Shown here: piece by piece, positions 1 through 64,000 of the stretch
Layout of the letters: every line of letters begins with the position of its first letter
Numbering within the stretch: position 1 is the first letter of the stretch
Assembly (NCBI GenBank): GCA_017507385.1
Contig: JAFWAX010000070.1
Span: forward strand, 1 to 64,000
Source of the DNA: Bacteroidaceae bacterium
Lineage (GTDB): Bacteria > Bacteroidota > Bacteroidia > Bacteroidales > Bacteroidaceae
Direction: 5' to 3'
Length of the DNA: 64,000 nt
Made by a program: the position numbers and the translations under genes
The notes under the pieces: generated by a model
Told to the model about the DNA's origin: nothing
Database searches by the model: none
Seen by the model: the letters and a program-made list of their open reading frames with translations, nothing else

Positions 1-12
1 CAACCAACAAAA

Positions 13-2247
13 ATGAAAAACTCACTCAAATTTCTCGCTTATATATATATAATAATGTGTATTGGCAGTACTGCCACAGCACAAACGATTCCCACTTTGG
101 AAAATGCTGTTTACGGAGGACTGATAAAGACCCAATATGCAAGTTCTGTGAACTGGATGGAAGACGGGGAACATTTCGCAAAAATTGAATATAACGAATC
201 AAGCAAGAGACCCGAAATCGTCACATATTCCGCAAAAGATCAAAGCAGAGAGGTGCTTATACCTGCCAACATGCTGATTAACAAAGCGAACGGAAAAAGT
301 TTAAGCATCAGCAGCTGGAACCTCAGCCCAGATCATGAGAAGGTGCTCATCTTTACCAACACAAGACGAGTTTGGCGGTATCACACAAGAGGAGACTATT
401 GGGTCTTGAACAGAAAAAGCGGTGTATTATACCAACTTGGCAAAGGATTAGACGAAAGCAGCCTGATGTTTGCCAAATTTTCTCCAGATTCACGCAAAGT
501 GGCATTTGTAAGTAAAAATAATATTTATGTTGAAGATTTAGCTTCTCAGACCTACAAGCCTATTACCGCTGACGGATGCGACACTATTGTAAATGGCACA
601 TTCGACTGGGTTTACGAAGAAGAATTTGATTGCAGAGACGGTTTTAGATGGAGCGGTGACAGCCAATATATTGCGTATTGGCAGAGCAACACCAGCGGAA
701 CAGGATGGTTCGACATCATCAACAATGTTGACAGCATCTACCCAACCATCCAACGCTTCCCCTACCCCAAGGCTGGAACAACAAACAGCGGCGTTAAAAT
801 TGGATATGTCAACATTGACGGGGGTAAAACAAAATGGTTGGAAATACCTGGTGATGAACGAAATAACTATTTGCCCAGAATGGAATTTATACCTGGAACA
901 AATAAGCTATTCATCCAACAAATGAACAGGGAACAGAACACGAATAAGATCTGGACCTCAACAATTGAACAAGACGACCTTAAAAATATTTTTGTGGATA
1001 AAGATCAAGCATGGGTCGAGACCAACAACCATGTAAAATGGCTGAAAGGAAATAAATTTTTCACTTGGATGAGTGAGCGAGACGGGTGGAGGCATCTCTA
1101 TCGTGTAAGCAGCGATGGCAAGCAAGTCATCCCTATCACAAAAGGAGACTTCGATGTGATTAGCGAAGTGGGAATGAATGAAAAAACAGGCTACATCTAT
1201 TTCATTGCGTCACCAAACAATGCCACACAGCGCTATCTTTACAGAGCCAAACTATTTGGGAACGGAAAATGCGAATTGGTAAGCGACGCCAATCAAGTGG
1301 GACAACATCAATATAACATGTCGCCCACTTGTGCTTGGGCCGTACACACCTTCAGCAATGCACAAACAATGCCTGTCGTTGAAATGCAATCATTCCCTGC
1401 CGGAAAAACTGTCCGTACACTCGTTGACAACAGTGAAAACCAGAAAGAATGGGAAGCTCTTGGTCTGCAACCCAAAGAATTTGTAAAAGTTAAATCGGGC
1501 GACTTGGTACTTGATGCTTGGATGATTAAGCCTGTACAATTTGATGCCAACAAGAAATATCCAGTCATCATCGATGTATATGGAGAACCTGCCAACTCCA
1601 CTGTTCAAGACGTTTGGTCTGGCAACATGTGGCATCAATACTTGGCCAATCTCGGCTATATCGTGGTCAGCATCGAGAATCGAGGCGCAGCTGCTCCTCG
1701 TGGCCGAGAATGGAGAAAGTGCATTTATGGCGAAGTAGGAACTTTTGCTTGCGAGGACCAAGCCCGAGGCATCCAGGATCTCGCACGTCAATTCTCATTT
1801 ATAGATAAAGAGAGAATCGGCATCACCGGTTGGAGCGGAGGAGGCAGCCAAACACTCAACTGCATGTTCCGCTATCCCGATGTATTCAAAACCGGCATAG
1901 CTGTTGCCTTTGTGTCAGACCAAAAGTTATACGACACCATCTATCAAGAAAGGTACATGAACACGCCACAAAACAACCCTGAAGGCTACAAGAAAGGCTC
2001 CCCTATCAGCTACGTGGAAGGTCTGAAAGGCAATCTATTGCTGATTCATGGCACGGGAGACGACAACGTACATTACCAAAGTTGCGAGATGCTGGTAGAT
2101 GAACTCATCAAGGCTGGGAAAATATTCTACCAAGTATCATACCCTATGCGCACCCACGGCATTAGCGAACGAGAGGGAACAACATTCCACTTGCGTAAAA
2201 CCATGTCTGACTTCTGGACAAAATACCTTCCTGCTGGAGGTATCTAA
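13..2247 (+). CDS. Dipeptidyl peptidase IV-like S9 serine peptidase
   Basis: Exported prolyl peptidase that would remove N-terminal X-Pro or X-Ala dipeptides from peptides in the periplasm. The 744-residue length fits DPP-IV. A signal peptide covers about residues 1-24 and ends in TATAQ. The N-terminal part is the beta-propeller domain and holds the WVYEEEF motif (residues 199-205), whose glutamates bind the substrate amino terminus in this family. The C-terminal alpha/beta-hydrolase domain shows the triad: Ser608 in GWSGGG, Asp683 in GTGDDNVH and His715 in RTHGIS. The gene lies 64 bases upstream of a TlpA-like gene on the same strand, so the two may be cotranscribed. The promoter lies outside the window. 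The family call is firm; substrate preference is inferred from the motifs. Confidence 0.95.
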   Translation: MKNSLKFLAYIYIIMCIGSTATAQTIPTLENAVYGGLIKTQYASSVNWMEDGEHFAKIEYNESSKRPEIVTYSAKDQSREVLIPANMLINKANGKSLSISSWNLSPDHEKVLIFTNTRRVWRYHTRGDYWVLNRKSGVLYQLGKGLDESSLMFAKFSPDSRKVAFVSKNNIYVEDLASQTYKPITADGCDTIVNGTFDWVYEEEFDCRDGFRWSGDSQYIAYWQSNTSGTGWFDIINNVDSIYPTIQRFPYPKAGTTNSGVKIGYVNIDGGKTKWLEIPGDERNNYLPRMEFIPGTNKLFIQQMNREQNTNKIWTSTIEQDDLKNIFVDKDQAWVETNNHVKWLKGNKFFTWMSERDGWRHLYRVSSDGKQVIPITKGDFDVISEVGMNEKTGYIYFIASPNNATQRYLYRAKLFGNGKCELVSDANQVGQHQYNMSPTCAWAVHTFSNAQTMPVVEMQSFPAGKTVRTLVDNSENQKEWEALGLQPKEFVKVKSGDLVLDAWMIKPVQFDANKKYPVIIDVYGEPANSTVQDVWSGNMWHQYLANLGYIVVSIENRGAAAPRGREWRKCIYGEVGTFACEDQARGIQDLARQFSFIDKERIGITGWSGGGSQTLNCMFRYPDVFKTGIAVAFVSDQKLYDTIYQERYMNTPQNNPEGYKKGSPISYVEGLKGNLLLIHGTGDDNVHYQSCEMLVDELIKAGKIFYQVSYPMRTHGISEREGTTFHLRKTMSDFWTKYLPAGGI

Positions 2248-2311
2248 AAAACATACAGTTAACAAGGAAAGTATTCAAAAACACATTATTAATCATTAAA
2301 TTTTTAGCAAA

Positions 2312-3097
2312 ATGAGAAACAAGATTTTCATGGCATTCGCAGCACTGACAATCCTTTTGGCAGTTAGCTGTGCACAGAATTCAAAATCTTCAATTCCAGC
2401 AACACCAATTTTGTCTAAGGCTGAGGTGGATGCTAAGCTCAAACCTTTCTTCGAGAAATTGAATTCTATTCCACAAGACAGCAACGGCACTGCGACTATC
2501 CGCAATATGGCTATTGAATTTGCAGAAGAGAACCTCAACGAGGCAGGTGTGTATGTAATCAGAAATGTATTGGCATACACCATGTCAACAGAAGAACTTA
2601 TCACCTTCATCGATGGCAACGAATATTTCAAGGCCGACTCAACCATCATCAAGGAAAGAGCGCTCTGGGAAGTACAGCTCGAAACAGCAGAAGGAAAAAT
2701 GTTCAAAGATTTCGAAGCTGAATATGAAGGTAAAGTTGTAAAACTCTCAGACTATGTTGGCAAAGGAAAGTATGTGCTGGTTGACTTCTGGGCAAGCTGG
2801 TGCGGTCCTTGCCGTGCAGAAATCCCCAACCTTCTCAGCGTTTATGAGAAGTATAAGGGTGACAATTTTGAAGTTCTCGGCGTTGCCACATGGGATAAGC
2901 CAGAAGATACAAAAACAGCAATGGAGCAACTCAAAATCACTTATCCACAAATCATGAATGCTCAATACGCAGGCAGCAACGCTTATGGAATCAACGGCAT
3001 TCCGCAGATTATCCTGTTTGGTCCTGACGGAACCATCCTGAAGAGAAATCTGAGAGGTGCAGCAATCGAAGCAGCAGTAAAAGAAGTTCTGGAATAA
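2312..3097 (+). CDS. TlpA-like thiol-disulfide oxidoreductase lipoprotein
   Basis: Thioredoxin-fold protein anchored in the envelope, probably a reductant of periplasmic disulfides. Residues 1-20 form a lipoprotein signal with lipobox LAVSC (Cys20). An alpha-helical N-terminal region (about 30-125) precedes the thioredoxin-like domain. That domain contains the active-site motif WASWCGPC (Cys164 and Cys167) and the cis-proline segment GIPQIILFG. This layout is common among Bacteroidales AhpC/TSA-TlpA lipoproteins. It follows the DPP-IV gene closely and is closed by a strong hairpin at 3109-3135. The redox activity is well supported by the intact CxxC; the partner proteins are unknown. Confidence 0.92.
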   Translation: MRNKIFMAFAALTILLAVSCAQNSKSSIPATPILSKAEVDAKLKPFFEKLNSIPQDSNGTATIRNMAIEFAEENLNEAGVYVIRNVLAYTMSTEELITFIDGNEYFKADSTIIKERALWEVQLETAEGKMFKDFEAEYEGKVVKLSDYVGKGKYVLVDFWASWCGPCRAEIPNLLSVYEKYKGDNFEVLGVATWDKPEDTKTAMEQLKITYPQIMNAQYAGSNAYGINGIPQIILFGPDGTILKRNLRGAAIEAAVKEVLE

Positions 3098-3108
3098 CAA
3101 CATCTGAC

Positions 3109-3140
3109 AAGCGTGAGTCAACCGAACTCACGCTTATTTT
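3109..3140 (+). terminator. Intrinsic terminator after the TlpA-like gene
   Basis: Perfect 10-bp arms (3109-3118 and 3126-3135) enclose a 7-base loop and are followed by ATTTTGT. It lies 11 bases after the stop codon. Confidence 0.8.
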
Positions 3141-3145
3141 GTAAC

Positions 3146-3221
3146 CACCGCCTGCATAATATTTAAAACACCGTGTTTGAAATATTTCGCAGACGGTGTT
3201 TTAAATATTATGCAGGCGGTG
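3146..3221. repeat. Palindromic element, family B, copy 1
   Basis: Two perfect 29-bp arms (3146-3174 and 3193-3221) flank an 18-base centre (3175-3192). The centre resembles a decayed direct copy of the right arm (GTTTgAAATATTtcGCAG). The same sequence family occurs at 19897-19973 and 47777-47852. It lies between two plus-strand genes, just after a conventional terminator, so it is not needed as one. Confidence 0.9.
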
Positions 3222-3447
3222 ATTGCGTACATGTCAATCACAATTCTGTATGATCTTTCGATGGCGGCAACAGAGAAAGTGAAAGCAGAAAGTACACAAC
3301 ACACACTCATTGGTCATGACAAACTGCATGTCCTCCAACTCACGTTATTTCACACGGTTCGTGCCCAGCAAGACCGCCATAAACTTGTAAAAGACCTTAT
3401 CCAGAGTGCTTATACGGCATTATTTCCCCGTTGGAGAAAAGAAGAGT
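3222..3447. other. Non-coding stretch, no gene recognised
   Basis: Between the family B element and the MATE promoter there is about 226 bases of ordinary-looking sequence. A short open frame crosses it and begins inside the repeat, but it has no promoter, no ribosome-binding site and no recognisable product. It may be decayed coding sequence. Confidence 0.4.
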
Positions 3448-3477
3448 TTTGTATTTGAAGAAAAATCCGTACCTTTG
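3448..3477 (+). promoter_or_regulatory. Bacteroidota-type promoter for the MATE gene
   Basis: TTTG at 3448-3451, an 18-base spacer and TACCTTTG at 3470-3477. It lies about 33 bases before the start codon at 3510. Confidence 0.75.
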
Positions 3478-3509
3478 AAGTCCGAAACAACACAACAGCA
3501 ATACAATCG

Positions 3510-4967
3510 ATGAGCCTTTCCAAAGACGAATTGCTGACACTGGTCAGAAAAGGAGCAAGAAACATGTCGTGGCAAGAAAAGCTACGACTAACTGTGTTAT
3601 TGAGCCTTCCAGCCATGATTGCCCAGCTTTCGTCGGTTGCCATGCAGATTATTGATGCAGCCATGCTCGGACGTCTTGGCACGAAAGAAGCAGCTTCTGT
3701 AGGACTCGTGTCCACCACCATCTGGCTTTTTGGCGGATTGTGCTCTGCCTTTGCCGCAGGCTTTTCTGTCCAGGTGGCACACTATGTGGGAGCCGAAAAC
3801 CTGCAAGGAGCACGCAACATCATCAGGCAAGGAATCTTTTCCGGATTGACATTCAGCCTCTTGCTTTCATTCATCGGCATAGCCATTGCCCCCAGTCTTC
3901 CCCACTGGCTTGGAGCAAGCGAGGATATTTGCGCTGATGCCACTGAATATTTCACCATCGTTGCCATAGCACTCCCCGTTCTTGAAATCAACACGTTAGC
4001 GGCAGGAAGCCTAAGATGCAGCGGCAACATCAAAGTGCCCAGCTTGCTCAACGCTATGATGTGTGTTCTCGACATCATCTTCAACTACCTCTTCATTTTT
4101 GAATTCGGCATGGGAACTGCAGGAGCTGCCTATGGCACGTTTGCCGCCTACATCATCACAATGATTTTCATGCTATACTTCTTGACCATAAAAGACAAAC
4201 ACCTCAAGTTTTCCTTAGACAAAAGACTGGGCGACTCCCAATACCAGCCCCAATACATCCCCACCAAAGAAACGCTGTTCAAAGCCCTGAAGATAGGTTC
4301 TCCCATCAGTTTGGAGCGAGGCGTGATGTGCGGAGCGCAAATTGCCATTACAGGCATCATCGCGCCATTGGGACCAGTTGCAATAGCGGCCAACACATTC
4401 GGCATCAACATCGAGAGCCTTTGCTACATGCCAGGATATGGCATTTCAGAAGCAGCCACCACGCTGGTTGGACAGAGTTTGGGCGCCAAAAGAAAAGACT
4501 TGATGAGAAGCTTCGCATGGATTTCTGTCGGATTGGGAATAAGCATCATGGGAATAATGGGCATCTTCATGGGAGTCTTTGCCCCCGAAATGATGCAAGT
4601 CATCACACAAGACACAGACGTCATAAAACTGGGAACAGAAATTCTCAGGATAGAGGCATGGGCAGAACCCATGTTTGCAGCCAGCATCGTAGCATACGGC
4701 GTGTTTGTCGGTTCAGGAAAGACCCTGATACCAAGCATCATGAACCTTGCCAGCATCTGGATTGTGCGACTTTCACTCGCCCTCCTGCTGGCGCCATCGA
4801 TGGGTCTGCATGGTGTCTGGATTGCCATGTGCATCGAGCTATGCTGGCGAGGCGGCGCTTTCCTGCTTCGCCTGAGAGGAAGGAGCTGGAGCAACCTCAG
4901 CATAACAGAGTCTTATTCTGTCCCCATGCAAGAGCAGCCTGTAAAAAAAGACAAGTTCAATATCTAA
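3510..4967 (+). CDS. MATE family multidrug/cation efflux transporter
   Basis: Inner-membrane exporter with two similar six-helix halves, expected to expel drugs or metabolites in exchange for Na+ or H+. The 485-residue length and about twelve hydrophobic segments fit the family. The opening region LPAMIAQLSSVAMQIIDAAM matches the conserved first MATE helix, and the second half repeats the pattern around GSPISLERGVMCGAQIA. It has its own promoter at 3448-3477 and is convergent with pnp, from which it is separated by a shared terminator. Substrate cannot be read from the sequence. Confidence 0.93.
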   Translation: MSLSKDELLTLVRKGARNMSWQEKLRLTVLLSLPAMIAQLSSVAMQIIDAAMLGRLGTKEAASVGLVSTTIWLFGGLCSAFAAGFSVQVAHYVGAENLQGARNIIRQGIFSGLTFSLLLSFIGIAIAPSLPHWLGASEDICADATEYFTIVAIALPVLEINTLAAGSLRCSGNIKVPSLLNAMMCVLDIIFNYLFIFEFGMGTAGAAYGTFAAYIITMIFMLYFLTIKDKHLKFSLDKRLGDSQYQPQYIPTKETLFKALKIGSPISLERGVMCGAQIAITGIIAPLGPVAIAANTFGINIESLCYMPGYGISEAATTLVGQSLGAKRKDLMRSFAWISVGLGISIMGIMGIFMGVFAPEMMQVITQDTDVIKLGTEILRIEAWAEPMFAASIVAYGVFVGSGKTLIPSIMNLASIWIVRLSLALLLAPSMGLHGVWIAMCIELCWRGGAFLLRLRGRSWSNLSITESYSVPMQEQPVKKDKFNI

Positions 4968-5007
4968 GACTTGACAACATTTTTGAATTCAGGCATGACC
5001 ACACAAA

Positions 5008-5034
5008 AAAGGCATCCCGTCTAAGGATGCCTTT
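5008..5034. terminator. Bidirectional terminator between MATE gene and pnp
   Basis: Arms of 10 bp (5008-5017 and 5025-5034) with A-rich and T-rich flanks on opposite sides. This suits termination of both converging transcripts. Confidence 0.8.
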
Positions 5035-5053
5035 CTCATATCATATATAAATC

Positions 5054-7351
5054 TTACTTCAACAAATCATCAAGTGCAGACTTGAAGCCGTCTCCCTCTG
5101 CAGCAGGTGCATCCTGGCGCAGCTCTTCTGCTCTTGGCTGGCGTTCCTCACGGCGAGGACGACGCTCTCCACGTTCTGGACGTGGACGGCGCTCGCGCTG
5201 TGGACGCTCAACATAGTCCTCAGGCTTCTCGATGAGAACTCGGCGAGAAAGCTTGAACTTGCCAGTCTTCTGGTCAATGTCAATCAGCTTCACCTCTATT
5301 GAGTCACCCTCCTTGATGCCAGCCTCTTCAACTGTTTCAAGTCTCTTCCAGTCGATTTCTGAGATGTGGAGCAAACCATCCTTGCCTGGCAAGAACTCAA
5401 CGAAGCATCCGTAAGGCATCACAGAGCGAACAGTTCCCTGGTACACTTCACCAACCTCTGGGATGGCAACGATAGCCTTGATCTTCGCCATAGCAGCTTC
5501 GATGGCTGTCTTGTCTGGAGCAGAAATCTGCACCTTGCCCACTCCATCCTCTTCTTCAATCGTGATGGTTGTCTGCGTATCCTCCTGCATCTGCTGGATT
5601 ACCTTACCGCCAGGACCGATGACAGCACCGATAAACTCCTTCGGAATGATAATCTGCTCGATGCGTGGAACATGAGGCTTGAGTTCTGGGCGTGGCTCAG
5701 AGATGGTCTTCATCATCTCTCCCATGATGTGCTCACGGCTTGCCTTAGCCTGCATGAGCGCCTTTTCAAGGATTTCGTATGAAAGACCGTCGCACTTGAT
5801 GTCCATCTGTGTTGCAGTCAGACCATTCTTTGTACCTGTAGTCTTGAAGTCCATATCGCCCAAGTGATCCTCATCTCCGAGAATGTCAGAGAGAATAGCG
5901 TACTTGTCCTCGCCTGGATTCTTGATAAGACCCATTGCGATACCTGCAACAGGATTCTTGATAGGCACACCTGCATCCATCAGAGCGAGTGTTCCTGCAC
6001 AAGTTGTAGCCATTGATGAAGAGCCGTTAGACTCAAGCACATCAGAAACCACACGGATTGTATAAGGATAGTCAGCAGGAATCTGTCCCTTGATGCCGCG
6101 CCATGCGAGATGGCCGTGACCGATTTCGCGACGGCCTACGCCACGCTGAGCTTTAGCCTCGCCTGTTGAGAATGGAGGGAAGTTGTAGTGAAGGAGGAAC
6201 TTCATGTAGTAGCGCTCCAATGCACCGTCAACGAGCTTCTCGTCCAGCTTCGTGCCGAGTGTTGCTGTAGCAAGCGCCTGTGTCTCGCCACGTGTGAAGA
6301 TGGCAGAGCCGTGAGGTCCTGGCAGCGGAGAAACCTCGCACCAGATTGGACGTACATCAGTTGTCTTTCTTCCGTCAAGACGGATACCCTCATCAAGGAT
6401 GCAGCGGCGCATAGCGTCACGCTCAACGTCATGATAATAACGGTCAATCAGCGCATACTTCTCTTCCAGCTCATCTTCGCTCAGCTCTGCATGTGCAGCA
6501 GCGTATGCCTCCTTGTAATCCTCGCGTATCTTCTCAAATGCCTCTGCACGCGCATGCTTCTCAAGCGCCTGCTTAGTCACATCGTATGCTGGCTGATAGC
6601 ACTTAGCCTGAAGGTCAGCCTTGAGCTCATCGTCGTTCACCTCATGGCAATACTCACGCTTCACGTCGGTGCCCAGCTCCTTCATTAGCTCCTTCTGGAT
6701 GCGGCACTGTGGCTTGATAGCCTCATGCGCAGCCTTCAGCGCCTCGAGCAAGTCCTGTTCCTGCACTTCCTTCATCTCGCCTTCCACCATCATGATGTTC
6801 TCCTCAGTGGCGCCCACCATCAGGTCCATATCAGCCTCTTTCAGCTGCTCGAATGTAGGGTTAATCACGAACTCTCCATTGATGCGCGCTACACGCACCT
6901 CCGAAATAGGTCCTTCGAAAGGAATGTCTGATGCTGCAAGAGCTGCGCTGGCAGCAAAACCAGCCAGAGCGTCTGGCATATCCTTGCCGTCGGCAGAGAA
7001 CACGTTGACATTCACATAAACTTCGGCATGATAGTTTGAAGGGAACAGCGGACGAAGCGCACGGTCAACAAGGCGGCAAGTGAGGATTTCCTCATCGCTA
7101 GCCTTTCCTTCACGCTTTGTGAAACCTCCAGGGAAACGGCCGTTAGCCGCATACTTCTCACGATACTCTACCTGGAGTGGCATAAAATCTGTTCCCGGTA
7201 CTGCATCTTTCGCTGCGCAAACAGTGGCCAGGAGCATAGTGTCGCCCATGCGGAGCATCACAGAACCATCGGCTTGCTTTGCCAGCTTTCCTGTTTCAAT
7301 GCTGATTTCTCTTCCGTCAGGCAATGAAACTTTCTTTGTAATTACGTTCAT
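5054..7351 (-). CDS. pnp: Polyribonucleotide nucleotidyltransferase (PNPase)
   Basis: 3'-to-5' phosphorolytic exoribonuclease for mRNA turnover. The 765 residues contain the expected order: two RNase PH domains with a helical linker, then a KH domain ([14 protein letters not shown]) and an S1 domain ([15 protein letters not shown]). After S1 there is a tail of about 50 residues very rich in Arg, Glu and Pro ([20 protein letters not shown]). It ends in a short LDDLLK segment. The tail is longer and more charged than in E. coli PNPase and could bind RNA or a partner protein; that is inference. A TATCTTTG element lies upstream at 7413-7420 on the same strand. Confidence 0.98.
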
Positions 7352-7412
7352 CTTTTAGGTTGTATATATATAAAACATCTGTTTCGTGCCACCAAACGGC
7401 ACAAAAATCGGA

Positions 7413-7420
7413 CAAAGATA
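7413..7420 (-). promoter_or_regulatory. Probable -7 element of the pnp promoter
   Basis: TATCTTTG on the minus strand, 62 bases before the pnp start. No clear TTTG was found at the expected -33 position. Confidence 0.5.
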
Positions 7421-7504
7421 GCTATTTTCCCGCACACAGCAGCCATCTCCGCACGAAAAAGCTCGCTTTCTCATGTTTTTTAGCAATTTATAAGACTTTT
7501 TGCC

Positions 7505-7524
7505 TATCATCTGCCACCTGCAAC
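7505..7524. repeat. 20-bp direct repeat, copy 1 (acyltransferase 3' end)
   Basis: This 20-bp sequence recurs exactly at 8725-8744, 1220 bp away. Copy 1 covers the last codons and stop of the acyltransferase gene (the C-terminus VAGGR). The pair brackets the gene and its promoter, as a duplicated target or recombination site would. Confidence 0.8.
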
Positions 7525-8580
7525 TACTTTTGTGATTAAAGGGAAATATCTTTTCAAAATCTTATAAACTCCTAGACACAGAAAGATTGTAATGAGCGGA
7601 TCCAAGAAGTATATGCAAAGAATGACATAAGGTGACTGCGGATGTACCATCACCATTAGTATCTTCATTAATCGAGAGACAAGTAGCCCATGTGCTGCAA
7701 ACACAAAAAAACTGGCATTACAAAGAAACTCACTGGGTTGCCTATTAGGGTTATCCATCAAATGAGATGCTATATATGTAACAGCTATCATGCCGACTAA
7801 AATACCCACACAATGCACCCCAAGGTTATACGGAAGCCCTTTCGTTACCATGTCACTTACAGCCAATATGAGATATATCCAAGGTGACCATTTTGCCTTA
7901 TAAGCCAACTTAGCAAAATCCAACTGGCTAACAGCAAAATATGCACCTAAAGGAAAGAAAAAGACAGATTGATGTGACAACGGAGACAGCCCAGCATAAG
8001 TTCCTAACTGAAAGAACCAGACGATTCCCAATAAGATCACCCCGAAAACCTTCAACTTCCGTACAAACCAATAAACAACAGGTGCGGCAATCACAAGCAG
8101 TATCAATTCCCTAATAAACCAAAAAGGGTAATTTATAGGGTAAATATACTCTCTCATCCAAAAGCATTTAAGAAATTCGACAATATCAATTCTGTAATTC
8201 TCTAACAAAGGGAACAAAGAACTGAAACGAGGATGCATTTGAATCAACAGAACAATAAAACCGATAAAGTTCCATATAAGATATGGGATTAACAAGGTAC
8301 GGCATCTGTTCTTCAGTTTCTTCTTGTAAATTTCACCTGTAAAATCTACTTTATAGAAAAAGAGGAAACCTGCAAAAAAGAAGAAAAGAGGAACACTAAT
8401 AGTTGATAGCACATCACTAAGAAAAATCATTATATAATTCAACCAAAGAGTTCTCTCATAACTAACATCCATTCCCTGGACATTAACAATACTCATATTA
8501 TTGTGAATGAACACAACCCCTACAATTAAGGGGAAACGTAGGCTGTTTATTGTTTTTGACAATAAATCGTTATTTACCAT
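7507..8580 (-). CDS. Acyltransferase family 3 membrane protein
   Basis: Integral-membrane acyltransferase of the type that O-acetylates or succinylates cell-surface polysaccharides. The 357 residues give about ten hydrophobic helices. The start holds the family's typical segment SLRFPLIVGVVFIHNN, with the conserved His in the first helix, and a FFFAGFLFFYK stretch in the third. The gene is visibly more AT-rich than pnp and the lipoprotein gene on either side. It has its own promoter (8641-8672) and is bracketed by exact 20-bp direct repeats, so recent acquisition as a cassette is plausible. The acceptor sugar is unknown. A Wzy/OAg-related integral membrane enzyme is less likely. Confidence 0.88.
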   Translation of the reverse strand: MVNNDLLSKTINSLRFPLIVGVVFIHNNMSIVNVQGMDVSYERTLWLNYIMIFLSDVLSTISVPLFFFFAGFLFFYKVDFTGEIYKKKLKNRCRTLLIPYLIWNFIGFIVLLIQMHPRFSSLFPLLENYRIDIVEFLKCFWMREYIYPINYPFWFIRELILLVIAAPVVYWFVRKLKVFGVILLGIVWFFQLGTYAGLSPLSHQSVFFFPLGAYFAVSQLDFAKLAYKAKWSPWIYLILAVSDMVTKGLPYNLGVHCVGILVGMIAVTYIASHLMDNPNRQPSEFLCNASFFVFAAHGLLVSRLMKILMVMVHPQSPYVILCIYFLDPLITIFLCLGVYKILKRYFPLITKVVAGGR

Positions 8581-8640
8581 AACTAAAAAATGATTCCTTT
8601 CTATTCAACAACATCATTTTACGTCTTAAAAGACAATATA

Positions 8641-8672
8641 CAAAGTTACAGGTATTTCCTAAAACAAACAAA
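8641..8672 (-). promoter_or_regulatory. Promoter of the acyltransferase gene
   Basis: On the minus strand TTTG (8672-8669), a 20-base spacer and TAACTTTG (8648-8641), ending 60 bases before the start codon. Confidence 0.75.
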
Positions 8673-8724
8673 AAAGAAAAACGTTTTTAACGACCCCCAA
8701 TCATAAAATATCACAAATCGCGAA

Positions 8725-8744
8725 TATCATCTGCCACCTGCAAC
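8725..8744. repeat. 20-bp direct repeat, copy 2
   Basis: Exact second copy of the 20-bp sequence at 7505-7524, in the same orientation, lying upstream of the acyltransferase promoter. Bases on either side of the two copies do not match, so the identity is confined to the 20 bp. Confidence 0.8.
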
Positions 8745-8842
8745 ATCCACACACGAAAAGGAACAGCAGCCCAAGCTCCCCATCCGCCACCGCTCTTTGC
8801 TTGCACCCTGCACCTCTATTACGCCTCACAGCAAGCCAAAAC

Positions 8843-8924
8843 AAATCGCAACCTTCGGCTGATGAGCCAGAGGTTGCGATTGATGCGCCGAAACTTGCGG
8901 CTGATAAACCGAAGCTTGCGATTT
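8843..8924. repeat. Palindromic element, family E, single copy
   Basis: Outer arms of 18 bp (8843-8860 and 8907-8924) pair with two mismatches. Between them lie further direct and inverted copies of the same unit (GGTTGCGATT, CCGAAACTTGCGGCTGAT). This is the same repeated-palindrome plan as families A-D but a different sequence, and no second copy was found in the window. It lies in a 586-base gap between the divergent acyltransferase and thioredoxin-like genes. Confidence 0.7.
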
Positions 8925-9118
8925 ACCGATGTGGGGAGAACCGCTTGTGCATCCTGCCATCCAGCAGGAACAGCGTTTCCAAGTGCAAATTTACAACATT
9001 TTTTCGGCTTTGTCAAGAGTTGGCATCAAGCATCAGCCACTTTTTTTGCAGACTCCCCATTGGGGCAATCCTTCCACGGTGCCAATCCCGCCATTCCTGC
9101 ACTTTTTCTCCCTTTCCC

Positions 9119-9149
9119 TTTGCCATCTCCATCTTTTGATGTACTTTTG
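9119..9149 (+). promoter_or_regulatory. Promoter of the thioredoxin-fold lipoprotein gene
   Basis: TTTG at 9119-9122, a spacer of exactly 19 bases and TACTTTTG at 9142-9149. It lies 17 bases before the ATG. Confidence 0.85.
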
Positions 9150-9166
9150 CAAAAAGATTAAGAAAC

Positions 9167-10321
9167 ATGAAGAAAACATTGGTTACGATAGCTGCAGGCG
9201 CCATGATGCTGGCAGCCTGCGACAACTCCCCCAAGTTTCAAGTATCGGGAACGATTGAGGGAGCTAAAGACTCAACGCTTCACCTCATACAGAACACGCT
9301 GGATGGCGTGCAGAAGCTCTCTTCCGTAAAGCTGAAAGAAGACGGAGCATTCTCGTTCAAGGCAGCCGCTCCAACCAGCGCACCTGAATTCTACGCCCTT
9401 CAAATAGGCGGGCACATCATCAACTTCGCGGTGGACAGTACCGAGCACATCACCATTGCTGCACAGCTGCCTACGCTGAAGGATGGGTACGCCATCGAAG
9501 GCAACGAGAGCAGCAAGAAAATCAAAGAGATAAGCCTGAAGCAGCAAAAGCTTCAAGCACGTCTGATTGAGATAGAGCAGAACGAAGACATGCTGCCCGG
9601 CGACCAGCGCGACAGCATAGAAAACCTCGCCAATGCCTACAAGGAAAGCATGAAAAAGGACTACATCCTCACCGACCCCGCTTCTGCTGCAGCTTACTAT
9701 GCCGTATGCCAAAGCATTACTGACCTTGGCGGAACCTACATGCTGTTCAACCCCGTCAGCGACAGGAAAGACATCAAGTGCTATGCAGCCGTAGCCACGG
9801 CATGGGACGGCAAATACCCTGACGCGCCACGCACCCAGCAGCTCTGCAACATGGTCATCAAAGGCATGGAGAACACCGCCGCCCCACAGCAGAAGATTAT
9901 CAATGTGGACGAAGAGAAGATAACGGAAACGGGCATCATCGACATCACCCTGCCCGACATCAACAGTCAGCAACGCAGCATCACTGAATTGAAGGGGAAG
10001 GTCGTCTTGATTGATTTCACCGTGTACAGCGCAACTGAATCGGTAGAACGTGTCAGAACGCTACGTTCTCTGTATGACAAATATAACTCACAAGGATTTG
10101 AGATTTATCAAATTTCGCTTGATGAGGACATTCACTTCTGGAAATTTTCATGCGAGAAACTTCCTTGGGTGTGCGTACACGAAACTGACGGAACTACAAC
10201 CGGCATTTACAACGTGACAGCCCTGCCAACTTTCTTCCTGGTGAATCGCGACAACGAGATTGTCATGCGCAGTGATTTCATGGAGGGGACATTGGAGGAA
10301 AATATCCTGAAGCTACTGTAA
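9167..10321 (+). CDS. DUF4369/thioredoxin-fold lipoprotein lacking the CxxC
   Basis: Envelope lipoprotein with lipobox MLAAC (Cys18). Residues about 25-115 match the beta-rich DUF4369 domain that often precedes thioredoxin domains in Bacteroidales. A helical linker follows, then a thioredoxin-like domain from about residue 257. The cis-proline segment TALPTFFLV (Pro354) and the surrounding fold are kept. The strand that normally runs into WCxxC instead reads LIDFTVYSATES (residues 281-292), so both redox cysteines are absent. The protein cannot do normal thiol exchange there and may act as a binding or scaffold protein. The two other cysteines in the domain (in FSCEK and WVCVH) are not in the active-site position. 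The fold call is confident; the role is unknown. Confidence 0.88.
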   Translation: MKKTLVTIAAGAMMLAACDNSPKFQVSGTIEGAKDSTLHLIQNTLDGVQKLSSVKLKEDGAFSFKAAAPTSAPEFYALQIGGHIINFAVDSTEHITIAAQLPTLKDGYAIEGNESSKKIKEISLKQQKLQARLIEIEQNEDMLPGDQRDSIENLANAYKESMKKDYILTDPASAAAYYAVCQSITDLGGTYMLFNPVSDRKDIKCYAAVATAWDGKYPDAPRTQQLCNMVIKGMENTAAPQQKIINVDEEKITETGIIDITLPDINSQQRSITELKGKVVLIDFTVYSATESVERVRTLRSLYDKYNSQGFEIYQISLDEDIHFWKFSCEKLPWVCVHETDGTTTGIYNVTALPTFFLVNRDNEIVMRSDFMEGTLEENILKLL

Positions 10322-10382
10322 ACCCGTTCCCGACTTTTACTTTTTCGCCACCTGCATTTCTTTTGAAAAAGGACTTGAAACA

Positions 10383-10467
10383 TCCCTTGAAATCGATGTG
10401 CCCCACACCGATTTTGTGGTGTGCCCCACACCGCCATTTCGGTGTGGGGCACATCGATTTCAAGGGA
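10383..10467. repeat. Palindromic element, family A, copy 1
   Basis: Perfect 28-bp arms (10383-10410 and 10440-10467) flank a 29-base centre. The centre is itself a short hairpin (GGTGTG CCC CACACC) and repeats the arm core. Related copies lie at 35723-35789 and 54511-54580. It sits between two convergent genes, next to a separate ordinary terminator at 10492-10524. Confidence 0.9.
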
Positions 10468-10491
10468 TATTGACCATTGACGAGATACAAA

Positions 10492-10524
10492 AAAGGAGGA
10501 GACGCACAGCGCATCTCCTCCTTT
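10492..10524. terminator. Bidirectional terminator between lipoprotein gene and manC
   Basis: Arms of 14 bp with one wobble (10492-10505 and 10511-10524) and a 5-base loop. There are A residues on one side and TTTCT on the other, between convergent genes. Confidence 0.8.
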
Positions 10525-10559
10525 CTCATTGCATGTATCCGTATCTTTTTTATTGCTAT

Positions 10560-11648
10560 TTACACAAACTCTTCACCAAGATTCAGTTGTGCGTCATTCA
10601 CAAACTTTCGGATGTTCTTCTGGTCTCCTTTCTTGCAGACAACCAGAACATTGCCTTCTTCGACCACAACATAGTCTTCCAATCCCTGCAGCACTGCCAC
10701 ATGCCCATCGGGCAACTTAATGATGCAGTCCTTGCAATCGTAGAGAAGGGATTTAGAGTCGATAACCACATTCCCCATGTCCGACTGCGGCAAAGCCTCA
10801 TGCACAGCCTTCCATGTGCCGAGGTCTGCCCAGCCAAAGTGGCAAAGCATGACATCAACACGGTCGGACTTTTCAAGCACACTCTCTTCCAGGCTCATGT
10901 TCGGACATTTGGCAAACAGCTCCATCAGGAGGTCATCTGCATATTCGCCCTTGCTGTGTCGCTGCACAACCGACTGCACAATCGAGGCCATCTCATCGCT
11001 TGCCCATTTAACGGCATGCAGAAAGGTGTCTGCGCTCCACAAAAAAAGTCCTGTATTCCACAAAAATTCCCCGCTTTCATAAAAGATTTGCGCAAATTCC
11101 TCAGCAGGCTTCTCCGTAAAGCTCTGCACCTTATAAATATCGGAATGAGACGAGGACAGATCAGCCATCTGAATATAGCCATACGCCATTTCCGGGCGGC
11201 TTGGCTTTACTCCCATCGTCAGCAGCACATCGCATTCATGCACATAGTCAAAACCTCGCAACACATCTTTCTGAAAGGCATCGATGTTTACAATGTTCTG
11301 GTCAGAAGGGCTGACAATCAATCGGCCTTCCTGGCAACGGCGCTTCACCTCTAAAGCTGCCCAAGTCACGGCAGGAACAGTATTGCGCCGCATCGGCTCG
11401 ACAAGCATGTTTTCGTCTTTCAAACCAGGAATCTGCTCTTTTACCCAATGGCAATATTTTTCATTGGTTACTATAATGATATTATCGACATCGATGAATC
11501 GGGAAAACCGCTCATACGTCATCTGCAAAAGCGTGCTTCCAGTGCCCAGCACATCGATGAACTGCTTTGGTTTCTTTTCACGGCTCATTGGCCATAGGCG
11601 TGTTCCCATTCCGCCCGCCAAAATTACACAATAATTTCTTTTATCCAT
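10560..11648 (-). CDS. manC: Mannose-1-phosphate guanylyltransferase
   Basis: Cytosolic enzyme making GDP-mannose from mannose-1-phosphate and GTP, for GDP-mannose or GDP-fucose dependent glycans. The nucleotide-binding signature GGMGTRLWPMSREKKPKQF lies near the start and the sugar-binding motif FTEKP in the middle. At 362 residues it has only the pyrophosphorylase part and lacks the C-terminal isomerase half of bifunctional ManC/AlgA. I chose the ATG at 11648 over a GTG two codons upstream. It stands alone, with no GDP-mannose pathway partner nearby. Confidence 0.93.
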   Translation of the reverse strand: MDKRNYCVILAGGMGTRLWPMSREKKPKQFIDVLGTGSTLLQMTYERFSRFIDVDNIIIVTNEKYCHWVKEQIPGLKDENMLVEPMRRNTVPAVTWAALEVKRRCQEGRLIVSPSDQNIVNIDAFQKDVLRGFDYVHECDVLLTMGVKPSRPEMAYGYIQMADLSSSHSDIYKVQSFTEKPAEEFAQIFYESGEFLWNTGLFLWSADTFLHAVKWASDEMASIVQSVVQRHSKGEYADDLLMELFAKCPNMSLEESVLEKSDRVDVMLCHFGWADLGTWKAVHEALPQSDMGNVVIDSKSLLYDCKDCIIKLPDGHVAVLQGLEDYVVVEEGNVLVVCKKGDQKNIRKFVNDAQLNLGEEFV

Positions 11649-11885
11649 AATCACCTTATCATTTGACGAAACATCTGCAAAATGATGCTTTCAGATTGCG
11701 AACATAGACAAAAAAGGACTTATCTCCAAATATTTTCAAAAAATAATCCAACAATGTAACATTATTTAGGAGACAAGAGTTTTTTGCATGGTTTTACGAT
11801 GATGCCACAATACATTTCAGCATATTTCCAGCAAAGCAGGCAAACCTCCCCACTCTTTCCAAGAACATGGCGACACAAAAGTCTT

Positions 11886-12233
11886 TCACTGCTTTTGTTT
11901 AGAGGCGCCAGAAGTGCCATCCACAGAATGTTTCCCAGAGGCCTGTCCTTCACTTATAACAGCAGCTTCATAACCCATTTTCTTCATCACTGCAAGAATG
12001 GTCTTCGAAGCCGTCTTATCAGCATCATAAGTGACTACTATTTTCTGGGATGTCAAGTCTGCTTTCACTTTCTTCACGCCAGCCGTCAATCGCAGGCCGT
12101 CCTTTATCTTTGTCCCATCCTCAACCTTTTCTACTGCTGGCGATGTGCTCATCACCAACACTTTCAGATTTTTCGCCATAGCAGTGGCACCCATCAGCAA
12201 AGCAGCTGTCATTGTTAACAGAATCTTTTTCAT
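11886..12233 (-). CDS. Small exported HMA-like protein without metal cysteines
   Basis: 115-residue protein with a cleavable signal peptide (about 1-20, ending ATAMA). The mature part has the size and the beta-alpha-beta-beta-alpha-beta pattern of a heavy-metal-associated domain. Typical segments are visible: GLRLTAGVKKVKADLTSQKIVVTYDADKT is replaced in spirit by matching strands, and MKKMGYEAAVI closes the fold. The metal-binding loop, normally MxCxxC, reads MSTSPAV and the whole protein contains no cysteine. Copper-type binding through thiols is therefore unlikely. The C-terminal 25 residues are a low-complexity Ser/Gly/Lys/Gln tail. A TATCTTTG element lies upstream. Confidence 0.7.
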   Translation of the reverse strand: MKKILLTMTAALLMGATAMAKNLKVLVMSTSPAVEKVEDGTKIKDGLRLTAGVKKVKADLTSQKIVVTYDADKTASKTILAVMKKMGYEAAVISEGQASGKHSVDGTSGASKQKQ

Positions 12234-12265
12234 TTTATCTTTTCTTAGTTTTGGTCATCATGTTA

Positions 12266-12273
12266 CAAAGATA
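12266..12273 (-). promoter_or_regulatory. Probable -7 element for the HMA-like gene
   Basis: TATCTTTG on the minus strand, 33 bases before the start codon. The -33 element is not clear. Confidence 0.5.
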
Positions 12274-12345
12274 GCAAAAAAACTATAGAAAAGGAAACAT
12301 GTCGCATTTTTTTCGCCACAAAACCATCAAATCCATTTTCTCATC

Positions 12346-12376
12346 TTTTAATTCCCCTTGAAAATTCGTACCTTTG
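12346..12376 (+). promoter_or_regulatory. Promoter of the ABC ATPase / CbiK-like operon
   Basis: A TTTT variant of the -33 element at 12346-12349, a 19-base spacer and TACCTTTG at 12369-12376. It shows that the ATG at 12385, not one further upstream, is the start. Confidence 0.7.
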
Positions 12377-12384
12377 TAGTCACT

Positions 12385-13461
12385 ATGAACACATCTGTAG
12401 AAATCAAGAATCTCACAACAGGCTATAAGACCAAAGAGGGGAACAAGACTATAGCCGCTTGCCTGAATGCTGAACTCTGTAGCAGCGAAATGGTATGCCT
12501 GCTCGGACCCAACGGCGCAGGAAAATCCACTTTGTTACGGACGATGGCTGCATTACAGCCAGCATTGGGCGGCACCATCGAACTGATGGGAAGAGACATA
12601 AAAAACTATAAGAGTCAGGAACTGGCACAACTTGTCAGCGTTGTGCTGACCGACAACTCCAGCATCAAAAACATGACTGCCGCCGAAGTCGTGGCAATGG
12701 GCCGAAGCCCTTACACCGGATTTTGGGGCAAGCTGAAAGAAAGAGACCATAAGATAGTGGAGAAAAGCATGTCATGGATTGGCATCGAGGAATTGGCACA
12801 GCGAAAGATGCAGACCCTTTCGGACGGCGAACGGCAAAAAGTCATGATAGCAAAAGCGATTGCACAGGAAACTCCTGTCATCTTTCTGGATGAACCAACA
12901 GCTTTTCTCGACTATCCCAGCAAAATCAGCATGATGCTGTTGCTGCACCGCTTGTCGAAAACCCTGAAAAAGACTGTATTTCTGAGCACACACGATTTGG
13001 AGCACGCATTGCAAGTAGCAGACAAAGTGTGGCTGCTCGACAAGGAGAAAGGACTGACCACCGGACTCCCAGAAGACCTGAGCTTGGATGGAAGTATCGA
13101 ACGTTTCTTTGCCAAGGAGGGACTCTCGTTTAACCGTGAATCTTGTTCCTTCTCCATCAAGCACGAAACGGCACGCGATGTTCAGGTGGAAGGCAACCCT
13201 CATTCATTAGAGTACAAGCTTTGCTGCAAGGCGCTTGTACGCAACGGCTTGCGACCCGTAACCTCTTCGGATGGCACTCGTGCCTGTGCAGATGTCGCTA
13301 TCAGGATTTCTGGCGACGGCGCATTCCGGCTCATGGAGGGGAACAATGAAAGCATCAAGGTTGAAAAGATTGAGCACTTGCTTCACATGATTGTTCCCAC
13401 TATTACAAAACACCAAATATCAGCCATCAGAGAGGCTGCCGACATGAATCAATATGAATAG
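12385..13461 (+). CDS. ABC transporter ATPase, siderophore/heme/B12 type
   Basis: Cytosolic ATPase of the FecE/BtuD class that powers uptake of iron-siderophore, heme or cobalamin. Walker A GPNGAGKSTLLR, signature LSDGERQKVMIAKAI, Walker B VIFLDEP and the H-loop STHDLEHAL are all intact. The ABC domain ends near residue 215. An extra C-terminal domain of about 140 residues follows, with no motif I recognise. The permease and binding protein expected for such a system are not beside it. Instead the stop overlaps the next gene by 8 bases, and that gene encodes a CbiK-like periplasmic protein, pointing to a tetrapyrrole or cobalt/iron ligand. The start was placed just downstream of the promoter. 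Confidence 0.88.
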   Translation: MNTSVEIKNLTTGYKTKEGNKTIAACLNAELCSSEMVCLLGPNGAGKSTLLRTMAALQPALGGTIELMGRDIKNYKSQELAQLVSVVLTDNSSIKNMTAAEVVAMGRSPYTGFWGKLKERDHKIVEKSMSWIGIEELAQRKMQTLSDGERQKVMIAKAIAQETPVIFLDEPTAFLDYPSKISMMLLLHRLSKTLKKTVFLSTHDLEHALQVADKVWLLDKEKGLTTGLPEDLSLDGSIERFFAKEGLSFNRESCSFSIKHETARDVQVEGNPHSLEYKLCCKALVRNGLRPVTSSDGTRACADVAIRISGDGAFRLMEGNNESIKVEKIEHLLHMIVPTITKHQISAIREAADMNQYE

Positions 13462-14353
13462 ACTTCTGATTTTACTCGTCACACTGCTGGCCGCTCATCT
13501 TCCAGCATTAGGGCAATTAGCAGAAATTGAGCATGACATGTTTGAAAGCATGCTCGATGCCGACAAGGCGGTCATCGTTGCTGTACACACAGGGGCGGAA
13601 GATGCAACAGCCCTGCAACAGATAGACCGTTTCAACGCACGACTGAAAAAGGCATATCCCAATTATGACTTTCGCGAGGCCTGGACAACACGAGACCTCA
13701 TCAAGCAATCGAGCGATGGAACATCTATCAAGACTCCGGATGAACTGTTCAGCCAGCTGAAGAAAGACGGATATACACATGTATTAGTGCAGTCGTCCAA
13801 CATCATCAACTGCGCAGAGATGCAATTCCTGCGCTATGCCGTAGAAACGGCAAAGGAGAACTTCAAGCAAATACGCTTGGGAGAACCATTGCTAAGCACC
13901 CCTGCCGATTATGAGCATGCAATCAAAGCCATGGCTGAAGCTTATGGAAACGAAAAAGAAGCCAACATCCTGATGTGCAGCGGAACAGCCAGCGTTGAGG
14001 ACTCGCAGTATGCTATGCTTGACTACACACTGAAAGACCAAGACTTCAAAGAGTGGTTCGTTGGAACTGTTGATGGATATCTCTCGTTAGAAAGTTTGAA
14101 AAAGCAATTGAAAACTAACAAAATCAAAAAAGTCCACATCATTCCATTCACATTCGCACAAAGCAGCCAGACAACAGCCAGCACCATCCAGAAATGGGCG
14201 AAAAACCTGCAAGAAGCAGGCTATAAAGTGACGACAGAATTACGATGTCTGGGCGATTTAGACGCCATCATGGATATATTCGAAAAGCACATCAAACATG
14301 CTGAGAAATTCCGCAGATATTCAGCTAAAGAGATGAAAATGATAGCAAGATAA
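13454..14353 (+). CDS. Exported CbiK-like protein lacking chelatase metal ligands
   Basis: Member of the CbiK sirohydrochlorin chelatase family by overall pattern, with a signal peptide (about 1-20), so it would sit in the periplasm. Known CbiK enzymes bind metal through two histidines and a glutamate. Here the segment that should read GHGTxH is CSGTAS (175-180). The VGTVEGY segment is VGTVDGY (203-209). The third site, normally a His in the loop after PFM, reads PFTFAQSS (231-238). All three ligands are thus replaced. The fold may be used to carry a tetrapyrrole or metal rather than insert one. It overlaps the ABC ATPase gene by 8 bases and precedes an ABC-F gene by 2 bases, so translation is probably coupled. 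Confidence 0.8.
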   Translation: MNRLLILLVTLLAAHLPALGQLAEIEHDMFESMLDADKAVIVAVHTGAEDATALQQIDRFNARLKKAYPNYDFREAWTTRDLIKQSSDGTSIKTPDELFSQLKKDGYTHVLVQSSNIINCAEMQFLRYAVETAKENFKQIRLGEPLLSTPADYEHAIKAMAEAYGNEKEANILMCSGTASVEDSQYAMLDYTLKDQDFKEWFVGTVDGYLSLESLKKQLKTNKIKKVHIIPFTFAQSSQTTASTIQKWAKNLQEAGYKVTTELRCLGDLDAIMDIFEKHIKHAEKFRRYSAKEMKMIAR

Positions 14354-14355
14354 CA

Positions 14356-16110
14356 ATGGCAAATCCCTATCTTGAAATACAAGGTTTAACAAAACGTATC
14401 GGGCACCGTGTACTGTTTGAAAATATCTCGTTCACAATAAACGAGCGTGAGCACATAGGCTTAATTGCCAAAAACGGAACAGGAAAATCAACGCTGCTCA
14501 GCATTATTGCAGGCAAGGAAAGCGATGATGGCGGGAAGATGGTTTTCCGCAATGGCATTAAAGTGGGGTATTTGGAACAGTCGCCCACCATCGAAGCGGA
14601 TGAACTGGAAAATGAAAATGATGATTTTCAGCTATTGTACAAACAATACCTGACACAGATGAAAATCACAGAGGATGAAGCCAAAAGACCTGCATCGCAA
14701 CTCAGCGGCGGACAAGTTAAGCGCATCGCCTTGTCAAGAGTTCTGGCAAAAGAACCAGACTTGCTGATACTTGACGAACCGACCAACCATCTTGACCTCG
14801 AAATGATAGAATGGTTGGAAAATACGCTGAGTCACAGCACGATGGCCATCCTGATGGTGACGCACGACCGCTATTTCCTCGACCGCATCTGCTCAAGCAT
14901 TATCGAAATGGACAATTCGCGCATATACCCCTACAAAGGCAATTATAGCTACTATCTGGAGAAGAGGCAAGAGCGAATTGACAACATGAATGCAGAAATT
15001 GCACGTGCCAACAATCTCTACCGCACCGAATTGGAATGGATGCGTTCCACTCCTTGCGCCCGCAGTTCTAAAGCACGATACAGAATTGAATCCTTCTACG
15101 AACTGGAGAAGGTTGCCAAACAGCGCATCGAAGAACGAAGCGTCAGACTCGAAATGGGAGGTAGTTACATTGGCAATAAAATCTTCGAAATGCAGAATGT
15201 ATGTAAAGCTTTTGGCAATCAAACAATTCTAAAAGACTTTTCCTACAACTTCACACGTTACGAGAAGATGGGGATTGTAGGGAACAACGGAACTGGAAAG
15301 TCCACATTCGTAAAAATGCTCCTCGGTCTGGAACCTCATGACAGCGGAAGCATCGACATCGGGAAGACTGTACGCTTCGGTTACTACTCACAGCAAGGCA
15401 TGGCTTTCAGAGAAGACCAGAAAGTGATTGATGCAGTGCGAGACATTGCAGAGTATGTCGATATGGGCAACGGAGAAAAATTGTCAGCAGGACAGTTCCT
15501 GCAGCACTTCCTCTTTTCGCCAGAAGAACAATTCAGCTACATCTACAAACTCAGCGGAGGGGAACGAAGGAGACTCTACCTGTGCACAGTCCTGATGAAA
15601 GCACCCAACTTCCTCATTCTTGACGAGCCGACGAACGACTTAGACATTGTAACGCTACAAATTCTTGAAGATTACCTGAAATCATTTAGAGGCTGCCTCA
15701 TCATCGTAAGCCACGACCGCTACTTTATGGACAGAGTGGTTGACCACACCTTAGTCTTTCATGGCAATGGAGAAGTACAAGACTTTCCTGGTAGCTATAG
15801 CCAATATCGCGACTGGAAAGAACAGAACAAGCAAGAAAGCGACAAGCAGCAGAACAAAGACAACAGAAAAGATAACAATCGGAATGCCAATCGCGCAAGG
15901 AAACTCACTTTCAAAGAAAAACAGGAATATATCCAGTTGGAAAAGGATATTGCCCGATTGGAAGAAGAGAAGAAACGAATCGAAACGGCATTGTGCGGAG
16001 GAACAACTTCAATTGATGAAATCACAACGCTGAGCAAACGGCTTCCCGTCTTAACAGAAGAACTGGAAGAGAAAGAATTGAGATGGCTTGAACTTTCCGA
16101 ATTATCATAA
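14356..16110 (+). CDS. ABC-F family ATPase, Uup-like
   Basis: Soluble protein with two ABC domains and no membrane segments, of the class acting on ribosomes. Domain 1 has Walker A AKNGTGKSTLLS and signature LSGGQVKRIALSRV. Domain 2 has GNNGTGKSTFVK and LSGGERRRLYLC. Between them is the interdomain linker containing the conserved NxxRxELEWMR-type segment (NLYRTELEWMRSTPCAR). A lysine-rich region and C-terminal coiled coil (about 500-584) match the Uup subgroup. The 584-residue length is slightly short for Uup. A ribosome-protection (antibiotic) role is possible but the Uup-like C-terminus argues for a housekeeping role. Confidence 0.9.
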   Translation: MANPYLEIQGLTKRIGHRVLFENISFTINEREHIGLIAKNGTGKSTLLSIIAGKESDDGGKMVFRNGIKVGYLEQSPTIEADELENENDDFQLLYKQYLTQMKITEDEAKRPASQLSGGQVKRIALSRVLAKEPDLLILDEPTNHLDLEMIEWLENTLSHSTMAILMVTHDRYFLDRICSSIIEMDNSRIYPYKGNYSYYLEKRQERIDNMNAEIARANNLYRTELEWMRSTPCARSSKARYRIESFYELEKVAKQRIEERSVRLEMGGSYIGNKIFEMQNVCKAFGNQTILKDFSYNFTRYEKMGIVGNNGTGKSTFVKMLLGLEPHDSGSIDIGKTVRFGYYSQQGMAFREDQKVIDAVRDIAEYVDMGNGEKLSAGQFLQHFLFSPEEQFSYIYKLSGGERRRLYLCTVLMKAPNFLILDEPTNDLDIVTLQILEDYLKSFRGCLIIVSHDRYFMDRVVDHTLVFHGNGEVQDFPGSYSQYRDWKEQNKQESDKQQNKDNRKDNNRNANRARKLTFKEKQEYIQLEKDIARLEEEKKRIETALCGGTTSIDEITTLSKRLPVLTEELEEKELRWLELSELS

Positions 16111-16133
16111 TACACACATATTTTATATATACA

Positions 16134-16730
16134 ATGAACATCAAATCCGCCACATACATTGGCAGCAAGCCAAAAGTCGAGTTGTGTCCTGCCGACGGTA
16201 AAGCAGAATACGCATTCATCGGACGAAGCAACGTAGGCAAATCATCACTCATCAATGCCCTGACCCAGCGAAAGAATCTTGCGCTAACGTCATCCACACC
16301 TGGCAAAACCATGTGTATCAACCATTTCCTCATCAACGAGCAATGGTACCTTGTCGATTTGCCCGGTTACGGATATGCACAACGAAGCAAAAAAGACATT
16401 GAGAAATTCCAAACAATGATTAGCGACTATGTCCTGAAACGTGAACAGTTAGTATGTTTATTTGTACTCATTGACATCAGGCACGCTCCTCAGAAGGTTG
16501 ACCTTGCCTTCCTCCATTTCCTTGGAAGCCATGGCGTTCCATTCGCAATGGTCTTTACTAAAGCTGACAAATTGCCCGTCACTAAAACGAAAACGGCAGC
16601 CAATAATTACATGAAGGCGCTCCGGGAAGAATGGGAGGAACTTCCACCCTATTTCATCACCAGTTCGGCAAACAAACTTGGCAGAGAAGAATTACTTGCT
16701 TATATCGACGATATAAACAAAAATCTGTAA
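16134..16730 (+). CDS. engB: Ribosome biogenesis GTPase EngB/YihA
   Basis: Small GTPase needed for assembly of the large ribosomal subunit. The 198 residues show G1 GRSNVGKSSLIN, G3 DLPGYGYA, G4 TKADK and G5 SSANK, in the usual order and spacing. It follows the ABC-F gene by 23 bases and is probably the last gene of the run that begins at 12385. An inverted repeat starting 6 bases after its stop overlaps the rho promoter. Confidence 0.96.
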   Translation: MNIKSATYIGSKPKVELCPADGKAEYAFIGRSNVGKSSLINALTQRKNLALTSSTPGKTMCINHFLINEQWYLVDLPGYGYAQRSKKDIEKFQTMISDYVLKREQLVCLFVLIDIRHAPQKVDLAFLHFLGSHGVPFAMVFTKADKLPVTKTKTAANNYMKALREEWEELPPYFITSSANKLGREELLAYIDDINKNL

Positions 16731-16735
16731 AAAAA

Positions 16736-16782
16736 GGTGCAAAAGTATTTGTGATTTCAAAATAATTCACTACTTTTGCACC
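16736..16782. promoter_or_regulatory. rho promoter inside an inverted repeat
   Basis: The promoter is TTTG at 16748-16751, exactly 19 bases, then TACTTTTG at 16771-16778. Perfect 12-bp arms (16736-16747 and 16771-16782) enclose it, so the right arm contains the whole -7 element. The arms are followed by ATCTTTTT. The structure could be an operator, or the weak terminator of engB, or both. Transcription would begin near 16785, about 140 bases before the rho start. Confidence 0.75.
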
Positions 16783-16922
16783 ATCTTTTTAAGACAACTG
16801 TCACATTTACAAGAGAAAAGTTTGTCTTAAAACAAACTTCACAAAAATTTCCAAGAAAATTTTCAAAAGACGAACCTTTCCATAAAAAAGCATGGAAAGA
16901 TTCCATCTACCAACCTATCAAT

Positions 16923-18890
16923 ATGTATAATTTAGAAGAATTAAACCGTAAGGACAGAAACGAACTTCTTGGCATTGCAGGAGAAATGGGCATTTCCAAT
17001 ACGGAAAAAATGGATGAAACAGAATTAAGACTGGCTATCATCGATGAGCAAGCTTCCAATTTCGCTTCCAATGCAGCAACGACAGAGAAAGCCCCTCGCA
17101 AACGCTCTCGTGTCAGCGTCAAAAATGTAGATAGAGTATATACAGCCAATCAGGACAAGGCAAAGAAAGTGGACAAGAACATGAAAATCACCAAAGACGA
17201 ATCACTTTTTGCCGACCTTTCCGAAGAAGAAAAAGCAATGCTATCTGCACCTGCGAAAGAATCTGCTTCCTCTGAAATAGCCTCTGAAAGCAATGCCGAA
17301 ACAAAAAAGGCTGACAAAAAGTCCAAAGTTTCAGAAGAGAAGAAGGAGGAAGAAGGAAGTAACAGCAACAACGAGACCCCAGAAAAGGCTGAAGATGCTG
17401 CTGCTCCAAAGAAAAGGACACGAAAGACCAAATCCAAGGCAGAGGAATCCAAAGAGAATGTACCCGAAGCCGACAAGAAGGAACTGGCAGCCGAACCTGA
17501 GAATGCTGTTCCAGAAGCAATGTTCGTTCCAGAAAGCAACACCCCGGCACAAACCATCTTCACCAGCAAGAGCAAGCCAGCTGGCACCTCCGACTTCATC
17601 ATCATCGAAGATATCCCCAGCGAGTCAGACATCTATGAGCCCCTGGACATCTTCAAGCAGATAGAAGAAAGCGGAACGCAAGAGGCTGCTCAAGCAAGAC
17701 CTCCATACGAAGACTTCATCATTCCAGCATTCCCTGAGAAAAAGGAAAGATTCATCAAGGAAAAGCCATACGAATTCGACGATATCGTCCGCGTGAGCGG
17801 TGTTCTCGAAACAATCGACAACTATGGTTTCCTGCGTAGCAGCGACTACAACTACCTTCCTTCGCCCGACGACGTATATGTCAACTTGCAGCAAATCAAG
17901 CACTACGGGCTCAAAACAGGCGATGTTGTAGATGGTTTCGTGCGTCCACCAAGAGATGGAGAGCGTTTCTTCCCACTCACGAGTGTAGAGAAAATCAACG
18001 GATGCGATCCCGCCAGAGTGCGTGACCGTGTAGGATTCGAGTTCCTCACTCCACTCTTTCCCGACGAGAAGTTCAAGCTCTGCAAAGGATTCAACGACAG
18101 CAAGTCATCACGCATTGTCGATTTGTTCTCCCCTATCGGAAAAGGACAGCGTGCGCTCATCGTGGCACAGCCTAAAACAGGTAAGACCATGCTGATGAAA
18201 GATATTGCCAACTCCATTGCCGCCAATCATCCCGAAGCATATCTGATGATGCTGCTCATCGACGAGCGTCCAGAGGAAGTAACCGACATGGCACGCACCG
18301 TCAATGCAGAAGTCATTGCCAGCACCTTCGATGCACCAGCAGAAAACCACGTCAAGATTGCTGGCATCGTCCTGGAAAAAGCCAAGCGAATGGTCGAATG
18401 CGGACACGATGTAGTCATCTTCCTCGACTCCATCACCCGACTGGCACGTGCCTACAACACTGTTTCGCCTGCATCAGGCAAAGTGCTGTCTGGAGGTGTT
18501 GACGCCAATGTCCTGCACAAGCCCAAGCGATTCTTCGGTGCAGCCCGCAACATCGAAAACGGCGGTTCGCTAACCATCATCGCAACAGCTCTCATCGATA
18601 CTGGCTCCAAGATGGACGAGGTCATCTTTGAGGAATTCAAAGGCACAGGCAACATGGAACTTCAGCTTGACCGCAGCCTCGCCAACAAGCGTGTGTTCCC
18701 GGCTGTCAACCTCACAGCATCTTCTACTCGCCGCGACGATTTGCTGCAAGACCAGACTACGCTCAACCGCATGTGGGTGCTGCGCAACCACCTTGCCGAC
18801 ATGAACTCTATGGAAGCCATGGATTTCGTCATGAAGCAGATAGAGCGCACCAAAAACAACGAGGAGTTCCTCATCAGCATGAACGGATAG
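16923..18890 (+). CDS. rho: Transcription termination factor Rho with long disordered insert
   Basis: Hexameric RNA helicase that ends transcription. The Rho_N helical domain occupies residues about 1-45. About 230 residues of Lys/Glu/Ala/Ser-rich low-complexity sequence follow (46-275). The cold-shock-like RNA-binding domain runs from about 284 to 360 ([20 protein letters not shown]). The ATPase domain carries Walker [14 protein letters not shown] near residue 418 and [15 protein letters not shown]. The insert is a known feature of Bacteroidota Rho, and work on B. thetaiotaomicron Rho reported that its disordered region drives condensate formation. I placed the start at 16923 because an upstream in-frame ATG (16776) lies inside the promoter. 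The 5' leader is long, about 140 bases. Confidence 0.95.
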
Positions 18891-18971
18891 CCATTCGAGA
18901 AGCATACGAAATGCTTCCCGAACAGGCTACAGACGGAGGACTTGAGCGTACATTCAAACATATATATATCA

Positions 18972-19005
18972 GCAAAAAAGGAAGGACGGTGTCCTTCCTT
19001 TTTGC
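18972..19005. terminator. Bidirectional terminator between rho and the DUF4369 gene
   Basis: Stem of about 15 bp (18972-18987 and 18991-19005) with a GGT loop, A-rich on the left arm and T-rich on the right. The flanking genes are convergent. Confidence 0.85.
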
Positions 19006-19024
19006 ATGCTTTCACATAACATCC

Positions 19025-19723
19025 TCAATCTTCGTCCTCGCACAAACGCATATATTCCACGACATCCTTATGCTGCTTAAACTCCTCGGGTGCGCGACTA
19101 TAAATTTCTTCAATCTGAGGCGTTGTAGTCGGATATCCGAACTGATTTTGTGCATTGTCACAAAGCACCAGAAAATAAGTCAGTCCCAGAACATTCTCAT
19201 AGTTTTCCGTTACAAAATGCGTTTCGAGCTTGTCTATCGCCATCCTCAGCATCGCTTCCTCTTCCCCCAACTGGCGCAGTATCTCGTCATGCTCATACCC
19301 GTCCAGTATCATCCTGCTCTCCTTGCGAGGCAAATCCTGCAAAAGCGTCAACAAAGAGTCACGTTCCGTCATAAACGCAAAAAACTTATCATTCAAAGGA
19401 GTGCCACCCACCTTCATCATGTTCGTCTGGTCAACCACCTTTATCACGCCCTCTTCCAGTACAATCGGGATATTGTCACCGCCGTTTCCAAAATACATGC
19501 GCACACACATCACAGAGTCCACCGGTCCGCTCATGCTGAATGCGCCATGCACAATCTTGCACGAATCCAAAGGATTGTCATCCTCCGAGCCAATAGGATA
19601 CAAATACACCATGTCGCCGTCGTAAATAGACTGCAACGATGTACCCATGATGTTATAGCTTGTAGAGCATGCCGTCAACGTTAGCAATCCCAAGAATAAA
19701 AGAAATTTCAATGTCTCTTTCAT
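19025..19723 (-). CDS. DUF4369-type lipoprotein
   Basis: 232-residue lipoprotein with lipobox LTLTAC (Cys19). The N-terminal half (about 25-125) has the alternating beta pattern and ...DSCKIVHGAFSMSGPVDS... style segment of DUF4369, a domain usually found ahead of thioredoxin domains. Here it is followed only by a helical region, with no thioredoxin domain. The protein ends in an acidic tail. It stands alone, with a consensus promoter at 19769-19799, and converges on rho. Function unknown. Confidence 0.8.
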   Translation of the reverse strand: MKETLKFLLFLGLLTLTACSTSYNIMGTSLQSIYDGDMVYLYPIGSEDDNPLDSCKIVHGAFSMSGPVDSVMCVRMYFGNGGDNIPIVLEEGVIKVVDQTNMMKVGGTPLNDKFFAFMTERDSLLTLLQDLPRKESRMILDGYEHDEILRQLGEEEAMLRMAIDKLETHFVTENYENVLGLTYFLVLCDNAQNQFGYPTTTPQIEEIYSRAPEEFKQHKDVVEYMRLCEDED

Positions 19724-19768
19724 CGATTAGATTTACTCACTTATGATTACAAAAACGAATATAGTATG

Positions 19769-19799
19769 CAAAAGTATAAAAAAAAACGCATCCGACAAA
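19769..19799 (-). promoter_or_regulatory. Promoter of the DUF4369 lipoprotein gene
   Basis: On the minus strand TTTG (19799-19796), a spacer of exactly 19 bases and TACTTTTG (19776-19769). The element ends 45 bases before the start codon. Confidence 0.8.
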
Positions 19800-19896
19800 A
19801 TATTTTCAATGCTCTTGACAACAATTCAATATTTTTATGCCTAACAAAAGAAAAAGTATTAGGAATCATTCTCTTAGAAGGACGCCACTACGCACT

Positions 19897-19973
19897 CACC
19901 GCCTGCATTATATCTCAAGCACCGTGTTTTAAATATTTCGCAGGCGGTGTTTTAAATATTATGAACACGGCAA
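19897..19973. repeat. Palindromic element, family B, copy 2 (decayed)
   Basis: CACCGCCTGC (19897-19906) pairs with GCAGGCGGTG (19940-19949), and two direct copies of the GTGTTTTAAATATT unit follow one another. The copy is less regular than the one at 3146-3221. It lies in the 343-base gap between the DUF4369 gene and asnS, both on the minus strand. The rest of that gap holds no gene I can support. Confidence 0.75.
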
Positions 19974-20066
19974 GCGCATCTGGAAAGTGGCGAGAGAAGC
20001 GAAAAACGAAAAAGGCACAGAGCATTTCTGCCCTATGCCTTCATGTATATAATATGTGTCAATTCG

Positions 20067-21488
20067 TCAGAATTCTGCTGTTTTTGGAGTACGTGGGAAT
20101 GGAATGACATCGCGGATGTTCTGCATACCTGTAACAAAGAGAATGAGTCGTTCAAAGCCAAGACCAAAGCCTCCATGTGGACATGAGCCGAAACGACGGG
20201 TGTCAAGATACCACCACATATCCTTCATTGGGATGTCTCGCTCGTTGATTTCATTCATAAGCTTGTCATAGTTTTCTTCACGAACTGAGCCACCGATGAT
20301 CTCGCCAATCTGCGGGAAGAGGACATCTGTGCCCTGTACTGTTTCTTCCATTTCCAGACCATTGAAAACAGGCTTCTGTTCGTCTATCTTCATGTAGAAT
20401 GCCTTGATTTTCTTTGGATAGTTAGTCATGATGACAGGCTTCTTGAAGTATTCTTCCACCAAGAAACGCTCGTGCTCAGAAGCAAGGTCGTCGCCCCAGT
20501 TGCAAGGGAACTCGAACTTCTTTCCATCCTTGATGGCCTGCTGCAAAATCTCAATACCCTTTGTATATGGAAGACGAACGAACTCTTCCTTGAGAATGCC
20601 TTCAAGACGTTCAATAAGTCCCTTGTCTATCATCTTGTTGAGGAATTCGAGGTCGTCCTTGCAGTTGTCGAGTGCCCACTTCACACAGAACTTGATGAAG
20701 TCTTCCTCGAGATCCATGAGGTCATCAAGGTCGATGAATGCCACTTCTGGTTCTATCATCCAGAACTCAGCCAAATGGCGTGGAGTATTGGAGTTTTCGG
20801 CACGGAAAGTCGGTCCGAATGTATAAATCTGTCCAAGCGCCGTTGCGCCAAGCTCACCTTCAAGCTGTCCAGAGACAGTGAGTGAAGCCTGCTTGCCGAA
20901 GAAGTCGTCATCATAGATGATGGAGCCATTCTCATCCTTCTTCAAATCATATAGATTCTTCGTTGTCACCTGAAACATCTGTCCGGCACCTTCACAGTCG
21001 GATGCTGTGATGATTGGCGTGTGGAAATAGAAATAGCCATGCTGATGGAAGTAAGTGTGAATAGCCATTGCCATATTGTGGCGGATACGCATCACAGCCC
21101 CAAAAGTATTGGTTCTCAAACGCATGTGTGCATGCTGGCGCATATACTCAAATGTCTGTCCTTTCTTCTGCATTGGATAGTCGGCAGCACATTCGCCATA
21201 CACCTTGATGTCTGTTGCCTGAATTTCAACAGCCTGTCCTGAACCGATAGACTCCACCATTGTTCCTGTTACGGAAAGACATGCGCCAGTGGTGATGAGC
21301 TTCATCATTTCTGGGTCGAACTTCTCAACATCAGCCACAATCTGCACATTCTTGATGGTAGAGCCATCGTTGAGCGCAATGAAATTGACAGCCTTGCTTC
21401 CACGCTTAGTGCGAACCCAACCCATTACTGTTACCTCCGTACCAAAGTCGGTACGCTGCAAGAGGTCTATAATTTTTATTCTTTTCAT
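20067..21488 (-). CDS. asnS: Asparaginyl-tRNA synthetase
   Basis: Class II aminoacyl-tRNA synthetase charging tRNA-Asn. The N-terminal OB-fold anticodon-binding domain (about 1-110) is followed by the catalytic domain. Motif 2 is [21 protein letters not shown] and motif 3 is [10 protein letters not shown]. The 473-residue length, longer than the 466 of E. coli AsnS, and the CDLEFLNKM-type insert fit asparaginyl rather than aspartyl enzymes. It follows the pseudouridine synthase gene by 98 bases on the same strand. Confidence 0.96.
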
Positions 21489-21586
21489 TTTTCTACTTTT
21501 ACAGTTTGGCGATTTCTACAGTTCCACCATCTTGCGGCAACCATCCCGTAGAAAAGCACAAACCTTTATACCGTATAACCGATTAT

Positions 21587-23038
21587 TTACTCATAATGCC
21601 CTGTATGGAGCATGGCTACTTCCTGCTCAGTGAGGAAACGCCAATCGCCTCTCTTGACACCCTTCTTGGTAAGACCTGCAAACATCACACGGTCGAGCTT
21701 GCACACTTTGTAGCCAAGGCTCTCGAAGATGCGGCGCACAATGCGGTTTTTGCCTGAGTGAATCTCAATGCCCACCTGCTTGCGGTCTGTTTCTGAAGCA
21801 TAGCTGATAGCATCAGCCTTGATGTCTCCGTCCTCAAGCGTGATGCCCTCTGCAATCTGCTTCATGTCGGCAGCGGTGCAGTTCTTGTCAAGGAAAACAT
21901 GGTATATCTTCTTCTTGAGGAACTTAGGATGTGTGAGCTTTGAGGCAAGGTCGCCGTCGTTTGTGAAGAGGAGCACGCCTGTTGTGTTGCGGTCGAGGCG
22001 TCCAACTGGATAGATGCGTTCGCGACAGCAGTTCTTCACGAGGTCCATCACTGTCTTACGCTGCTGTGGATCGTCTGATGTAGTCACGTAATCCTTGGGT
22101 TTATTGAGGATCACATAAACTTTCTTCTCAATGCTGACAAGCTGGTCGTGGAAGTGAATTTCATCTGTGCGCTGCACTTTTGTTCCAAGTTCAGTAACGA
22201 CCTTTCCATTGACAGAAACAACACCAGCCTGAATGAACTGGTCAGCCTCACGACGTGAACATACACCGGCATTGGCAAGGAACTTGTTCAGACGGAGTGG
22301 TGCATTAGGGTCTTCCAAATATTCCTTATACTCAATCTGCTTCTTCAAGCTATACTTTGCATTGGGATTATAATCTGCTGAATGCTGACGATAGCCACCA
22401 CGGTTGTTGTTATTGTAACCGCCACGCTGCTGATAACCACCACGGCTGTTGCCATTGTTGCTGTAGCCACCACGCTGCTGATAGCCACCACGCTGCTGCT
22501 GGTAGCCGCCACGGTTGTTGTAACCGCCATTATTATTGTATGAAGAACGCTGCTGATAGCCGCCCTGACGTGGCTGATAGCCACCTTGCTGTTCAAAGCC
22601 GCCTTCCTGTTCTGCATTCTGGTGATAACCACGGTTGCCATAGTTGCCACGCTGCTGATAGTTGCCACGATTGTTATTGTTATAGCCACCACGCTGCTGC
22701 TGATAGCCGCCACGGTTGTTGCTGTAACCGCCATTATTATTGTATGAAGAACGCTGCTGATAGCCGCCCTGACGCTGCCCTCCTTCTTCCGATGAGAATG
22801 AATTTCCAAAGCCTGCCGGACGGAATCCGCGTTCATTCTGTACTCCATTTGAACTATAAGCCGCACGTTCACTGCGATTGAAACGAGGGCGCTGGGGACG
22901 ATCGCCACGATTGAACGATGAACGTCCATTGAAATTACCTTCACGGTTATAAGATGAACGATAGCCCTCACGGTTACCGCCATTTTCAGAGTGTTCTTCT
23001 GCAGGTGCATTGCCCTGCCATTCTTCAAATTCAGACAT
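21587..23038 (-). CDS. RsuA/RluB-family pseudouridine synthase with RGG/QN-rich tail
   Basis: rRNA pseudouridine synthase of the RsuA/RluB/RluE/RluF family. The C-terminal half holds an S4 RNA-binding domain (LRLNKFLANAGVCSRREAD, about 246-300) and the catalytic domain with VGRLDRNTTG, whose Asp is the catalytic residue. The first 225 residues are low complexity: Gly, Tyr, Asn, Gln and Arg in repeats such as GGYQQRGGYNNNNRGGY. This resembles RGG and prion-like RNA-binding regions. Residues 89-105 are repeated at 157-173, from an in-frame 204-bp duplication. Typical RluB proteins are about 250-300 residues, so the tail nearly doubles the length. Target site in rRNA cannot be fixed from sequence alone. 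Confidence 0.93.
   Translation of the reverse strand: MSEFEEWQGNAPAEEHSENGGNREGYRSSYNREGNFNGRSSFNRGDRPQRPRFNRSERAAYSSNGVQNERGFRPAGFGNSFSSEEGGQRQGGYQQRSSYNNNGGYSNNRGGYQQQRGGYNNNNRGNYQQRGNYGNRGYHQNAEQEGGFEQQGGYQPRQGGYQQRSSYNNNGGYNNRGGYQQQRGGYQQRGGYSNNGNSRGGYQQRGGYNNNNRGGYRQHSADYNPNAKYSLKKQIEYKEYLEDPNAPLRLNKFLANAGVCSRREADQFIQAGVVSVNGKVVTELGTKVQRTDEIHFHDQLVSIEKKVYVILNKPKDYVTTSDDPQQRKTVMDLVKNCCRERIYPVGRLDRNTTGVLLFTNDGDLASKLTHPKFLKKKIYHVFLDKNCTAADMKQIAEGITLEDGDIKADAISYASETDRKQVGIEIHSGKNRIVRRIFESLGYKVCKLDRVMFAGLTKKGVKRGDWRFLTEQEVAMLHTGHYE
22520..22774. repeat. In-frame 204-bp coding duplication
   Basis: A 51-base sequence at 22520-22570 recurs exactly at 22724-22774. The offset of 204 bp is 68 codons, so the reading frame of the pseudouridine synthase is kept. 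Between and around the copies lie shorter repeats encoding GGYQQ and NNRGG units. Confidence 0.9.
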
Positions 23039-23105
23039 AATTTTAATACTTATTTTTCTTTTTCCTTATATAAAATTTTGTGTTTCTACAGCACATCAAA
23101 CGGAG

Positions 23106-24452
23106 TTATACTCCTGTGTATGAGTGAGGTGTGATGGCACGAAGTTCGGACTTCACGCTCTCTGGCACACCAAGACCTTCAATAAAAGTACTGATGCTCT
23201 CCGCTGTGATTGCTGCATTTGTTCGAGTCAGAGCTTTCAATGCTTCATAGGGATTTGGGTATGCCTCACGGCGCAAGATGGTCTGGATACCTTCAGCACA
23301 CACTGCCCAGCAGTTATCAAGATCGCGATTAATAGCATCTTCATTGAGCAGAAGCTTGCGAAGCCCCTTGAGCGTTGACTGGATTGAAATGACCATGTGT
23401 CCCATTGGCACGCCGACATTGCGAAGCACAGTGGAATCTGTAAGGTCGCGCTGCAAACGGCTCACAGGCAGTTTCTGGCTGAGGAACGCAAGGATTGCGT
23501 TTGCCATGCCAAGATTTCCTTCTGAGTTCTCAAAATCAATTGGATTAACCTTATGAGGCATAGCAGAAGAGCCAACTTCCCCAGCCTTGATTTTCTGCTT
23601 GAAATACTCCATAGAAACATACATCCAGAAGTCGCGGTCAAGGTCGATGATGATGGTATTGATACGTTTCATCGCATCGAAGATTGACCCCAGATGGTCA
23701 TAATTGCTAATCTGCGTTGTCCATTGCTCACGCTCCAGCCCCAGCTTCTCTGCAACAAACTGATTGCCAAAAGCTTTCCAGTCGTATGCAGGATAAGCAA
23801 CATGGTGAGCATTGTAGTTGCCTGTTGCACCGCCAAATTTTGCAGTGAGCTTGCATGCTTTCAGCAGATTCAGCTGTTCCTCAAGACGATACACATATAC
23901 CATCACTTCCTTGCCCAAACGCGTTGGAGATGCTGGCTGTCCATGCGTCTTTGCCAGCATTGAGACATTCTTCCACTCTTCGGCATACTCTCTCAGCTGG
24001 GCGATGAGTTCTTCCAGCTGCGGGTAGTACACTTCTTCCAGCGCATCCTTGACTGAAAGGGGAACAGAAGTATTGTTGATGTCCTGGCTTGTCAAGCCAA
24101 AGTGGATAAATTCCTTATATTCATCGAAATTTCCTATCTTGTCAAGCTCCTCTTTGATGAAATACTCAACCGCTTTCACGTCATGGTTTGTCACTTTTTC
24201 AATATCCTTAACACGCTGAGCATCAGCCTCGCTAAAATTGCGATAGATGTCACGCAGACGTTCGAAGAGACTCTTGTCAAAGTTCTCCAGCTGAGGAAGC
24301 GGAAGTTCGCACAAAGTAATGAAATATTCAATTTCCACTCTGACACGATACTTAATCAATGCGTATTCAGAAAAATATGAAGCTAAAGCTTCTGCCTTGC
24401 TCCTGTAACGGCCATCAATAGGTGAAACTGCCGTAAGTGCGTTAAGTTCCAT
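23106..24452 (-). CDS. purB: Adenylosuccinate lyase
   Basis: Enzyme of purine synthesis that removes fumarate from SAICAR and from adenylosuccinate. The fumarase/aspartase signature is GSSAMPHKVNP, in the flexible loop. The TSQDINNTS segment and the KTHGQPASPTRLGKE segment, which carries the catalytic His, are both present. The 448-residue length fits the family. A TAACTTTG element at 24588-24595 implies a leader of about 135 bases. Confidence 0.96.
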   Translation of the reverse strand: MELNALTAVSPIDGRYRSKAEALASYFSEYALIKYRVRVEIEYFITLCELPLPQLENFDKSLFERLRDIYRNFSEADAQRVKDIEKVTNHDVKAVEYFIKEELDKIGNFDEYKEFIHFGLTSQDINNTSVPLSVKDALEEVYYPQLEELIAQLREYAEEWKNVSMLAKTHGQPASPTRLGKEVMVYVYRLEEQLNLLKACKLTAKFGGATGNYNAHHVAYPAYDWKAFGNQFVAEKLGLEREQWTTQISNYDHLGSIFDAMKRINTIIIDLDRDFWMYVSMEYFKQKIKAGEVGSSAMPHKVNPIDFENSEGNLGMANAILAFLSQKLPVSRLQRDLTDSTVLRNVGVPMGHMVISIQSTLKGLRKLLLNEDAINRDLDNCWAVCAEGIQTILRREAYPNPYEALKALTRTNAAITAESISTFIEGLGVPESVKSELRAITPHSYTGV

Positions 24453-24587
24453 AGTGAATCTTTTCGTTTTTGCTTTTACGTTTCACATGAGCGTCGCCAA
24501 GACGCTTGAAAATTCTCTTTCTGTTATTTTGTTATTGCTATATACTATTTATGCAGGGAATGCCTATCGCTTGCTATTTTTTCATTG

Positions 24588-24595
24588 CAAAGTTA
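24588..24595 (-). promoter_or_regulatory. Probable -7 element of the purB promoter
   Basis: TAACTTTG followed by C on the minus strand, 136 bases before the purB start. A matching -33 element was not seen. Confidence 0.5.
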
Positions 24596-24664
24596 TGAAC
24601 TTATGCTCAAGAATCCAGCATAATAGTCTGCAAACTCTCCCGTTTTTTTCTTTTTTATATCTTT

Positions 24665-25060
24665 TCAGCCTTTTTCAACCACCGAAATGCGAAATGCAGT
24701 GTACACTTCCAACACGACAAAGATGACAAACAACACCAGCCACGAGGAAGGCGCCACATACATTCCAAAGTAAAATCCTTGCGGCAAACACATCAGCGCA
24801 GCCGACAAAATGAGTGCAATAATGCCAAAAACACGCTGATGATAAAGTCTCCGCATCGTCAGTTCTTTGGGATCCATCACCCCATACTTCTGATAGAACG
24901 GAGTTTGTGCAAATCGTCCCACAGCAAAAACCACAACGCCCAGACAAAAGACATAAGAGGCAATGACTGGCACAGGAAGCCACGCCACTGCTCCAGCCGC
25001 CACCAGCACCTCTCCCACAATCTCTACATACCCTAAAAATTTCTCCTTGTCCATATCCAT
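24665..25060 (-). CDS. Small inner-membrane protein, function unknown
   Basis: 131-residue protein with four hydrophobic segments (roughly residues 10-30, 35-50, 75-95 and 105-125), both ends probably in the cytoplasm. I recognise no catalytic motif. It starts 29 bases after the stop of the FtsB/DivIC-like gene on the same strand, so the two are probably one transcript. A second ATG two codons later (25054) is equally possible as start. Such small four-helix proteins next to ftsB homologues occur in Bacteroidales, but no function is established to my knowledge. Confidence 0.75.
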   Translation of the reverse strand: MDMDKEKFLGYVEIVGEVLVAAGAVAWLPVPVIASYVFCLGVVVFAVGRFAQTPFYQKYGVMDPKELTMRRLYHQRVFGIIALILSAALMCLPQGFYFGMYVAPSSWLVLFVIFVVLEVYTAFRISVVEKG

Positions 25061-25088
25061 ATACACATCAACATCTTAACCCACGAAC

Positions 25089-25385
25089 TCACTCCTCACT
25101 CTCCACAATGAAAATATCCTCATCATCAGCCTTCATATAGTAGCGGCTGCGAGCAACATCCCTCACAGCCTCATCATCAAACTTCAAAGCATTCAGCATT
25201 TTCCTGTCTTGTTCAAATCTGCGATTATACTCGTCAATCTCAGCCCGCAGCCTTGCAATTTCCTGCTGCTGCCCCACACGATTCACCAGACTGCTTTCAC
25301 CAACAAAACCAATCACGCCCAAGAAAACGACAAAGGCAACAACATACTTCAGCCTGAAAATCCAATGCTTAATTCCGCTTTTCAT
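25089..25385 (-). CDS. FtsB/DivIC-like septum formation initiator
   Basis: 98-residue bitopic membrane protein of the divisome. A short cytoplasmic start and one transmembrane helix (about 12-30) precede a coiled coil (QQQEIARLRAEIDEYNRRFEQDRKML, split here by position 38-65). A conserved acidic C-terminal segment ends in DIFIVESEE. This is the standard layout of DivIC/FtsB. The ATG at 25385 was chosen over an upstream TTG. Its promoter (25448-25478, minus strand) faces away from that of the DUF4923 gene. Confidence 0.85.
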   Translation of the reverse strand: MKSGIKHWIFRLKYVVAFVVFLGVIGFVGESSLVNRVGQQQEIARLRAEIDEYNRRFEQDRKMLNALKFDDEAVRDVARSRYYMKADDEDIFIVESEE

Positions 25386-25447
25386 AAACTCAACCGTCCT
25401 GTAATGTTTTTTGAACAAAATCAACTTATTTTAACCAATTAAGAGTA

Positions 25448-25478
25448 CAAAGATAGATGAAAAATCACTAAACAACAA
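25448..25478 (-). promoter_or_regulatory. Promoter of the FtsB/DivIC-like gene
   Basis: TTG at 25478-25476 on the minus strand, a 20-base spacer and TATCTTTG (25455-25448). Confidence 0.65.
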
Positions 25479-25497
25479 GTTTATCTTCAAGATTTTC

Positions 25498-25528
25498 TTG
25501 TAAAAGTCGCCAATGATACTTAATTTTG
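25498..25528 (+). promoter_or_regulatory. Promoter of the DUF4923 gene
   Basis: TTG at 25498-25500, a 20-base spacer and TAATTTTG at 25521-25528. It is divergent from the ftsB-like promoter, and only about 20 bases separate their -33 elements. Confidence 0.65.
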
Positions 25529-25579
25529 CCACGAAATTCATAAAACAATCATAAAAAAACAAAGAACAAAAAAAAAAAA

Positions 25580-26227
25580 ATGAAAACAAGCATCATCAGA
25601 ATCGCCATGGTTGTAGCAGCAGCATTTTTCATGCCATCAACCATGAACGCTCAGTTAGCCGACCTCCTCAACAAAGCCAAAAGCCTCTTCAGCGGCACAT
25701 CATCCACCGCCAGCACCATCACCAACGTTGTCGGAAACCTACTCGGAAGCACAAAAATAACAGCTGAGAAACTCGAAGGAACATGGTCCTACACACAGCC
25801 ATGCATCGCATTCGAAAGCGAAAACACACTCAACAACATCGGCGGAAGCGTCGCCTCAGCGAAAATAGAAGAAAAGCTCAAGACAGCCCTCGACAAGGCC
25901 GGCATCAAAGCAGGACAGATGTCCATCACCTTCAATGCCGACAAAACATTCCTTATATCCACAGGAAGAAGACAAATATCAGGAACTTACCAAGTAGAAG
26001 GCACCGACTTGCTGCTCACATTCAAAACAACAAAAAAGACCATCAAGACGAACGTGAAGCTGTCGCTCGGAACCCTCCAGATAGCCATGAACGCTGACAA
26101 GATGCTGCAAATCGTCAACACCATCGCCACCAAGGCAAGCGCATACTCCAGCAACATGAAAACCGTTTCCACCCTCCTCAGCCAATACAACGGAATGTAT
26201 CTCGGACTCAAGTTTGAGAAGAAATAA
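25580..26227 (+). CDS. DUF4923-family secreted protein
   Basis: 215-residue exported protein with a signal peptide (about 1-24, ending NAQ). The mature part matches the lipocalin-like pattern I associate with DUF4923: LEGTWSYTQPCIAFESENTL, then ITFNADKTFLIS and ISGTYQVEGTDLLLTF. The N-terminal stretch contains LADLLNKAKSLF and a Ser/Thr-rich linker. It converges on a DUF4252 gene, and the two are separated by a perfect 44-bp palindrome. The run of A residues before the ATG (25569-25579) is unusually long. Function unknown. Confidence 0.8.
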   Translation: MKTSIIRIAMVVAAAFFMPSTMNAQLADLLNKAKSLFSGTSSTASTITNVVGNLLGSTKITAEKLEGTWSYTQPCIAFESENTLNNIGGSVASAKIEEKLKTALDKAGIKAGQMSITFNADKTFLISTGRRQISGTYQVEGTDLLLTFKTTKKTIKTNVKLSLGTLQIAMNADKMLQIVNTIATKASAYSSNMKTVSTLLSQYNGMYLGLKFEKK

Positions 26228-26260
26228 CTCCTTCCAAATACTTCAATCCTCAAAAACAAA

Positions 26261-26326
26261 ACCGCACCCCTCGGGTCCGCCATGGCGGACCCGAGGGGTG
26301 CGGTGCGTCGTACCCGAGGGGTACGG
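26261..26326. repeat. Palindromic element, family C, copy 1
   Basis: Bases 26261-26304 are a perfect 44-bp palindrome with no loop. A third unit follows (GTACCCGAGGGGTACGG, 26309-26326). Related copies are at 42695-42757 and 47930-47973. It lies between convergent genes with no other terminator, so it may also end transcription. Confidence 0.9.
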
Positions 26327-26415
26327 TTAGACATTCGCCAGTCATCCAGTCTCCAAAACCACAAAAACGTATCGCCGCATAAGCGAAGCTGCCTCAACTC
26401 TGCGGGTGCAGGAGA

Positions 26416-26907
26416 CTACTCCTTGGCGCTTTCCTCCACCATCATGTCCATTACGTCTTCCAAATCGAATTTCCCTGTGAAGGCGAACACGCTCAGCATG
26501 CCTACCGGCTGCGTAGTAAGCATCACGACGGTTGATTGCTTTTTGCTTTGGTGGTAATAGATGTTGACTTTTCCCCCGTCATCGTCAACCTGCATAAGCG
26601 GCTCGTAGTTGTCGCGCTTTACCAAGGAACGCACGTCGGCATTCAGTTGCTGCGCCGTCTTCTCGCTCTTGGACATGACGATTTGAATGCCGTCCATTTT
26701 TTCCAGCATGCGCTGCATCTCCACGCCTGGAACAGAGATGTCAGACTTGTTTCCAGCCATGCGCAGCATTAGCTTGGAGATGTAAACGTAGGTGACGTTC
26801 TTTGTGTCGGCATACTTTTCTAAATCTGCCACTTGTGCATGGATGGCTGTTGCGCTAAGGAGTGCACAGAGCACTGCCAGCGAGGCTTTTATCATAATTC
26901 GTTTCAT
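26416..26907 (-). CDS. DUF4252-family secreted protein
   Basis: 163-residue exported protein with a signal peptide (about 1-24, ending AIHAQ). The rest has the DUF4252 pattern: YADTKNVTYVYISKLMLRM near the start and the later LLVSGKFDLEDV-like end (FAFTGKFDLEDVMDMM). It is the last gene of the operon that starts with the tandem DUF4252-like gene and includes an ECF sigma factor. I placed the start at 26907, which has AGGAG nine bases upstream, rather than at an ATG 33 bases earlier. DUF4252 proteins next to ECF sigma factors are common in Bacteroides, but their function is unknown. Confidence 0.85.
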   Translation of the reverse strand: MKRIMIKASLAVLCALLSATAIHAQVADLEKYADTKNVTYVYISKLMLRMAGNKSDISVPGVEMQRMLEKMDGIQIVMSKSEKTAQQLNADVRSLVKRDNYEPLMQVDDDGGKVNIYYHQSKKQSTVVMLTTQPVGMLSVFAFTGKFDLEDVMDMMVEESAKE

Positions 26908-26953
26908 ATCATCTTTTCTCCTTTTTATTGTTTTTTTCATTTGAAGTTTTCAT

Positions 26954-27286
26954 CTATCTCAGGTGCGCCATTCCTTTGTTCAAGTTGGAGGCCAGCAGGC
27001 TCAAGGCTTTTTCTGCCTCGGCATACGCCTCTTGAGGATTCTGGTATGTATCTCGCAGAGCAACGTTCTCGGATTCATCCTCTTGCAGCGCATACCACCC
27101 TATTCCTACAAGCAGCACCAAGCTCGCCGCAACAGAGAGATAACGTGCAGCCTGACGAACAGCCGAACGGGGCTTCGCTTTCTTCTGCTCAGCACGCTCC
27201 CACTCGTCAATCTTTGCAGAGAGCCTTTCCTCCACACCTTGCGGAACGGGAATTTGTTCAAGTTCTTTCCAATTCAGTTTGCCCAT
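26954..27286 (-). CDS. Putative anti-sigma factor, single-pass membrane protein
   Basis: 110-residue protein with a charged cytoplasmic N-terminus (residues 1-47), one transmembrane helix (about 48-66, YLSVAASLVLLVGIGWYAL) and an acidic periplasmic tail. Its start overlaps the end of the ECF sigma gene by 13 bases. That position and shape suggest an anti-sigma factor, but no known anti-sigma motif is visible. A DUF4252 gene follows downstream. Confidence 0.7.
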   Translation of the reverse strand: MGKLNWKELEQIPVPQGVEERLSAKIDEWERAEQKKAKPRSAVRQAARYLSVAASLVLLVGIGWYALQEDESENVALRDTYQNPQEAYAEAEKALSLLASNLNKGMAHLR

Positions 27287-27786
27287 GTCTTTCTGAGTTT
27301 TAGGAATTGTTGTTGCAGTTTCTTTTTTGTGCGCATCACGATGATGCGGATATTGCCTTGCGAGAGCCCTGTTTCTTGCTCGATTTCCTCATAAGTTCTG
27401 TTCTCTACAAGGTGCATTCGGAGTATGCTTCCATCCCTTTCGGGCATCCTGTCTATGAGCGTCTCCACTTGCTTCACCTCGTCCCTATCTTCCACATCTT
27501 GAGCAAGTCCATATTCATCGGGGGGCTGTTCATAATCGTCAATATCTTCCGAAGAGTCTATTCGTTTCAGGCGAATCTGCTGGCAGAAAAGGTTTCGCAT
27601 CACGGTCACAAGGTAAGCTTCCGTTATGGCCTCGCCCCGCAAGCTGTCGCGCTTCTGCCAAAGCCTCAGGTAGGTGTCTTGGAGCAGGTCTTCGGCATCC
27701 TGCGCATTGCCTGTCAAATGGTATGCCACCTGATAGAGCCGCCTGTGAAAAGGCATAAACCTCTGCTTAAACTCTCGTGCGTCCAT
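27274..27786 (-). CDS. ECF-type RNA polymerase sigma factor
   Basis: 170-residue sigma-70 family member with only regions 2 and 4. Region 2 is about residues 10-75 (NAQDAEDLLQDTYLRLW). Region 4 is a helix-turn-helix near the end (RTYEEIEQETGLSQGNIRII). An acidic linker joins them. It is embedded in an operon with a putative anti-sigma protein and DUF4252-like exported proteins, so it probably responds to an envelope signal. The gene upstream ends 4 bases before it. An autoregulated target promoter cannot be read here. Confidence 0.93.
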   Translation of the reverse strand: MDAREFKQRFMPFHRRLYQVAYHLTGNAQDAEDLLQDTYLRLWQKRDSLRGEAITEAYLVTVMRNLFCQQIRLKRIDSSEDIDDYEQPPDEYGLAQDVEDRDEVKQVETLIDRMPERDGSILRMHLVENRTYEEIEQETGLSQGNIRIIVMRTKKKLQQQFLKLRKTWAN

Positions 27787-27790
27787 TCAA

Positions 27791-29035
27791 TTACTCTTCT
27801 TGCTTCTTCACATCCACAGTCGTATTTTCTTCTACCCCAATCATCAACGGCACATCCGCTGGTTTGATTGAGCCCTTTATACGAATTAAGGTCACGATAT
27901 TGCCTTCATTAGCATCAGCATCGATTCTGACAATCAAATCTTTGAAGTATTCGCCATCCTCCACAGCATAATATTGTTTATTATGGAACAGTTTGAAACC
28001 ACCTTTCAATACGTTAAAATAGTCATCATTACCATTATGTTTCTCATAATAAACACGTTCGAATCCTATCAATCCATCCAATTCATTTTGAAGCTGTTCC
28101 AACTTGTCTGACGAAAGCACCCCGACCAGATACTCCACCTTGGTGACTTCACGCGAGATCCTGTACATATCGGGGTCGTTTTCCTCTTTCATTCCCCTCA
28201 CTTGTTCCGTCATGTTTTCATACTTAAAGCCATCCATCCCCTTGTACTTATTCATCAACATATCCGCAGTTTGCGCCTGCCTTTCAGCCTCGGATGTTTC
28301 AATCTTCAGCACAAGTTTCTTTAATTTGCCATATTTCAGTATGTCTTCTTCGCTAGCAGGATTATAGCTAACTTTCATCTTATCCAGCAGATACCCTTTC
28401 CCAAAAAGATAATCCATCGCTGTCTTTTCATTCGTCAGGTTCGGATAAAAAATCCCGTCTATCAACACTGCTATAATCGAATCTGTATCGACATCTGAAT
28501 CTTCCACTTTTTCTATATTTGACATATTAACAGCCACATGGGAATCCTCCGCCATCAGCAATTCCATATCTTCCATTGTCAAATTTCCCTTAACATGTAT
28601 GAGGAAGAACATTTCCTGAAGTTGTGTTAACAGAATCAGTTCTTTTATACGTTCATCCTCCTGTTTTGCGAAGACTTGTACTTTCTTTATTATATCTAAC
28701 GGACCAGGAAGCGCCCCTTCTTCCATATAGTCTGAATTATTTTTCACATCAACGAGGGCTTCAAAACCTTTCAGTCCTTCCAGTTCCTTTTTCAGACTTT
28801 CTTCCTGAGGGTCATTTTCAAACAGTCCCATCATGACTTCTACCTTGTCAATATTGCGAGCAGCCCTTTCTTTTTCCTCGCTACCCCAATCAGTTACCGA
28901 CTTGAACTCACTGGTAATGTCCTTATACGTCATGCCTTCCATTGCTTTATACTTGGCAATCAGTTTGTCTGCTTCCTGTCCGAAGGCACAGCCCATACAG
29001 AACAGCAATGCTAATGATAAAATAATCTTTTTCAT
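27791..29035 (-). CDS. Exported protein with two tandem DUF4252-like halves
   Basis: 414-residue secreted protein with a signal peptide (about 1-19; a Cys in CMGCAFGQ leaves lipoprotein processing open). It contains two halves that resemble each other. Residues about 20-100 (LIAKYKAMEGMTYKDIT...KVEVMMGLFE) match residues about 262-345 (LMNKYKGMDGFKYENMT...KVEYLVGVLS), and each is followed by an LxGxxGFE segment. This indicates an internal duplication. The family resembles DUF4252, perhaps DUF6108, but I am not certain. It is first in the operon with the ECF sigma factor 4 bases downstream. The promoter is at 29109-29139. Confidence 0.78.
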   Translation of the reverse strand: MKKIILSLALLFCMGCAFGQEADKLIAKYKAMEGMTYKDITSEFKSVTDWGSEEKERAARNIDKVEVMMGLFENDPQEESLKKELEGLKGFEALVDVKNNSDYMEEGALPGPLDIIKKVQVFAKQEDERIKELILLTQLQEMFFLIHVKGNLTMEDMELLMAEDSHVAVNMSNIEKVEDSDVDTDSIIAVLIDGIFYPNLTNEKTAMDYLFGKGYLLDKMKVSYNPASEEDILKYGKLKKLVLKIETSEAERQAQTADMLMNKYKGMDGFKYENMTEQVRGMKEENDPDMYRISREVTKVEYLVGVLSSDKLEQLQNELDGLIGFERVYYEKHNGNDDYFNVLKGGFKLFHNKQYYAVEDGEYFKDLIVRIDADANEGNIVTLIRIKGSIKPADVPLMIGVEENTTVDVKKQEE

Positions 29036-29108
29036 ATTTATTTTTTACCGTTAATACTATTCAGAGGTTCCTCTATTAGTAAGAACGAGATTTTCAGAAA
29101 CCTTGTTA

Positions 29109-29139
29109 CAAAAATACAAAAGTTTTTTGTTCTTCAAAC
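29109..29139 (-). promoter_or_regulatory. Promoter of the sigma/DUF4252 operon
   Basis: On the minus strand TTTG (29139-29136), a spacer of exactly 19 bases and TATTTTTG (29116-29109). It has the housekeeping consensus, so the sigma operon is at least partly served by the primary sigma factor. Confidence 0.75.
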
Positions 29140-29213
29140 TAAAAAAATCTCACAATAGGGAAATCCCTCACAGATTATAGCATTTCCCCTATCCTTTTTT
29201 CATGATTATTGAC

Positions 29214-29221
29214 TAACTTTG
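29214..29221 (+). promoter_or_regulatory. -7 element before the tyrosine-rich lipoprotein gene
   Basis: TAACTTTG followed by C, 65 bases before the ATG at 29287. The -33 region is only a T-run. Confidence 0.55.
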
Positions 29222-29286
29222 CATCAAGAGAGTCGGCACAAAACTGGAACTTTCAACAACTACGAACAATTAAAAAAACTACAAAT

Positions 29287-29913
29287 ATGAAAAAAGCTTT
29301 TACCTTATTCAACATCATCACACTGCTCGGAATTTGTGCAGCATTCACTTCGTGTACGGATGAAGACTTGGACGAGTCCATGATTCTCTCCGGACAATGG
29401 CAAGGCAACTGGGGCATGTATTACGACTACGAGTACAGAGGAAGAATCTACACGTTCGACTCCTACGACACCGACATCGTATTTTATCCAGAATATGACT
29501 ATGCCACTTACGGCTATGGATATCAGGTGGATTGGTACAGCCGCGGCCCTTACACACACATGAGCTACCGCTTTCGCTGGAGCATCCAGGACGGCATTGT
29601 GTATCTGACCTACCCAGGCTACCCAAAATACAATACCAGCATACGTGACTACTGGCTCAACAACAGTCGCTTCACTGGCTATTTCACTAACGGAACAGAA
29701 AAGTTCACGCTCCACAAGATTGCCGACTACTACGACTGGTCATACTACTACGACTATGGAGACTACTATCAATGGTACAACGACAGCTGGAGCTGGGGAG
29801 GCTACTACGACGATTATTACTACGCCAACACACGCGGAACAGCTGAAAGCGACTCGCTCGGCACCGCAAAGGAAGGCCGTATCGTGAAGATAGGCAGCCG
29901 CTTGGCTCAATAA
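29287..29913 (+). CDS. Tyrosine-rich lipoprotein, function unknown
   Basis: 208-residue lipoprotein with lipobox AFTSC (Cys23) followed by acidic residues (TDEDLDES), a pattern linked to surface export of lipoproteins in Bacteroidota. The mature chain is extraordinarily rich in Tyr, Asp and Trp, for example WSYYYDYGDYYQWYNDSW and GGYYDDYYYAN. The LSGQWQGNWGMYYDYEY opening suggests a lipocalin-like beta barrel, as in many small Bacteroidales lipoproteins that start with 'GxWxG'. The start was chosen after the promoter element at 29214. No homologue is recognised with confidence. Confidence 0.82.
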   Translation: MKKAFTLFNIITLLGICAAFTSCTDEDLDESMILSGQWQGNWGMYYDYEYRGRIYTFDSYDTDIVFYPEYDYATYGYGYQVDWYSRGPYTHMSYRFRWSIQDGIVYLTYPGYPKYNTSIRDYWLNNSRFTGYFTNGTEKFTLHKIADYYDWSYYYDYGDYYQWYNDSWSWGGYYDDYYYANTRGTAESDSLGTAKEGRIVKIGSRLAQ

Positions 29914-29987
29914 AAACACTTGCCCTGCCCCTACGCAAGCTGTCCGAAACAGCCTCGCAGGAACAGGCAACAACAAGAAATCCAGAC

Positions 29988-30022
29988 GATTGGGGATGCG
30001 TCCGACAGGCGCATCCCCAATC
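29988..30022 (+). terminator. Hairpin terminator after the tyrosine-rich lipoprotein gene
   Basis: Perfect 13-bp arms (29988-30000 and 30010-30022) with a 9-base loop, followed by ATTTACTG, 75 bases after the stop codon. Confidence 0.65.
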
Positions 30023-30055
30023 ATTTACTGCCATCAGAGCAGCAAGCAAACTGCA

Positions 30056-30139
30056 CTGCATATCCAGTACCTCCGAAGAGGTACTCGAGTACTGCTATAG
30101 AGGTATTGCAGTACCTCTTCGGAGGTACTGAATATGCAG
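30056..30139. repeat. Palindromic element, family D, copy 1
   Basis: Perfect 21-bp arms (30065-30085 and 30110-30130) extend outward to about 30 bp with one mismatch. The 24-base centre (30086-30109) is a decayed copy of the right arm. Each unit is itself palindromic (AGTACCTC...GAGGTACT). The second copy, at 61945-62016, lies inside a coding frame. Confidence 0.9.
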
Positions 30140-30347
30140 CGGGGCTATAGAAAACTATCCAGACAGAGCGCCAAGCCCCACTTACATTTATATATAATGT
30201 ACGACGGAAGGTACACGCCATCCCCAATGACAAGCTATGGCCTGCCTGTACAAAGGCAAGAATGCCACACCTAAAAACCACAAATCATCATTTTACGATA
30301 GCAATCGGGCTAAAAAGCATACAATTTGTTTTTTTTGCACAAAAAGG

Positions 30348-30378
30348 TTTTATCTGTGAATTTTTTTCGCTAATTTTG
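30348..30378 (+). promoter_or_regulatory. Promoter of ilvE
   Basis: A TTTT variant at 30348-30351, a 19-base spacer and TAATTTTG at 30371-30378, 64 bases before the start. Confidence 0.65.
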
Positions 30379-30442
30379 CACAAATTTATCAAAGTTGTGT
30401 TTCGGGCACAGCATTGTACCGCATCAAATAATACAATAAAAT

Positions 30443-31465
30443 ATGGAAAGTTTAGACTGGTCAAGTCTTGGATTCGGCTATCACAAGACTGATTACAACG
30501 TGCGCTGCTACTACCGCAACGGCAGCTGGGGAGAAATAGAAGTTTGTTCAGAAGAAACCATTCCGATCCACATGGCGGCAACCTGCCTCCACTACGGACA
30601 AGAAGCATTTGAGGGACTGAAGGCTTACCGCTGTCCTGACGGCAAGGTGCGCGTGTTCCGTTCTGACGAGAACGCTGCGCGTCTGCAAAGCACATGCCGC
30701 GGCATCCTGATGCCCGAACTGCCAACAGAGAAGTTCAACGAGATGGTTGACAAGGTGGTGCGCCTGAACGAGCGCTTCATTCCTCCTTACGAGACAGGAG
30801 CAACCCTCTACGTTCGTCCGCTCCTCATCGGCACCAGCGCACAGGTAGGCGTGCACCCGTCTGAAGAGTACCTTTTCATCATTTTTGTCACTCCAGTAGG
30901 CCCATACTTCAAGGGCGGATTCTCTTGCAATCCATACGTCATCACTCGCGAGTTCGACCGTTCAGCGCCTCTCGGTACCGGCACTTACAAGGTGGGCGGC
31001 AACTATGCAGCTTCTCTCCGTGCCAACAAGATGGCGCACGACCTCGGATATGCTTGCGAGTTCTACCTCGACGCTAAGGAGAAGAAATATATGGACGAGT
31101 GCGGAGCAGCAAATTTCTTCGGCATCAAGAACAACACATACGTCACTCCGAAATCTTCATCTATCCTCCCATCTATCACGAACAAGTCGCTCATGCAGCT
31201 GGCTGAGGACCTCGGCATGAAGGTGGAGCGCAGACAGATTCCAGAGGAGGAGCTTGAGACATTTGAAGAGGCTGGCGCATGCGGAACAGCTGCTGTCATC
31301 TCGCCAATCAGCAAGATTGACGACCACGACCTCGGCAAGAGCTTCGTCTTCTCAGAGGACGGCAAGCCAGGACCTTGGTCAACCAAGCTGTACAACCTCC
31401 TGCGCGGCATCCAGTATGGCACTGAGCCTGACACACACGGATGGACCCGTGTCGTGATTGAATAA
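30443..31465 (+). CDS. ilvE: Branched-chain amino acid aminotransferase
   Basis: PLP enzyme for the last step of Val, Ile and Leu synthesis and the first step of their breakdown. The 340-residue length fits the longer (type II) group. The cofactor lysine is Lys183 in GTYKVGGNYAASL, and the ECGAANFFGIK and EACGTAAVISPI segments are typical of the family. A consensus promoter lies upstream. The next gene, a sugar nucleotidyltransferase, follows by 30 bases and is probably cotranscribed, although the functions are not related. Confidence 0.96.
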   Translation: MESLDWSSLGFGYHKTDYNVRCYYRNGSWGEIEVCSEETIPIHMAATCLHYGQEAFEGLKAYRCPDGKVRVFRSDENAARLQSTCRGILMPELPTEKFNEMVDKVVRLNERFIPPYETGATLYVRPLLIGTSAQVGVHPSEEYLFIIFVTPVGPYFKGGFSCNPYVITREFDRSAPLGTGTYKVGGNYAASLRANKMAHDLGYACEFYLDAKEKKYMDECGAANFFGIKNNTYVTPKSSSILPSITNKSLMQLAEDLGMKVERRQIPEEELETFEEAGACGTAAVISPISKIDDHDLGKSFVFSEDGKPGPWSTKLYNLLRGIQYGTEPDTHGWTRVVIE

Positions 31466-31495
31466 AAACACAACCTAACAAACAACTAATAGATT

Positions 31496-32416
31496 ATGAA
31501 ACCTACACTTTTTCTCCTTGCTGCAGGTATGGGAAGCCGTTACGGCGGCCTGAAGCAGCTTGACGGTCTCGGACCAAACGGCGAAACCATCATGGACTAC
31601 TCCATCTACGATGCCATCCAAGCTGGATTCGGCAAGATTGTATGGGTTATCCGCAAGGATTTCGAAGAGCAGTTCCGCACTCAGATTCTCTCTAAATATG
31701 AAGGCGTAGTGCCATGCGAACTCTGTTTCCAGAGCATCGACAGCCTGCCAGAAGGATTCAAGTGCCCGGAAGGCCGTGTGAAGCCTTGGGGAACTAACCA
31801 TGCAGTGCTGATGGGCAAGGATGTGATTAAGGAGCCATTCGCTGTCATCAACTGCGACGACTTCTATGGCCGTGACGCATTCATGTCAATTGGCAAGTAC
31901 CTCTCCAACCTGCCAGAAGGAGCAAAGAACAAATACGCAATGGTGGGTTTCCGCTGCTGCAACACACTCTCTGAGAATGGTTCTGTTGCTCGCGGCGTGT
32001 GCGAGTACGACAACAGCCGCCACCTCACCGACGTGGTTGAGCGCACAGAAATTCTCCGTCAGGCAGACAAGGGCAATGCCATCTGCTACAAGGACGAGCA
32101 GGGAGAATGGATTCCACTGGACGAGAACGTGCCTGTATCCATGAACATGTGGGGCTTCACTCCCGACTACTTCGAGTACAGCGAAGCGTACTTCAAGGAA
32201 TTCCTGTCAGACCCAAAGAACATGGAAAATCTGAAGGCTGAATTCTTCATTCCGCTCATGGTCAACAAGCTCATCAACGACGGAACTGCAACAGTTGAGG
32301 TGCTCGACACCACTTCTGTATGGTTTGGCGTGACATACGCCGCCGACCGTGAAGCCACAGTTGAGCGCATCGCCAAACTTGTTGCTGACGGAATCTATCC
32401 AAACAAACTTTTCTAA
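31496..32416 (+). CDS. Sugar-phosphate nucleotidyltransferase-like protein
   Basis: 306-residue member of the NTP-transferase fold. The nucleotide-binding start is LLAAGMGSRYGGLKQLDGLG, a close variant of the GxGTRL loop, and the catalytic acidic site is VINCDDFYG. The usual sugar-binding EKP motif is not clear, and there is no left-handed helix domain. Substrate cannot be assigned. It is probably cotranscribed with ilvE and closed by the terminator at 32452-32492. Confidence 0.85.
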   Translation: MKPTLFLLAAGMGSRYGGLKQLDGLGPNGETIMDYSIYDAIQAGFGKIVWVIRKDFEEQFRTQILSKYEGVVPCELCFQSIDSLPEGFKCPEGRVKPWGTNHAVLMGKDVIKEPFAVINCDDFYGRDAFMSIGKYLSNLPEGAKNKYAMVGFRCCNTLSENGSVARGVCEYDNSRHLTDVVERTEILRQADKGNAICYKDEQGEWIPLDENVPVSMNMWGFTPDYFEYSEAYFKEFLSDPKNMENLKAEFFIPLMVNKLINDGTATVEVLDTTSVWFGVTYAADREATVERIAKLVADGIYPNKLF

Positions 32417-32451
32417 AAAAGAGGAAATTTATTTCACACTTTTAAAAACCT

Positions 32452-32492
32452 ATCGTACCAGATGCAACAACGCATTTGGTACGATTTTTTTT
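32452..32492 (+). terminator. Intrinsic terminator after the nucleotidyltransferase gene
   Basis: 14-bp arms with one wobble (32452-32465 and 32472-32485) and a T-run of eight. Confidence 0.85.
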
Positions 32493-32545
32493 GACTTATC
32501 AAGAAAATAATCTCGTTTCTTTCATCAATTTATTTTTTTTTGTAT

Positions 32546-32553
32546 TATCTTTG
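32546..32553 (+). promoter_or_regulatory. -7 element of the rfbA promoter
   Basis: TATCTTTG 28 bases before the ATG at 32582. It rules out a more upstream start in the same frame. Confidence 0.6.
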
Positions 32554-32581
32554 TAACTACATTACCAAAAAAACACTAAAA

Positions 32582-33478
32582 ATGAAAGGAATAGTTCTTG
32601 CAGGTGGTTCGGGTACACGTCTTTATCCAATCACAAAAGGTGTGAGCAAACAGCTCATTCCCATCTTTGACAAACCCATGGTTTACTACCCTATCAGTGT
32701 GCTGATGCTGGCAGGCATCCGTGAAATTCTCATCATATCAACCCCTCACGACTTGCCAGGCTTCAAGCGTCTGCTGGGCGACGGCTCCGACTACGGAGTA
32801 CACTTTGAATATGCAGAACAGCCATCACCAGACGGACTTGCTCAAGCCTTCATCATTGGCGAGAAATTCGTAGGCAACGATGATGTTTGCCTCGTTTTAG
32901 GCGACAACATCTTCCACGGACGCGGATTCTCCAGCATGCTGAGAGAATGCGTTAAGAACGCGGCACAAGGCAAGGCAAGCGTTTTTGGCTATTGGGTGAA
33001 TGACCCAGAACGCTATGGCGTAGCCGAATTTGACTCAGAGGGGAATTGCCTTTCCATCGAAGAAAAGCCTCAAAAACCCAAAAGCAACTACGCTGTTGTG
33101 GGACTCTACTTCTATCCCAACAAAGTGGTAGAGGTGGCAAAGAACATCAAGCCTTCTCCACGAGGAGAGTTAGAAATCACCACTGTCAATCAAGAATTCC
33201 TGAAAGAGAAGAACCTGAAAGTGCAGCTGCTCGGACGTGGCTTCGCATGGCTCGACACAGGCACTCACGACTCCATGTCGGAAGCCTCAACTTTCATCGA
33301 AGTGCTGGAAAAACGTACTGGGCTCAAGATTGCCTGCCTCGAAGGCATAGCCTACTATAACAGATGGATTAGCACAGAGAAACTGCGCGAACTGGCACAG
33401 CCCATGATCAAGAACCAATACGGACAATATTTGATGAAACTGGCTGACACCAAATACTTTGGGAAAGTCGAAGAATAA
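32582..33478 (+). CDS. rfbA: Glucose-1-phosphate thymidylyltransferase
   Basis: Makes dTDP-glucose from dTTP and glucose-1-phosphate, the first step toward dTDP-rhamnose for cell-surface glycans. The 298 residues begin with [24 protein letters not shown] and include LGDNIFHG and [19 protein letters not shown]. These match RfbA/RmlA closely. The rest of the dTDP-rhamnose pathway (rfbB, rfbC, rfbD) is not adjacent. It has its own -7 element and a hairpin at 33499-33550. Confidence 0.95.
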
Positions 33479-33498
33479 AAGGCACCAGCTTTCCAACA

Positions 33499-33550
33499 CA
33501 CGGCAAGCGCCACTCCGGCACAGTAGGAATGGTGCTCGCCGTCTTTTATT
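33499..33550 (+). terminator. Terminator after rfbA
   Basis: Imperfect arms of about 17 bp with several wobble positions, followed by CTTTTATTTT. Confidence 0.6.
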
Positions 33551-33571
33551 TTAAACATTTTTTACAAAATA

Positions 33572-33603
33572 TTTGTTCTTACTGAATTTATGATGTATCT
33601 TTG
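33572..33603 (+). promoter_or_regulatory. Promoter of the DUF4859-like gene
   Basis: TTTG at 33572-33575, a 20-base spacer and TATCTTTG at 33596-33603. The start codon at 33635 lies 32 bases downstream. Confidence 0.8.
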
Positions 33604-33634
33604 TCTTAAATTCTTTAACAATTTAAACAATATT

Positions 33635-35599
33635 ATGATGAAAAACTTTACACAAAGAGCATTGACACTCATCGTCATAGTGTCTTTCATGCTGTCATTC
33701 AGCCAATTGGCATACGCATTTCCGACACCGACAACCAACTACAAAAATCTCAACATTATCGAGACAGTACAGGTTGACCACCAAATGACAACCGCCGAAG
33801 GTGCGTGGGCGGCTTTCAACATCACCTCTTTGATTGAAAAAACTGGAGTCACTTACGAAGAGGCAGCAGCGAACATCGGCAAAATCATGAATTTCTGGCA
33901 ATACGACCATTCCGAATCAGCCGAAGACTATTATGTTGCCGACGAGCTTTGGCCTATGGAGACATGGGGATACTGGTGGTTCAATTTTGCCGACGAAGAG
34001 AAGACCACGTTCGTGGCCGACCAGTGGAGCGAAGGAAGCTGGGGTTGGACTGGCAGTGGCGTAACACTCGGCACAGACAGCGTCTGCTGGATTTTTTTAG
34101 GTCCATATAATAGTGCAGAAGTTGGTCAAAAAGCTCATTCTCAATTGTATGCAGTCATCGGCAGCGACGCTATTCAATTCAACATTGACGCAGAGGTAGT
34201 AGGCCAGCCTATGCGCAAGTTAGACGAGTGTACCCTTCGAGGCGAAACAACCATCTACACCAACAACCAAGTTTCAAATGGATGGAATGGCAGACCCGTA
34301 AGATGGAACGTGCAAGAAGCACTTGATTCTCTCGGATGCGGCCTTGTCGATATTCACTTCATGATGCTCGATGCCGACAGTTGCCTGAATCCCAACTATA
34401 CTGCAACATCAGGTTTCTGGATAGACATGGATGGCAAATTGACAGATTATGTCCAAAACACAAAGACATGGTTTGTTGAGTATAACTCATCAACTGGCGC
34501 ACTGAATGTTGGACATATGCCAAATATGTTCACAGGAGATGGAACAGAAGTTTGTGAAGGAACTGTATATCTTTGTTTCTACGACAATATTTACAAAGTT
34601 AACGTTGTCATGGACGTAATCCCAGACCGTGAAGCGCCAACAGAATTCATTGAGAAGGGACGTGAAGAACTTTACTTGCAAGGACTCGCAAACTACAACG
34701 ACTGGAGTGTTGGCTACAACGTGCAGCTTGACTATCAGCACGCATTAGAATTGACAGAATGCGGCCGCGGAGACGACCTGACTCTCTATGCTAAATATCC
34801 AGATGGAACATGGACAAAAGAGACATCAACAACTGTTCCTTCTGGCTTCTGGATGACCCCAGAAGGTCACTTCTGCTGGTACGGAAGCGGAAATGCCTAC
34901 TTCTTCGAGAACGTGAATAGCGGCGTCATCGGCAATTGGGGACACACCCCTGGAGCCGACGACCCTGGAACAACCTATACAGGAGAATTCTACTATGTAA
35001 ATGAAGCCAACGGCTACTACTACACTGTGGAGTATCGCATTGACTTCGTTTCTGAAATCGTAGAAAACACCATTGTAGGCGAAGACAGCATCACCGTATT
35101 TGTCAGCGACGAAGGCTATGTCACTCCGCTCGACGTAACTCCAGCCTTGTCTGCCTTAGGCATTGAAGAAACTGAGATTCCAGAAGACGCTCAATGGCTC
35201 GTTCCATCCTTCGCCACCCTCTATGCGCCAACCAACGACACAGGAGAAGGCTATGTATATGATGCAGAAGGCAACACTTGCAACATGGATTCTGAAGAAG
35301 CTGAAAATGCCGTTTACAGACTCTACTATCATCCCGAAGAAGCAGGATTCTATGGTGAAGTATGGAAAGATTTCACAGAAGAAACCCGATACAATGTAAG
35401 GCAAGCACTCGCCTACAACGGCAAGTACTACATCTACCACATCACCGTCGCGTTAGCAAGTGTCGCAGACGCTATTGAAGAAATCACAACATCTGGAAAC
35501 AGGAATGACGGCAACATCTACAACCTGAATGGCCAAAAAGTAGATGACAGCTATCGTGGCATTGTCATCAAGAACGGCAAAGCCTTCATTCAGAAATAA
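33635..35599 (+). CDS. Large secreted protein with repeated DUF4859-like domains
   Basis: 654-residue exported protein with a signal peptide (about 1-29, LAYAF). The body contains about three related beta-rich domains. Each alternates an N-terminal 'DVxxALxxLG' helix with a 'SGFWMTPEGHFCWYG' type segment, the pattern I associate with DUF4859, often found with glycan-acting enzymes. No catalytic motif was seen. The end, NIYNLNGQKV...RGIVIKNGKAFIQK, matches a C-terminal tail frequent in Prevotella exported proteins and resembles a type IX secretion signal. A binding role on polysaccharide or at the cell surface is inferred. The MM start makes 33638 an alternative. Confidence 0.78.
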   Translation: MMKNFTQRALTLIVIVSFMLSFSQLAYAFPTPTTNYKNLNIIETVQVDHQMTTAEGAWAAFNITSLIEKTGVTYEEAAANIGKIMNFWQYDHSESAEDYYVADELWPMETWGYWWFNFADEEKTTFVADQWSEGSWGWTGSGVTLGTDSVCWIFLGPYNSAEVGQKAHSQLYAVIGSDAIQFNIDAEVVGQPMRKLDECTLRGETTIYTNNQVSNGWNGRPVRWNVQEALDSLGCGLVDIHFMMLDADSCLNPNYTATSGFWIDMDGKLTDYVQNTKTWFVEYNSSTGALNVGHMPNMFTGDGTEVCEGTVYLCFYDNIYKVNVVMDVIPDREAPTEFIEKGREELYLQGLANYNDWSVGYNVQLDYQHALELTECGRGDDLTLYAKYPDGTWTKETSTTVPSGFWMTPEGHFCWYGSGNAYFFENVNSGVIGNWGHTPGADDPGTTYTGEFYYVNEANGYYYTVEYRIDFVSEIVENTIVGEDSITVFVSDEGYVTPLDVTPALSALGIEETEIPEDAQWLVPSFATLYAPTNDTGEGYVYDAEGNTCNMDSEEAENAVYRLYYHPEEAGFYGEVWKDFTEETRYNVRQALAYNGKYYIYHITVALASVADAIEEITTSGNRNDGNIYNLNGQKVDDSYRGIVIKNGKAFIQK

Positions 35600-35618
35600 C
35601 ATCTTTTAGACCTCAAAC

Positions 35619-35660
35619 AGAAAAGCCATGTCGGAATGTTTCGGCATGGCTTTTCTATTT
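35619..35660 (+). terminator. Intrinsic terminator after the DUF4859-like gene
   Basis: 12-bp arms (35619-35630 and 35645-35656) and a T-rich right side. Confidence 0.8.
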
Positions 35661-35722
35661 GAAGTTCAACCAGCTTTTCTGGTCATTCGCAAACCCAAGA
35701 ACGCATTAAAAACAGCCATCCT

Positions 35723-35789
35723 ATCGGTGTGCCCCACAACGGAAAGTCGGTGTGCCCCACTCCGACTTCCCGTTGTGGGGCACACCGAT
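35723..35789. repeat. Palindromic element, family A, copy 2
   Basis: Perfect 20-bp arms (35723-35742 and 35770-35789). The 27-base centre forms its own hairpin (AAGTCGG/CCGACTT) around the shared TGTGCCCCAC core. It lies between a terminator and the ZIP promoter. Confidence 0.88.
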
Positions 35790-35860
35790 TAAGGAGTAAT
35801 AGAACAAGCTTCTCCACTGTTGCCATCACCCTTAATCGAAGAAAAAAGAAATCGGTTTAC

Positions 35861-35891
35861 TTTGCCATGTTCACACAAATCCTTACCTTTG
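35861..35891 (+). promoter_or_regulatory. Promoter of the ZIP transporter gene
   Basis: TTTG at 35861-35864, a spacer of exactly 19 bases and TACCTTTG at 35884-35891. This puts the start at 35925. Confidence 0.85.
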
Positions 35892-35924
35892 TCCGGAGAA
35901 ACTGACAAACCCAACAACAACGAC

Positions 35925-36677
35925 ATGACACAGATTTGGCTCAGCGCAGCAGGACTATGCGGCGCAACATTGATAGGAAGCGCTATTGGATTTGCAATCA
36001 AAGAATTGCCACACAAATGGAATGACATTGTCATGGGCTTCTGTGCAGGCGTGATGCTGGCTGCATCCATATTAGGCCTCATACTTCCAGCCACAGAGCA
36101 AGCAGGAAGTCACCAATGGTGGCTGATTGCTATCGGAGTTTTAGGCGGAGCCTTATTCCTCAACCTGCTCGATTTCGCAACGCCTCACTTGCATCACCTC
36201 ACCGGGCTTGAACCAGAGAAACACAATCACAATTCGTCCATCAACCGCATCATGCTGTTTGTCATGGCAATAGCCCTGCACAAGCTGCCAGAAGGAATTG
36301 CCGCAGGAGTGGGTTTCAATGCAGCTGATGTGACAGACGCATGGACGGTCACAATTGGCATATCCCTGCAAAATGTCCCGGAAGGAATGGTTGTCATTTC
36401 ACCACTCTTGCTGGCTGGCGTCAGCAAAATGCGCACTTTCATGATTTCTTTGGCCATAGCACTCATCGAAATTGTTGGAGTATGGTTCGGGTATGCTGTC
36501 GGCGGCCTTTCCACGGCCCTTCTTCCCTCCATGCTGGCATTTGCAGGAGGAGCCATGCTATATGTGGTGAGTGACGAGATGATTCCCGAAACACATGCAC
36601 ATGGCTACCAAAAGCAAGCTACTTACGCATTGCTTATAGGCTTTCTGACACTCATGTTCATCGAGGGACAACTCTGA
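35925..36677 (+). CDS. ZIP family divalent metal transporter
   Basis: Inner-membrane protein importing Zn2+ or related metal ions. The 250 residues give about eight helices. The conserved helix-4 segment HKLPEGIAAGVGF and the helix-5 segment SLQNVPEGMVV hold the binuclear metal site of this family. A His-rich loop (HLHHLTGLEPEKHNHN) lies between helices 3 and 4. An upstream in-frame ATG (35820) is excluded because the consensus promoter falls between it and 35925. A family A repeat lies just upstream. Confidence 0.93.
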   Translation: MTQIWLSAAGLCGATLIGSAIGFAIKELPHKWNDIVMGFCAGVMLAASILGLILPATEQAGSHQWWLIAIGVLGGALFLNLLDFATPHLHHLTGLEPEKHNHNSSINRIMLFVMAIALHKLPEGIAAGVGFNAADVTDAWTVTIGISLQNVPEGMVVISPLLLAGVSKMRTFMISLAIALIEIVGVWFGYAVGGLSTALLPSMLAFAGGAMLYVVSDEMIPETHAHGYQKQATYALLIGFLTLMFIEGQL

Positions 36678-36705
36678 GAAAATTTATTGACAGAAATAGC
36701 TCCCG

Positions 36706-38979
36706 TCATTCTCTATTCATATCAGCAATGACCAGCTTGATTTCTGCGTATGAATAGTCGTTAGGCAGCAAGTTCTTCACCTCGCTCAATGAATAAGCCT
36801 TGTCAAACGACTTGACAATACCGCGAATGATTTTCTGGTGCTGCACACTCACCAGTTCATCCACTTGCAGCTCGCCTTGTCCAACAAAATAGGCAAGGTG
36901 ATTCTCCACTGTACCAATCGTAAGCGAACGCTCTTCAGCTATCTCCTTGACAGTCTTTCCTTCTCTGAACATTTTGAAAGTCAATCCTTTCGTATCTACT
37001 TTTTCCTTCTTCGGCTTTTCCACCTTCTCCTTTTTCACTTTCTTCACCTTCACCTTTTCATCCTCCACTTTCACCTCATCAAGTGCTGCCTTAGCTTTGG
37101 CTGAAAGAAATTCGCGGATAGAAAAGCCATCGTCTCTCAACCGAGAGAAAACACCCACTTTCAGTTTGAAGGAAAGCATAAAAGCATCAAGTGCATTATT
37201 ATATTGTGTATGCACCTGCTTATTGTTGATAACCAGTTTGGTGCGGGGAATTATCGAATCGAACAATTCATGCAACTTCGCATCAAAATATTCCATTGCA
37301 GCTTTCAGACGCTCTTGCAATTTCTCATCACGGGCAAATGATGCCCCACTCTGCTGCATCAGCATCGCATACTGCCGCTGAAACCTCTGCGACACTTCCA
37401 GCACTTCTGTATCAACCTTAGGCAACACTTCTTGCAGCGCAGACAACAAAGTTTGCGCCGAAGCATACAGATGTTCATTCACCACTCTCAGCAAGTACTC
37501 CGCATCCTTTTTGAAGACCTGAAAATCAAACAGTTCATTCAACAATGCGAAATAGTATTCATACATCATCTGCGGCAGTTTACCCTCTGTATGCTGCGCT
37601 TCCAGCAGTTCTCTGTCAATGTAAGCATTCACGGACGCATCTGTAATGACCGACCCAGGCGACAGCGGGCGCGCCAGCACCATTCCCTCCAGCGTGCGGC
37701 ATCGGCTCAATGCCACATAGACCTGCCCATGTGTAAATGAATCCGTAATGTCCAGAACTGCATGATTGAACGTTAAGCCCTGACTCTTATGCACCGTTAT
37801 CGCCCATGCCAACCGAAGGGGATACTGCCTGAAGGTTCCATCCACTTCCTCACGAATCTCTTTCGTCTCATTGTCAATCACATACTTCGTATTCTCCCAT
37901 ATCAACTGAGGTACATATATGGTTCTATTATCTTCTTTACAATGTACCACAATCAATCGTTCATCAGCATCGTCATCCCACGCAAATCCTTTCACCACAC
38001 CAATCTTTCCATTATAATATTCCTTGCCCGGATTCGGGTCGTTCTTGATGAACATCACCTGCGCTCCCTCCTTCACCACCAGGCGTTCATCGGCAGGATA
38101 GCTGCTTTCTGGAAAGTTTCGGCGCACCTCAGCCATAAACGTCATTTCTTTCGATGGCAATGCCGCCAATTGCTGCTCATTGTATGTCTGCGCCATGCGG
38201 TTATGCGTTGTCAGACGTATCCAGTCTTCATTCTCCGAAGGCACAAAGTCTGGCACATAACGCGCATTCAATCTCTGAAAAACGGATGTGTCAGCCCGAT
38301 TCGCACGAATTTTTCCCAATATGTCTATGAATGCCGCATCTTGCTGCCTATAGATATGCTTCAGTTCAATGGTCACATACTGAATCTGTTGCAAAGCCTT
38401 GCTCCCAAAGAAAAATGGCGTTTCATAATATGGTGCCAGCAACGACCATTCACGCTCCTGAGCCACAGGCGCCAACTGCTGCAAATCGCCTATCAACAGC
38501 AACTGCACTCCTCCAAACGGCTTGCTTCGGTCTCTGTATTTCCGAAGTTCTTGATCCACTGCATCCAGCACATCACACCGTACCATCGAAATCTCATCTA
38601 TCACCAGCAAATCCAATGTTTTGATGAGATTCTTCTTCTCCTTGCTCATCCGATAGTACGACTTTTTCTCTCCCTGCACCATTCCTGGCACCATCGGGCC
38701 AAAAGAGAGCTGAAAAAAAGAATGAATAGTTTGACCTTGCGCATTGATGGCAGCCACACCCGTCGGAGCCAGCACAACCATACGTTTGGGAATGCGCTCT
38801 CTCAATGTACGCAAAAACGTAGTTTTTCCCGTCCCGGCCTTTCCTGTCAAAAAGACCGACACATTTGTACTCGTCACAAACTGCCACGCTAAATTCATCT
38901 CACGATTATGCACTTCCTGACTTTCTGATGCCTGCAGCGAAAAGACGTCTTCCATCGATGTTATATCAAAATAATCCAT
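36706..38979 (-). CDS. PIF1/RecD-like helicase with C-terminal winged-helix region
   Basis: 757-residue superfamily 1B helicase. The N-terminal motor holds Walker A GKAGTGKTTFL, Walker B VIDEISMV and the late motif AITVHKSQGLTF, characteristic of PIF1/RecD2. A central helical part (about 430-610) follows. The lysine-rich stretch KVEDEKVKVKKVKKEKVEK leads to a helix-turn-helix domain (SLTIGTVENHLAYF), like the HTH appended to some RecQ proteins. The -7 element at 38993-39000 places the start at 38979; a start at 38988 would fall at the transcription start. Helicase class is firm; the cellular job is unknown. Confidence 0.9.
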   Translation of the reverse strand: MDYFDITSMEDVFSLQASESQEVHNREMNLAWQFVTSTNVSVFLTGKAGTGKTTFLRTLRERIPKRMVVLAPTGVAAINAQGQTIHSFFQLSFGPMVPGMVQGEKKSYYRMSKEKKNLIKTLDLLVIDEISMVRCDVLDAVDQELRKYRDRSKPFGGVQLLLIGDLQQLAPVAQEREWSLLAPYYETPFFFGSKALQQIQYVTIELKHIYRQQDAAFIDILGKIRANRADTSVFQRLNARYVPDFVPSENEDWIRLTTHNRMAQTYNEQQLAALPSKEMTFMAEVRRNFPESSYPADERLVVKEGAQVMFIKNDPNPGKEYYNGKIGVVKGFAWDDDADERLIVVHCKEDNRTIYVPQLIWENTKYVIDNETKEIREEVDGTFRQYPLRLAWAITVHKSQGLTFNHAVLDITDSFTHGQVYVALSRCRTLEGMVLARPLSPGSVITDASVNAYIDRELLEAQHTEGKLPQMMYEYYFALLNELFDFQVFKKDAEYLLRVVNEHLYASAQTLLSALQEVLPKVDTEVLEVSQRFQRQYAMLMQQSGASFARDEKLQERLKAAMEYFDAKLHELFDSIIPRTKLVINNKQVHTQYNNALDAFMLSFKLKVGVFSRLRDDGFSIREFLSAKAKAALDEVKVEDEKVKVKKVKKEKVEKPKKEKVDTKGLTFKMFREGKTVKEIAEERSLTIGTVENHLAYFVGQGELQVDELVSVQHQKIIRGIVKSFDKAYSLSEVKNLLPNDYSYAEIKLVIADMNRE

Positions 38980-38992
38980 TACTTTCATCCTG

Positions 38993-39000
38993 CAAAGTAA
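38993..39000 (-). promoter_or_regulatory. -7 element of the helicase promoter
   Basis: TTACTTTG followed by C on the minus strand, one base off the TAnnTTTG consensus. Its position decides the helicase start. Confidence 0.5.
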
Positions 39001-39083
39001 CATAATATTTGTAAAAAAAACAACTAACATTTAATCTTTCGGCAACCTTTTTCATCTAAAGAGAGAATAACATCAACAAAGAC

Positions 39084-40724
39084 ATGAAGAAAAACATTTC
39101 CATCGCATGTGCATTCGCCTTCTGCTGCGCTTGCCATGCACAAGACATCACCATTCGCTACAACAACTCGGAAGCGACAGTCACTCCACAGCATCTCGAC
39201 AGCATCAGCGTTGTGACCGACGGTGCACACGTCAACATGCTGAGCCTCTACAAAGAGAAAACACTCCACCTGCACTTATCGGGAACAAGCAAAGACGGGC
39301 AGCTCATTCTCAAGAGCAACGCCCCCGTAAAGATAACCCTCGACCGACTCGACCTGACCAGCCAAGAAGGCGCACCCCTATGGCTCAGAAACAAGAATGA
39401 GGTAGAAATTGTTGCAGCCGAAGGAACTGAAAACACCCTCACCATTGCAGCCTGTAACGACACCGCCAACCACAAGTCTGCCGTCATTTGGGCAAAAGGA
39501 GACGTGAAGTTTTCAGGCAAAGGAACCCTCAACGTCCTTGCCACAGGAGACGGCTGCAAAGGCATACGCAGCAAAGAAAACATTACCATAGAAGACCTCA
39601 CGATGAATGTCACTACAACCGGCAACAATTTGGGCGAAAAAGAGAATCCTTTTGGAGGAGGTTTTCCCATGGGCGGATTCGGAAGTCCGGATGAAGACAG
39701 GCCGCATGAAAACAGGGAAAGACACGCTGAAAGGAATGACAGCACACGACGCAGAGGATTCGGAGGAGGAGGTTTCCCCATGGGCGGCATGCCACAGTTC
39801 AATCCCGACAACATGTCTGAAGAGGAAAAAGCACGCATGGAAAAAATGCGCCAGAACTTTGAAGAAATGATGCAGAACGGAGGATTCCCTATGGGAGGCG
39901 GCGAAGGAGGATTTCCCATGGGAGGCTTCGGAGGATTCCCCATGGGAGGTTTCGGAGGCGGATTCCCCATGGGAGGAGAAGGCGAAGGAGGCGGCATGGC
40001 CTTCATGAAACGCAAATACAAAGGCACGACCAAAGGCATCAAATCAGACAAAAAAATCATCGTGAATAGCGGAACGCTCACCGTTTCGACCTCATCACCC
40101 GGAGCAGAAGGAATCGAAGGGAAAGAAGGTGTCATCCTCAATGCAGGAAACATCACCGTTACAGCCGTCGATGATGCAATCAACGCCAACGCACGCATCG
40201 AACTCAACGGAGCCAATGTCATCGCTCGAAGCACAACCAATGACGCAATCGATGCCAACCTCGTTGACCTCTTCTCTGGCGGATTCGGAGGATTCTTTGG
40301 AGGAGGAGGCCAGCAGAACAACGACCCCGCCATCATCATCACCGGAGGAACGGTTTATGCGTGGAGCCAACGAGGCATGCCTGAAGAAGGACTCGATTGC
40401 GACTTCTCGCCCATCGAGATTTCCGGAGGGAAAATATTCTCCGTTGGAGCAGGAATGGGCGACATGCCCTCCGTGCCCACCCAACAGACAGCCGCACAGC
40501 CCACAGCCCTGCTCATCGGCATCGACATCACAGAAAACCAACCCATTCAGCTTTACGACAAACAGGGAAAACTCATCCATTCCATCACCGTTCCGTTCTC
40601 CCTGAGAAGAAGCTCCAGCATCATCACCCATCCCCAATTCAAACTCGGGGAGACCTACACGGCAAAGACCACGAACTACACAAAGACCTTCACCCTGAAT
40701 GAAAACTTCATCATCGTCAGATAA
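39084..40724 (+). CDS. Secreted carbohydrate-binding-type protein with FPMGG repeats
   Basis: 546-residue exported protein with a signal peptide (about 1-19, HAQ). Both flanks of the centre show the repetitive parallel beta-helix pattern of the Cthe_2159-type carbohydrate-binding family: KGIRSKENITIEDL, KGIKSDKKIIVNSGTLTV and DDAINANARIELNG. Between them (about 190-305) lies a Gly/Phe/Met/Pro-rich insert with six FPMGG copies and an acidic helix (MSEEEKARMEKMRQNFEEMM). A second Gly-rich stretch (FSGGFGGFFGGGG) interrupts the next beta-helix segment. Known family members bind pectin-like acidic polysaccharide; the insert is unusual. A short C-terminal domain resembles a sorting tail. Confidence 0.82.
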   Translation: MKKNISIACAFAFCCACHAQDITIRYNNSEATVTPQHLDSISVVTDGAHVNMLSLYKEKTLHLHLSGTSKDGQLILKSNAPVKITLDRLDLTSQEGAPLWLRNKNEVEIVAAEGTENTLTIAACNDTANHKSAVIWAKGDVKFSGKGTLNVLATGDGCKGIRSKENITIEDLTMNVTTTGNNLGEKENPFGGGFPMGGFGSPDEDRPHENRERHAERNDSTRRRGFGGGGFPMGGMPQFNPDNMSEEEKARMEKMRQNFEEMMQNGGFPMGGGEGGFPMGGFGGFPMGGFGGGFPMGGEGEGGGMAFMKRKYKGTTKGIKSDKKIIVNSGTLTVSTSSPGAEGIEGKEGVILNAGNITVTAVDDAINANARIELNGANVIARSTTNDAIDANLVDLFSGGFGGFFGGGGQQNNDPAIIITGGTVYAWSQRGMPEEGLDCDFSPIEISGGKIFSVGAGMGDMPSVPTQQTAAQPTALLIGIDITENQPIQLYDKQGKLIHSITVPFSLRRSSSIITHPQFKLGETYTAKTTNYTKTFTLNENFIIVR

Positions 40725-41078
40725 AACATTCCACCCGAACGCACACAAAAAGACCGCCCCCATCACCCTGCAAGGCAGCCCCTTTTATACGTTGCCAAAA
40801 CTTTGCGGTCAAGAAGTCAAGCCCTGTGTCACATCAGCCCTTTCTGTCATGGCCTGCCCACCTCAAGCATCCGCTCAACTGCTCAACTGCCGACTGCTCA
40901 ACTTCCGAAACTTGATTTGGGGAGTTAGAGGAAGTTGGAGGACAATACATAGCATAACATTCGTCTTTTATCTTCCTCTATCTTCCTCTAACTCCTTCTA
41001 ACTCCTTCCGTTGTCCGTTGTCTGTTGTCTGTTGTCTGTTGTCAAGCCAACTTCCAACCTCCTTACAAAATTTTTCCC
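40725..41078. other. Repeat-rich region upstream of the GH30 gene
   Basis: No gene seen. Notable are 14-bp inverted arms (40921-40934 and 40982-40995), four 10-bp units (40971-41010: TCTTCCTCTA twice, then ACTCCTTCTA and ACTCCTTCCG) and almost five GTTGTCY units (41010-41043). The last ends 36 bases before the -7 element of the GH30 promoter. Confidence 0.7.
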
Positions 41079-41086
41079 TATCTTTG
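41079..41086 (+). promoter_or_regulatory. -7 element of the GH30 promoter
   Basis: TATCTTTG followed by C, 33 bases before the ATG at 41119. The -33 region is weak. Confidence 0.6.
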
Positions 41087-41118
41087 CAGCATCATCAACC
41101 CTTAAACCACCAAAACCA

Positions 41119-42636
41119 ATGAAGAAAATACTATTATGGGCAATAGGAGCATTATGCGCCATGACACCCAAAGCACAGCCCGTCACAGTTTATACCACAA
41201 CCGAGAATCATACATGGCAACAATCAAAAGCCACACTCAGCAACAAGGCAGAAAGCAAGGAAATCGCCACAGTTGACGGTACAGAACAAGGAATACCATT
41301 CCGCGCATGGGGCACAACATTCAACGAACTCGATTGGGACGCATTCAATTTGCTATCGCGCAATGAGCAAGACGAAGTGATGTACAACCTTTTCTCGCCA
41401 GAGGGAGACCTGAAGTTCACCCATGGAAGGGTGTCGATGAACGCCAACGACTATGCCCGCAGCTGGTATAGCTGCAGCGATGTTCCTGGCGATTTTGAAC
41501 TCCGATATTTCAATATTGAACGAGACAAACAAAACATCATCCCTCTAGCACGCGCCGCACAGAAGTATTGTCCAAGCCTGCAGCTTTTCATGAGCCCTTG
41601 GAGCCCACCAGCATGGATGAAAATCAACCATGACTATCCGGTCTCTCCCAATCAATACAACAAAATGGACCAGCGGCAAGCGTACCTGCTCTACATGCAG
41701 AAAGATGCCAACGGACAGGATGCACAGTATGATGCTGACGAAATGAAGCTGCTGGGCGACCGAAACGGTGTGTTTCCCCGCCGTCTTGCCACACAGGATT
41801 TCTTCATCCAAGACCCTCGCTACCTGCAATGCTATGCCGAGATGTTCTGTAAATTCATCGACCTCTATGCCCAGCAAGGGCTGCCCATCACAAAAGTCAT
41901 GTATCAGAATGAGGCATACTCTTACACCCCCTACCCCGGATGCGCTTGGACAGCCGAAGGAACGCTGCGCTTCAACAACGAGTACTTGGCGCCAACACTT
42001 GCCAAACATCATCCCAACGTAGAGCTATGGATTGGCACCTTCAACACCAACCGACTGGATTACGTGGAAAAAATACTCGACGACAAGACACTGCAAGCCA
42101 ACATCAAAGGCGTCGGAACACAATGGGAATGCCGCAACAACCTGCCACAGCTGCGCCAGCGCTATCCCAACCTGCGCTTCATGCAGTCAGAGAGCGAATG
42201 CGGCAACGGCGCCATGGACTGGGCAGCAGGCGAACACACCTTCCTCCTACTGTCCGACAACCTCGGATGCGGATGCGATGAATACTACAACTGGAACTTC
42301 ATCCTGCAGGACAACGGCACCTCCACATGGGGATGGACACAAAATGCCCTCATCCAAGTAGACAGCAAGACACGTACCATGCGCTACACCCCCGAGTACT
42401 ACGCCTACAAGCACTTCAGCCACTTCATCAGCCCCGGCACAGAAATGATAGCGTATGCAGGACGTGAATACAGCCACACCCCCATCGTAGTCTTCAAACA
42501 GCAAAAGCGCATCATAGTCACAGCAGGCAACTTCACCGATACATCTTCACAACTGAGTGTGAAAATAAAAGGGAAATACCTCAACATCCACACAAAGCCA
42601 CATTCATTCAATACGTATGTGATTGGGGGAAAATGA
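41119..42636 (+). CDS. Glycoside hydrolase family 30 enzyme (exported)
   Basis: 505-residue secreted hydrolase of the GH30 (beta-glucosidase, glucuronoxylanase, fucosidase) family. A signal peptide covers about 1-18. The N-terminal segment FRAWGTTFNELDWDAFNLLS and FSPEGDLKFTHGRVSMNANDYA match the (beta/alpha)8 barrel entry. The acid/base glutamate is Glu265 in YQNEAYS, and the nucleophile is in MQSESECG (Glu358 or Glu360). SPWSPPAWMK is also typical. The closing beta-sandwich is present. A start at 41011 is excluded by the promoter at 41079. Substrate is not readable. The gene follows a carbohydrate-binding-type protein and may act on the same glycan. Confidence 0.92.
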   Translation: MKKILLWAIGALCAMTPKAQPVTVYTTTENHTWQQSKATLSNKAESKEIATVDGTEQGIPFRAWGTTFNELDWDAFNLLSRNEQDEVMYNLFSPEGDLKFTHGRVSMNANDYARSWYSCSDVPGDFELRYFNIERDKQNIIPLARAAQKYCPSLQLFMSPWSPPAWMKINHDYPVSPNQYNKMDQRQAYLLYMQKDANGQDAQYDADEMKLLGDRNGVFPRRLATQDFFIQDPRYLQCYAEMFCKFIDLYAQQGLPITKVMYQNEAYSYTPYPGCAWTAEGTLRFNNEYLAPTLAKHHPNVELWIGTFNTNRLDYVEKILDDKTLQANIKGVGTQWECRNNLPQLRQRYPNLRFMQSESECGNGAMDWAAGEHTFLLLSDNLGCGCDEYYNWNFILQDNGTSTWGWTQNALIQVDSKTRTMRYTPEYYAYKHFSHFISPGTEMIAYAGREYSHTPIVVFKQQKRIIVTAGNFTDTSSQLSVKIKGKYLNIHTKPHSFNTYVIGGK

Positions 42637-42694
42637 CGACGTAAGTTCAGAGAATCCACGTTGCCGACTAAAGAAACATAAACGAACAATAAAC

Positions 42695-42757
42695 CGTACC
42701 CCTCGGGTCCGCCATGCCGTACCCGAGGGGTACGATGTGTCGGACCCGAGGAGTACG
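42695..42757. repeat. Palindromic element, family C, copy 2
   Basis: 14-bp arms (42695-42708 and 42721-42734), then a third unit CGGACCCGAGGAGTACG (42741-42757). It lies between the convergent GH30 and PatB genes. The 20 bases upstream resemble those before copy 3 (AACGAA, spacer, AAACCG), so homology may reach beyond the palindrome. Confidence 0.85.
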
Positions 42758-42860
42758 ATTTTCACAGAAAAAAGAAACAACTCCTTTAAAACACGCTTCC
42801 AACATTTTTTATACAACGTGAATCCGCCGAATTCACACGACACAAAAACTTCAGGGCGGC

Positions 42861-44057
42861 TTAAGCCAACAGGGTCTGCACAGCAGCTTCAAGCCTCGCC
42901 AATGCTTCCGCCAACACGCAACGTTGTGTTCCGGCGTTCAATCGCATGAATCCCTCGCCGCCTGGGCCAAATGTGCTGCCTTCGTTCAGTGCCACACCAA
43001 CCTTATGTACAAAAAAATCATTGAGTTGACAACTTGTCAAGCCCAGATCGCGACAATCGAGCCAAACCAGATAGGAAGCTTGAGGACGGACTGGCTTCAC
43101 CTGCGGAATATGTGTCTTGCAATATTCCAAGAGATAACTCACATTACTTTCCACGTATGCGAGCATCTGCTTGCGCCATTCTTCGCCCTGCTGCAAGGCA
43201 GCCATTGTTGCGAGAGGCGCAAACATATTGGGCGCATTCAATTCATTAGCTTCCAGCCAACCAAAAAATTTTTCACGAAGCTGAACATTGGGGATGATGC
43301 ACCACGAGCTGACCACCCCAGCCATATTGAACGTTTTTGTAGGCGCCCCAAACGTGATGCTCACCTCTGCAGCCTCACTGCTCACTGAAGCAAATGGAAC
43401 ATGCTTGCATCCCCACAAAGCCATGTCGCAATGTATCTCATCGCTGATGACAATAAGACCATGAGACTTGGCAAACTGCGCCAACCTGCGCAATGTGTCT
43501 CTGCTCCACACGATACCTGCTGGATTATGAGGATTTGCCAGCACCAGCAAGCGGCACTTCGAGTCGCACACCTGTTCCAAATTCTCAAAGTCCATCTCAT
43601 AGCTCACTACATTTCCCTGCTCGTCAAGCACTTCCTTCAGCGGATTCCACACGACACCCCTTCCATTCCAACCTGGAACAAGATGAAAAGGATGATAAAT
43701 GGGCGGCTGAACTATGACTTTCTCATCCTTGCCCACAAAAACATTAACAACCATTCCTATAGCTTTGACAATGCCCGGCACGTATGTCATCCATTCCTCG
43801 CTGACTTTCCATTGGTGATGCTCCCATATCCAGCGGCTCACCACCTTCCAGTAACCCTTGGGCATCACCGTGTAGCCCAAAATCGGATGTTCCAGCCTTT
43901 CTTTGATAGCATTCACGACAAACGGAGGAGTTGCCCAATCCATGTCGGCCACCCAAAGCGGCAGCAAGTCCTCCTTTCCAAACATTTCCCCTAAGGCTTC
44001 ATGCTTCAAGTCGCCTGTTCCTCGCCGGTCAATTGGCTTGTCAAAATTATATGTCAT
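42861..44057 (-). CDS. PatB/MalY-family cystathionine beta-lyase
   Basis: 398-residue fold-type I PLP enzyme. The cofactor lysine lies in FGAPTKTFNMAG, preceded by SDEIHCDMALWGCKHVPF, characteristic of PatB/MalY. The start YNFDKPIDRRGTGDLKHEALGE matches the family's N-terminus. It would split cystathionine to homocysteine, the step after MetA in methionine synthesis, although MalY proteins can have regulatory side roles. It is convergent with GH30 and separated from it by a family C palindrome. Confidence 0.9.
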   Translation of the reverse strand: MTYNFDKPIDRRGTGDLKHEALGEMFGKEDLLPLWVADMDWATPPFVVNAIKERLEHPILGYTVMPKGYWKVVSRWIWEHHQWKVSEEWMTYVPGIVKAIGMVVNVFVGKDEKVIVQPPIYHPFHLVPGWNGRGVVWNPLKEVLDEQGNVVSYEMDFENLEQVCDSKCRLLVLANPHNPAGIVWSRDTLRRLAQFAKSHGLIVISDEIHCDMALWGCKHVPFASVSSEAAEVSITFGAPTKTFNMAGVVSSWCIIPNVQLREKFFGWLEANELNAPNMFAPLATMAALQQGEEWRKQMLAYVESNVSYLLEYCKTHIPQVKPVRPQASYLVWLDCRDLGLTSCQLNDFFVHKVGVALNEGSTFGPGGEGFMRLNAGTQRCVLAEALARLEAAVQTLLA

Positions 44058-44233
44058 AACTGATAAAGTTGCAAGTTACAAGTTTGTAAATTATCGGTTT
44101 GGGAGATGAGGGACATCCCACACCGCCAACTCAAGTACTTGCAAAGAAACAGATTTTTCATGAAATACCCAACAAAATCATCTTCTTGCAACAATAAATA
44201 AGCAAGAATCCAAAAGATTGAATACATTTTCCT

Positions 44234-44241
44234 TAAATTTG
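44234..44241 (+). promoter_or_regulatory. -7 element before the DUF819 gene
   Basis: TAAATTTG followed by C, 26 bases before the ATG. No clear -33 partner at normal spacing. Confidence 0.55.
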
Positions 44242-44266
44242 CAATTCAATATTTCACGAAAACATC

Positions 44267-45424
44267 ATGTCATTATTTATCATAGGGTTTTGCATCTTTG
44301 CCCCATTAGGCATATTATGGCTTACCTACAAAAGTGCTCTGCTCAATAAAATAGGAAGCATCATCATAGCTTACATCATCGGATGCGCATTGGGACTGAC
44401 AGGAATAATTCCCGACACGGAAGAAACGCATTCGCTGCAAACTTCCATCGCCTCTGTCGCCATACCCTTTGCCATACCGCTATTACTGTTTTCCGCAGAC
44501 ATCCGTTCGTGGACAAAACTGGCACCCAACTTCATCAAATCAACCATCCTTGGAATTCTCGGATGCGTCACATCCATCACCATCGGTTTCCTCATCTGCC
44601 AACAAGATTCGTCCAGCACTCTTGCCAACATTGGCGGCATGCTAACAGGGCTCTACACCGGCGGCAATGCAAATCTCGCTTCGCTGAAAATTGCATTGGG
44701 AGTGGACGATGCAACCTACATACTCGTTTCTGCCTACAGCACCGTCATGAGTGCCATTTATCTCTTTTTTGTCATCATCATTGGGAAAAAGGTTTTATTG
44801 TATTTCATGCCCGATTTCAAAGAAGATAAAGACATCGAGAAAACATCCATGCAGATTGAGAGCCACGAACATGAACTATTTCTCGGACTATTCAGGAAAG
44901 ACAACCTGAAACATTTAGGAATCAGCATCTTGCTCACCATCACCATCATTGCCATTGGAGCAGGAATAGCCAGCATGTTTCCAAGCGGAATGTTTCAGTC
45001 AATCTTCATTCTTTGCATCAGCACCTTATCCATTCTCGCCTCGCTCAACAAGCAAGTACGCCGTCTGAAACGCACATTCGAAGCAGGCACTTATTTCATC
45101 CTCATCTTCAGCATCGCCGTTGCATCACAAGTAAGTCTAAAGACCTTAACGGAAATCAATCCCAACATTTTCATCTTCACCACAATAGCCACTCTTGGCA
45201 CACTTTTCTTCCATATATTATTCAATGCACTTTTCCGCATTGACACCGACACCACACTCACGACAAGCATTGCGCTCATTTGTTCTCCTCCTTTCGCGCC
45301 AGTGATGGGAAGCGTGCTGCACAACAAAGCCGTCATTGGCCCAGGCATCGCTGTCGGGCTCTTTGGATATGCAGCAGGAACATACCTTGGCTTCTGTGTT
45401 GCCAAAATGCTTTTATTTATCTGA
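44267..45424 (+). CDS. DUF819-family membrane protein
   Basis: 385-residue polytopic inner-membrane protein with about ten to twelve helices. It matches the DUF819 (YjcL-like) pattern: FAIPLLLFSADIRSW, GMLTGLYTGGNANLASLK and ALICSPPFAPVMGSVL. These proteins are thought to be transporters but no substrate is established. The charged loop DFKEDKDIEKTSMQIESHEHE lies in the middle. The tex gene begins 20 bases after its stop, so the two may share a transcript. Confidence 0.88.
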   Translation: MSLFIIGFCIFAPLGILWLTYKSALLNKIGSIIIAYIIGCALGLTGIIPDTEETHSLQTSIASVAIPFAIPLLLFSADIRSWTKLAPNFIKSTILGILGCVTSITIGFLICQQDSSSTLANIGGMLTGLYTGGNANLASLKIALGVDDATYILVSAYSTVMSAIYLFFVIIIGKKVLLYFMPDFKEDKDIEKTSMQIESHEHELFLGLFRKDNLKHLGISILLTITIIAIGAGIASMFPSGMFQSIFILCISTLSILASLNKQVRRLKRTFEAGTYFILIFSIAVASQVSLKTLTEINPNIFIFTTIATLGTLFFHILFNALFRIDTDTTLTTSIALICSPPFAPVMGSVLHNKAVIGPGIAVGLFGYAAGTYLGFCVAKMLLFI

Positions 45425-45443
45425 TAATCAAAAACATATACTT

Positions 45444-47612
45444 ATGAATCCAATATTCACAACATTAATATCAAAGTCAACAGGCATCAGCGCCAAACAA
45501 GTGGCTGGCGCCATCAGCCTGCTGAACGAAGGTTGCACCATTCCGTTCATCAGCAGATACCGCAAGGAAGTGACAGGAGCGCTGGACGAAGTACAGGTAG
45601 CCAGCATAGCCAACCAATTAGAGAAGCTCAACGAACTCGACAAAAGGAAAGAAACCATCCTGAAGACCATCGAAGAGCAAGGGAAACTCACAGCCGAACT
45701 GAAGAGCCGCATAGAAAACTCATGGGACAGCACAGAAATAGAAGACATCTATCTTCCCTACAAGCCCAAGCGAAAGACACGCGCTGAAGCTGCTCGCCAG
45801 AAAGGTCTGGAGCCACTGGCAACATTCCTCATGCTACAAAATCCCAATGCCGACATCAACAAGAAGGCGCAAGAATTTATCAACGAGGAAGTTGGGGTCA
45901 CAAACAAAGAAGAAGCCATACAGGGCGCACAGGACATCATTGCCGAACAAATAAGCGAGAATGAGGAGGCGCGCAACATGATACGCTTCAACTTCAAAAA
46001 AGACGCCGTCATCACATCGGTAAAACTCAAATCAAAAGCCAAGACAAATGAGGAAGAACAGGAATGGGAACAGAAAGCACAAAAATATCGTGATTACTTC
46101 CAGTTTTCTGAAAAATTGGCGAGATGTGCATCTCATCGCTTGCTGGCCATGCGACGCGGAGAAGAAGAAGGCTTCCTGCGCATCACCATCAGCGGCGATG
46201 ACGAACGCTGCTTAGACAGATTGGACAAACTCTTTCTCAAGAATTCAAGCAGAAGTGCAGAACTTGTTTGGGAAGCTATCGAAGACGGATTCAAACGCTT
46301 GCTCAAGCCCAGCATCGAAACAGAATTTGCCAACCTTTCCAAAGAACAAGCAGACAAAGAAGCCATCCGTATTTTCGTGAAGAATCTGGAGCAGCTACTC
46401 ATGGCTGCACCTTTAGGACAAAAGCGTGTGCTGGCTCTCGACCCCGGATTCAGAACAGGCTGCAAAGTCGTGTGCCTTGATGCCGAAGGAAACCTTTTGC
46501 ACAACGAAGCCATCTATCCACACCCTCCCAAGAACGAGCGAAAGGCTGCTGCCGATAAAATCTGGACGCTGACCAAGCAATACAAGACAGAAGCCATCTC
46601 CATCGGCAATGGAACAGCAAGCCGCGAAACAGAAGAATTCATCCGCGGATTAGGACTGCCCAGCAGCATCAAGATATTCGTTGTCAGCGAAGACGGCGCC
46701 AGCATCTACTCGGCATCCAAAGTGGCACGCGACGAATTTCCCGACTACGACGTGACTGTACGAGGTGCGGTGAGTATCGGACGCCGTCTGATGGACCCAC
46801 TGGCAGAACTCGTAAAAATAGACCCCAACTCCATCGGTGTTGGACAATATCAAAAAGACGTGGATCAGAAAGAACTGAAACGTTCACTCGATCAGACGGT
46901 GGAAAAATGTGTCAATAAAGTTGGAGTCAACCTGAATACAGCCAGCAAACATCTGCTCACCTACATATCAGGACTCGGTCCTGCCATTGCGCAAAACATT
47001 GTAGATTATCGTACAGAACACGGTGCTTTCAGTTCACGAAAAGAATTGCTGAAAGTGCCGAAACTCGGTCCAAAAGCATTTGAGCAGGCTGCTGGCTTCC
47101 TGCGTGTGAGTGGAGGGAAACAGCCTCTTGACAACAGCGCTGTCCACCCCGAAAGCTATCCCATCGTGGAAAAGATGGCCAAAAACCTCAAGTGCACCGT
47201 CTCCGAACTGATGGCGAACAAGGAACTGCGTGAGAAAATCGACATCTACAAATATGTGACAAGCGAAGTGGGACTTCCCACCCTTCAAGACATCATGCAG
47301 GAACTGGAAAAACCAGGACGTGACCCACGCGAACAACTCACCACGTTTGAATTTTCAAAGGACGTAAAAGAGCTTGAAGATGTACAAGTAGGCATGGTAC
47401 TCCCTGGCATCATCACAAACATTACCAATTTCGGCTGCTTCGTCGATGTGGGTGTACATACCAAAGGACTTGTCCACATCAGCGAACTCGCAGACCACTT
47501 CGTCAAAGATCCCTCAGAAGAAGTGCAACTGCACCAGCACGTCATGGTACGCGTCATCGGCATCGACCTTCAGCGCGGCAGAATGCAGCTGAGCATGAAG
47601 GGGATGGAATAG
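45444..47612 (+). CDS. tex: RNA-binding transcription accessory protein Tex
   Basis: 722-residue Tex protein with the family's order of domains. A helical N-terminus leads into a YqgF-like RNase H fold (LALDPGFRTGCKVV). A helix-hairpin-helix region (LTYISGLGPAIAQNIVDY) and a C-terminal S1 domain (GIITNITNFGCFVDVGVHTKGLVHISEL) follow. Tex binds RNA and is linked to transcription and RNA quality control, but its exact role is unsettled. The ATG at 45444 was chosen because the frame upstream overlaps DUF819 coding sequence. Confidence 0.95.
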   Translation: MNPIFTTLISKSTGISAKQVAGAISLLNEGCTIPFISRYRKEVTGALDEVQVASIANQLEKLNELDKRKETILKTIEEQGKLTAELKSRIENSWDSTEIEDIYLPYKPKRKTRAEAARQKGLEPLATFLMLQNPNADINKKAQEFINEEVGVTNKEEAIQGAQDIIAEQISENEEARNMIRFNFKKDAVITSVKLKSKAKTNEEEQEWEQKAQKYRDYFQFSEKLARCASHRLLAMRRGEEEGFLRITISGDDERCLDRLDKLFLKNSSRSAELVWEAIEDGFKRLLKPSIETEFANLSKEQADKEAIRIFVKNLEQLLMAAPLGQKRVLALDPGFRTGCKVVCLDAEGNLLHNEAIYPHPPKNERKAAADKIWTLTKQYKTEAISIGNGTASRETEEFIRGLGLPSSIKIFVVSEDGASIYSASKVARDEFPDYDVTVRGAVSIGRRLMDPLAELVKIDPNSIGVGQYQKDVDQKELKRSLDQTVEKCVNKVGVNLNTASKHLLTYISGLGPAIAQNIVDYRTEHGAFSSRKELLKVPKLGPKAFEQAAGFLRVSGGKQPLDNSAVHPESYPIVEKMAKNLKCTVSELMANKELREKIDIYKYVTSEVGLPTLQDIMQELEKPGRDPREQLTTFEFSKDVKELEDVQVGMVLPGIITNITNFGCFVDVGVHTKGLVHISELADHFVKDPSEEVQLHQHVMVRVIGIDLQRGRMQLSMKGME

Positions 47613-47776
47613 CTAACAACAGGCTCTATCTGGGAGCTCGACTATATGGCTCATTTTTTCAGTTTCGCAAATTTGAGCAAGACTTTGCAAGCAACCTGAC
47701 GTAACGTGAGTTCGACGAATTTAGAAGCCACATGAATCGACTTAAACAAAAATAAGATTCATGTTGTTTTAGCATA

Positions 47777-47852
47777 CACCATGAACATAATATTTAAAAT
47801 ACCGTTTTTTAAATATTTCGCAAGCGGTGTTTTAAATATTATGCGTACGGTG
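47777..47852. repeat. Palindromic element, family B, copy 3
   Basis: Arms of 28 bp pair with several mismatches. The core units (ATAATATTTAAAA and TTTTAAATATTAT) are kept. It lies between convergent genes. Confidence 0.8.
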
Positions 47853-47929
47853 GGCACGTAGGGAACGGCATGCTTTATACGAATTTGTCATTTTCACAAC
47901 TGCGATTGTAGGATAATGAACGAATAATT

Positions 47930-47973
47930 AACCGAGCCCCTCGAGTACGCCATAGCGTATCCGAGGGGTTGGA
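47930..47973. repeat. Palindromic element, family C, copy 3 (degenerate)
   Basis: AACCGAGCCCCTCGAGTACGC and its imperfect inverse GCGTATCCGAGGGGTT, without a clear third unit. Less regular than the other two copies. Confidence 0.7.
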
Positions 47974-48143
47974 TTTTATAGAAGGGCATATTCTTTCTTT
48001 TTTGAATATAAATAATAATGATTTTGATGATGTGCTAATGGGTCGAACTTACATGAAGTACACACATGAAATGAAAGAAGATGGCCGCTGTTTAGCAAAA
48101 GCTTGACACAACAATATGATATGTGGATTTTTCTTGATGCGTG

Positions 48144-48437
48144 TTAAATGCTTTGTTCTACGTTCCAAACGAAGGCGCGCAGGCCGAGCATCCGGTTGTC
48201 GTCGTCGAGTTTCTTGAGTCGCTGCAGGAGCGGCTGCACTTTTTCATCTTCTGTGACAGCAAGGATGGCGCTGTTCATGGTTGGCCATGCGTGTGTGCCC
48301 AGATGGGGGTCGCCGGTCTTTGTACCGCGCCCGCCTGCCTGTTCGAAGAAGGTGTAGCCTCGGACGTTGGAGTCGTTGAGGGCATCGATGACATGGTCAT
48401 GCTGTGCCTGGTCGTATGCTATGAATACTGTTTTCAT
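48144..48437 (-). CDS. PG0541-type transporter-associated small protein
   Basis: 97-residue soluble protein with the fold pattern of small PII-like/GlnB-type regulators. It starts MKTVFIAYDQAQHDHVIDAL and contains a GTKTGDPHLGTHAWP loop. It resembles the 'PG0541 family transporter-associated' proteins that sit in RND operons of Bacteroidota. It is the last gene of the RND operon. A 20-bp hairpin separates it from the pump gene. The start at 48437 gives the family length. A regulatory role toward the pump is inferred from position only. Confidence 0.85.
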   Translation of the reverse strand: MKTVFIAYDQAQHDHVIDALNDSNVRGYTFFEQAGGRGTKTGDPHLGTHAWPTMNSAILAVTEDEKVQPLLQRLKKLDDDNRMLGLRAFVWNVEQSI

Positions 48438-48465
48438 GTTGGGTTGTTGTTTTGATGGGATGTGG

Positions 48466-48530
48466 GTTCTTGAGGTTGCAAGTTCAAGCATCCTTTGGAG
48501 AGGAACCGGCGAACTTGCAATCTCGAGAAC
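48466..48530 (-). promoter_or_regulatory. Intercistronic hairpin between the RND gene and its small partner
   Basis: Two 20-base arms (48466-48485 and 48511-48530) pair with two G-U positions around a 25-base loop. There is no T-run, so it is more likely an RNA stability or attenuation element than a full terminator. Confidence 0.6.
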
Positions 48531-48539
48531 TTGTTTCGT

Positions 48540-51500
48540 TTATTTTTTCTTGCTGCGTGAAAGCTGTTCTTCTGCCGCATGCTCCTTCCAGTATGCTGCA
48601 AGTTCACGCTGCTCTTTCATCTTTCGGCGCTTGCGCTTGATGCCTACAGAACCGAAGATGCAGAACATGGAGGGCACATAAACGAGGGTGAGGATGGTAG
48701 AGATGGTGAGTCCTCCAATGACTGACACGCCGAGCGGTCGCCACATCTCGGCTCCAACGCCTTGGCTGATGGCCATTGGCACCATGCCGAGGATGGTTGT
48801 GAGGGTGGTCATGAGGATTGGGCGGAGTCGTGAACGGGCTGCCATGACGGATGAGCGGATGAGTCCGATGCCGCGTTCGCGCAGCAGCTGGGTGTAGTCG
48901 ATGAGCACGATTCCGTTCTTTACGACGATGCCAATGAGCATGATGCCTCCGAGGATGGACATGACGTTGAGGTTGGTGCCTGTGGCGACGAGGGCGAAGA
49001 TGATGCCTGAGAAGGCGAATGGCACGGATATCATGATGATGAACGGATAGGTGAGTGACTCGAACTGTGCTGCCATGACAATGAACACGAGTATGATGAT
49101 GAGGAGTCCGAGTGCTGCAAGGTCGGCGTTAGACTCTTGCTGGTCTTCGTAAGAACCTGCCACCTGTACAATCACGCCGTTTGGAATTTCTATCTCGCTG
49201 AAGAGGGATTCGCCGAGCTCAACTCCATCGGAAAGTGCATAGCCATCGGCGATGACGGCATTGACGGTGACAATACGCTGGCGGTCTTTGCGCTCGATAG
49301 TTGGAGGAATGGCGCTTTCTGTCACGGTTGCGAGGTCGCGAACACGGATGTTCTGTCCTTGTGCATTGGTGATGACCATGTTTTCAATGTCTTCGATAGA
49401 CACACGCGCTGTAGGCTCGTAGCGCACTTTGATGTCGTACTCGTCACCATCTTCACGGAAGTAGCTCTGCTGTGCTCCGTTGATGAGAGAACGAACGGCA
49501 GTAGCTGCTGTAGAGAGTCCGATGCCTTGCTGTGCAAGTTTGTCGCGGTCGAAATCAACGACGATTTCTGGCTGATAGTCAGAACGTGACACGTTGACCT
49601 GAGTAATCATGGAATTCTCGCGAAGCTTGGCTGCAAGCTGCTCTGCCACATTACGGGTGTCGTCCATGTTATAACCGTAGATTTCAAAGGTTGCAGTGGA
49701 CTGTCCGCCCATTCCACCACCAGCATTTCCACCAAGATTTACCTGATATTTTGCAAGTTCAGGAATCTGCTTCAGGTCAGCGCGCATCTCGTCACAGATT
49801 GCCGCAAGTCCCTTTTCACGCTCATCAGATGGAACCATCATGATGTTGTAAGAGATAATGTGAGAACCATTGTCTGACAAGGAAGCGAAGGTGTTGTTAT
49901 CGCCTGCCTGTCCTACGGTAAAGTTGCAAGTCACCATGTCTGAACCATAGCGTTCTTGCCACTTGGTCACCAGTTCCTTGGCAAGCGCCTCTGATTTCTC
50001 TACACGTGTACCAATGGGAAGCTGAAGGGTGATGCCCACACGGCCAGAGTCGTTTGCCGGGAAGAACTCGCTCTTGATTCCTGAAACGACGGCGAGAAGT
50101 ACGCTGGCGGCGAAGAGGGCTACGGAACCCATAATCACTGTCCAGCGGTGGCGCACTGCCCAGTTGATGCGCTTTTCGTACCACACATCAAGATTGTCAA
50201 GGGCTTTTCCAATAGGACCATAGAAGGTCTTGAACATGCGGCTCTGCTTCTTCTGCAAGCGAAGCATCTGAGAACAGAGCATAGGAGTGAAGGAGAGAGC
50301 GCTAATGGTTGAGATGGTCATGATGATACACATCATCCATCCTAACTGTCGGAAGAGAACACCTGTCATTCCTGTCACCATAGTGAGGGGGAAGAATACC
50401 GCCAACATGGTGAGCGTGGAAGCGATAACGGAGATGGCAACCTCGTTAGTAGCGTGGATTGCAGCCTGCTTCGGACTTGACCCTCGCTCAATATGGGTGG
50501 TGACATTCTCCAGCACCACAATTGCGTCGTCCACCACGCTACCGATAGCGATAGAGAGACAGGAGAGTGAAATCATGTTGAGCGAACCATCGGTCGCAAA
50601 CAGGTATATGAACGATGCGATGAGGGACATCGGGATGGTGACCACAATAATCAATGTGGCACGCCAGCGTCCAAGGAAGATGAACACGACAAGGGAAACG
50701 AAGAACATGGCATAGCCAATGGTTTCTCCGAGTGAGCCGATGGTATTCATGATGTTGTCTGAGGTATTGACCATGACACCCAGCTTCACATCTGAAGGCA
50801 AATTGGCCTGCAGCGTGGGAAGCATATCAAGCACCTTATTGGAAATTTCCACAGAATTAGCGCCACTTTGCTTCTGGATGATGATCATGGCACCCTGCTT
50901 ACCATTGGTGAAGGTCTTCTGTGAACGTTCTTCAACATTGTCCTCTATGCGAGCTACATCACGAAGATAGACGTTTATGCCATTGCGAGAACCAACGATG
51001 ACATTGAGCATCTGCTGAGGGTCATCAAACTCACCTTCTGCACGCACGGTGTAAGTCTGTGTACCCACATCAATTGTACCATTGGTGATGTTGCGGTTCT
51101 CTGCCGAGATGGCACCTGCCACCTGCGCTGGGCTCAGGTTGTATGCCTCCATCTTCTGTGGATCCATGTAGATGTTGATTTCGCGCTTTGGAGCACCTGC
51201 GATGCTCACGGTACCAACTCCATCTACACGTGCCAGCGGATTGGCCACATTATCATCGAGAATCTTGTAAAGTGCCTTCTGAGATTCCTCTGCCTGAACT
51301 GAAAGCATCAGGATTGGAACCATGTCGGTAGAGAACTTGAACAGGATTGGAGTCTGTGCCTCGTCTGGCAAGGAATTTGACACCATGTCCAACTTATCAC
51401 GCACATCGTTTGTTAAAGCGTCGATATCATATCCGTATTCAAACTGAAGCGTGATAACAGAAACGTTCTCGCGGCTATTGCTGGTCACGTGCTTGAGATG

Positions 51501-51725
51501 CTCAACTGAATTCAGCGTATTCTCCAACGGACGAGTAACATTGTTTTCGATGTCTTCAGCACTGGCACCAGTATAGTATGTCATTACCATGATTGTGTTC
51601 GTCTCAATATCTGGATAGAGGTCTATCGGCAGTTTTACCAACGAAAAGACACCAAAGATAATCACAGCCAAGAAGCTGAGACTTGTCATAATCGGTCGTT
51701 TGACCGCTCCTTCATATATACTCAT
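48540..51725 (-). CDS. RND efflux pump permease, HAE-1 type
   Basis: Inner-membrane trimer subunit that drives drug or solute efflux with the proton gradient. The 1061 residues, twelve helices and two large periplasmic loops fit AcrB-like pumps. The proton-relay aspartates are in GSVVDDAIVVLEN and the relay lysine is in GIVVKNGIVLIDY. The adaptor and TolC genes lie upstream in the same direction, with gaps of 152 and 9 bases, forming a full tripartite system. Substrate is unknown. Heavy-metal (HME) type is less likely given the helix-4 motif. Confidence 0.95.
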   Translation of the reverse strand: MSIYEGAVKRPIMTSLSFLAVIIFGVFSLVKLPIDLYPDIETNTIMVMTYYTGASAEDIENNVTRPLENTLNSVEHLKHVTSNSRENVSVITLQFEYGYDIDALTNDVRDKLDMVSNSLPDEAQTPILFKFSTDMVPILMLSVQAEESQKALYKILDDNVANPLARVDGVGTVSIAGAPKREINIYMDPQKMEAYNLSPAQVAGAISAENRNITNGTIDVGTQTYTVRAEGEFDDPQQMLNVIVGSRNGINVYLRDVARIEDNVEERSQKTFTNGKQGAMIIIQKQSGANSVEISNKVLDMLPTLQANLPSDVKLGVMVNTSDNIMNTIGSLGETIGYAMFFVSLVVFIFLGRWRATLIIVVTIPMSLIASFIYLFATDGSLNMISLSCLSIAIGSVVDDAIVVLENVTTHIERGSSPKQAAIHATNEVAISVIASTLTMLAVFFPLTMVTGMTGVLFRQLGWMMCIIMTISTISALSFTPMLCSQMLRLQKKQSRMFKTFYGPIGKALDNLDVWYEKRINWAVRHRWTVIMGSVALFAASVLLAVVSGIKSEFFPANDSGRVGITLQLPIGTRVEKSEALAKELVTKWQERYGSDMVTCNFTVGQAGDNNTFASLSDNGSHIISYNIMMVPSDEREKGLAAICDEMRADLKQIPELAKYQVNLGGNAGGGMGGQSTATFEIYGYNMDDTRNVAEQLAAKLRENSMITQVNVSRSDYQPEIVVDFDRDKLAQQGIGLSTAATAVRSLINGAQQSYFREDGDEYDIKVRYEPTARVSIEDIENMVITNAQGQNIRVRDLATVTESAIPPTIERKDRQRIVTVNAVIADGYALSDGVELGESLFSEIEIPNGVIVQVAGSYEDQQESNADLAALGLLIIILVFIVMAAQFESLTYPFIIMISVPFAFSGIIFALVATGTNLNVMSILGGIMLIGIVVKNGIVLIDYTQLLRERGIGLIRSSVMAARSRLRPILMTTLTTILGMVPMAISQGVGAEMWRPLGVSVIGGLTISTILTLVYVPSMFCIFGSVGIKRKRRKMKEQRELAAYWKEHAAEEQLSRSKKK

Positions 51726-51877
51726 AATGAAGACCCTCTCTGCCTTTCGGAAATTTCTCCAAGAGATATTCTTTCAGCCAGTTTTACCGAGGGGAGTTTT
51801 TTATAGTTATTTTCTTTACTATTTTCTAACACTCCACATCACTTCCCTATTCATGGGTAAGATCAGGAAAAAAAGAA

Positions 51878-52900
51878 TTATTTTACAACTTCCACTTCCT
51901 TGCCATTAGCAAGACGAGCCTGACCTGCAATCACGACCTCATCGCCAGGTTCTACACCGCTGATGATTTCGTAATTAGCACCTATGTGCTGACCAAGCTC
52001 AACCTTGTTGTAAGAAACCCTTCCATCCTTGTACACATAAACGTAACGGTCACCAGCACCAATCTGCTTCACAAGAGCCTCATCTGGAACAAGCACATGA
52101 TTTATACTTCCAAAGTTAACTGTTGCACGAGCGAACATACCTGGACGCACTTTCTGAGCAGAGTTGCTGATTGTCACCTCGACAGGGAACGTGTGAGTGG
52201 CCACATCAATAGTAGGATAAACCACTGTTACCTTGCCGCTGAATGTCTCTCCTTTATAAGCATCGAGAGCGATGTCAACAGTCATTCCCTTGTAAACTTT
52301 CTTGTAGTACTCTTCAGAGATGTTCACCATCACCTTCACAGGATTGGTCTGTTCAATAGTAAGAACAGGGCCTGCGCCAGAAGAATACAAGTCGCCGTTA
52401 TCATAATTGCGAGCTGTCACCACTCCGCTGATAGGAGAGAGAAGCTGCGTATTTTCGACCAACTGCTTGTACTGAGTAGAAATGACGTCCAGCTGCATCT
52501 TGGCATTGTCATATTCTGCCTTGCTGGCGCCACCCACCTGGTAAAGTTGCTCTGTGCGTCCGAACTCAACCTTCTGGTTTTCCAGCTGAAGCTTCATCTG
52601 CTGCATGCTGCTCGCATCCAGCTGCACAAGCACCTGCCCTTTACGCACTTGGTCGCCGACTTCCACGTATATCTTCTCGATACGGTAAGAAGCATTAGGA
52701 GCGATGTTATTCTTCACGTCACTCTCTACTGTTGCAGTATAAGTCTCTGTCTGAGGAATGTCTGCACTGGTTACTTTAGCAATTTTAACCTGAACTTTTT
52801 CCTGTGCCTGAGTCGCCTCAGCCTTCTCTTCGCTCTTGTTGCCGCAAGAAACAGCCAGCAATGCAAGAGCTGATAGTGATAATGTCTTGATGTATTTCAT
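51878..52900 (-). CDS. RND efflux periplasmic adaptor lipoprotein
   Basis: 340-residue membrane fusion protein with lipobox LLAVSC (Cys19). It contains the split biotinyl-lipoyl domain (NNIAPNASYRIEKIYVEVGDQV and SPISGVVTARNYDNGDL), an alpha-helical hairpin between the halves, a beta-barrel domain and a C-terminal proximal domain. This is the AcrA/MexA plan. It lies 9 bases after the TolC gene and ahead of the pump gene. Confidence 0.95.
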   Translation of the reverse strand: MKYIKTLSLSALALLAVSCGNKSEEKAEATQAQEKVQVKIAKVTSADIPQTETYTATVESDVKNNIAPNASYRIEKIYVEVGDQVRKGQVLVQLDASSMQQMKLQLENQKVEFGRTEQLYQVGGASKAEYDNAKMQLDVISTQYKQLVENTQLLSPISGVVTARNYDNGDLYSSGAGPVLTIEQTNPVKVMVNISEEYYKKVYKGMTVDIALDAYKGETFSGKVTVVYPTIDVATHTFPVEVTISNSAQKVRPGMFARATVNFGSINHVLVPDEALVKQIGAGDRYVYVYKDGRVSYNKVELGQHIGANYEIISGVEPGDEVVIAGQARLANGKEVEVVK

Positions 52901-52909
52901 AATGTCTAT

Positions 52910-54262
52910 TTATTTCAGATATGTTTCACGACCAAGAGTGTAATCGAGGTCAGCCTTGTTTGTTAAATAATCATAGATGGATTGAACATAAGTCAACTCG
53001 GCCTGTGTCAATGCCGTTTCGCTCTGATTCAGTTCCAGAATGGTTCCACGTCCCACTTCATAACGCTTGCCTGAAATCTGAACGGCTTTTCCAGCCTGCT
53101 TCACAGCCTCCGAATTACTCTCAACCTGAGCAATTGTGCTGGCCATGTTTTGCTTGTAGCTTTCCATTGCCATGTTCAGCTTGCGCTCTGTATCCAAACG
53201 TGTATCTTCGAGCTGAGAAATCTGCAAGCGGTTGCTCTTCAGCTTTGTCCAGTTGTCTGCATGGAAGATTGGAATATTCACTGCAAGCGCCACACTTGCG
53301 CTGGGTGAATAGCTGTATCCAAAGATGTTCCAGTCGGTGTTAGACACACTCTGATACTGTCCGGAGAGCTGGATTGCCACAGTAGGCATAAAGTTCGTTT
53401 TCAACAGTTTGCGTGTGCGTTCCAGCAGCTGCATGTTATAATCCATCTGCAACAGCGTTGAGTTATTTCCCAGCGAAAGGCTTCCGTCGTTTGCCTGTGG
53501 CAGCACCAGAGTTGACTCATAACGATTCAAACTGTCATCAATCGCAATATCCACATTTGCGGTAACGCCCATCAGCACCTTCAGCTGAAGCATGGCAAGA
53601 TTCAATCCTGTCTGAGCGCTGACAAGGCTTGAATTCATTGAGCGCATCTGAACTTCTGCACTAATCTTGTCATATTCACTCACGCGTCCGACCTTGAATT
53701 TGTTGTTCACCACGTCAAAGTTCTCCTTGCTCGTGTTGTAAGCCTTCTTCATCACTCCATAGCTGTCTTGAGCCAGCAATGCCGAGTAATAAGCCTTTGT
53801 CACCTGATTGACCAAATCCAGACGGCTGCTGCGAGCTTTTTCCTGCGCAAGCAGAATGTCCTCCTTGGTCAACTTCATGTTCTGATACACAGCAGGAGCA
53901 AATACTGGCAGATTCATTGTCAACGCACCTGTAGCCGTAGATGAGCCATCCTGGCCAAACTTAATCTTGTTGCCACCGATTTTCATTTCCGCCACCTTGA
54001 TGCTGTGAGAGAAAGAAAGTGTTGCATCCAGCGTTGGGAGCAATGACTGCCATGCCCCTGTGTCAGCAACCTTCTTCAGCTCTACATCTTTATCGGCCAC
54101 ACGAATTGTCGGATTCTCGGCCAGCGCAATGTCTATAGCCTTGTCCAGCGTCAAGTTCATCGTGCCAAGTGAAGACACGCCTTGCTCCTGAGCATTCACA
54201 CTCAATGTGCTTATTAAAAGCACACCAAGACCCATTAAGAGTTTTTCGACTTTTACTTTCAC
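52910..54262 (-). CDS. TolC-family outer-membrane efflux protein
   Basis: 450-residue outer-membrane channel, first gene of the RND operon. The signal peptide ends SVNAQ. The two OEP repeats are visible, each starting with a pattern like LDKAIDIALAENPTIRVADKD, and long coiled-coil helices follow. The start codon is GTG at 54262. The next ATG (54235) would shorten the signal peptide to about 16 residues with no positive start, so GTG is preferred. The promoter is at 54310-54342. Confidence 0.9.
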   Translation of the reverse strand: MKVKVEKLLMGLGVLLISTLSVNAQEQGVSSLGTMNLTLDKAIDIALAENPTIRVADKDVELKKVADTGAWQSLLPTLDATLSFSHSIKVAEMKIGGNKIKFGQDGSSTATGALTMNLPVFAPAVYQNMKLTKEDILLAQEKARSSRLDLVNQVTKAYYSALLAQDSYGVMKKAYNTSKENFDVVNNKFKVGRVSEYDKISAEVQMRSMNSSLVSAQTGLNLAMLQLKVLMGVTANVDIAIDDSLNRYESTLVLPQANDGSLSLGNNSTLLQMDYNMQLLERTRKLLKTNFMPTVAIQLSGQYQSVSNTDWNIFGYSYSPSASVALAVNIPIFHADNWTKLKSNRLQISQLEDTRLDTERKLNMAMESYKQNMASTIAQVESNSEAVKQAGKAVQISGKRYEVGRGTILELNQSETALTQAELTYVQSIYDYLTNKADLDYTLGRETYLK

Positions 54263-54309
54263 TGATGTACAATTTAAATTTATTACCTTAAAAAAATGAA
54301 TTTCGACTG

Positions 54310-54342
54310 CAAAGTTAGGAATAATTACGCTATTAAACCAAA
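54310..54342 (-). promoter_or_regulatory. Promoter of the RND efflux operon
   Basis: On the minus strand TTTG (54342-54339), a 21-base spacer and TAACTTTG (54317-54310), 48 bases before the GTG start. Confidence 0.65.
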
Positions 54343-54510
54343 ACGTTTAACACATATTATAAATAAAACATTCAAAAGGATAATTGGCACGACATTTAGA
54401 ACGATTTATTCTTGTCAACATTCCATCAATCAGATTCATTTTTGCCTTCCTTCCTCAACGAAAGCACCACCTTTTACGGACAGGAAACAATCTACGAATT
54501 GCCTCAAAAA

Positions 54511-54580
54511 CGATGTGCCCCACATCGGCACATCGGTGTGGGGCACATCGAAATTACGCTGTGGGGCACAGCGTAATTTA
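54511..54580. repeat. Palindromic element, family A, copy 3
   Basis: First hairpin: 14-bp arms 54511-54524 and 54537-54550. A second adjacent hairpin (54551-54580) has 13-bp arms around GGGG and again holds TGTGGGGCACA. It sits in the 459-base gap between the divergent RND operon and luxS. Apart from the two promoters I see nothing else there. Confidence 0.85.
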
Positions 54581-54676
54581 GGTTGCCCGTGCATCAATCA
54601 GCACGCATATAGCTGGCAGAATTCGTCCGGTTATGATTATATTTATCGATTCATTCGTTTACTCAAAAAAAATACC

Positions 54677-54684
54677 TATCTTTG
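54677..54684 (+). promoter_or_regulatory. -7 element of the luxS promoter
   Basis: TATCTTTG, 38 bases before the start at 54722. The -33 region is not a good match. Confidence 0.6.
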
Positions 54685-54721
54685 TGGAAAATTAGAACAC
54701 AATAACCACATCCAACCCTAC

Positions 54722-55210
54722 ATGCAAGACATGAAAAAAATTCCTTCATTCACCATCGACCACCAGCGCCTTCTGCGTGGCATATACGTCAGCAGGAAAG
54801 ATGAACTCGGCTGCGAAACCATCACCACGTTCGACATCCGCATGAAAGAGCCTAACCGCGAACCTGCGCTTTCCCCTTCTGCGCTTCACTGCATTGAGCA
54901 TTTAGCGGCCACCTACCTGCGCAATCACCCCAAATGGAAAGACAGCATCATCTACTGGGGGCCTATGGGATGCCTCACGGGAAACTACCTCCTCGTAAAA
55001 GGAGACCTCACCTCGCAAGACATTCTGCCTCTGATACAGGACACCTTCGCGTTTATCTCCGAATTTGAAGGCGAGGTGCCCGGACAGTCGGAAAAAGACT
55101 GCGGGAACCACCTGCTCATGAATCTTCCCGAAGCAAAATGGGAAGCAAGAAAATATCTGAAAGAAGTGCTTGAAAACATCTCTGATAAAAACCTTTTTTA
55201 TCCAAACTAA
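54722..55210 (+). CDS. luxS: S-ribosylhomocysteine lyase
   Basis: Cleaves S-ribosylhomocysteine to homocysteine and DPD, the precursor of the AI-2 signal. The metal-binding motif is HCIEH (His56, Glu59, His60), the catalytic Cys84 is in MGCLTGNYL and the third ligand Cys127 is in DCGNH. All sit at the positions usual for LuxS, which supports the start at 54722 over 54731. The 162-residue length is normal. A long open frame upstream in the same frame is not coding, since the promoter and a family A repeat lie inside it. Confidence 0.95.
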   Translation: MQDMKKIPSFTIDHQRLLRGIYVSRKDELGCETITTFDIRMKEPNREPALSPSALHCIEHLAATYLRNHPKWKDSIIYWGPMGCLTGNYLLVKGDLTSQDILPLIQDTFAFISEFEGEVPGQSEKDCGNHLLMNLPEAKWEARKYLKEVLENISDKNLFYPN

Positions 55211-55274
55211 ACCTCTTACATCGCAGAAAAACAGGTTGTGTCCGTACACAGATGTTATCTAACATGTTTTAAGG

Positions 55275-55306
55275 TTTGTTCACTATTGCAAAAGTCCCTA
55301 CCTTTG
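55275..55306 (+). promoter_or_regulatory. Promoter with no downstream gene (candidate sRNA 1)
   Basis: TTTG at 55275-55278, a 20-base spacer and TACCTTTG at 55299-55306 followed by C. No start codon follows before the terminator at 55364-55402. Confidence 0.7.
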
Positions 55307-55311
55307 CAACA

Positions 55312-55402
55312 TCCTAAAAACAATCTTTTTACCTTAAAAAAAATTAATACTTATTGAGAACAGAAAAGCGCCGATCGAGATGATTAGCGCTTTTTCGTTT
55401 TT
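55312..55402 (+). ncRNA. Candidate small RNA 1, between luxS and thiD
   Basis: A consensus promoter (55275-55306) is followed about 60 bases later by a terminator-like hairpin with arms AAAAGCGC (55364-55371) and GCGCTTTT (55387-55394) and a T-run to 55402. No ATG lies between them. The implied transcript is about 90 bases. It does not match any RNA family I can name. It could also be a truncated leader of thiD, but thiD has its own promoter at 55575-55604. Confidence 0.5.
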
Positions 55403-55574
55403 TAGACAAAAACCCATCGATTCAGGGAACACACATATATATTATATATAGCAAGAAAGAAACGGAAGCAAGGAATTTGGCATTGGCAGGCAAAAGCAAC
55501 ACAAGCAAGAAGAAAAAACATTGCACCGCCGATTCCATTTTGGGTGCCAATTCGTATTTTCTGCCATTTCTCAC

Positions 55575-55604
55575 TTTACACTTAAACATTTTTTTGTACC
55601 TTTG
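55575..55604 (+). promoter_or_regulatory. Promoter of thiD
   Basis: TTTA at 55575-55578, an 18-base spacer and TACCTTTG at 55597-55604, 29 bases before the ATG at 55634. Confidence 0.65.
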
Positions 55605-55633
55605 CAGTCACAACAAACAACAAGCATTTGAGG

Positions 55634-56458
55634 ATGAGCAAGAAAAAGCTGAACATCGTGTTTCTTATTGCAGGCAGCGAACCATTAGGGAGCGCAGGCA
55701 TGCAAGCAGACATCAAAGCAATCACAGCATGCGGCGGCTACGCTGCTTGTGCACTGACAGGCATTGTTGACGAAGATACGCAACGGGTGAAAAGCGTCAC
55801 TCCGCTCCCGGTTGACTTGGTGACCAGCCAGGCGGAATCCTTCTTGGGAGATGTTGGCGCACAGTGCATCAAGACTGGCGTATTGCCCACAGCCGAAATC
55901 ATACATGGTGTTGCCGATGTGCTGAAGCGCTATCCTGACGTGAAGAAAGTGATTGACCCTGTCATTGTAGACAGCAAGGGGCGACAATTAGTCAGCGACA
56001 GCAGTATAGATGCTTACAAGAACGAGCTTTTTTCGTTGGCAACCCTCATCACTCCGAACAGACGCGAAGCAGAAGTTCTGCTTGGCCACAAGATAACAGA
56101 CATAGAGACTGACATCAAGGAACTTGGCAAGTGGGGATGCAGCGTCATCGTGAAGAGCATTGAAGAAGGAGACATGCTAACAGATGTGCTCTACAATGCC
56201 GAAACCGACAAGATAATGGTATTCAAGAAGAAGCGAATCGCCACCAACAACGTGAACGGAACAGGCGACTCCTTTTCTTCCGCCATTGCCACCTATCTTT
56301 CAAAAGGATATGACCTTAATGCGGCCGTAGAGAAAGGCGAGGAGTTCATCAACAAGGCCATCGCTCTGGGGGCTGAATACGAGTTTGGTCACGGCTATGG
56401 CCCCGTACACCCATGCTTCATGGAGGATAAAGTACTCCACGAAAGAATCTACAGCTAA
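55634..56458 (+). CDS. thiD: Hydroxymethylpyrimidine (phosphate) kinase
   Basis: Ribokinase-fold kinase phosphorylating HMP or HMP-phosphate for thiamine synthesis. The start SEPLGSAGMQADIKAI is a variant of the ThiD opening (AGSDPSGGAGIQADLK), and the anion hole is NGTGDSFSSAIA. ThiD usually has GTGC there, whereas GTGD is common in ribokinases and PdxK, so a related vitamin kinase (PdxK-like) cannot be excluded. The start was placed at ATG 55634 because the codon two positions upstream is TTG. It is probably cotranscribed with leuB, 41 bases downstream. Confidence 0.85.
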   Translation: MSKKKLNIVFLIAGSEPLGSAGMQADIKAITACGGYAACALTGIVDEDTQRVKSVTPLPVDLVTSQAESFLGDVGAQCIKTGVLPTAEIIHGVADVLKRYPDVKKVIDPVIVDSKGRQLVSDSSIDAYKNELFSLATLITPNRREAEVLLGHKITDIETDIKELGKWGCSVIVKSIEEGDMLTDVLYNAETDKIMVFKKKRIATNNVNGTGDSFSSAIATYLSKGYDLNAAVEKGEEFINKAIALGAEYEFGHGYGPVHPCFMEDKVLHERIYS

Positions 56459-56499
56459 TCGAAAAATAATCAACAGAAAAAAAATACAACCCGAAAAAG

Positions 56500-57561
56500 A
56501 TGAATTTGAAAATTGCAGTTCTGGCAGGTGATGGTATCGGACCAGAAATTATGGAACAAGGCGTGGCAGTATGCAGCGCCATTGCCGAAAAGTTCGGACA
56601 TGAAGTAAGTTACAAGGAAGGACTCTGTGGCGCTCATGCTATTGACGAAGTTGGCGACCCATTCCCAGAAGAAACATATCAGACTTGCATGGAAGCTGAT
56701 GCTGTGCTTTTTGCCTCAGTTGGCGACCCCAAGTTTGACAACAACCCCAATGCGAAAGTGCGTCCAGAACAAGGACTGCTCGCTATGCGCAAGAAACTGG
56801 GTCTGTTTGCCAATATCCGCCCTGTAACAACATTCGACTGCCTCATTCACAAGTCTCCGCTGAAGGACGAACTGGTGCGTGGCGCAGACTTCATCTGCAT
56901 TCGCGAGTTGACCGGAGGAATGTATTTCGGAGAGAAGAAAGAAGGTTCTGACTACGCTTACGACACCAACGCCTACTCTCGCATCGAAGTTGAAAGAATT
57001 TTGAAGGTTGCCTACCAGTATGCACGCCAAAGAAGAAAGCACCTGACTGTTGTCGACAAAGCTAACGTATTGGCATCAAGTCGTTTGTGGCGTGCTGTCG
57101 CTCAAGAAATGGCACCACAATATCCAGATGTGACAACCGACTTCATGTATGTAGATAATGCCTCCATGCGCATGATTCAGGAACCTACTTACTTTGACGT
57201 GATGGTAACTGAAAACACATTTGGCGACATCCTCACCGACGAAGGCAGCTGCATCACGGGCTCTATGGGACTCCTCCCATCAGCATCTACAGGCGAGCAC
57301 ACTCCTGTGTTCGAGCCTATTCACGGAAGCTGGCCGCAAGCCAAGGGTTTGAACATTGCCAATCCACTGGCTCAAATCCTCTCCGTTGCCATGCTGTATG
57401 AATACTTCGGACTGGAAAAAGAAGGAGCACTCATCCGCGAAGCAGTGAACGCATCACTCGACCAGAATGTGCGCACCCCCGAAATCCAAGTAGAAGGTGG
57501 CGAAAAGTACGGAACGAAGGAAGTCGGCGCATGGATTGTTGAATACATTAAAAACAAGTAA
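56500..57561 (+). CDS. leuB: 3-isopropylmalate dehydrogenase
   Basis: Third enzyme of leucine synthesis, NAD-dependent. The 353 residues begin [19 protein letters not shown], with the Arg/Tyr/Lys active-site segments [10 protein letters not shown] and [14 protein letters not shown]. Metal-binding aspartates are in [20 protein letters not shown]. The family marker HGSWPQAKG is present. The other leu genes are not adjacent. A hairpin after the stop (57580-57608) separates it from metA. Confidence 0.95.
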
Positions 57562-57579
57562 TACACCCATTCTCCCAGC

Positions 57580-57608
57580 AAAGGCAAACTGCATTCAGTT
57601 TTGCCTTT
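57580..57608 (+). terminator. Hairpin terminator after leuB
   Basis: 12-bp left arm (57580-57591) and 13-base right arm (57596-57608) with one bulge and a 4-base loop. The T-run is part of the stem only. Confidence 0.6.
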
Positions 57609-57652
57609 ACGGGGAAGAAAGGCCTGAAAGAAAAAGGGGGACTGATTAATTT

Positions 57653-58573
57653 ATGCCATTAATATTACCAGACCAACTTCCAGCCATAGATGAACTGAAG
57701 CAGGAAAACATCTTCACGATGGGCTACAAACGAGCGGACAGTCAACAGATCCGTCCGCTACGTTTAGCAGTACTCAACCTGATGCCGCTGAAAATCACGA
57801 CAGAAACAGACTTCATACGCATCTTGTCCAATTCTGCGCTGCAAATTCAGGTGGAATTCATGAAACTGAAGTCACACACGAGCAAAAACACACCCGTGGA
57901 ACACATGCTGGCCTTCTATCGCAATTTCGAAGAGATGCAGAAGGAGAAGTATGACGGCTTGCTCGTGACTGGTGCGCCTTTGGAATTCATAGATTATGAA
58001 GATGTTACCTATTGGCAGGAGCTTCAGGAAGTCTTTACCTGGGCACACCACAACGTGACCAGCACCATTTATGTCTGCTGGGCTGCATTTGCAGGGCTTT
58101 ACCACTTCTATGGAGTGCCTAAGCGCAACACACCACAAAAAGTGTTTGGCGTATTCAATCATCAGATGCTATCTCCCGAACTTCCCATCTTCCGTGGCTT
58201 TGACGACGAATTCTTCGCACCACACAGCCGCCATTGCGAAATCATGCGCGAAGATATTGAGAAGGTTCCCGGACTCAACATCATCGCCGAAAGCCCAGAA
58301 GCAGGAGTGACCATCATCGAAGCACGAAACGGACGCGAGTTCTTCATCACCTGCCATTTGGAGTATTCACCACTGACATTAGATGGAGAATACAAGCGCG
58401 ACCTCGCCAAAGGGAAACCCATCAACATGCCACAGAACTACTACCCCGACAATGACCCGACGAAGACTCCTGTGGTAAGATGGCGAGCTGCTGCAAATTT
58501 GCTCTACACCAACTGGCTGAACTACTACGTTTATCAAGAGACGCCATTCAACATCAACGACATCACAGAATAA
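57653..58573 (+). CDS. metA: Homoserine O-acyltransferase, MetA family (acetyl type)
   Basis: First committed step of methionine synthesis. The triad is at the standard numbering: Cys142 in YVCWAAFAGLYH, His235 and Glu237 in CHLEYS. Residue 111, in GAPLE, is Glu. In the MetA family Glu111 is linked to acetyl-CoA use and Gly111 (E. coli) to succinyl-CoA use. So this is predicted to be a homoserine O-acetyltransferase despite the MetA fold. The stop TAA shares its last base with the ATG of the U32 gene (TAATG), so the two are translationally coupled. Confidence 0.93.
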   Translation: MPLILPDQLPAIDELKQENIFTMGYKRADSQQIRPLRLAVLNLMPLKITTETDFIRILSNSALQIQVEFMKLKSHTSKNTPVEHMLAFYRNFEEMQKEKYDGLLVTGAPLEFIDYEDVTYWQELQEVFTWAHHNVTSTIYVCWAAFAGLYHFYGVPKRNTPQKVFGVFNHQMLSPELPIFRGFDDEFFAPHSRHCEIMREDIEKVPGLNIIAESPEAGVTIIEARNGREFFITCHLEYSPLTLDGEYKRDLAKGKPINMPQNYYPDNDPTKTPVVRWRAAANLLYTNWLNYYVYQETPFNINDITE

Positions 58574-60219
58574 TGCGAAGCATTGAACTTCTCGCTCCAG
58601 CAAAAACAGCAGACATTGGCATCGAGGCTATCAAGCACGGTGCTGATGCTGTTTATATAGGTGCTGCATCCTTCGGCGCAAGGGCTGCGGCTGGCAACAG
58701 CGTAGAAGACATTGCTCGCCTGGTTTATTTTGCCCACCTCTACAAAGCCAAAGTGTATGTCACGCTCAACACTATCATTTTCGAAGAAGAGATGAAAGCC
58801 GTTGAGAAAATGGCATGGCAACTGCATGAAATCAAAGTAGATGCATTCATCATCCAAGACCTGAAACTGCTGTCATTAAACCTGCCACCCGTTCCACTGC
58901 ATGCCAGCACACAAATGGACAACCGCACGGTGGAGAAGGTGCAGCAACTCGCCCAATTGGGTTTTCCGCAAGTCGTACTGGCAAGAGAACTCACCACAGA
59001 AGAAATAGCGGAAATCCACCAAGCTTGTCCCGAGACCCAGCTTGAAGTATTCGTACACGGCGCCCTCTGTGTCAGCCTCAGCGGACGCTGCAATGCCAGC
59101 GAAGCCCTCTTTGGAAGAAGTGCCAACCGAGGCGAATGCGCCCAAGTGTGCCGTATGGCCTTCGACCTGATTGCCGATGGGAAGACGGTGTTGAGAGACA
59201 AGCACTTGCTGTCGCTGAGAGACAACTGCCAGATTGACCACCTCGAACCACTCATCATGGCTGGCGCCTCTTCCTTCAAGATAGAGGGAAGGTTAAAAGA
59301 TGCTGACTATGTCAAAAACGTCACAGCTGCATATTCCCAAGCCCTCGATGCCATCATTGCCAAACATTCTCAGCAGTTCTGCCGGGCTTCCTCCGGACAT
59401 AGTTTGCTGAAATTCAAGCCAAACGTATATAAAAGCTTCAATCGCGGATTTGTCAAAGACACCAGCAAACCCGACGCCAATTTCGACACTCCAAAAGCGA
59501 TGGGAGAAGCAATCAACGTCCAGACAACCCTGCATAATGGCGACGGACTCTGCTATATAGACAAAGGGAAACTCGTTGGTTTCAGGCTCAACAACGCAGC
59601 TGCATTTCATCCGGTCAAAGGAATACAATACTTTCGCAATCAAGACATCGAATGGGACAAAGCCCTATCCAAGCCTTCGGCCGAAAGACGAATTGCTGCT
59701 GACATTGAAATGCACGACGACCGAATCACCATGACGGACGAAGATGGGCTGACTGCCACTCTCCACACCAGCGAAAGCTTCGAGTTGGCGCATACTCACC
59801 AAACAGAAAACATCAAAAGGCAGCTCAGCAAAATGGGCGGCACCATATTTGATGCTCGGAATATTGACATCCGATTGAAAAAGAACTACTTCATCCCATC
59901 TTCCACACTCACCCGGTGGCGAAGAGAGCTAACCTCCCAACTTACCGCCGAAAGGCTCAAATACTATCCAAAAGCCCAGCAAGAGCATACCAGCAGGGAG
60001 ATAGAAACCGAAACGCCTTACGAACTGACACACGATCCATCCGTTCCAGTCATGATTTGCAAGCACTGCATCCGCAGGCAGCTCGGCATTTGCCTGAAAG
60101 AGAAGTCATCATCATCACTGCGCACAGCTAAAGAACTCACATTGCGGATGGCAAATGGCGCAACCTTCTCCCTTGACTTCGACTGCAAGAATTGTTTCAT
60201 GAAACTCTACCTCCAATGA
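58573..60219 (+). CDS. U32-family protein, RlhA/YdcP-like
   Basis: 548-residue member of the U32 peptidase-like family. The N-terminal barrel starts IELLAPAKTADIGIEAIKHGADAVYIG. The conserved region ALCVSLSGRCNASEALFGRSANRGECAQVCR holds the cysteines thought to bind iron-sulfur or metal in RlhA/TrhP-type RNA hydroxylation enzymes. A C-terminal extension ends with CKHCIRRQLGICLK and CKNCFM. This plan resembles E. coli RlhA (YdcP), which modifies 23S rRNA, more than a collagenase. Overlap with metA (1 base) and with the next gene (ATGA) indicates an operon. RlhA function is inferred. Confidence 0.85.
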   Translation: MRSIELLAPAKTADIGIEAIKHGADAVYIGAASFGARAAAGNSVEDIARLVYFAHLYKAKVYVTLNTIIFEEEMKAVEKMAWQLHEIKVDAFIIQDLKLLSLNLPPVPLHASTQMDNRTVEKVQQLAQLGFPQVVLARELTTEEIAEIHQACPETQLEVFVHGALCVSLSGRCNASEALFGRSANRGECAQVCRMAFDLIADGKTVLRDKHLLSLRDNCQIDHLEPLIMAGASSFKIEGRLKDADYVKNVTAAYSQALDAIIAKHSQQFCRASSGHSLLKFKPNVYKSFNRGFVKDTSKPDANFDTPKAMGEAINVQTTLHNGDGLCYIDKGKLVGFRLNNAAAFHPVKGIQYFRNQDIEWDKALSKPSAERRIAADIEMHDDRITMTDEDGLTATLHTSESFELAHTHQTENIKRQLSKMGGTIFDARNIDIRLKKNYFIPSSTLTRWRRELTSQLTAERLKYYPKAQQEHTSREIETETPYELTHDPSVPVMICKHCIRRQLGICLKEKSSSSLRTAKELTLRMANGATFSLDFDCKNCFMKLYLQ

Positions 60220-61190
60220 AGAAGATACTCTACGTCATCATTGCCATCATTGTCACTTCATGCATCGGAGAAACGGCACTCCCTCCCACAGCACATAAAG
60301 ACAGTACCGACATACGTACCACTACAGCTGCCTACCTCTCCGACACCATCAGCGACAGCATCCTCCTCATGCCCTCCACCCACCAGGCTGACTCACTGCT
60401 ATTCCGCCTTACGCATCACTATTCCGAGAACTTCAACTTCCTCGTCAAGGCCGATTCACTCACGCTTGTCCCCCGTGAAGGCGACATGATGCACGACACC
60501 TGCAAAGTGTACCACGGCGATGTCATTGTCGTGGCAGCCATCAAGCCACTGGCAGGCGGCGACATCGACTCCATTTGGGTGAAAGTGGCAAGCAATCAGC
60601 ACACAATGGGCTGGATTCTCGAACAAGAACTGCTGCAAGGCACAACCCCCGACGACCCTATCTCTGAAATGCTCGATGCACTCACAGGAAGCCGCGCCAT
60701 CTGGATGACCTCCATCATCCTCATCGGCATCATTGCCATCGCTTTCAGCAAAAGGAAGAACTTGCGTAAAAGCCTGCTGCCATCATTCTTCAACGAAATG
60801 GACAGCCCCTACCCCTCCTTCTTCCTCATCCTCACCACCATCATTGCTGCACTCTATGCTTCCATACAGAACTTCGTCCCTGAATTTTGGCAGGAGTACT
60901 ACTTTCACCCCACGCTCAACCCCTTAGTGCTGCCACCCCTCATGGCCACACTCGTTGTCATGGCATGGCTGCTCATCATCACACTCATCGCTGTCATCGA
61001 TGAAATCTACCATCATTTCTATTTCATGGCAGGCATAACATACCTCGCCAAGTTGCTCGGATTGGCTATGATGGTTTACTTGTTCGTCTCGTGGACAACC
61101 ATCATCTATATAGGATACGCCATATTGCTCATACTGCTTCCCCTTTTGGGGAAACAAATGCTCCATCGCATCAAAGATATAAAACATTGA
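60216..61190 (+). CDS. Membrane lipoprotein with an SH3-like domain, unknown role
   Basis: 324-residue protein. The N-terminal signal has a Cys at VTSC (residue 16), so it may be a lipoprotein. Residues about 60-150 have an SH3b-like pattern (DSIWVKVASNQHTMGWILEQEL). After that come four to five transmembrane segments (about 155-320), one preceded by a basic patch SKRKNLRKSLL. The ATGA overlap with the U32 gene puts it third in the metA operon. I recognise no enzyme motif. Its position suggests no clear link to methionine synthesis. Confidence 0.75.
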   Translation: MKKILYVIIAIIVTSCIGETALPPTAHKDSTDIRTTTAAYLSDTISDSILLMPSTHQADSLLFRLTHHYSENFNFLVKADSLTLVPREGDMMHDTCKVYHGDVIVVAAIKPLAGGDIDSIWVKVASNQHTMGWILEQELLQGTTPDDPISEMLDALTGSRAIWMTSIILIGIIAIAFSKRKNLRKSLLPSFFNEMDSPYPSFFLILTTIIAALYASIQNFVPEFWQEYYFHPTLNPLVLPPLMATLVVMAWLLIITLIAVIDEIYHHFYFMAGITYLAKLLGLAMMVYLFVSWTTIIYIGYAILLILLPLLGKQMLHRIKDIKH

Positions 61191-61302
61191 GTTCGACGAC
61201 TCTTTCCAAAGCCATCGAACTCGTACTCATTATATCAGATTTCTCGATTATCTTATCAACCTATAGCAACGTTCACCAACACGATATATCTCTCAACAGA
61301 AT

Positions 61303-62094
61303 TTACCTCTTTTTATATTTGTCAAAGAATGATTTTGTAGATGTTTCGTAAGTGCCATCGGGCAAAATGAGCCTATTACCATAGTAAGAAACTTCCATTT
61401 GGAGTGAAACCAAAATCTTCAAGAAATCCTCCCCTTTCAGCATAACAGCATTTTTCAACACAGGGTATTCTTTTTGCATTTCCTTCAACTGCTTTTTGCT
61501 GACGAGCTTTGATGTCGTATAAGGCAAGATTACTGCCTCCTTGTCCATTTCTGTCCGATTTGCCCTGTAAAGGCTGTCTATTTCTATGAAATTCTTCTTT
61601 ACGGGATAGTTAATTGACATCAAAATCACTTTCTTATCCTTGTAAGGAGCTGTCAGCTTCTTGACAATTGGGGCAGCCAATGTGGAAGCGACAGGATAGC
61701 TATAGTTTGGGGATTTAATTGAAGACTCGGCTTCGGCTGTCCAGACCTGATTCAGAATCCGTGTATGGGGAAGCTTAAACTGCATATCAAAAGGCCTTAC
61801 CCTTCCTCGTGATGCATTATATTCCATCCTTCCTGAAAGATAAGACGCCAGTAATGTTTCTCCCGCTCCAAGCATCTCAGCTGCAGCACACCGGTTGAGA
61901 CTGTCAGCCTCAGGCTCCCAGCCTTTTGCTTCAGGATGGAAAAGCATGTCCAGTACCTCCATAGCGGTACTACAAAACCTCCTAAGCGGTACTCGAGTAC
62001 CTCTTAGGAGGTACTGATAGTCAAAGTGTAAACGAAGAGAATATGAAAGGCTCACATTTGTGGATTTCGTTTTTTCCAGCATTGCAAATCTCAT
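61303..62094 (-). CDS. Unknown protein with a family D palindrome inside its frame
   Basis: 263-residue open frame downstream of the histidine kinase, in the same direction. Residues about 27-50 (YQYLLRGTRVPLRRF and onward) are encoded by the family D repeat at 61945-62016, so the element was read in frame without a stop. The rest (51-263) looks like a genuine soluble protein (for example EIDSLYRANRTEMDKEAVILPY), but I do not recognise it. The true start could be the ATG at 62094, or Met46 (61959) or Met51 (61944), with the repeat as leader. No promoter was seen directly upstream, so it may be expressed with the kinase. Confidence 0.55.
   Translation of the reverse strand: MRFAMLEKTKSTNVSLSYSLRLHFDYQYLLRGTRVPLRRFCSTAMEVLDMLFHPEAKGWEPEADSLNRCAAAEMLGAGETLLASYLSGRMEYNASRGRVRPFDMQFKLPHTRILNQVWTAEAESSIKSPNYSYPVASTLAAPIVKKLTAPYKDKKVILMSINYPVKKNFIEIDSLYRANRTEMDKEAVILPYTTSKLVSKKQLKEMQKEYPVLKNAVMLKGEDFLKILVSLQMEVSYYGNRLILPDGTYETSTKSFFDKYKKR
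61945..62016. repeat. Palindromic element, family D, copy 2 (inside a coding frame)
   Basis: Three units: AGTACCTCCATAGCGGTACT, then 61978-61994 pairing with 61997-62013 with one mismatch. The units match the element at 30056-30139. It lies in the reading frame of the 61303-62094 protein. Confidence 0.85.
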
Positions 62095-62169
62095 TCACAA
62101 GCATATCAATAGCTTTCATCATGCCAAAATATGCACATGATGAGCACGCAAGAATGCTCTCCGCATATT

Positions 62170-62964
62170 TTATACAGGATGAGTAAAGATGAAACGTGCG
62201 CCTTTCCCCTGATGAGTCAAGTCAAGCTTAGCTTCACCTCCCAACTGGGTGGCGATAGTGCGGCAGATGGCGAGCCCCAAGCCTGTTCCTCCCTTGATGG
62301 TGTTAAACTTTTCAAATCGTCCGAAAATAACTTCAGCCTTGTCGGCAGGCACTCCTTCACCCGTGTCGGTCACGGAAAATGTCAACATGCCCGGATGTTC
62401 TGTCAATGACACATGAACCCGGATTTCGCCTTCCACCGTATGCTTCACGGCATTAGTCAAGTAGTTCATCACCACTTGCTCCACACGCTTGGGGTCACTT
62501 TTGAACATATAGGTGTCGGGCACATCTGTTGTCATGTACATCTTGACGCCATCGGGACAGCGATGCCCAACAGTGCTGATTGCCTTGCGACACACATCGT
62601 TGGCATAGCAAGTGCTGATGTTGAGACGATACTTGCCGCTCTCCATGTCTGAAATATCGAGAATGTCACTGACCAGCGTACTGAGCAAATCCGTATTGCT
62701 CTGAATGATAACGCCATATTCCGCAATCTCTTCTTCCGAGAGCATGCTACGAACCTGACTGTTGCACAGAATCTGAGAAAAGCCACAAATGGCGTTCATG
62801 GGCGTGCGGATGTCGTGGCTCATATTCTGCAAAAATCCTTTCTGCACAGCGACTCCCCGCTTGTAGTGATCACACTGATTCTTCAATTTCACCGTAATAT
62901 ACGTCATCACTACCAACGCACAGAACAATACAAGGATGATGATAATCGATATGGTACTGAACAT
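62170..62964 (-). CDS. Minimal membrane-bound sensor histidine kinase
   Basis: 264-residue kinase. One transmembrane helix (about 5-25) is followed directly by the dimerisation domain with the phospho-acceptor His in NMSHDIRTPMNAI. The ATPase domain follows with N-box NYLTNAVKHT, G1 DTGEGVP and G2 GGTGLGLAI. There is no periplasmic or PAS sensor domain and no response regulator beside it. The promoter (62992-63021, minus strand) places the start at 62964; an ATG at 62994 would lie inside the -7 element. The signal is unknown. A partner regulator must lie elsewhere. Confidence 0.88.
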   Translation of the reverse strand: MFSTISIIIILVLFCALVVMTYITVKLKNQCDHYKRGVAVQKGFLQNMSHDIRTPMNAICGFSQILCNSQVRSMLSEEEIAEYGVIIQSNTDLLSTLVSDILDISDMESGKYRLNISTCYANDVCRKAISTVGHRCPDGVKMYMTTDVPDTYMFKSDPKRVEQVVMNYLTNAVKHTVEGEIRVHVSLTEHPGMLTFSVTDTGEGVPADKAEVIFGRFEKFNTIKGGTGLGLAICRTIATQLGGEAKLDLTHQGKGARFIFTHPV

Positions 62965-62991
62965 TTCTATGCTATTATTTATTATTGGATA

Positions 62992-63021
62992 CAAATTTAG
63001 TCTTTTTTTGTAAAAAACAAA
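62992..63021 (-). promoter_or_regulatory. Promoter of the histidine kinase gene
   Basis: On the minus strand TTTG (63021-63018), an 18-base spacer and TAAATTTG (62999-62992), ending 27 bases before the chosen start. Confidence 0.65.
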
Positions 63022-63225
63022 AATGTTTGTAAGTTTTTTTTAAGTTCTCCGAATGATAAGTATCTGAATTTAAGCATTCCGCATGACTCACATTAAAAGT
63101 TGCCCAATTCAAAAAAATGCGAGTCCAATCCATGTGCACGCACACACAAGTTGACATTCATCAAGTTTTTGGCCGTTTTTTTCATTTCCTGACAAAAAAA
63201 CATTACTATAAAAAAGAAAACGGAT

Positions 63226-63233
63226 TAACTTTG
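63226..63233 (+). promoter_or_regulatory. Promoter -7 element before candidate sRNA 2
   Basis: TAACTTTG followed by C at 63234. The -33 region is weak. Confidence 0.5.
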
Positions 63234-63239
63234 CAGCAT

Positions 63240-63456
63240 CATAGAAAAAAGGTATAACATTACAGGTTAGTTTAGTATTAGTATAGGTAGTTTTTCAATA
63301 GGTTTAGTTAGGTAATTAGATTGTTAAACAGGATAACAAATAAAAAACAGACACAAAATCACACAATAGGTTTTAGGTTAGTAAAAAGATTTCAATCATT
63401 TTGGGATAACAAAATGGAAAAGAAGCGGAATCCGGGATGGATTTCTCTTTTTTTTT
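63240..63456 (+). ncRNA. Candidate small RNA 2, TTAG-rich leader with hairpins
   Basis: A -7 element (63226-63233) starts a stretch of about 215 bases with no plausible reading frame. The first part repeats TAG-rich words (GGTTAGTTTAG, TATTAGTATAGGTAG, TTTAGTTAGG). Two hairpins follow: CATTTTG (63397-63403) with CAAAATG (63410-63416), and GAATCC (63428-63433) with GGATTT (63439-63444), the latter followed by a nine-base T-run. The downstream cyclophilin gene has its own promoter, so this may be a separate RNA. The 215-base size would suit 6S-like or other regulatory RNA, but I could not fold it to a known family. Confidence 0.45.
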
Positions 63457-63464
63457 GCAGAATA

Positions 63465-63497
63465 TTTGGAGGCGCGGCCTTTTTCTCCGTAACTTTG
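63465..63497 (+). promoter_or_regulatory. Promoter of the cyclophilin lipoprotein gene
   Basis: TTTG at 63465-63468, a 21-base spacer and TAACTTTG at 63490-63497, 26 bases before the ATG. Confidence 0.65.
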
Positions 63498-63523
63498 TGC
63501 ATCACTTCAATATTTTTTTCACA

Positions 63524-64000
63524 ATGAGAAACATAAAAAAGCTTTTTACGCTGGCGGCATGGGCATGCTGCTTCGTGTGTATGGGATGCACAACCTCGAA
63601 CGGCGAGGAAGAAACTGAGGTTGTACTGGAAACGACAGCTGGAGACATTCGTGTGAAACTATACAACGATACCCCAGGGCACAGAGATAATTTTGTAAAG
63701 AACGTGAAGGAGGGCATGTACACGGGCGTCACCTTCCATAGAGTAATTCGCAACTTCATGATTCAGACAGGCGACCCAGCCACACGTCCTGAAGGATATG
63801 AGCCGCCGATGACTGCCGATGGCGACACCATCGTGGAGCGCATCCCCGCAGAAATTGTATGGCCCAAACACGTCAATAAACGCGGCGTACTGGCTGCAGC
63901 CAGAGACGGAGACGATGAAAATCCGCAACGCATGAGCAACAAGTACCAGTTCTACATCGTAACTGGAAAAACATGCTTGGACAGCGATTTGGACGGATAT
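63524..64000 (+). CDS. Cyclophilin-type peptidyl-prolyl isomerase lipoprotein (partial)
   Basis: The gene runs off the window after 159 codons. It starts MRNIKKLFTLAAWACCFVC with a lipobox ending VCMGC (Cys22). The cyclophilin fold follows: VVLETTAGDIRVKLYNDTPGHRDNFVKN, then TFHRVIRNFMIQTGDPATR, the catalytic-site segment of PPIases. This would be an envelope foldase. A Bacteroidota promoter lies just upstream. Confidence 0.92.
   Translation, partial: MRNIKKLFTLAAWACCFVCMGCTTSNGEEETEVVLETTAGDIRVKLYNDTPGHRDNFVKNVKEGMYTGVTFHRVIRNFMIQTGDPATRPEGYEPPMTADGDTIVERIPAEIVWPKHVNKRGVLAAARDGDDENPQRMSNKYQFYIVTGKTCLDSDLDGY

Follow-up and report, generated by a model that had tools for sequence, protein, structure and literature searches.

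Palindrome triplets at a fixed pitch, probably REP-like interspersed repeats, in a Bacteroidaceae genome

In bacteria, explanations of REP-like repeats mostly invoke a single enzyme family, RAYT. REPs are biased towards the 3' ends of genes and are not known to be associated with target duplication. Among the Bacteroidales, a MITE called BrickBuilt occurs in Porphyromonas gingivalis. Its 19 copies are intergenic and contain 23-nt tandem repeats; between 1 and 22.8 direct repeats are accompanied by a long leader and tail, and by ends like those of the IS5 family (PMC4596501). The PINSR element of Prevotella intermedia/nigrescens, thought to be non-coding, has 177 and 184 intergenic copies in two strains; it is lineage-specific, 188 bp long and has no terminal inverted repeats (PMC4755523). 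In Pseudomonas fluorescens SBW25, the unit is the REP doublet, and triplets fall short of expectation, with 26 versus an expected 44 (PMC3116915). Finally, REPs with a CGTC tag apparently have no dedicated transposase (PMC3733652). Note that our statements on these reports, here and below, refer to the accessible portions of each text.

Here, we analysed a stretch of 64,000 nucleotides, referred to as the window, from a bacterium related to rumen species. The host genome assembly (G000) totals 2.38 Mb, in 84 contigs, and is 78% complete. A sequence-only reading had named twelve short elements in the window, in five families (A to E), and inverted-repeat structures do lie at or near all twelve places (Table 1). 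For each of families A, B, C and D, none of 100 dinucleotide shuffles reached the observed count of cores. The same reading held that all twelve share one three-unit architecture. This is exact for A and C, and looser for B and D; C3 has two units, one unit of B2 is decayed, and membership of E1 in the class is not established. By eye, the pitch of the other families was not seen in E1 in the window. Element A3 falls within a long open reading frame, as called. Homology of that gene to a congener, G028, begins only near 54729, and A3 is therefore probably intergenic. Other inverted repeats are close by: a distinct terminator-like hairpin sits beside B1 (3109-3135), and a second long inverted repeat, not called terminator-like, is upstream of A2 (35610-35665).

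Table 1. Positions and units of the twelve elements in the window.
Element	Position	Strand	Units
A1	10379..10471	+	CG-edged 17-bp units 10394-10410, 10417-10433, 10440-10456
A2	35723..35789	+	units 35725-35741, 35748-35764, 35771-35787
A3	54502..54582	-	units 54511-54527, 54534-54550, 54557-54573; terminator-like on minus strand
B1	3143..3224	-	three AATATT-type units, 23-bp pitch
B2	19897..19960	-	two clear units 23 bp apart and one decayed
B3	47777..47852	-	three B units, 23-bp pitch
C1	26260..26328	-	units 26263-26279, 26286-26302, 26309-26325; terminator-like on minus strand
C2	42691..42761	-	units 42695-42711, 42718-42734, 42741-42757
C3	47933..47972		two decayed C-type units only (47933-47949, 47956-47972), 6-base spacer; read directly
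D1	30056..30139	+	20-bp units 30066-30085, 30088-30107, 30110-30129; 2-bp gaps, 22-bp pitch
D2	61951..62016	+	units 61952-61971, 61974-61993, 61996-62015; 22-bp pitch
E1	8843..8924		two overlapping inverted repeats

The core-to-core pitch is 23 bp in A1 to A3, B1 to B3, C1 and C2, and 22 bp in D1 and D2; outer units of D are 44, sometimes 45, bp apart. Units of A and C have the form CG-N-arm4-N3-arm4'-N-CG, which is 17 bp long and followed by 6 bases, with the third unit usually inverted. The A unit is CG-N-TGTG-CCC-CACA-N-CG, with six variable bases between units. The C core, ACCC-CTC-GGGT, is on the same plan, and the spacers in C1 are CCATGG and GTGCGT. Family B has the 23-bp pitch without the CG frame, and its plus/minus core pairs start 36 bp apart. 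A further lag-23 repeat, F, includes one element that fits the frame (CG-A-TGCA-GGG-TGCA-G-CG, with TAATTA between units). As the sequence-only reading had held, the elements do not fit a CRISPR array, which has direct repeats, long unique spacers and cas genes: here, spacers are 6 bases long, and there are three units, the third inverted.

We measured the geometry in several ways. A pattern of two A units, permitting a pitch of 19-27 bp, matched 22 places in the host genome, all with the 23-bp pitch. These correspond to 19 A elements: in 15, two units share an orientation and one is inverted; in 3, all units have the same orientation; and 1 has only two good units. Three exact cores are present in 18 of the 19. 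A second test, blind to cores, scanned for CG-edged palindromes in threes. Host DNA (376 kb in 19 stretches, window included) gave 27 frames with unit 17 and spacer 6, whereas 80 other unit/spacer sizes gave none. Stretches of 24 congeners (753 kb), six of them picked as element-bearing, gave 15 frames at 17/6, including one across an A/C fusion, plus 3 at 17/7 and 2 at other sizes; frame densities in both samples are biased, because stretches were partly pre-selected, and the contrast between sizes is unbiased. The density of A in the 376-kb sample is likewise inflated, because many stretches were picked for A matches. Other families contributed 270 kb, drawn from 13 genomes, and the scan found no frames there.

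A lag scan of the 376 kb of host DNA gave 38 clusters at lag 23, whereas the remaining lags between 12 and 60 each gave 0-8. The genus sample differed: the 41 and 39 clusters at lags 14 and 21 exceeded the 31 at lag 23, and many of those 31 are not CG-framed triplets; the CG-frame test is the cleaner measure. Note that the lag-14 and lag-21 repeats, common in congeners, suggest 7-base tandem arrays. We also scored palindromes across 39 A, 8 A' and 33 C elements, a set chosen because each has three units. Scores were 5.8-6.2 of 7 at offsets 0, +23 and +46, and 1.4-2.6 at -23 and +69. Hence, in this set, a fourth unit is at background level, except in a few shifted or fused cases. The rule has variants. 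In the A' elements of G031 and G034, both spacers are 7 bases and the pitch is 24; an A-type element of G031 has pitch 23. Doublets also occur, as in C3 and at L079 of G028. Since pitch varies among families (22, 23, 24), it is not one fixed machine distance.

Copy number was determined by pattern searches, for A to D, in 45 genomes of the genus, host included. Reversed patterns gave 0 matches for A and C, and one place each for B (in G040) and D (in G022). A-like matches number 80 places in the host genome, 1-7 in 13 others and 0 in 31. Family C is present in 13 of the 45 genomes, with 160 places in G028, 97 in the host, 94 in G035, 57 in G015, 29 in G016, 26 in G041 and 1-11 in 7 more; 32 genomes have none. 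For B, there are 139 unit matches in the host genome and three in two other genus genomes. For D, there are 40 units in G028, 17 in the host and 1 each in three others. Different species thus amplify different cores, and the case that each core occurs once or twice per genome is excluded for A to D. If an A or C element accounts for up to 2 pair places, and a B element for three units, the host genome has at least 40 A, 49 C and 47 B elements, with at least 8 of D visible. The resulting lower bound is 144 elements, or about 1 per 16.5 kb. High copy number had been predicted, and the predicted density, one element per 5 kb, holds in the window; genome-wide, the lower bound is sparser.

The taxonomic range is narrow. 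In a family sample, A-like matches were found in 8 of 301 genomes, all belonging to this genus (8 of 21, host included), and in none of the 280 genomes from 29 other genera. A collection of named species genomes, from which records of the host genome may be excluded, contained nine stretches with the exact C doublet: five from roe-deer rumen Bacteroidaceae assemblies, three from a single reindeer assembly and one from Prevotellaceae UBA4359. A phage origin was also considered and set aside; exact C-doublet and A-doublet patterns had 0 matches in viral contigs.

Several genomes supplied 82 entries of A, A' and C, one A' element being counted twice, and a home-made gene finder was used to class their gene context. 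There were 28 convergent, 41 co-directional and 4 divergent places, with 5 inside predicted genes and 4 at edges; A3 is among the 5, probably because the start of its gene was called too early. Intergenic bases in the host sample are 66% co-directional, 22% divergent and 13% convergent. Hence, 28 of 73 classed places lie between convergent genes versus 13% of intergenic bases. In 66 of 75 cases, a stop codon lies no more than 150 bp upstream; the median distance to the nearest one is 45 bp. Such positions would fit functional 3'-end structures, that is, terminators or mRNA-end hairpins under selection, in families that are convergent or spread by gene conversion. This reading, which we consider unlikely, also draws on the T-run common in A (T at +5 after unit 3 in 31 of 31 elements), on a second hairpin after two of three folded C elements, one with a T-run (L029), and on the orientation of A, which is with the gene in 16 of 19. 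However, C is oriented with the gene in only 5 of 16 cases and A' in 0 of 2, so there is no common rule. Furthermore, a terminator scan covering 58.0 of the 64 kb found 24, 20 and 18 terminator-like matches, versus 21.9, 19.4 and 18.0 in shuffles, and no excess overall. Among the twelve window elements, only C1 and A3 have a strong match, and a few others touch matches of 5-6 pairs. Window B and D elements are without T-runs, and B1 adjoins a terminator-like hairpin that is separate from it. Finally, an intrinsic terminator, a GC-rich hairpin with a T-run right behind it, requires neither three units nor a 23-bp pitch. In agreement with the sequence-only reading, the elements are probably not terminators as a class. 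Rfam, at the gathering score, had 0 matches in the window, and only RNase P in five loci; L029:3620-4056 is a bacterial RNase P of class A.

The outer two units had been said to form a hairpin. In the window, unit 1 does pair with unit 3 in A1, B1 and D1; the outer arms of A1 (45 nt) are 89% complementary and those of B1 (41 nt) are 90%. The clearest covariation, in contrast, is between units 2 and 3. We examined 31 A and 27 C elements with an inverted third unit, several of them from other genus genomes. The base to the left of unit 2 and the one to the right of unit 3 are complementary in 23 of 31 A elements (12.1 expected) and in all 27 C elements (14.4 expected). In A, the right base of unit 1 pairs with the left base of unit 3 in 17 of 31 (9.6 expected), and flank pairing past the first base is near expectation. 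Within units, covariation is absent from the 31 A elements, and gives a weak signal in units 2 and 3 of C (16 of 27, p 0.03; 14 of 27, p 0.05).

The families had been taken as unrelated in sequence, sharing a mechanism and not descent. As put, this is not supported: A and C share the CG frame together with A-run and T-run flanks. Across species, A-type cores grade through TGTG-CCC-CACA, TGTG-CTC-CACA, TGTG-AGT-CACA and TGTC-CCC-GACA. Moreover, at L104:10334-10465 in G016, an A triplet is fused to a C triplet in one 23-bp register, and the last unit looks like a hybrid. On this evidence, common descent with turnover of cores fits the A-like families at least, with B and D unlinked. One orthologous intergenic space has three A units in the host (L030:10150-10450) and, in G028 (L079), an A-like doublet plus a separate C triplet; read from the alignment, both arms of the A place have changed in step at two positions. 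Such turnover bears on a reading in which the three palindromes are immobile, operator-like sites for a chromosome-organising or regulatory dimer. Three dyads, equally spaced near two helical turns, would suit such a role, as would the flanking N positions of A, with no covariation inside units. Yet cores vary among families of one genome and among sister species, and A-like matches are absent from 31 of 44 other genus genomes, although one would expect a fixed regulator to retain its site. We therefore regard operator-like sites as improbable.

Local change is most apparent at D1. Window positions 29781-32180 (about 2.4 kb) are 97-100% identical to G028 in most 150-base steps, and the two steps containing D1 are 91 and 95% identical. 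Between 29880 and 30460, there are 26 listed differences, 12 inside D1 and 8 just to its left, and the left flank of D1 in the host resembles the reverse complement of its right flank. Also, by alignment, the inner spacer is inverted between two copies in G015 (L211 and L212). RNA hairpins can be both generated and preserved by template switching (PMC8794818). Passive replication errors, by which template switching alone enlarges or duplicates palindromes, with no enzyme and no selection, would explain the cluster of 20 differences, the mirrored flank and the inverted spacer, but are a very improbable source of the elements as a whole: errors at one site cannot spread the same core and frame to many sites, and the 23-bp pitch is held in A, B and C. 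As a separate observation, neighbours of the 29781-32180 tract are mostly 51-89% identical to G028, with 99% at 34281-34580; judged by these identities, the two tracts appear to be recent recombination tracts.

Evidence on mobility comes from repeated and empty sites. In G043, one 34-base stretch of an element lies at three places with different flanks. Two copies in G016 diverge, on the right, at TTTTGAGG; on the left, they do so some ten bases past CCTC. The suggested comparison of empty and filled sites worked at one place, where a C element of G016 is absent from G011: between the same two convergent genes, 105 bp are replaced by 10 bp, with flanks of 385 bp at 90% and 299 bp at 81% identity. 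This could also be a deletion in G011. In G015 and G006, the element follows the same gene as in G016, and the other flank differs; in G010 and G034, the corresponding gap holds unrelated DNA. Between the host and G028, intergenic DNA is mostly too diverged for such a comparison. Since certain elements are shared by descent among species, with 86-95% identity, frequent movement is not required. For 37 A and 28 C elements, target duplications of 3-5 bases at a common offset were no more common than in shuffles.

Three side observations follow. First, 457 bp of L080 (G029) and L085 (G043) match at 99.6% identity as far as the right end of a C element, beyond which the two are unrelated; from the alignment, the break may reflect a recent transfer or an assembly fault. 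Second, there is an element of 130-140 bp whose direct end motifs, TTGGTCAWWWTGTAC, are separated by 115-118 bp, and inside it lies an A' triplet with a pitch of 23-24. We list 15 distinct copies, found in G043 (L206:937-1066, L207, L208, L237, L253, L113, L256-L258 and L260-L262) and elsewhere (L236 and L252 in G041; L226 in G008). The reversed end motif matched once or twice in the genomes searched for it. Five end motifs seemed to be single; four are pairs with a decayed partner, and one (L259) is without an element, so no autonomous, gene-bearing copy was found among these five places. Third, a region of several hundred bases is repeated in G016, at L229, L240, L248 and L254, with 86-94% identity and a shared TTGGTCAATTTGTAC. 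That sequence, present at several G016 places, belongs to this other repeat and was set aside.

A RAYT partner had been suggested. We searched for the RAYT/Y1 domain, PF01797, and found it over the cut-off in 14 of the 45 genus genomes. It had no match in 8 of the 13 C-bearing genomes (the host, G007, G011, G028, G031, G035, G041 and G043). Among the other five, matches are strong in G006 and G016, weak but over the cut-off in G015 and G030, and below it in G029. Single absences are weak evidence, because assemblies are incomplete (the host is 78% complete, G041 99% and G043 98%), and the overall pattern is not weak. Around 22 Y1 loci (1.9-3.4 kb, 10 from other families), there were three single pattern matches, none in the frame described here. 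A RAYT/Y1 partner is therefore unsupported by both distribution and neighbourhoods, and no mobilising enzyme was found across the 45 genomes and 22 loci.

We consider that the elements are probably short, non-autonomous, interspersed repeats of a REP-like kind, mostly triplets. Copy number, position and hairpin pairing all resemble REP behaviour. In family A, the unit that replicates probably spans about 85 bp, with three 17-bp palindromes tiled at 23 bp between an A-run flank and a T-run flank. Copies would arise by transposition of hairpin-forming DNA, with the enzyme supplied in trans. The two-turn pitch may put all three palindromes on roughly one face of the helix, where dimers of one protein could bind them. 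Indeed, given three dyads with equal spacers and a pitch close to two helical turns, a complex of three protein dimers seems the most natural cause of the geometry. Arms could be kept matched by template switching in replication, by the need of the copying enzyme for a hairpin, or by both. Locations at 3' ends may be the least harmful insertion sites, and some of the copies may have acquired a role as terminators or mRNA ends. Counting against this reading, no mobilising enzyme was found, the empty site may be a deletion, some elements are inherited, and both pitch and orientation to genes differ from family to family.

More tentatively, the elements may be selfish DNA independent of RAYT, in which the unit that replicates is a triplet of dyad sites, two helical turns apart, recognised by a multimeric and fast-evolving protein; core and pitch (22, 23 or 24 bp) would turn over between families and species, with the three-site plan kept. 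Several families with one three-site geometry, in carriers where RAYT is mostly undetected, point to another hairpin-copying route in bacteria. Sister species place different cores on one frame, so co-variation offers a way to look for the protein behind it. The fixed geometry is also a simple detector for such repeats elsewhere.

How, then, do these elements compare with described systems? No such frame is described in the accessible portions of PMC4596501, PMC3733652, PMC3116915 and PMC4755523, or in the titles and abstract openings that searches of open-licence literature returned, which are weak evidence of absence in print. By its description, BrickBuilt lacks a frame of CG-edged palindromes (PMC4596501, in part), and the lack of target duplication at a common offset speaks against MITEs, which have target site duplications and the terminal repeats of a known IS. 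PINSR, compared by partial description only, is similar in copy number, intergenic place and lineage specificity. CGTC-tagged REPs are likewise REP-like; the elements here differ by having three units at fixed pitch and no CGTC tag. Like REPs, they are high-copy, intergenic, imperfect palindromes, with units of 17-20 bp that are slightly shorter than the 20-40 bp typical of REPs. Reading the aligned A and C units, we saw no GTAG or CGTC end tag, and unit edges are CG; nor is an inverted doublet the replicative unit, as it is in REPINs, given the three exact cores of most A elements. On the end tag, RAYT and the REPIN doublet rule, we therefore file the elements as a REP-like variant and not as REPs. 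With REPs, REPINs and RAYT of Pseudomonas and E. coli, they share short, high-copy, intergenic palindromes, lineage-specific families and inverted hairpin pairs; whereas REPINs are doublets, here triplets prevail, on a fixed 17+6 frame.
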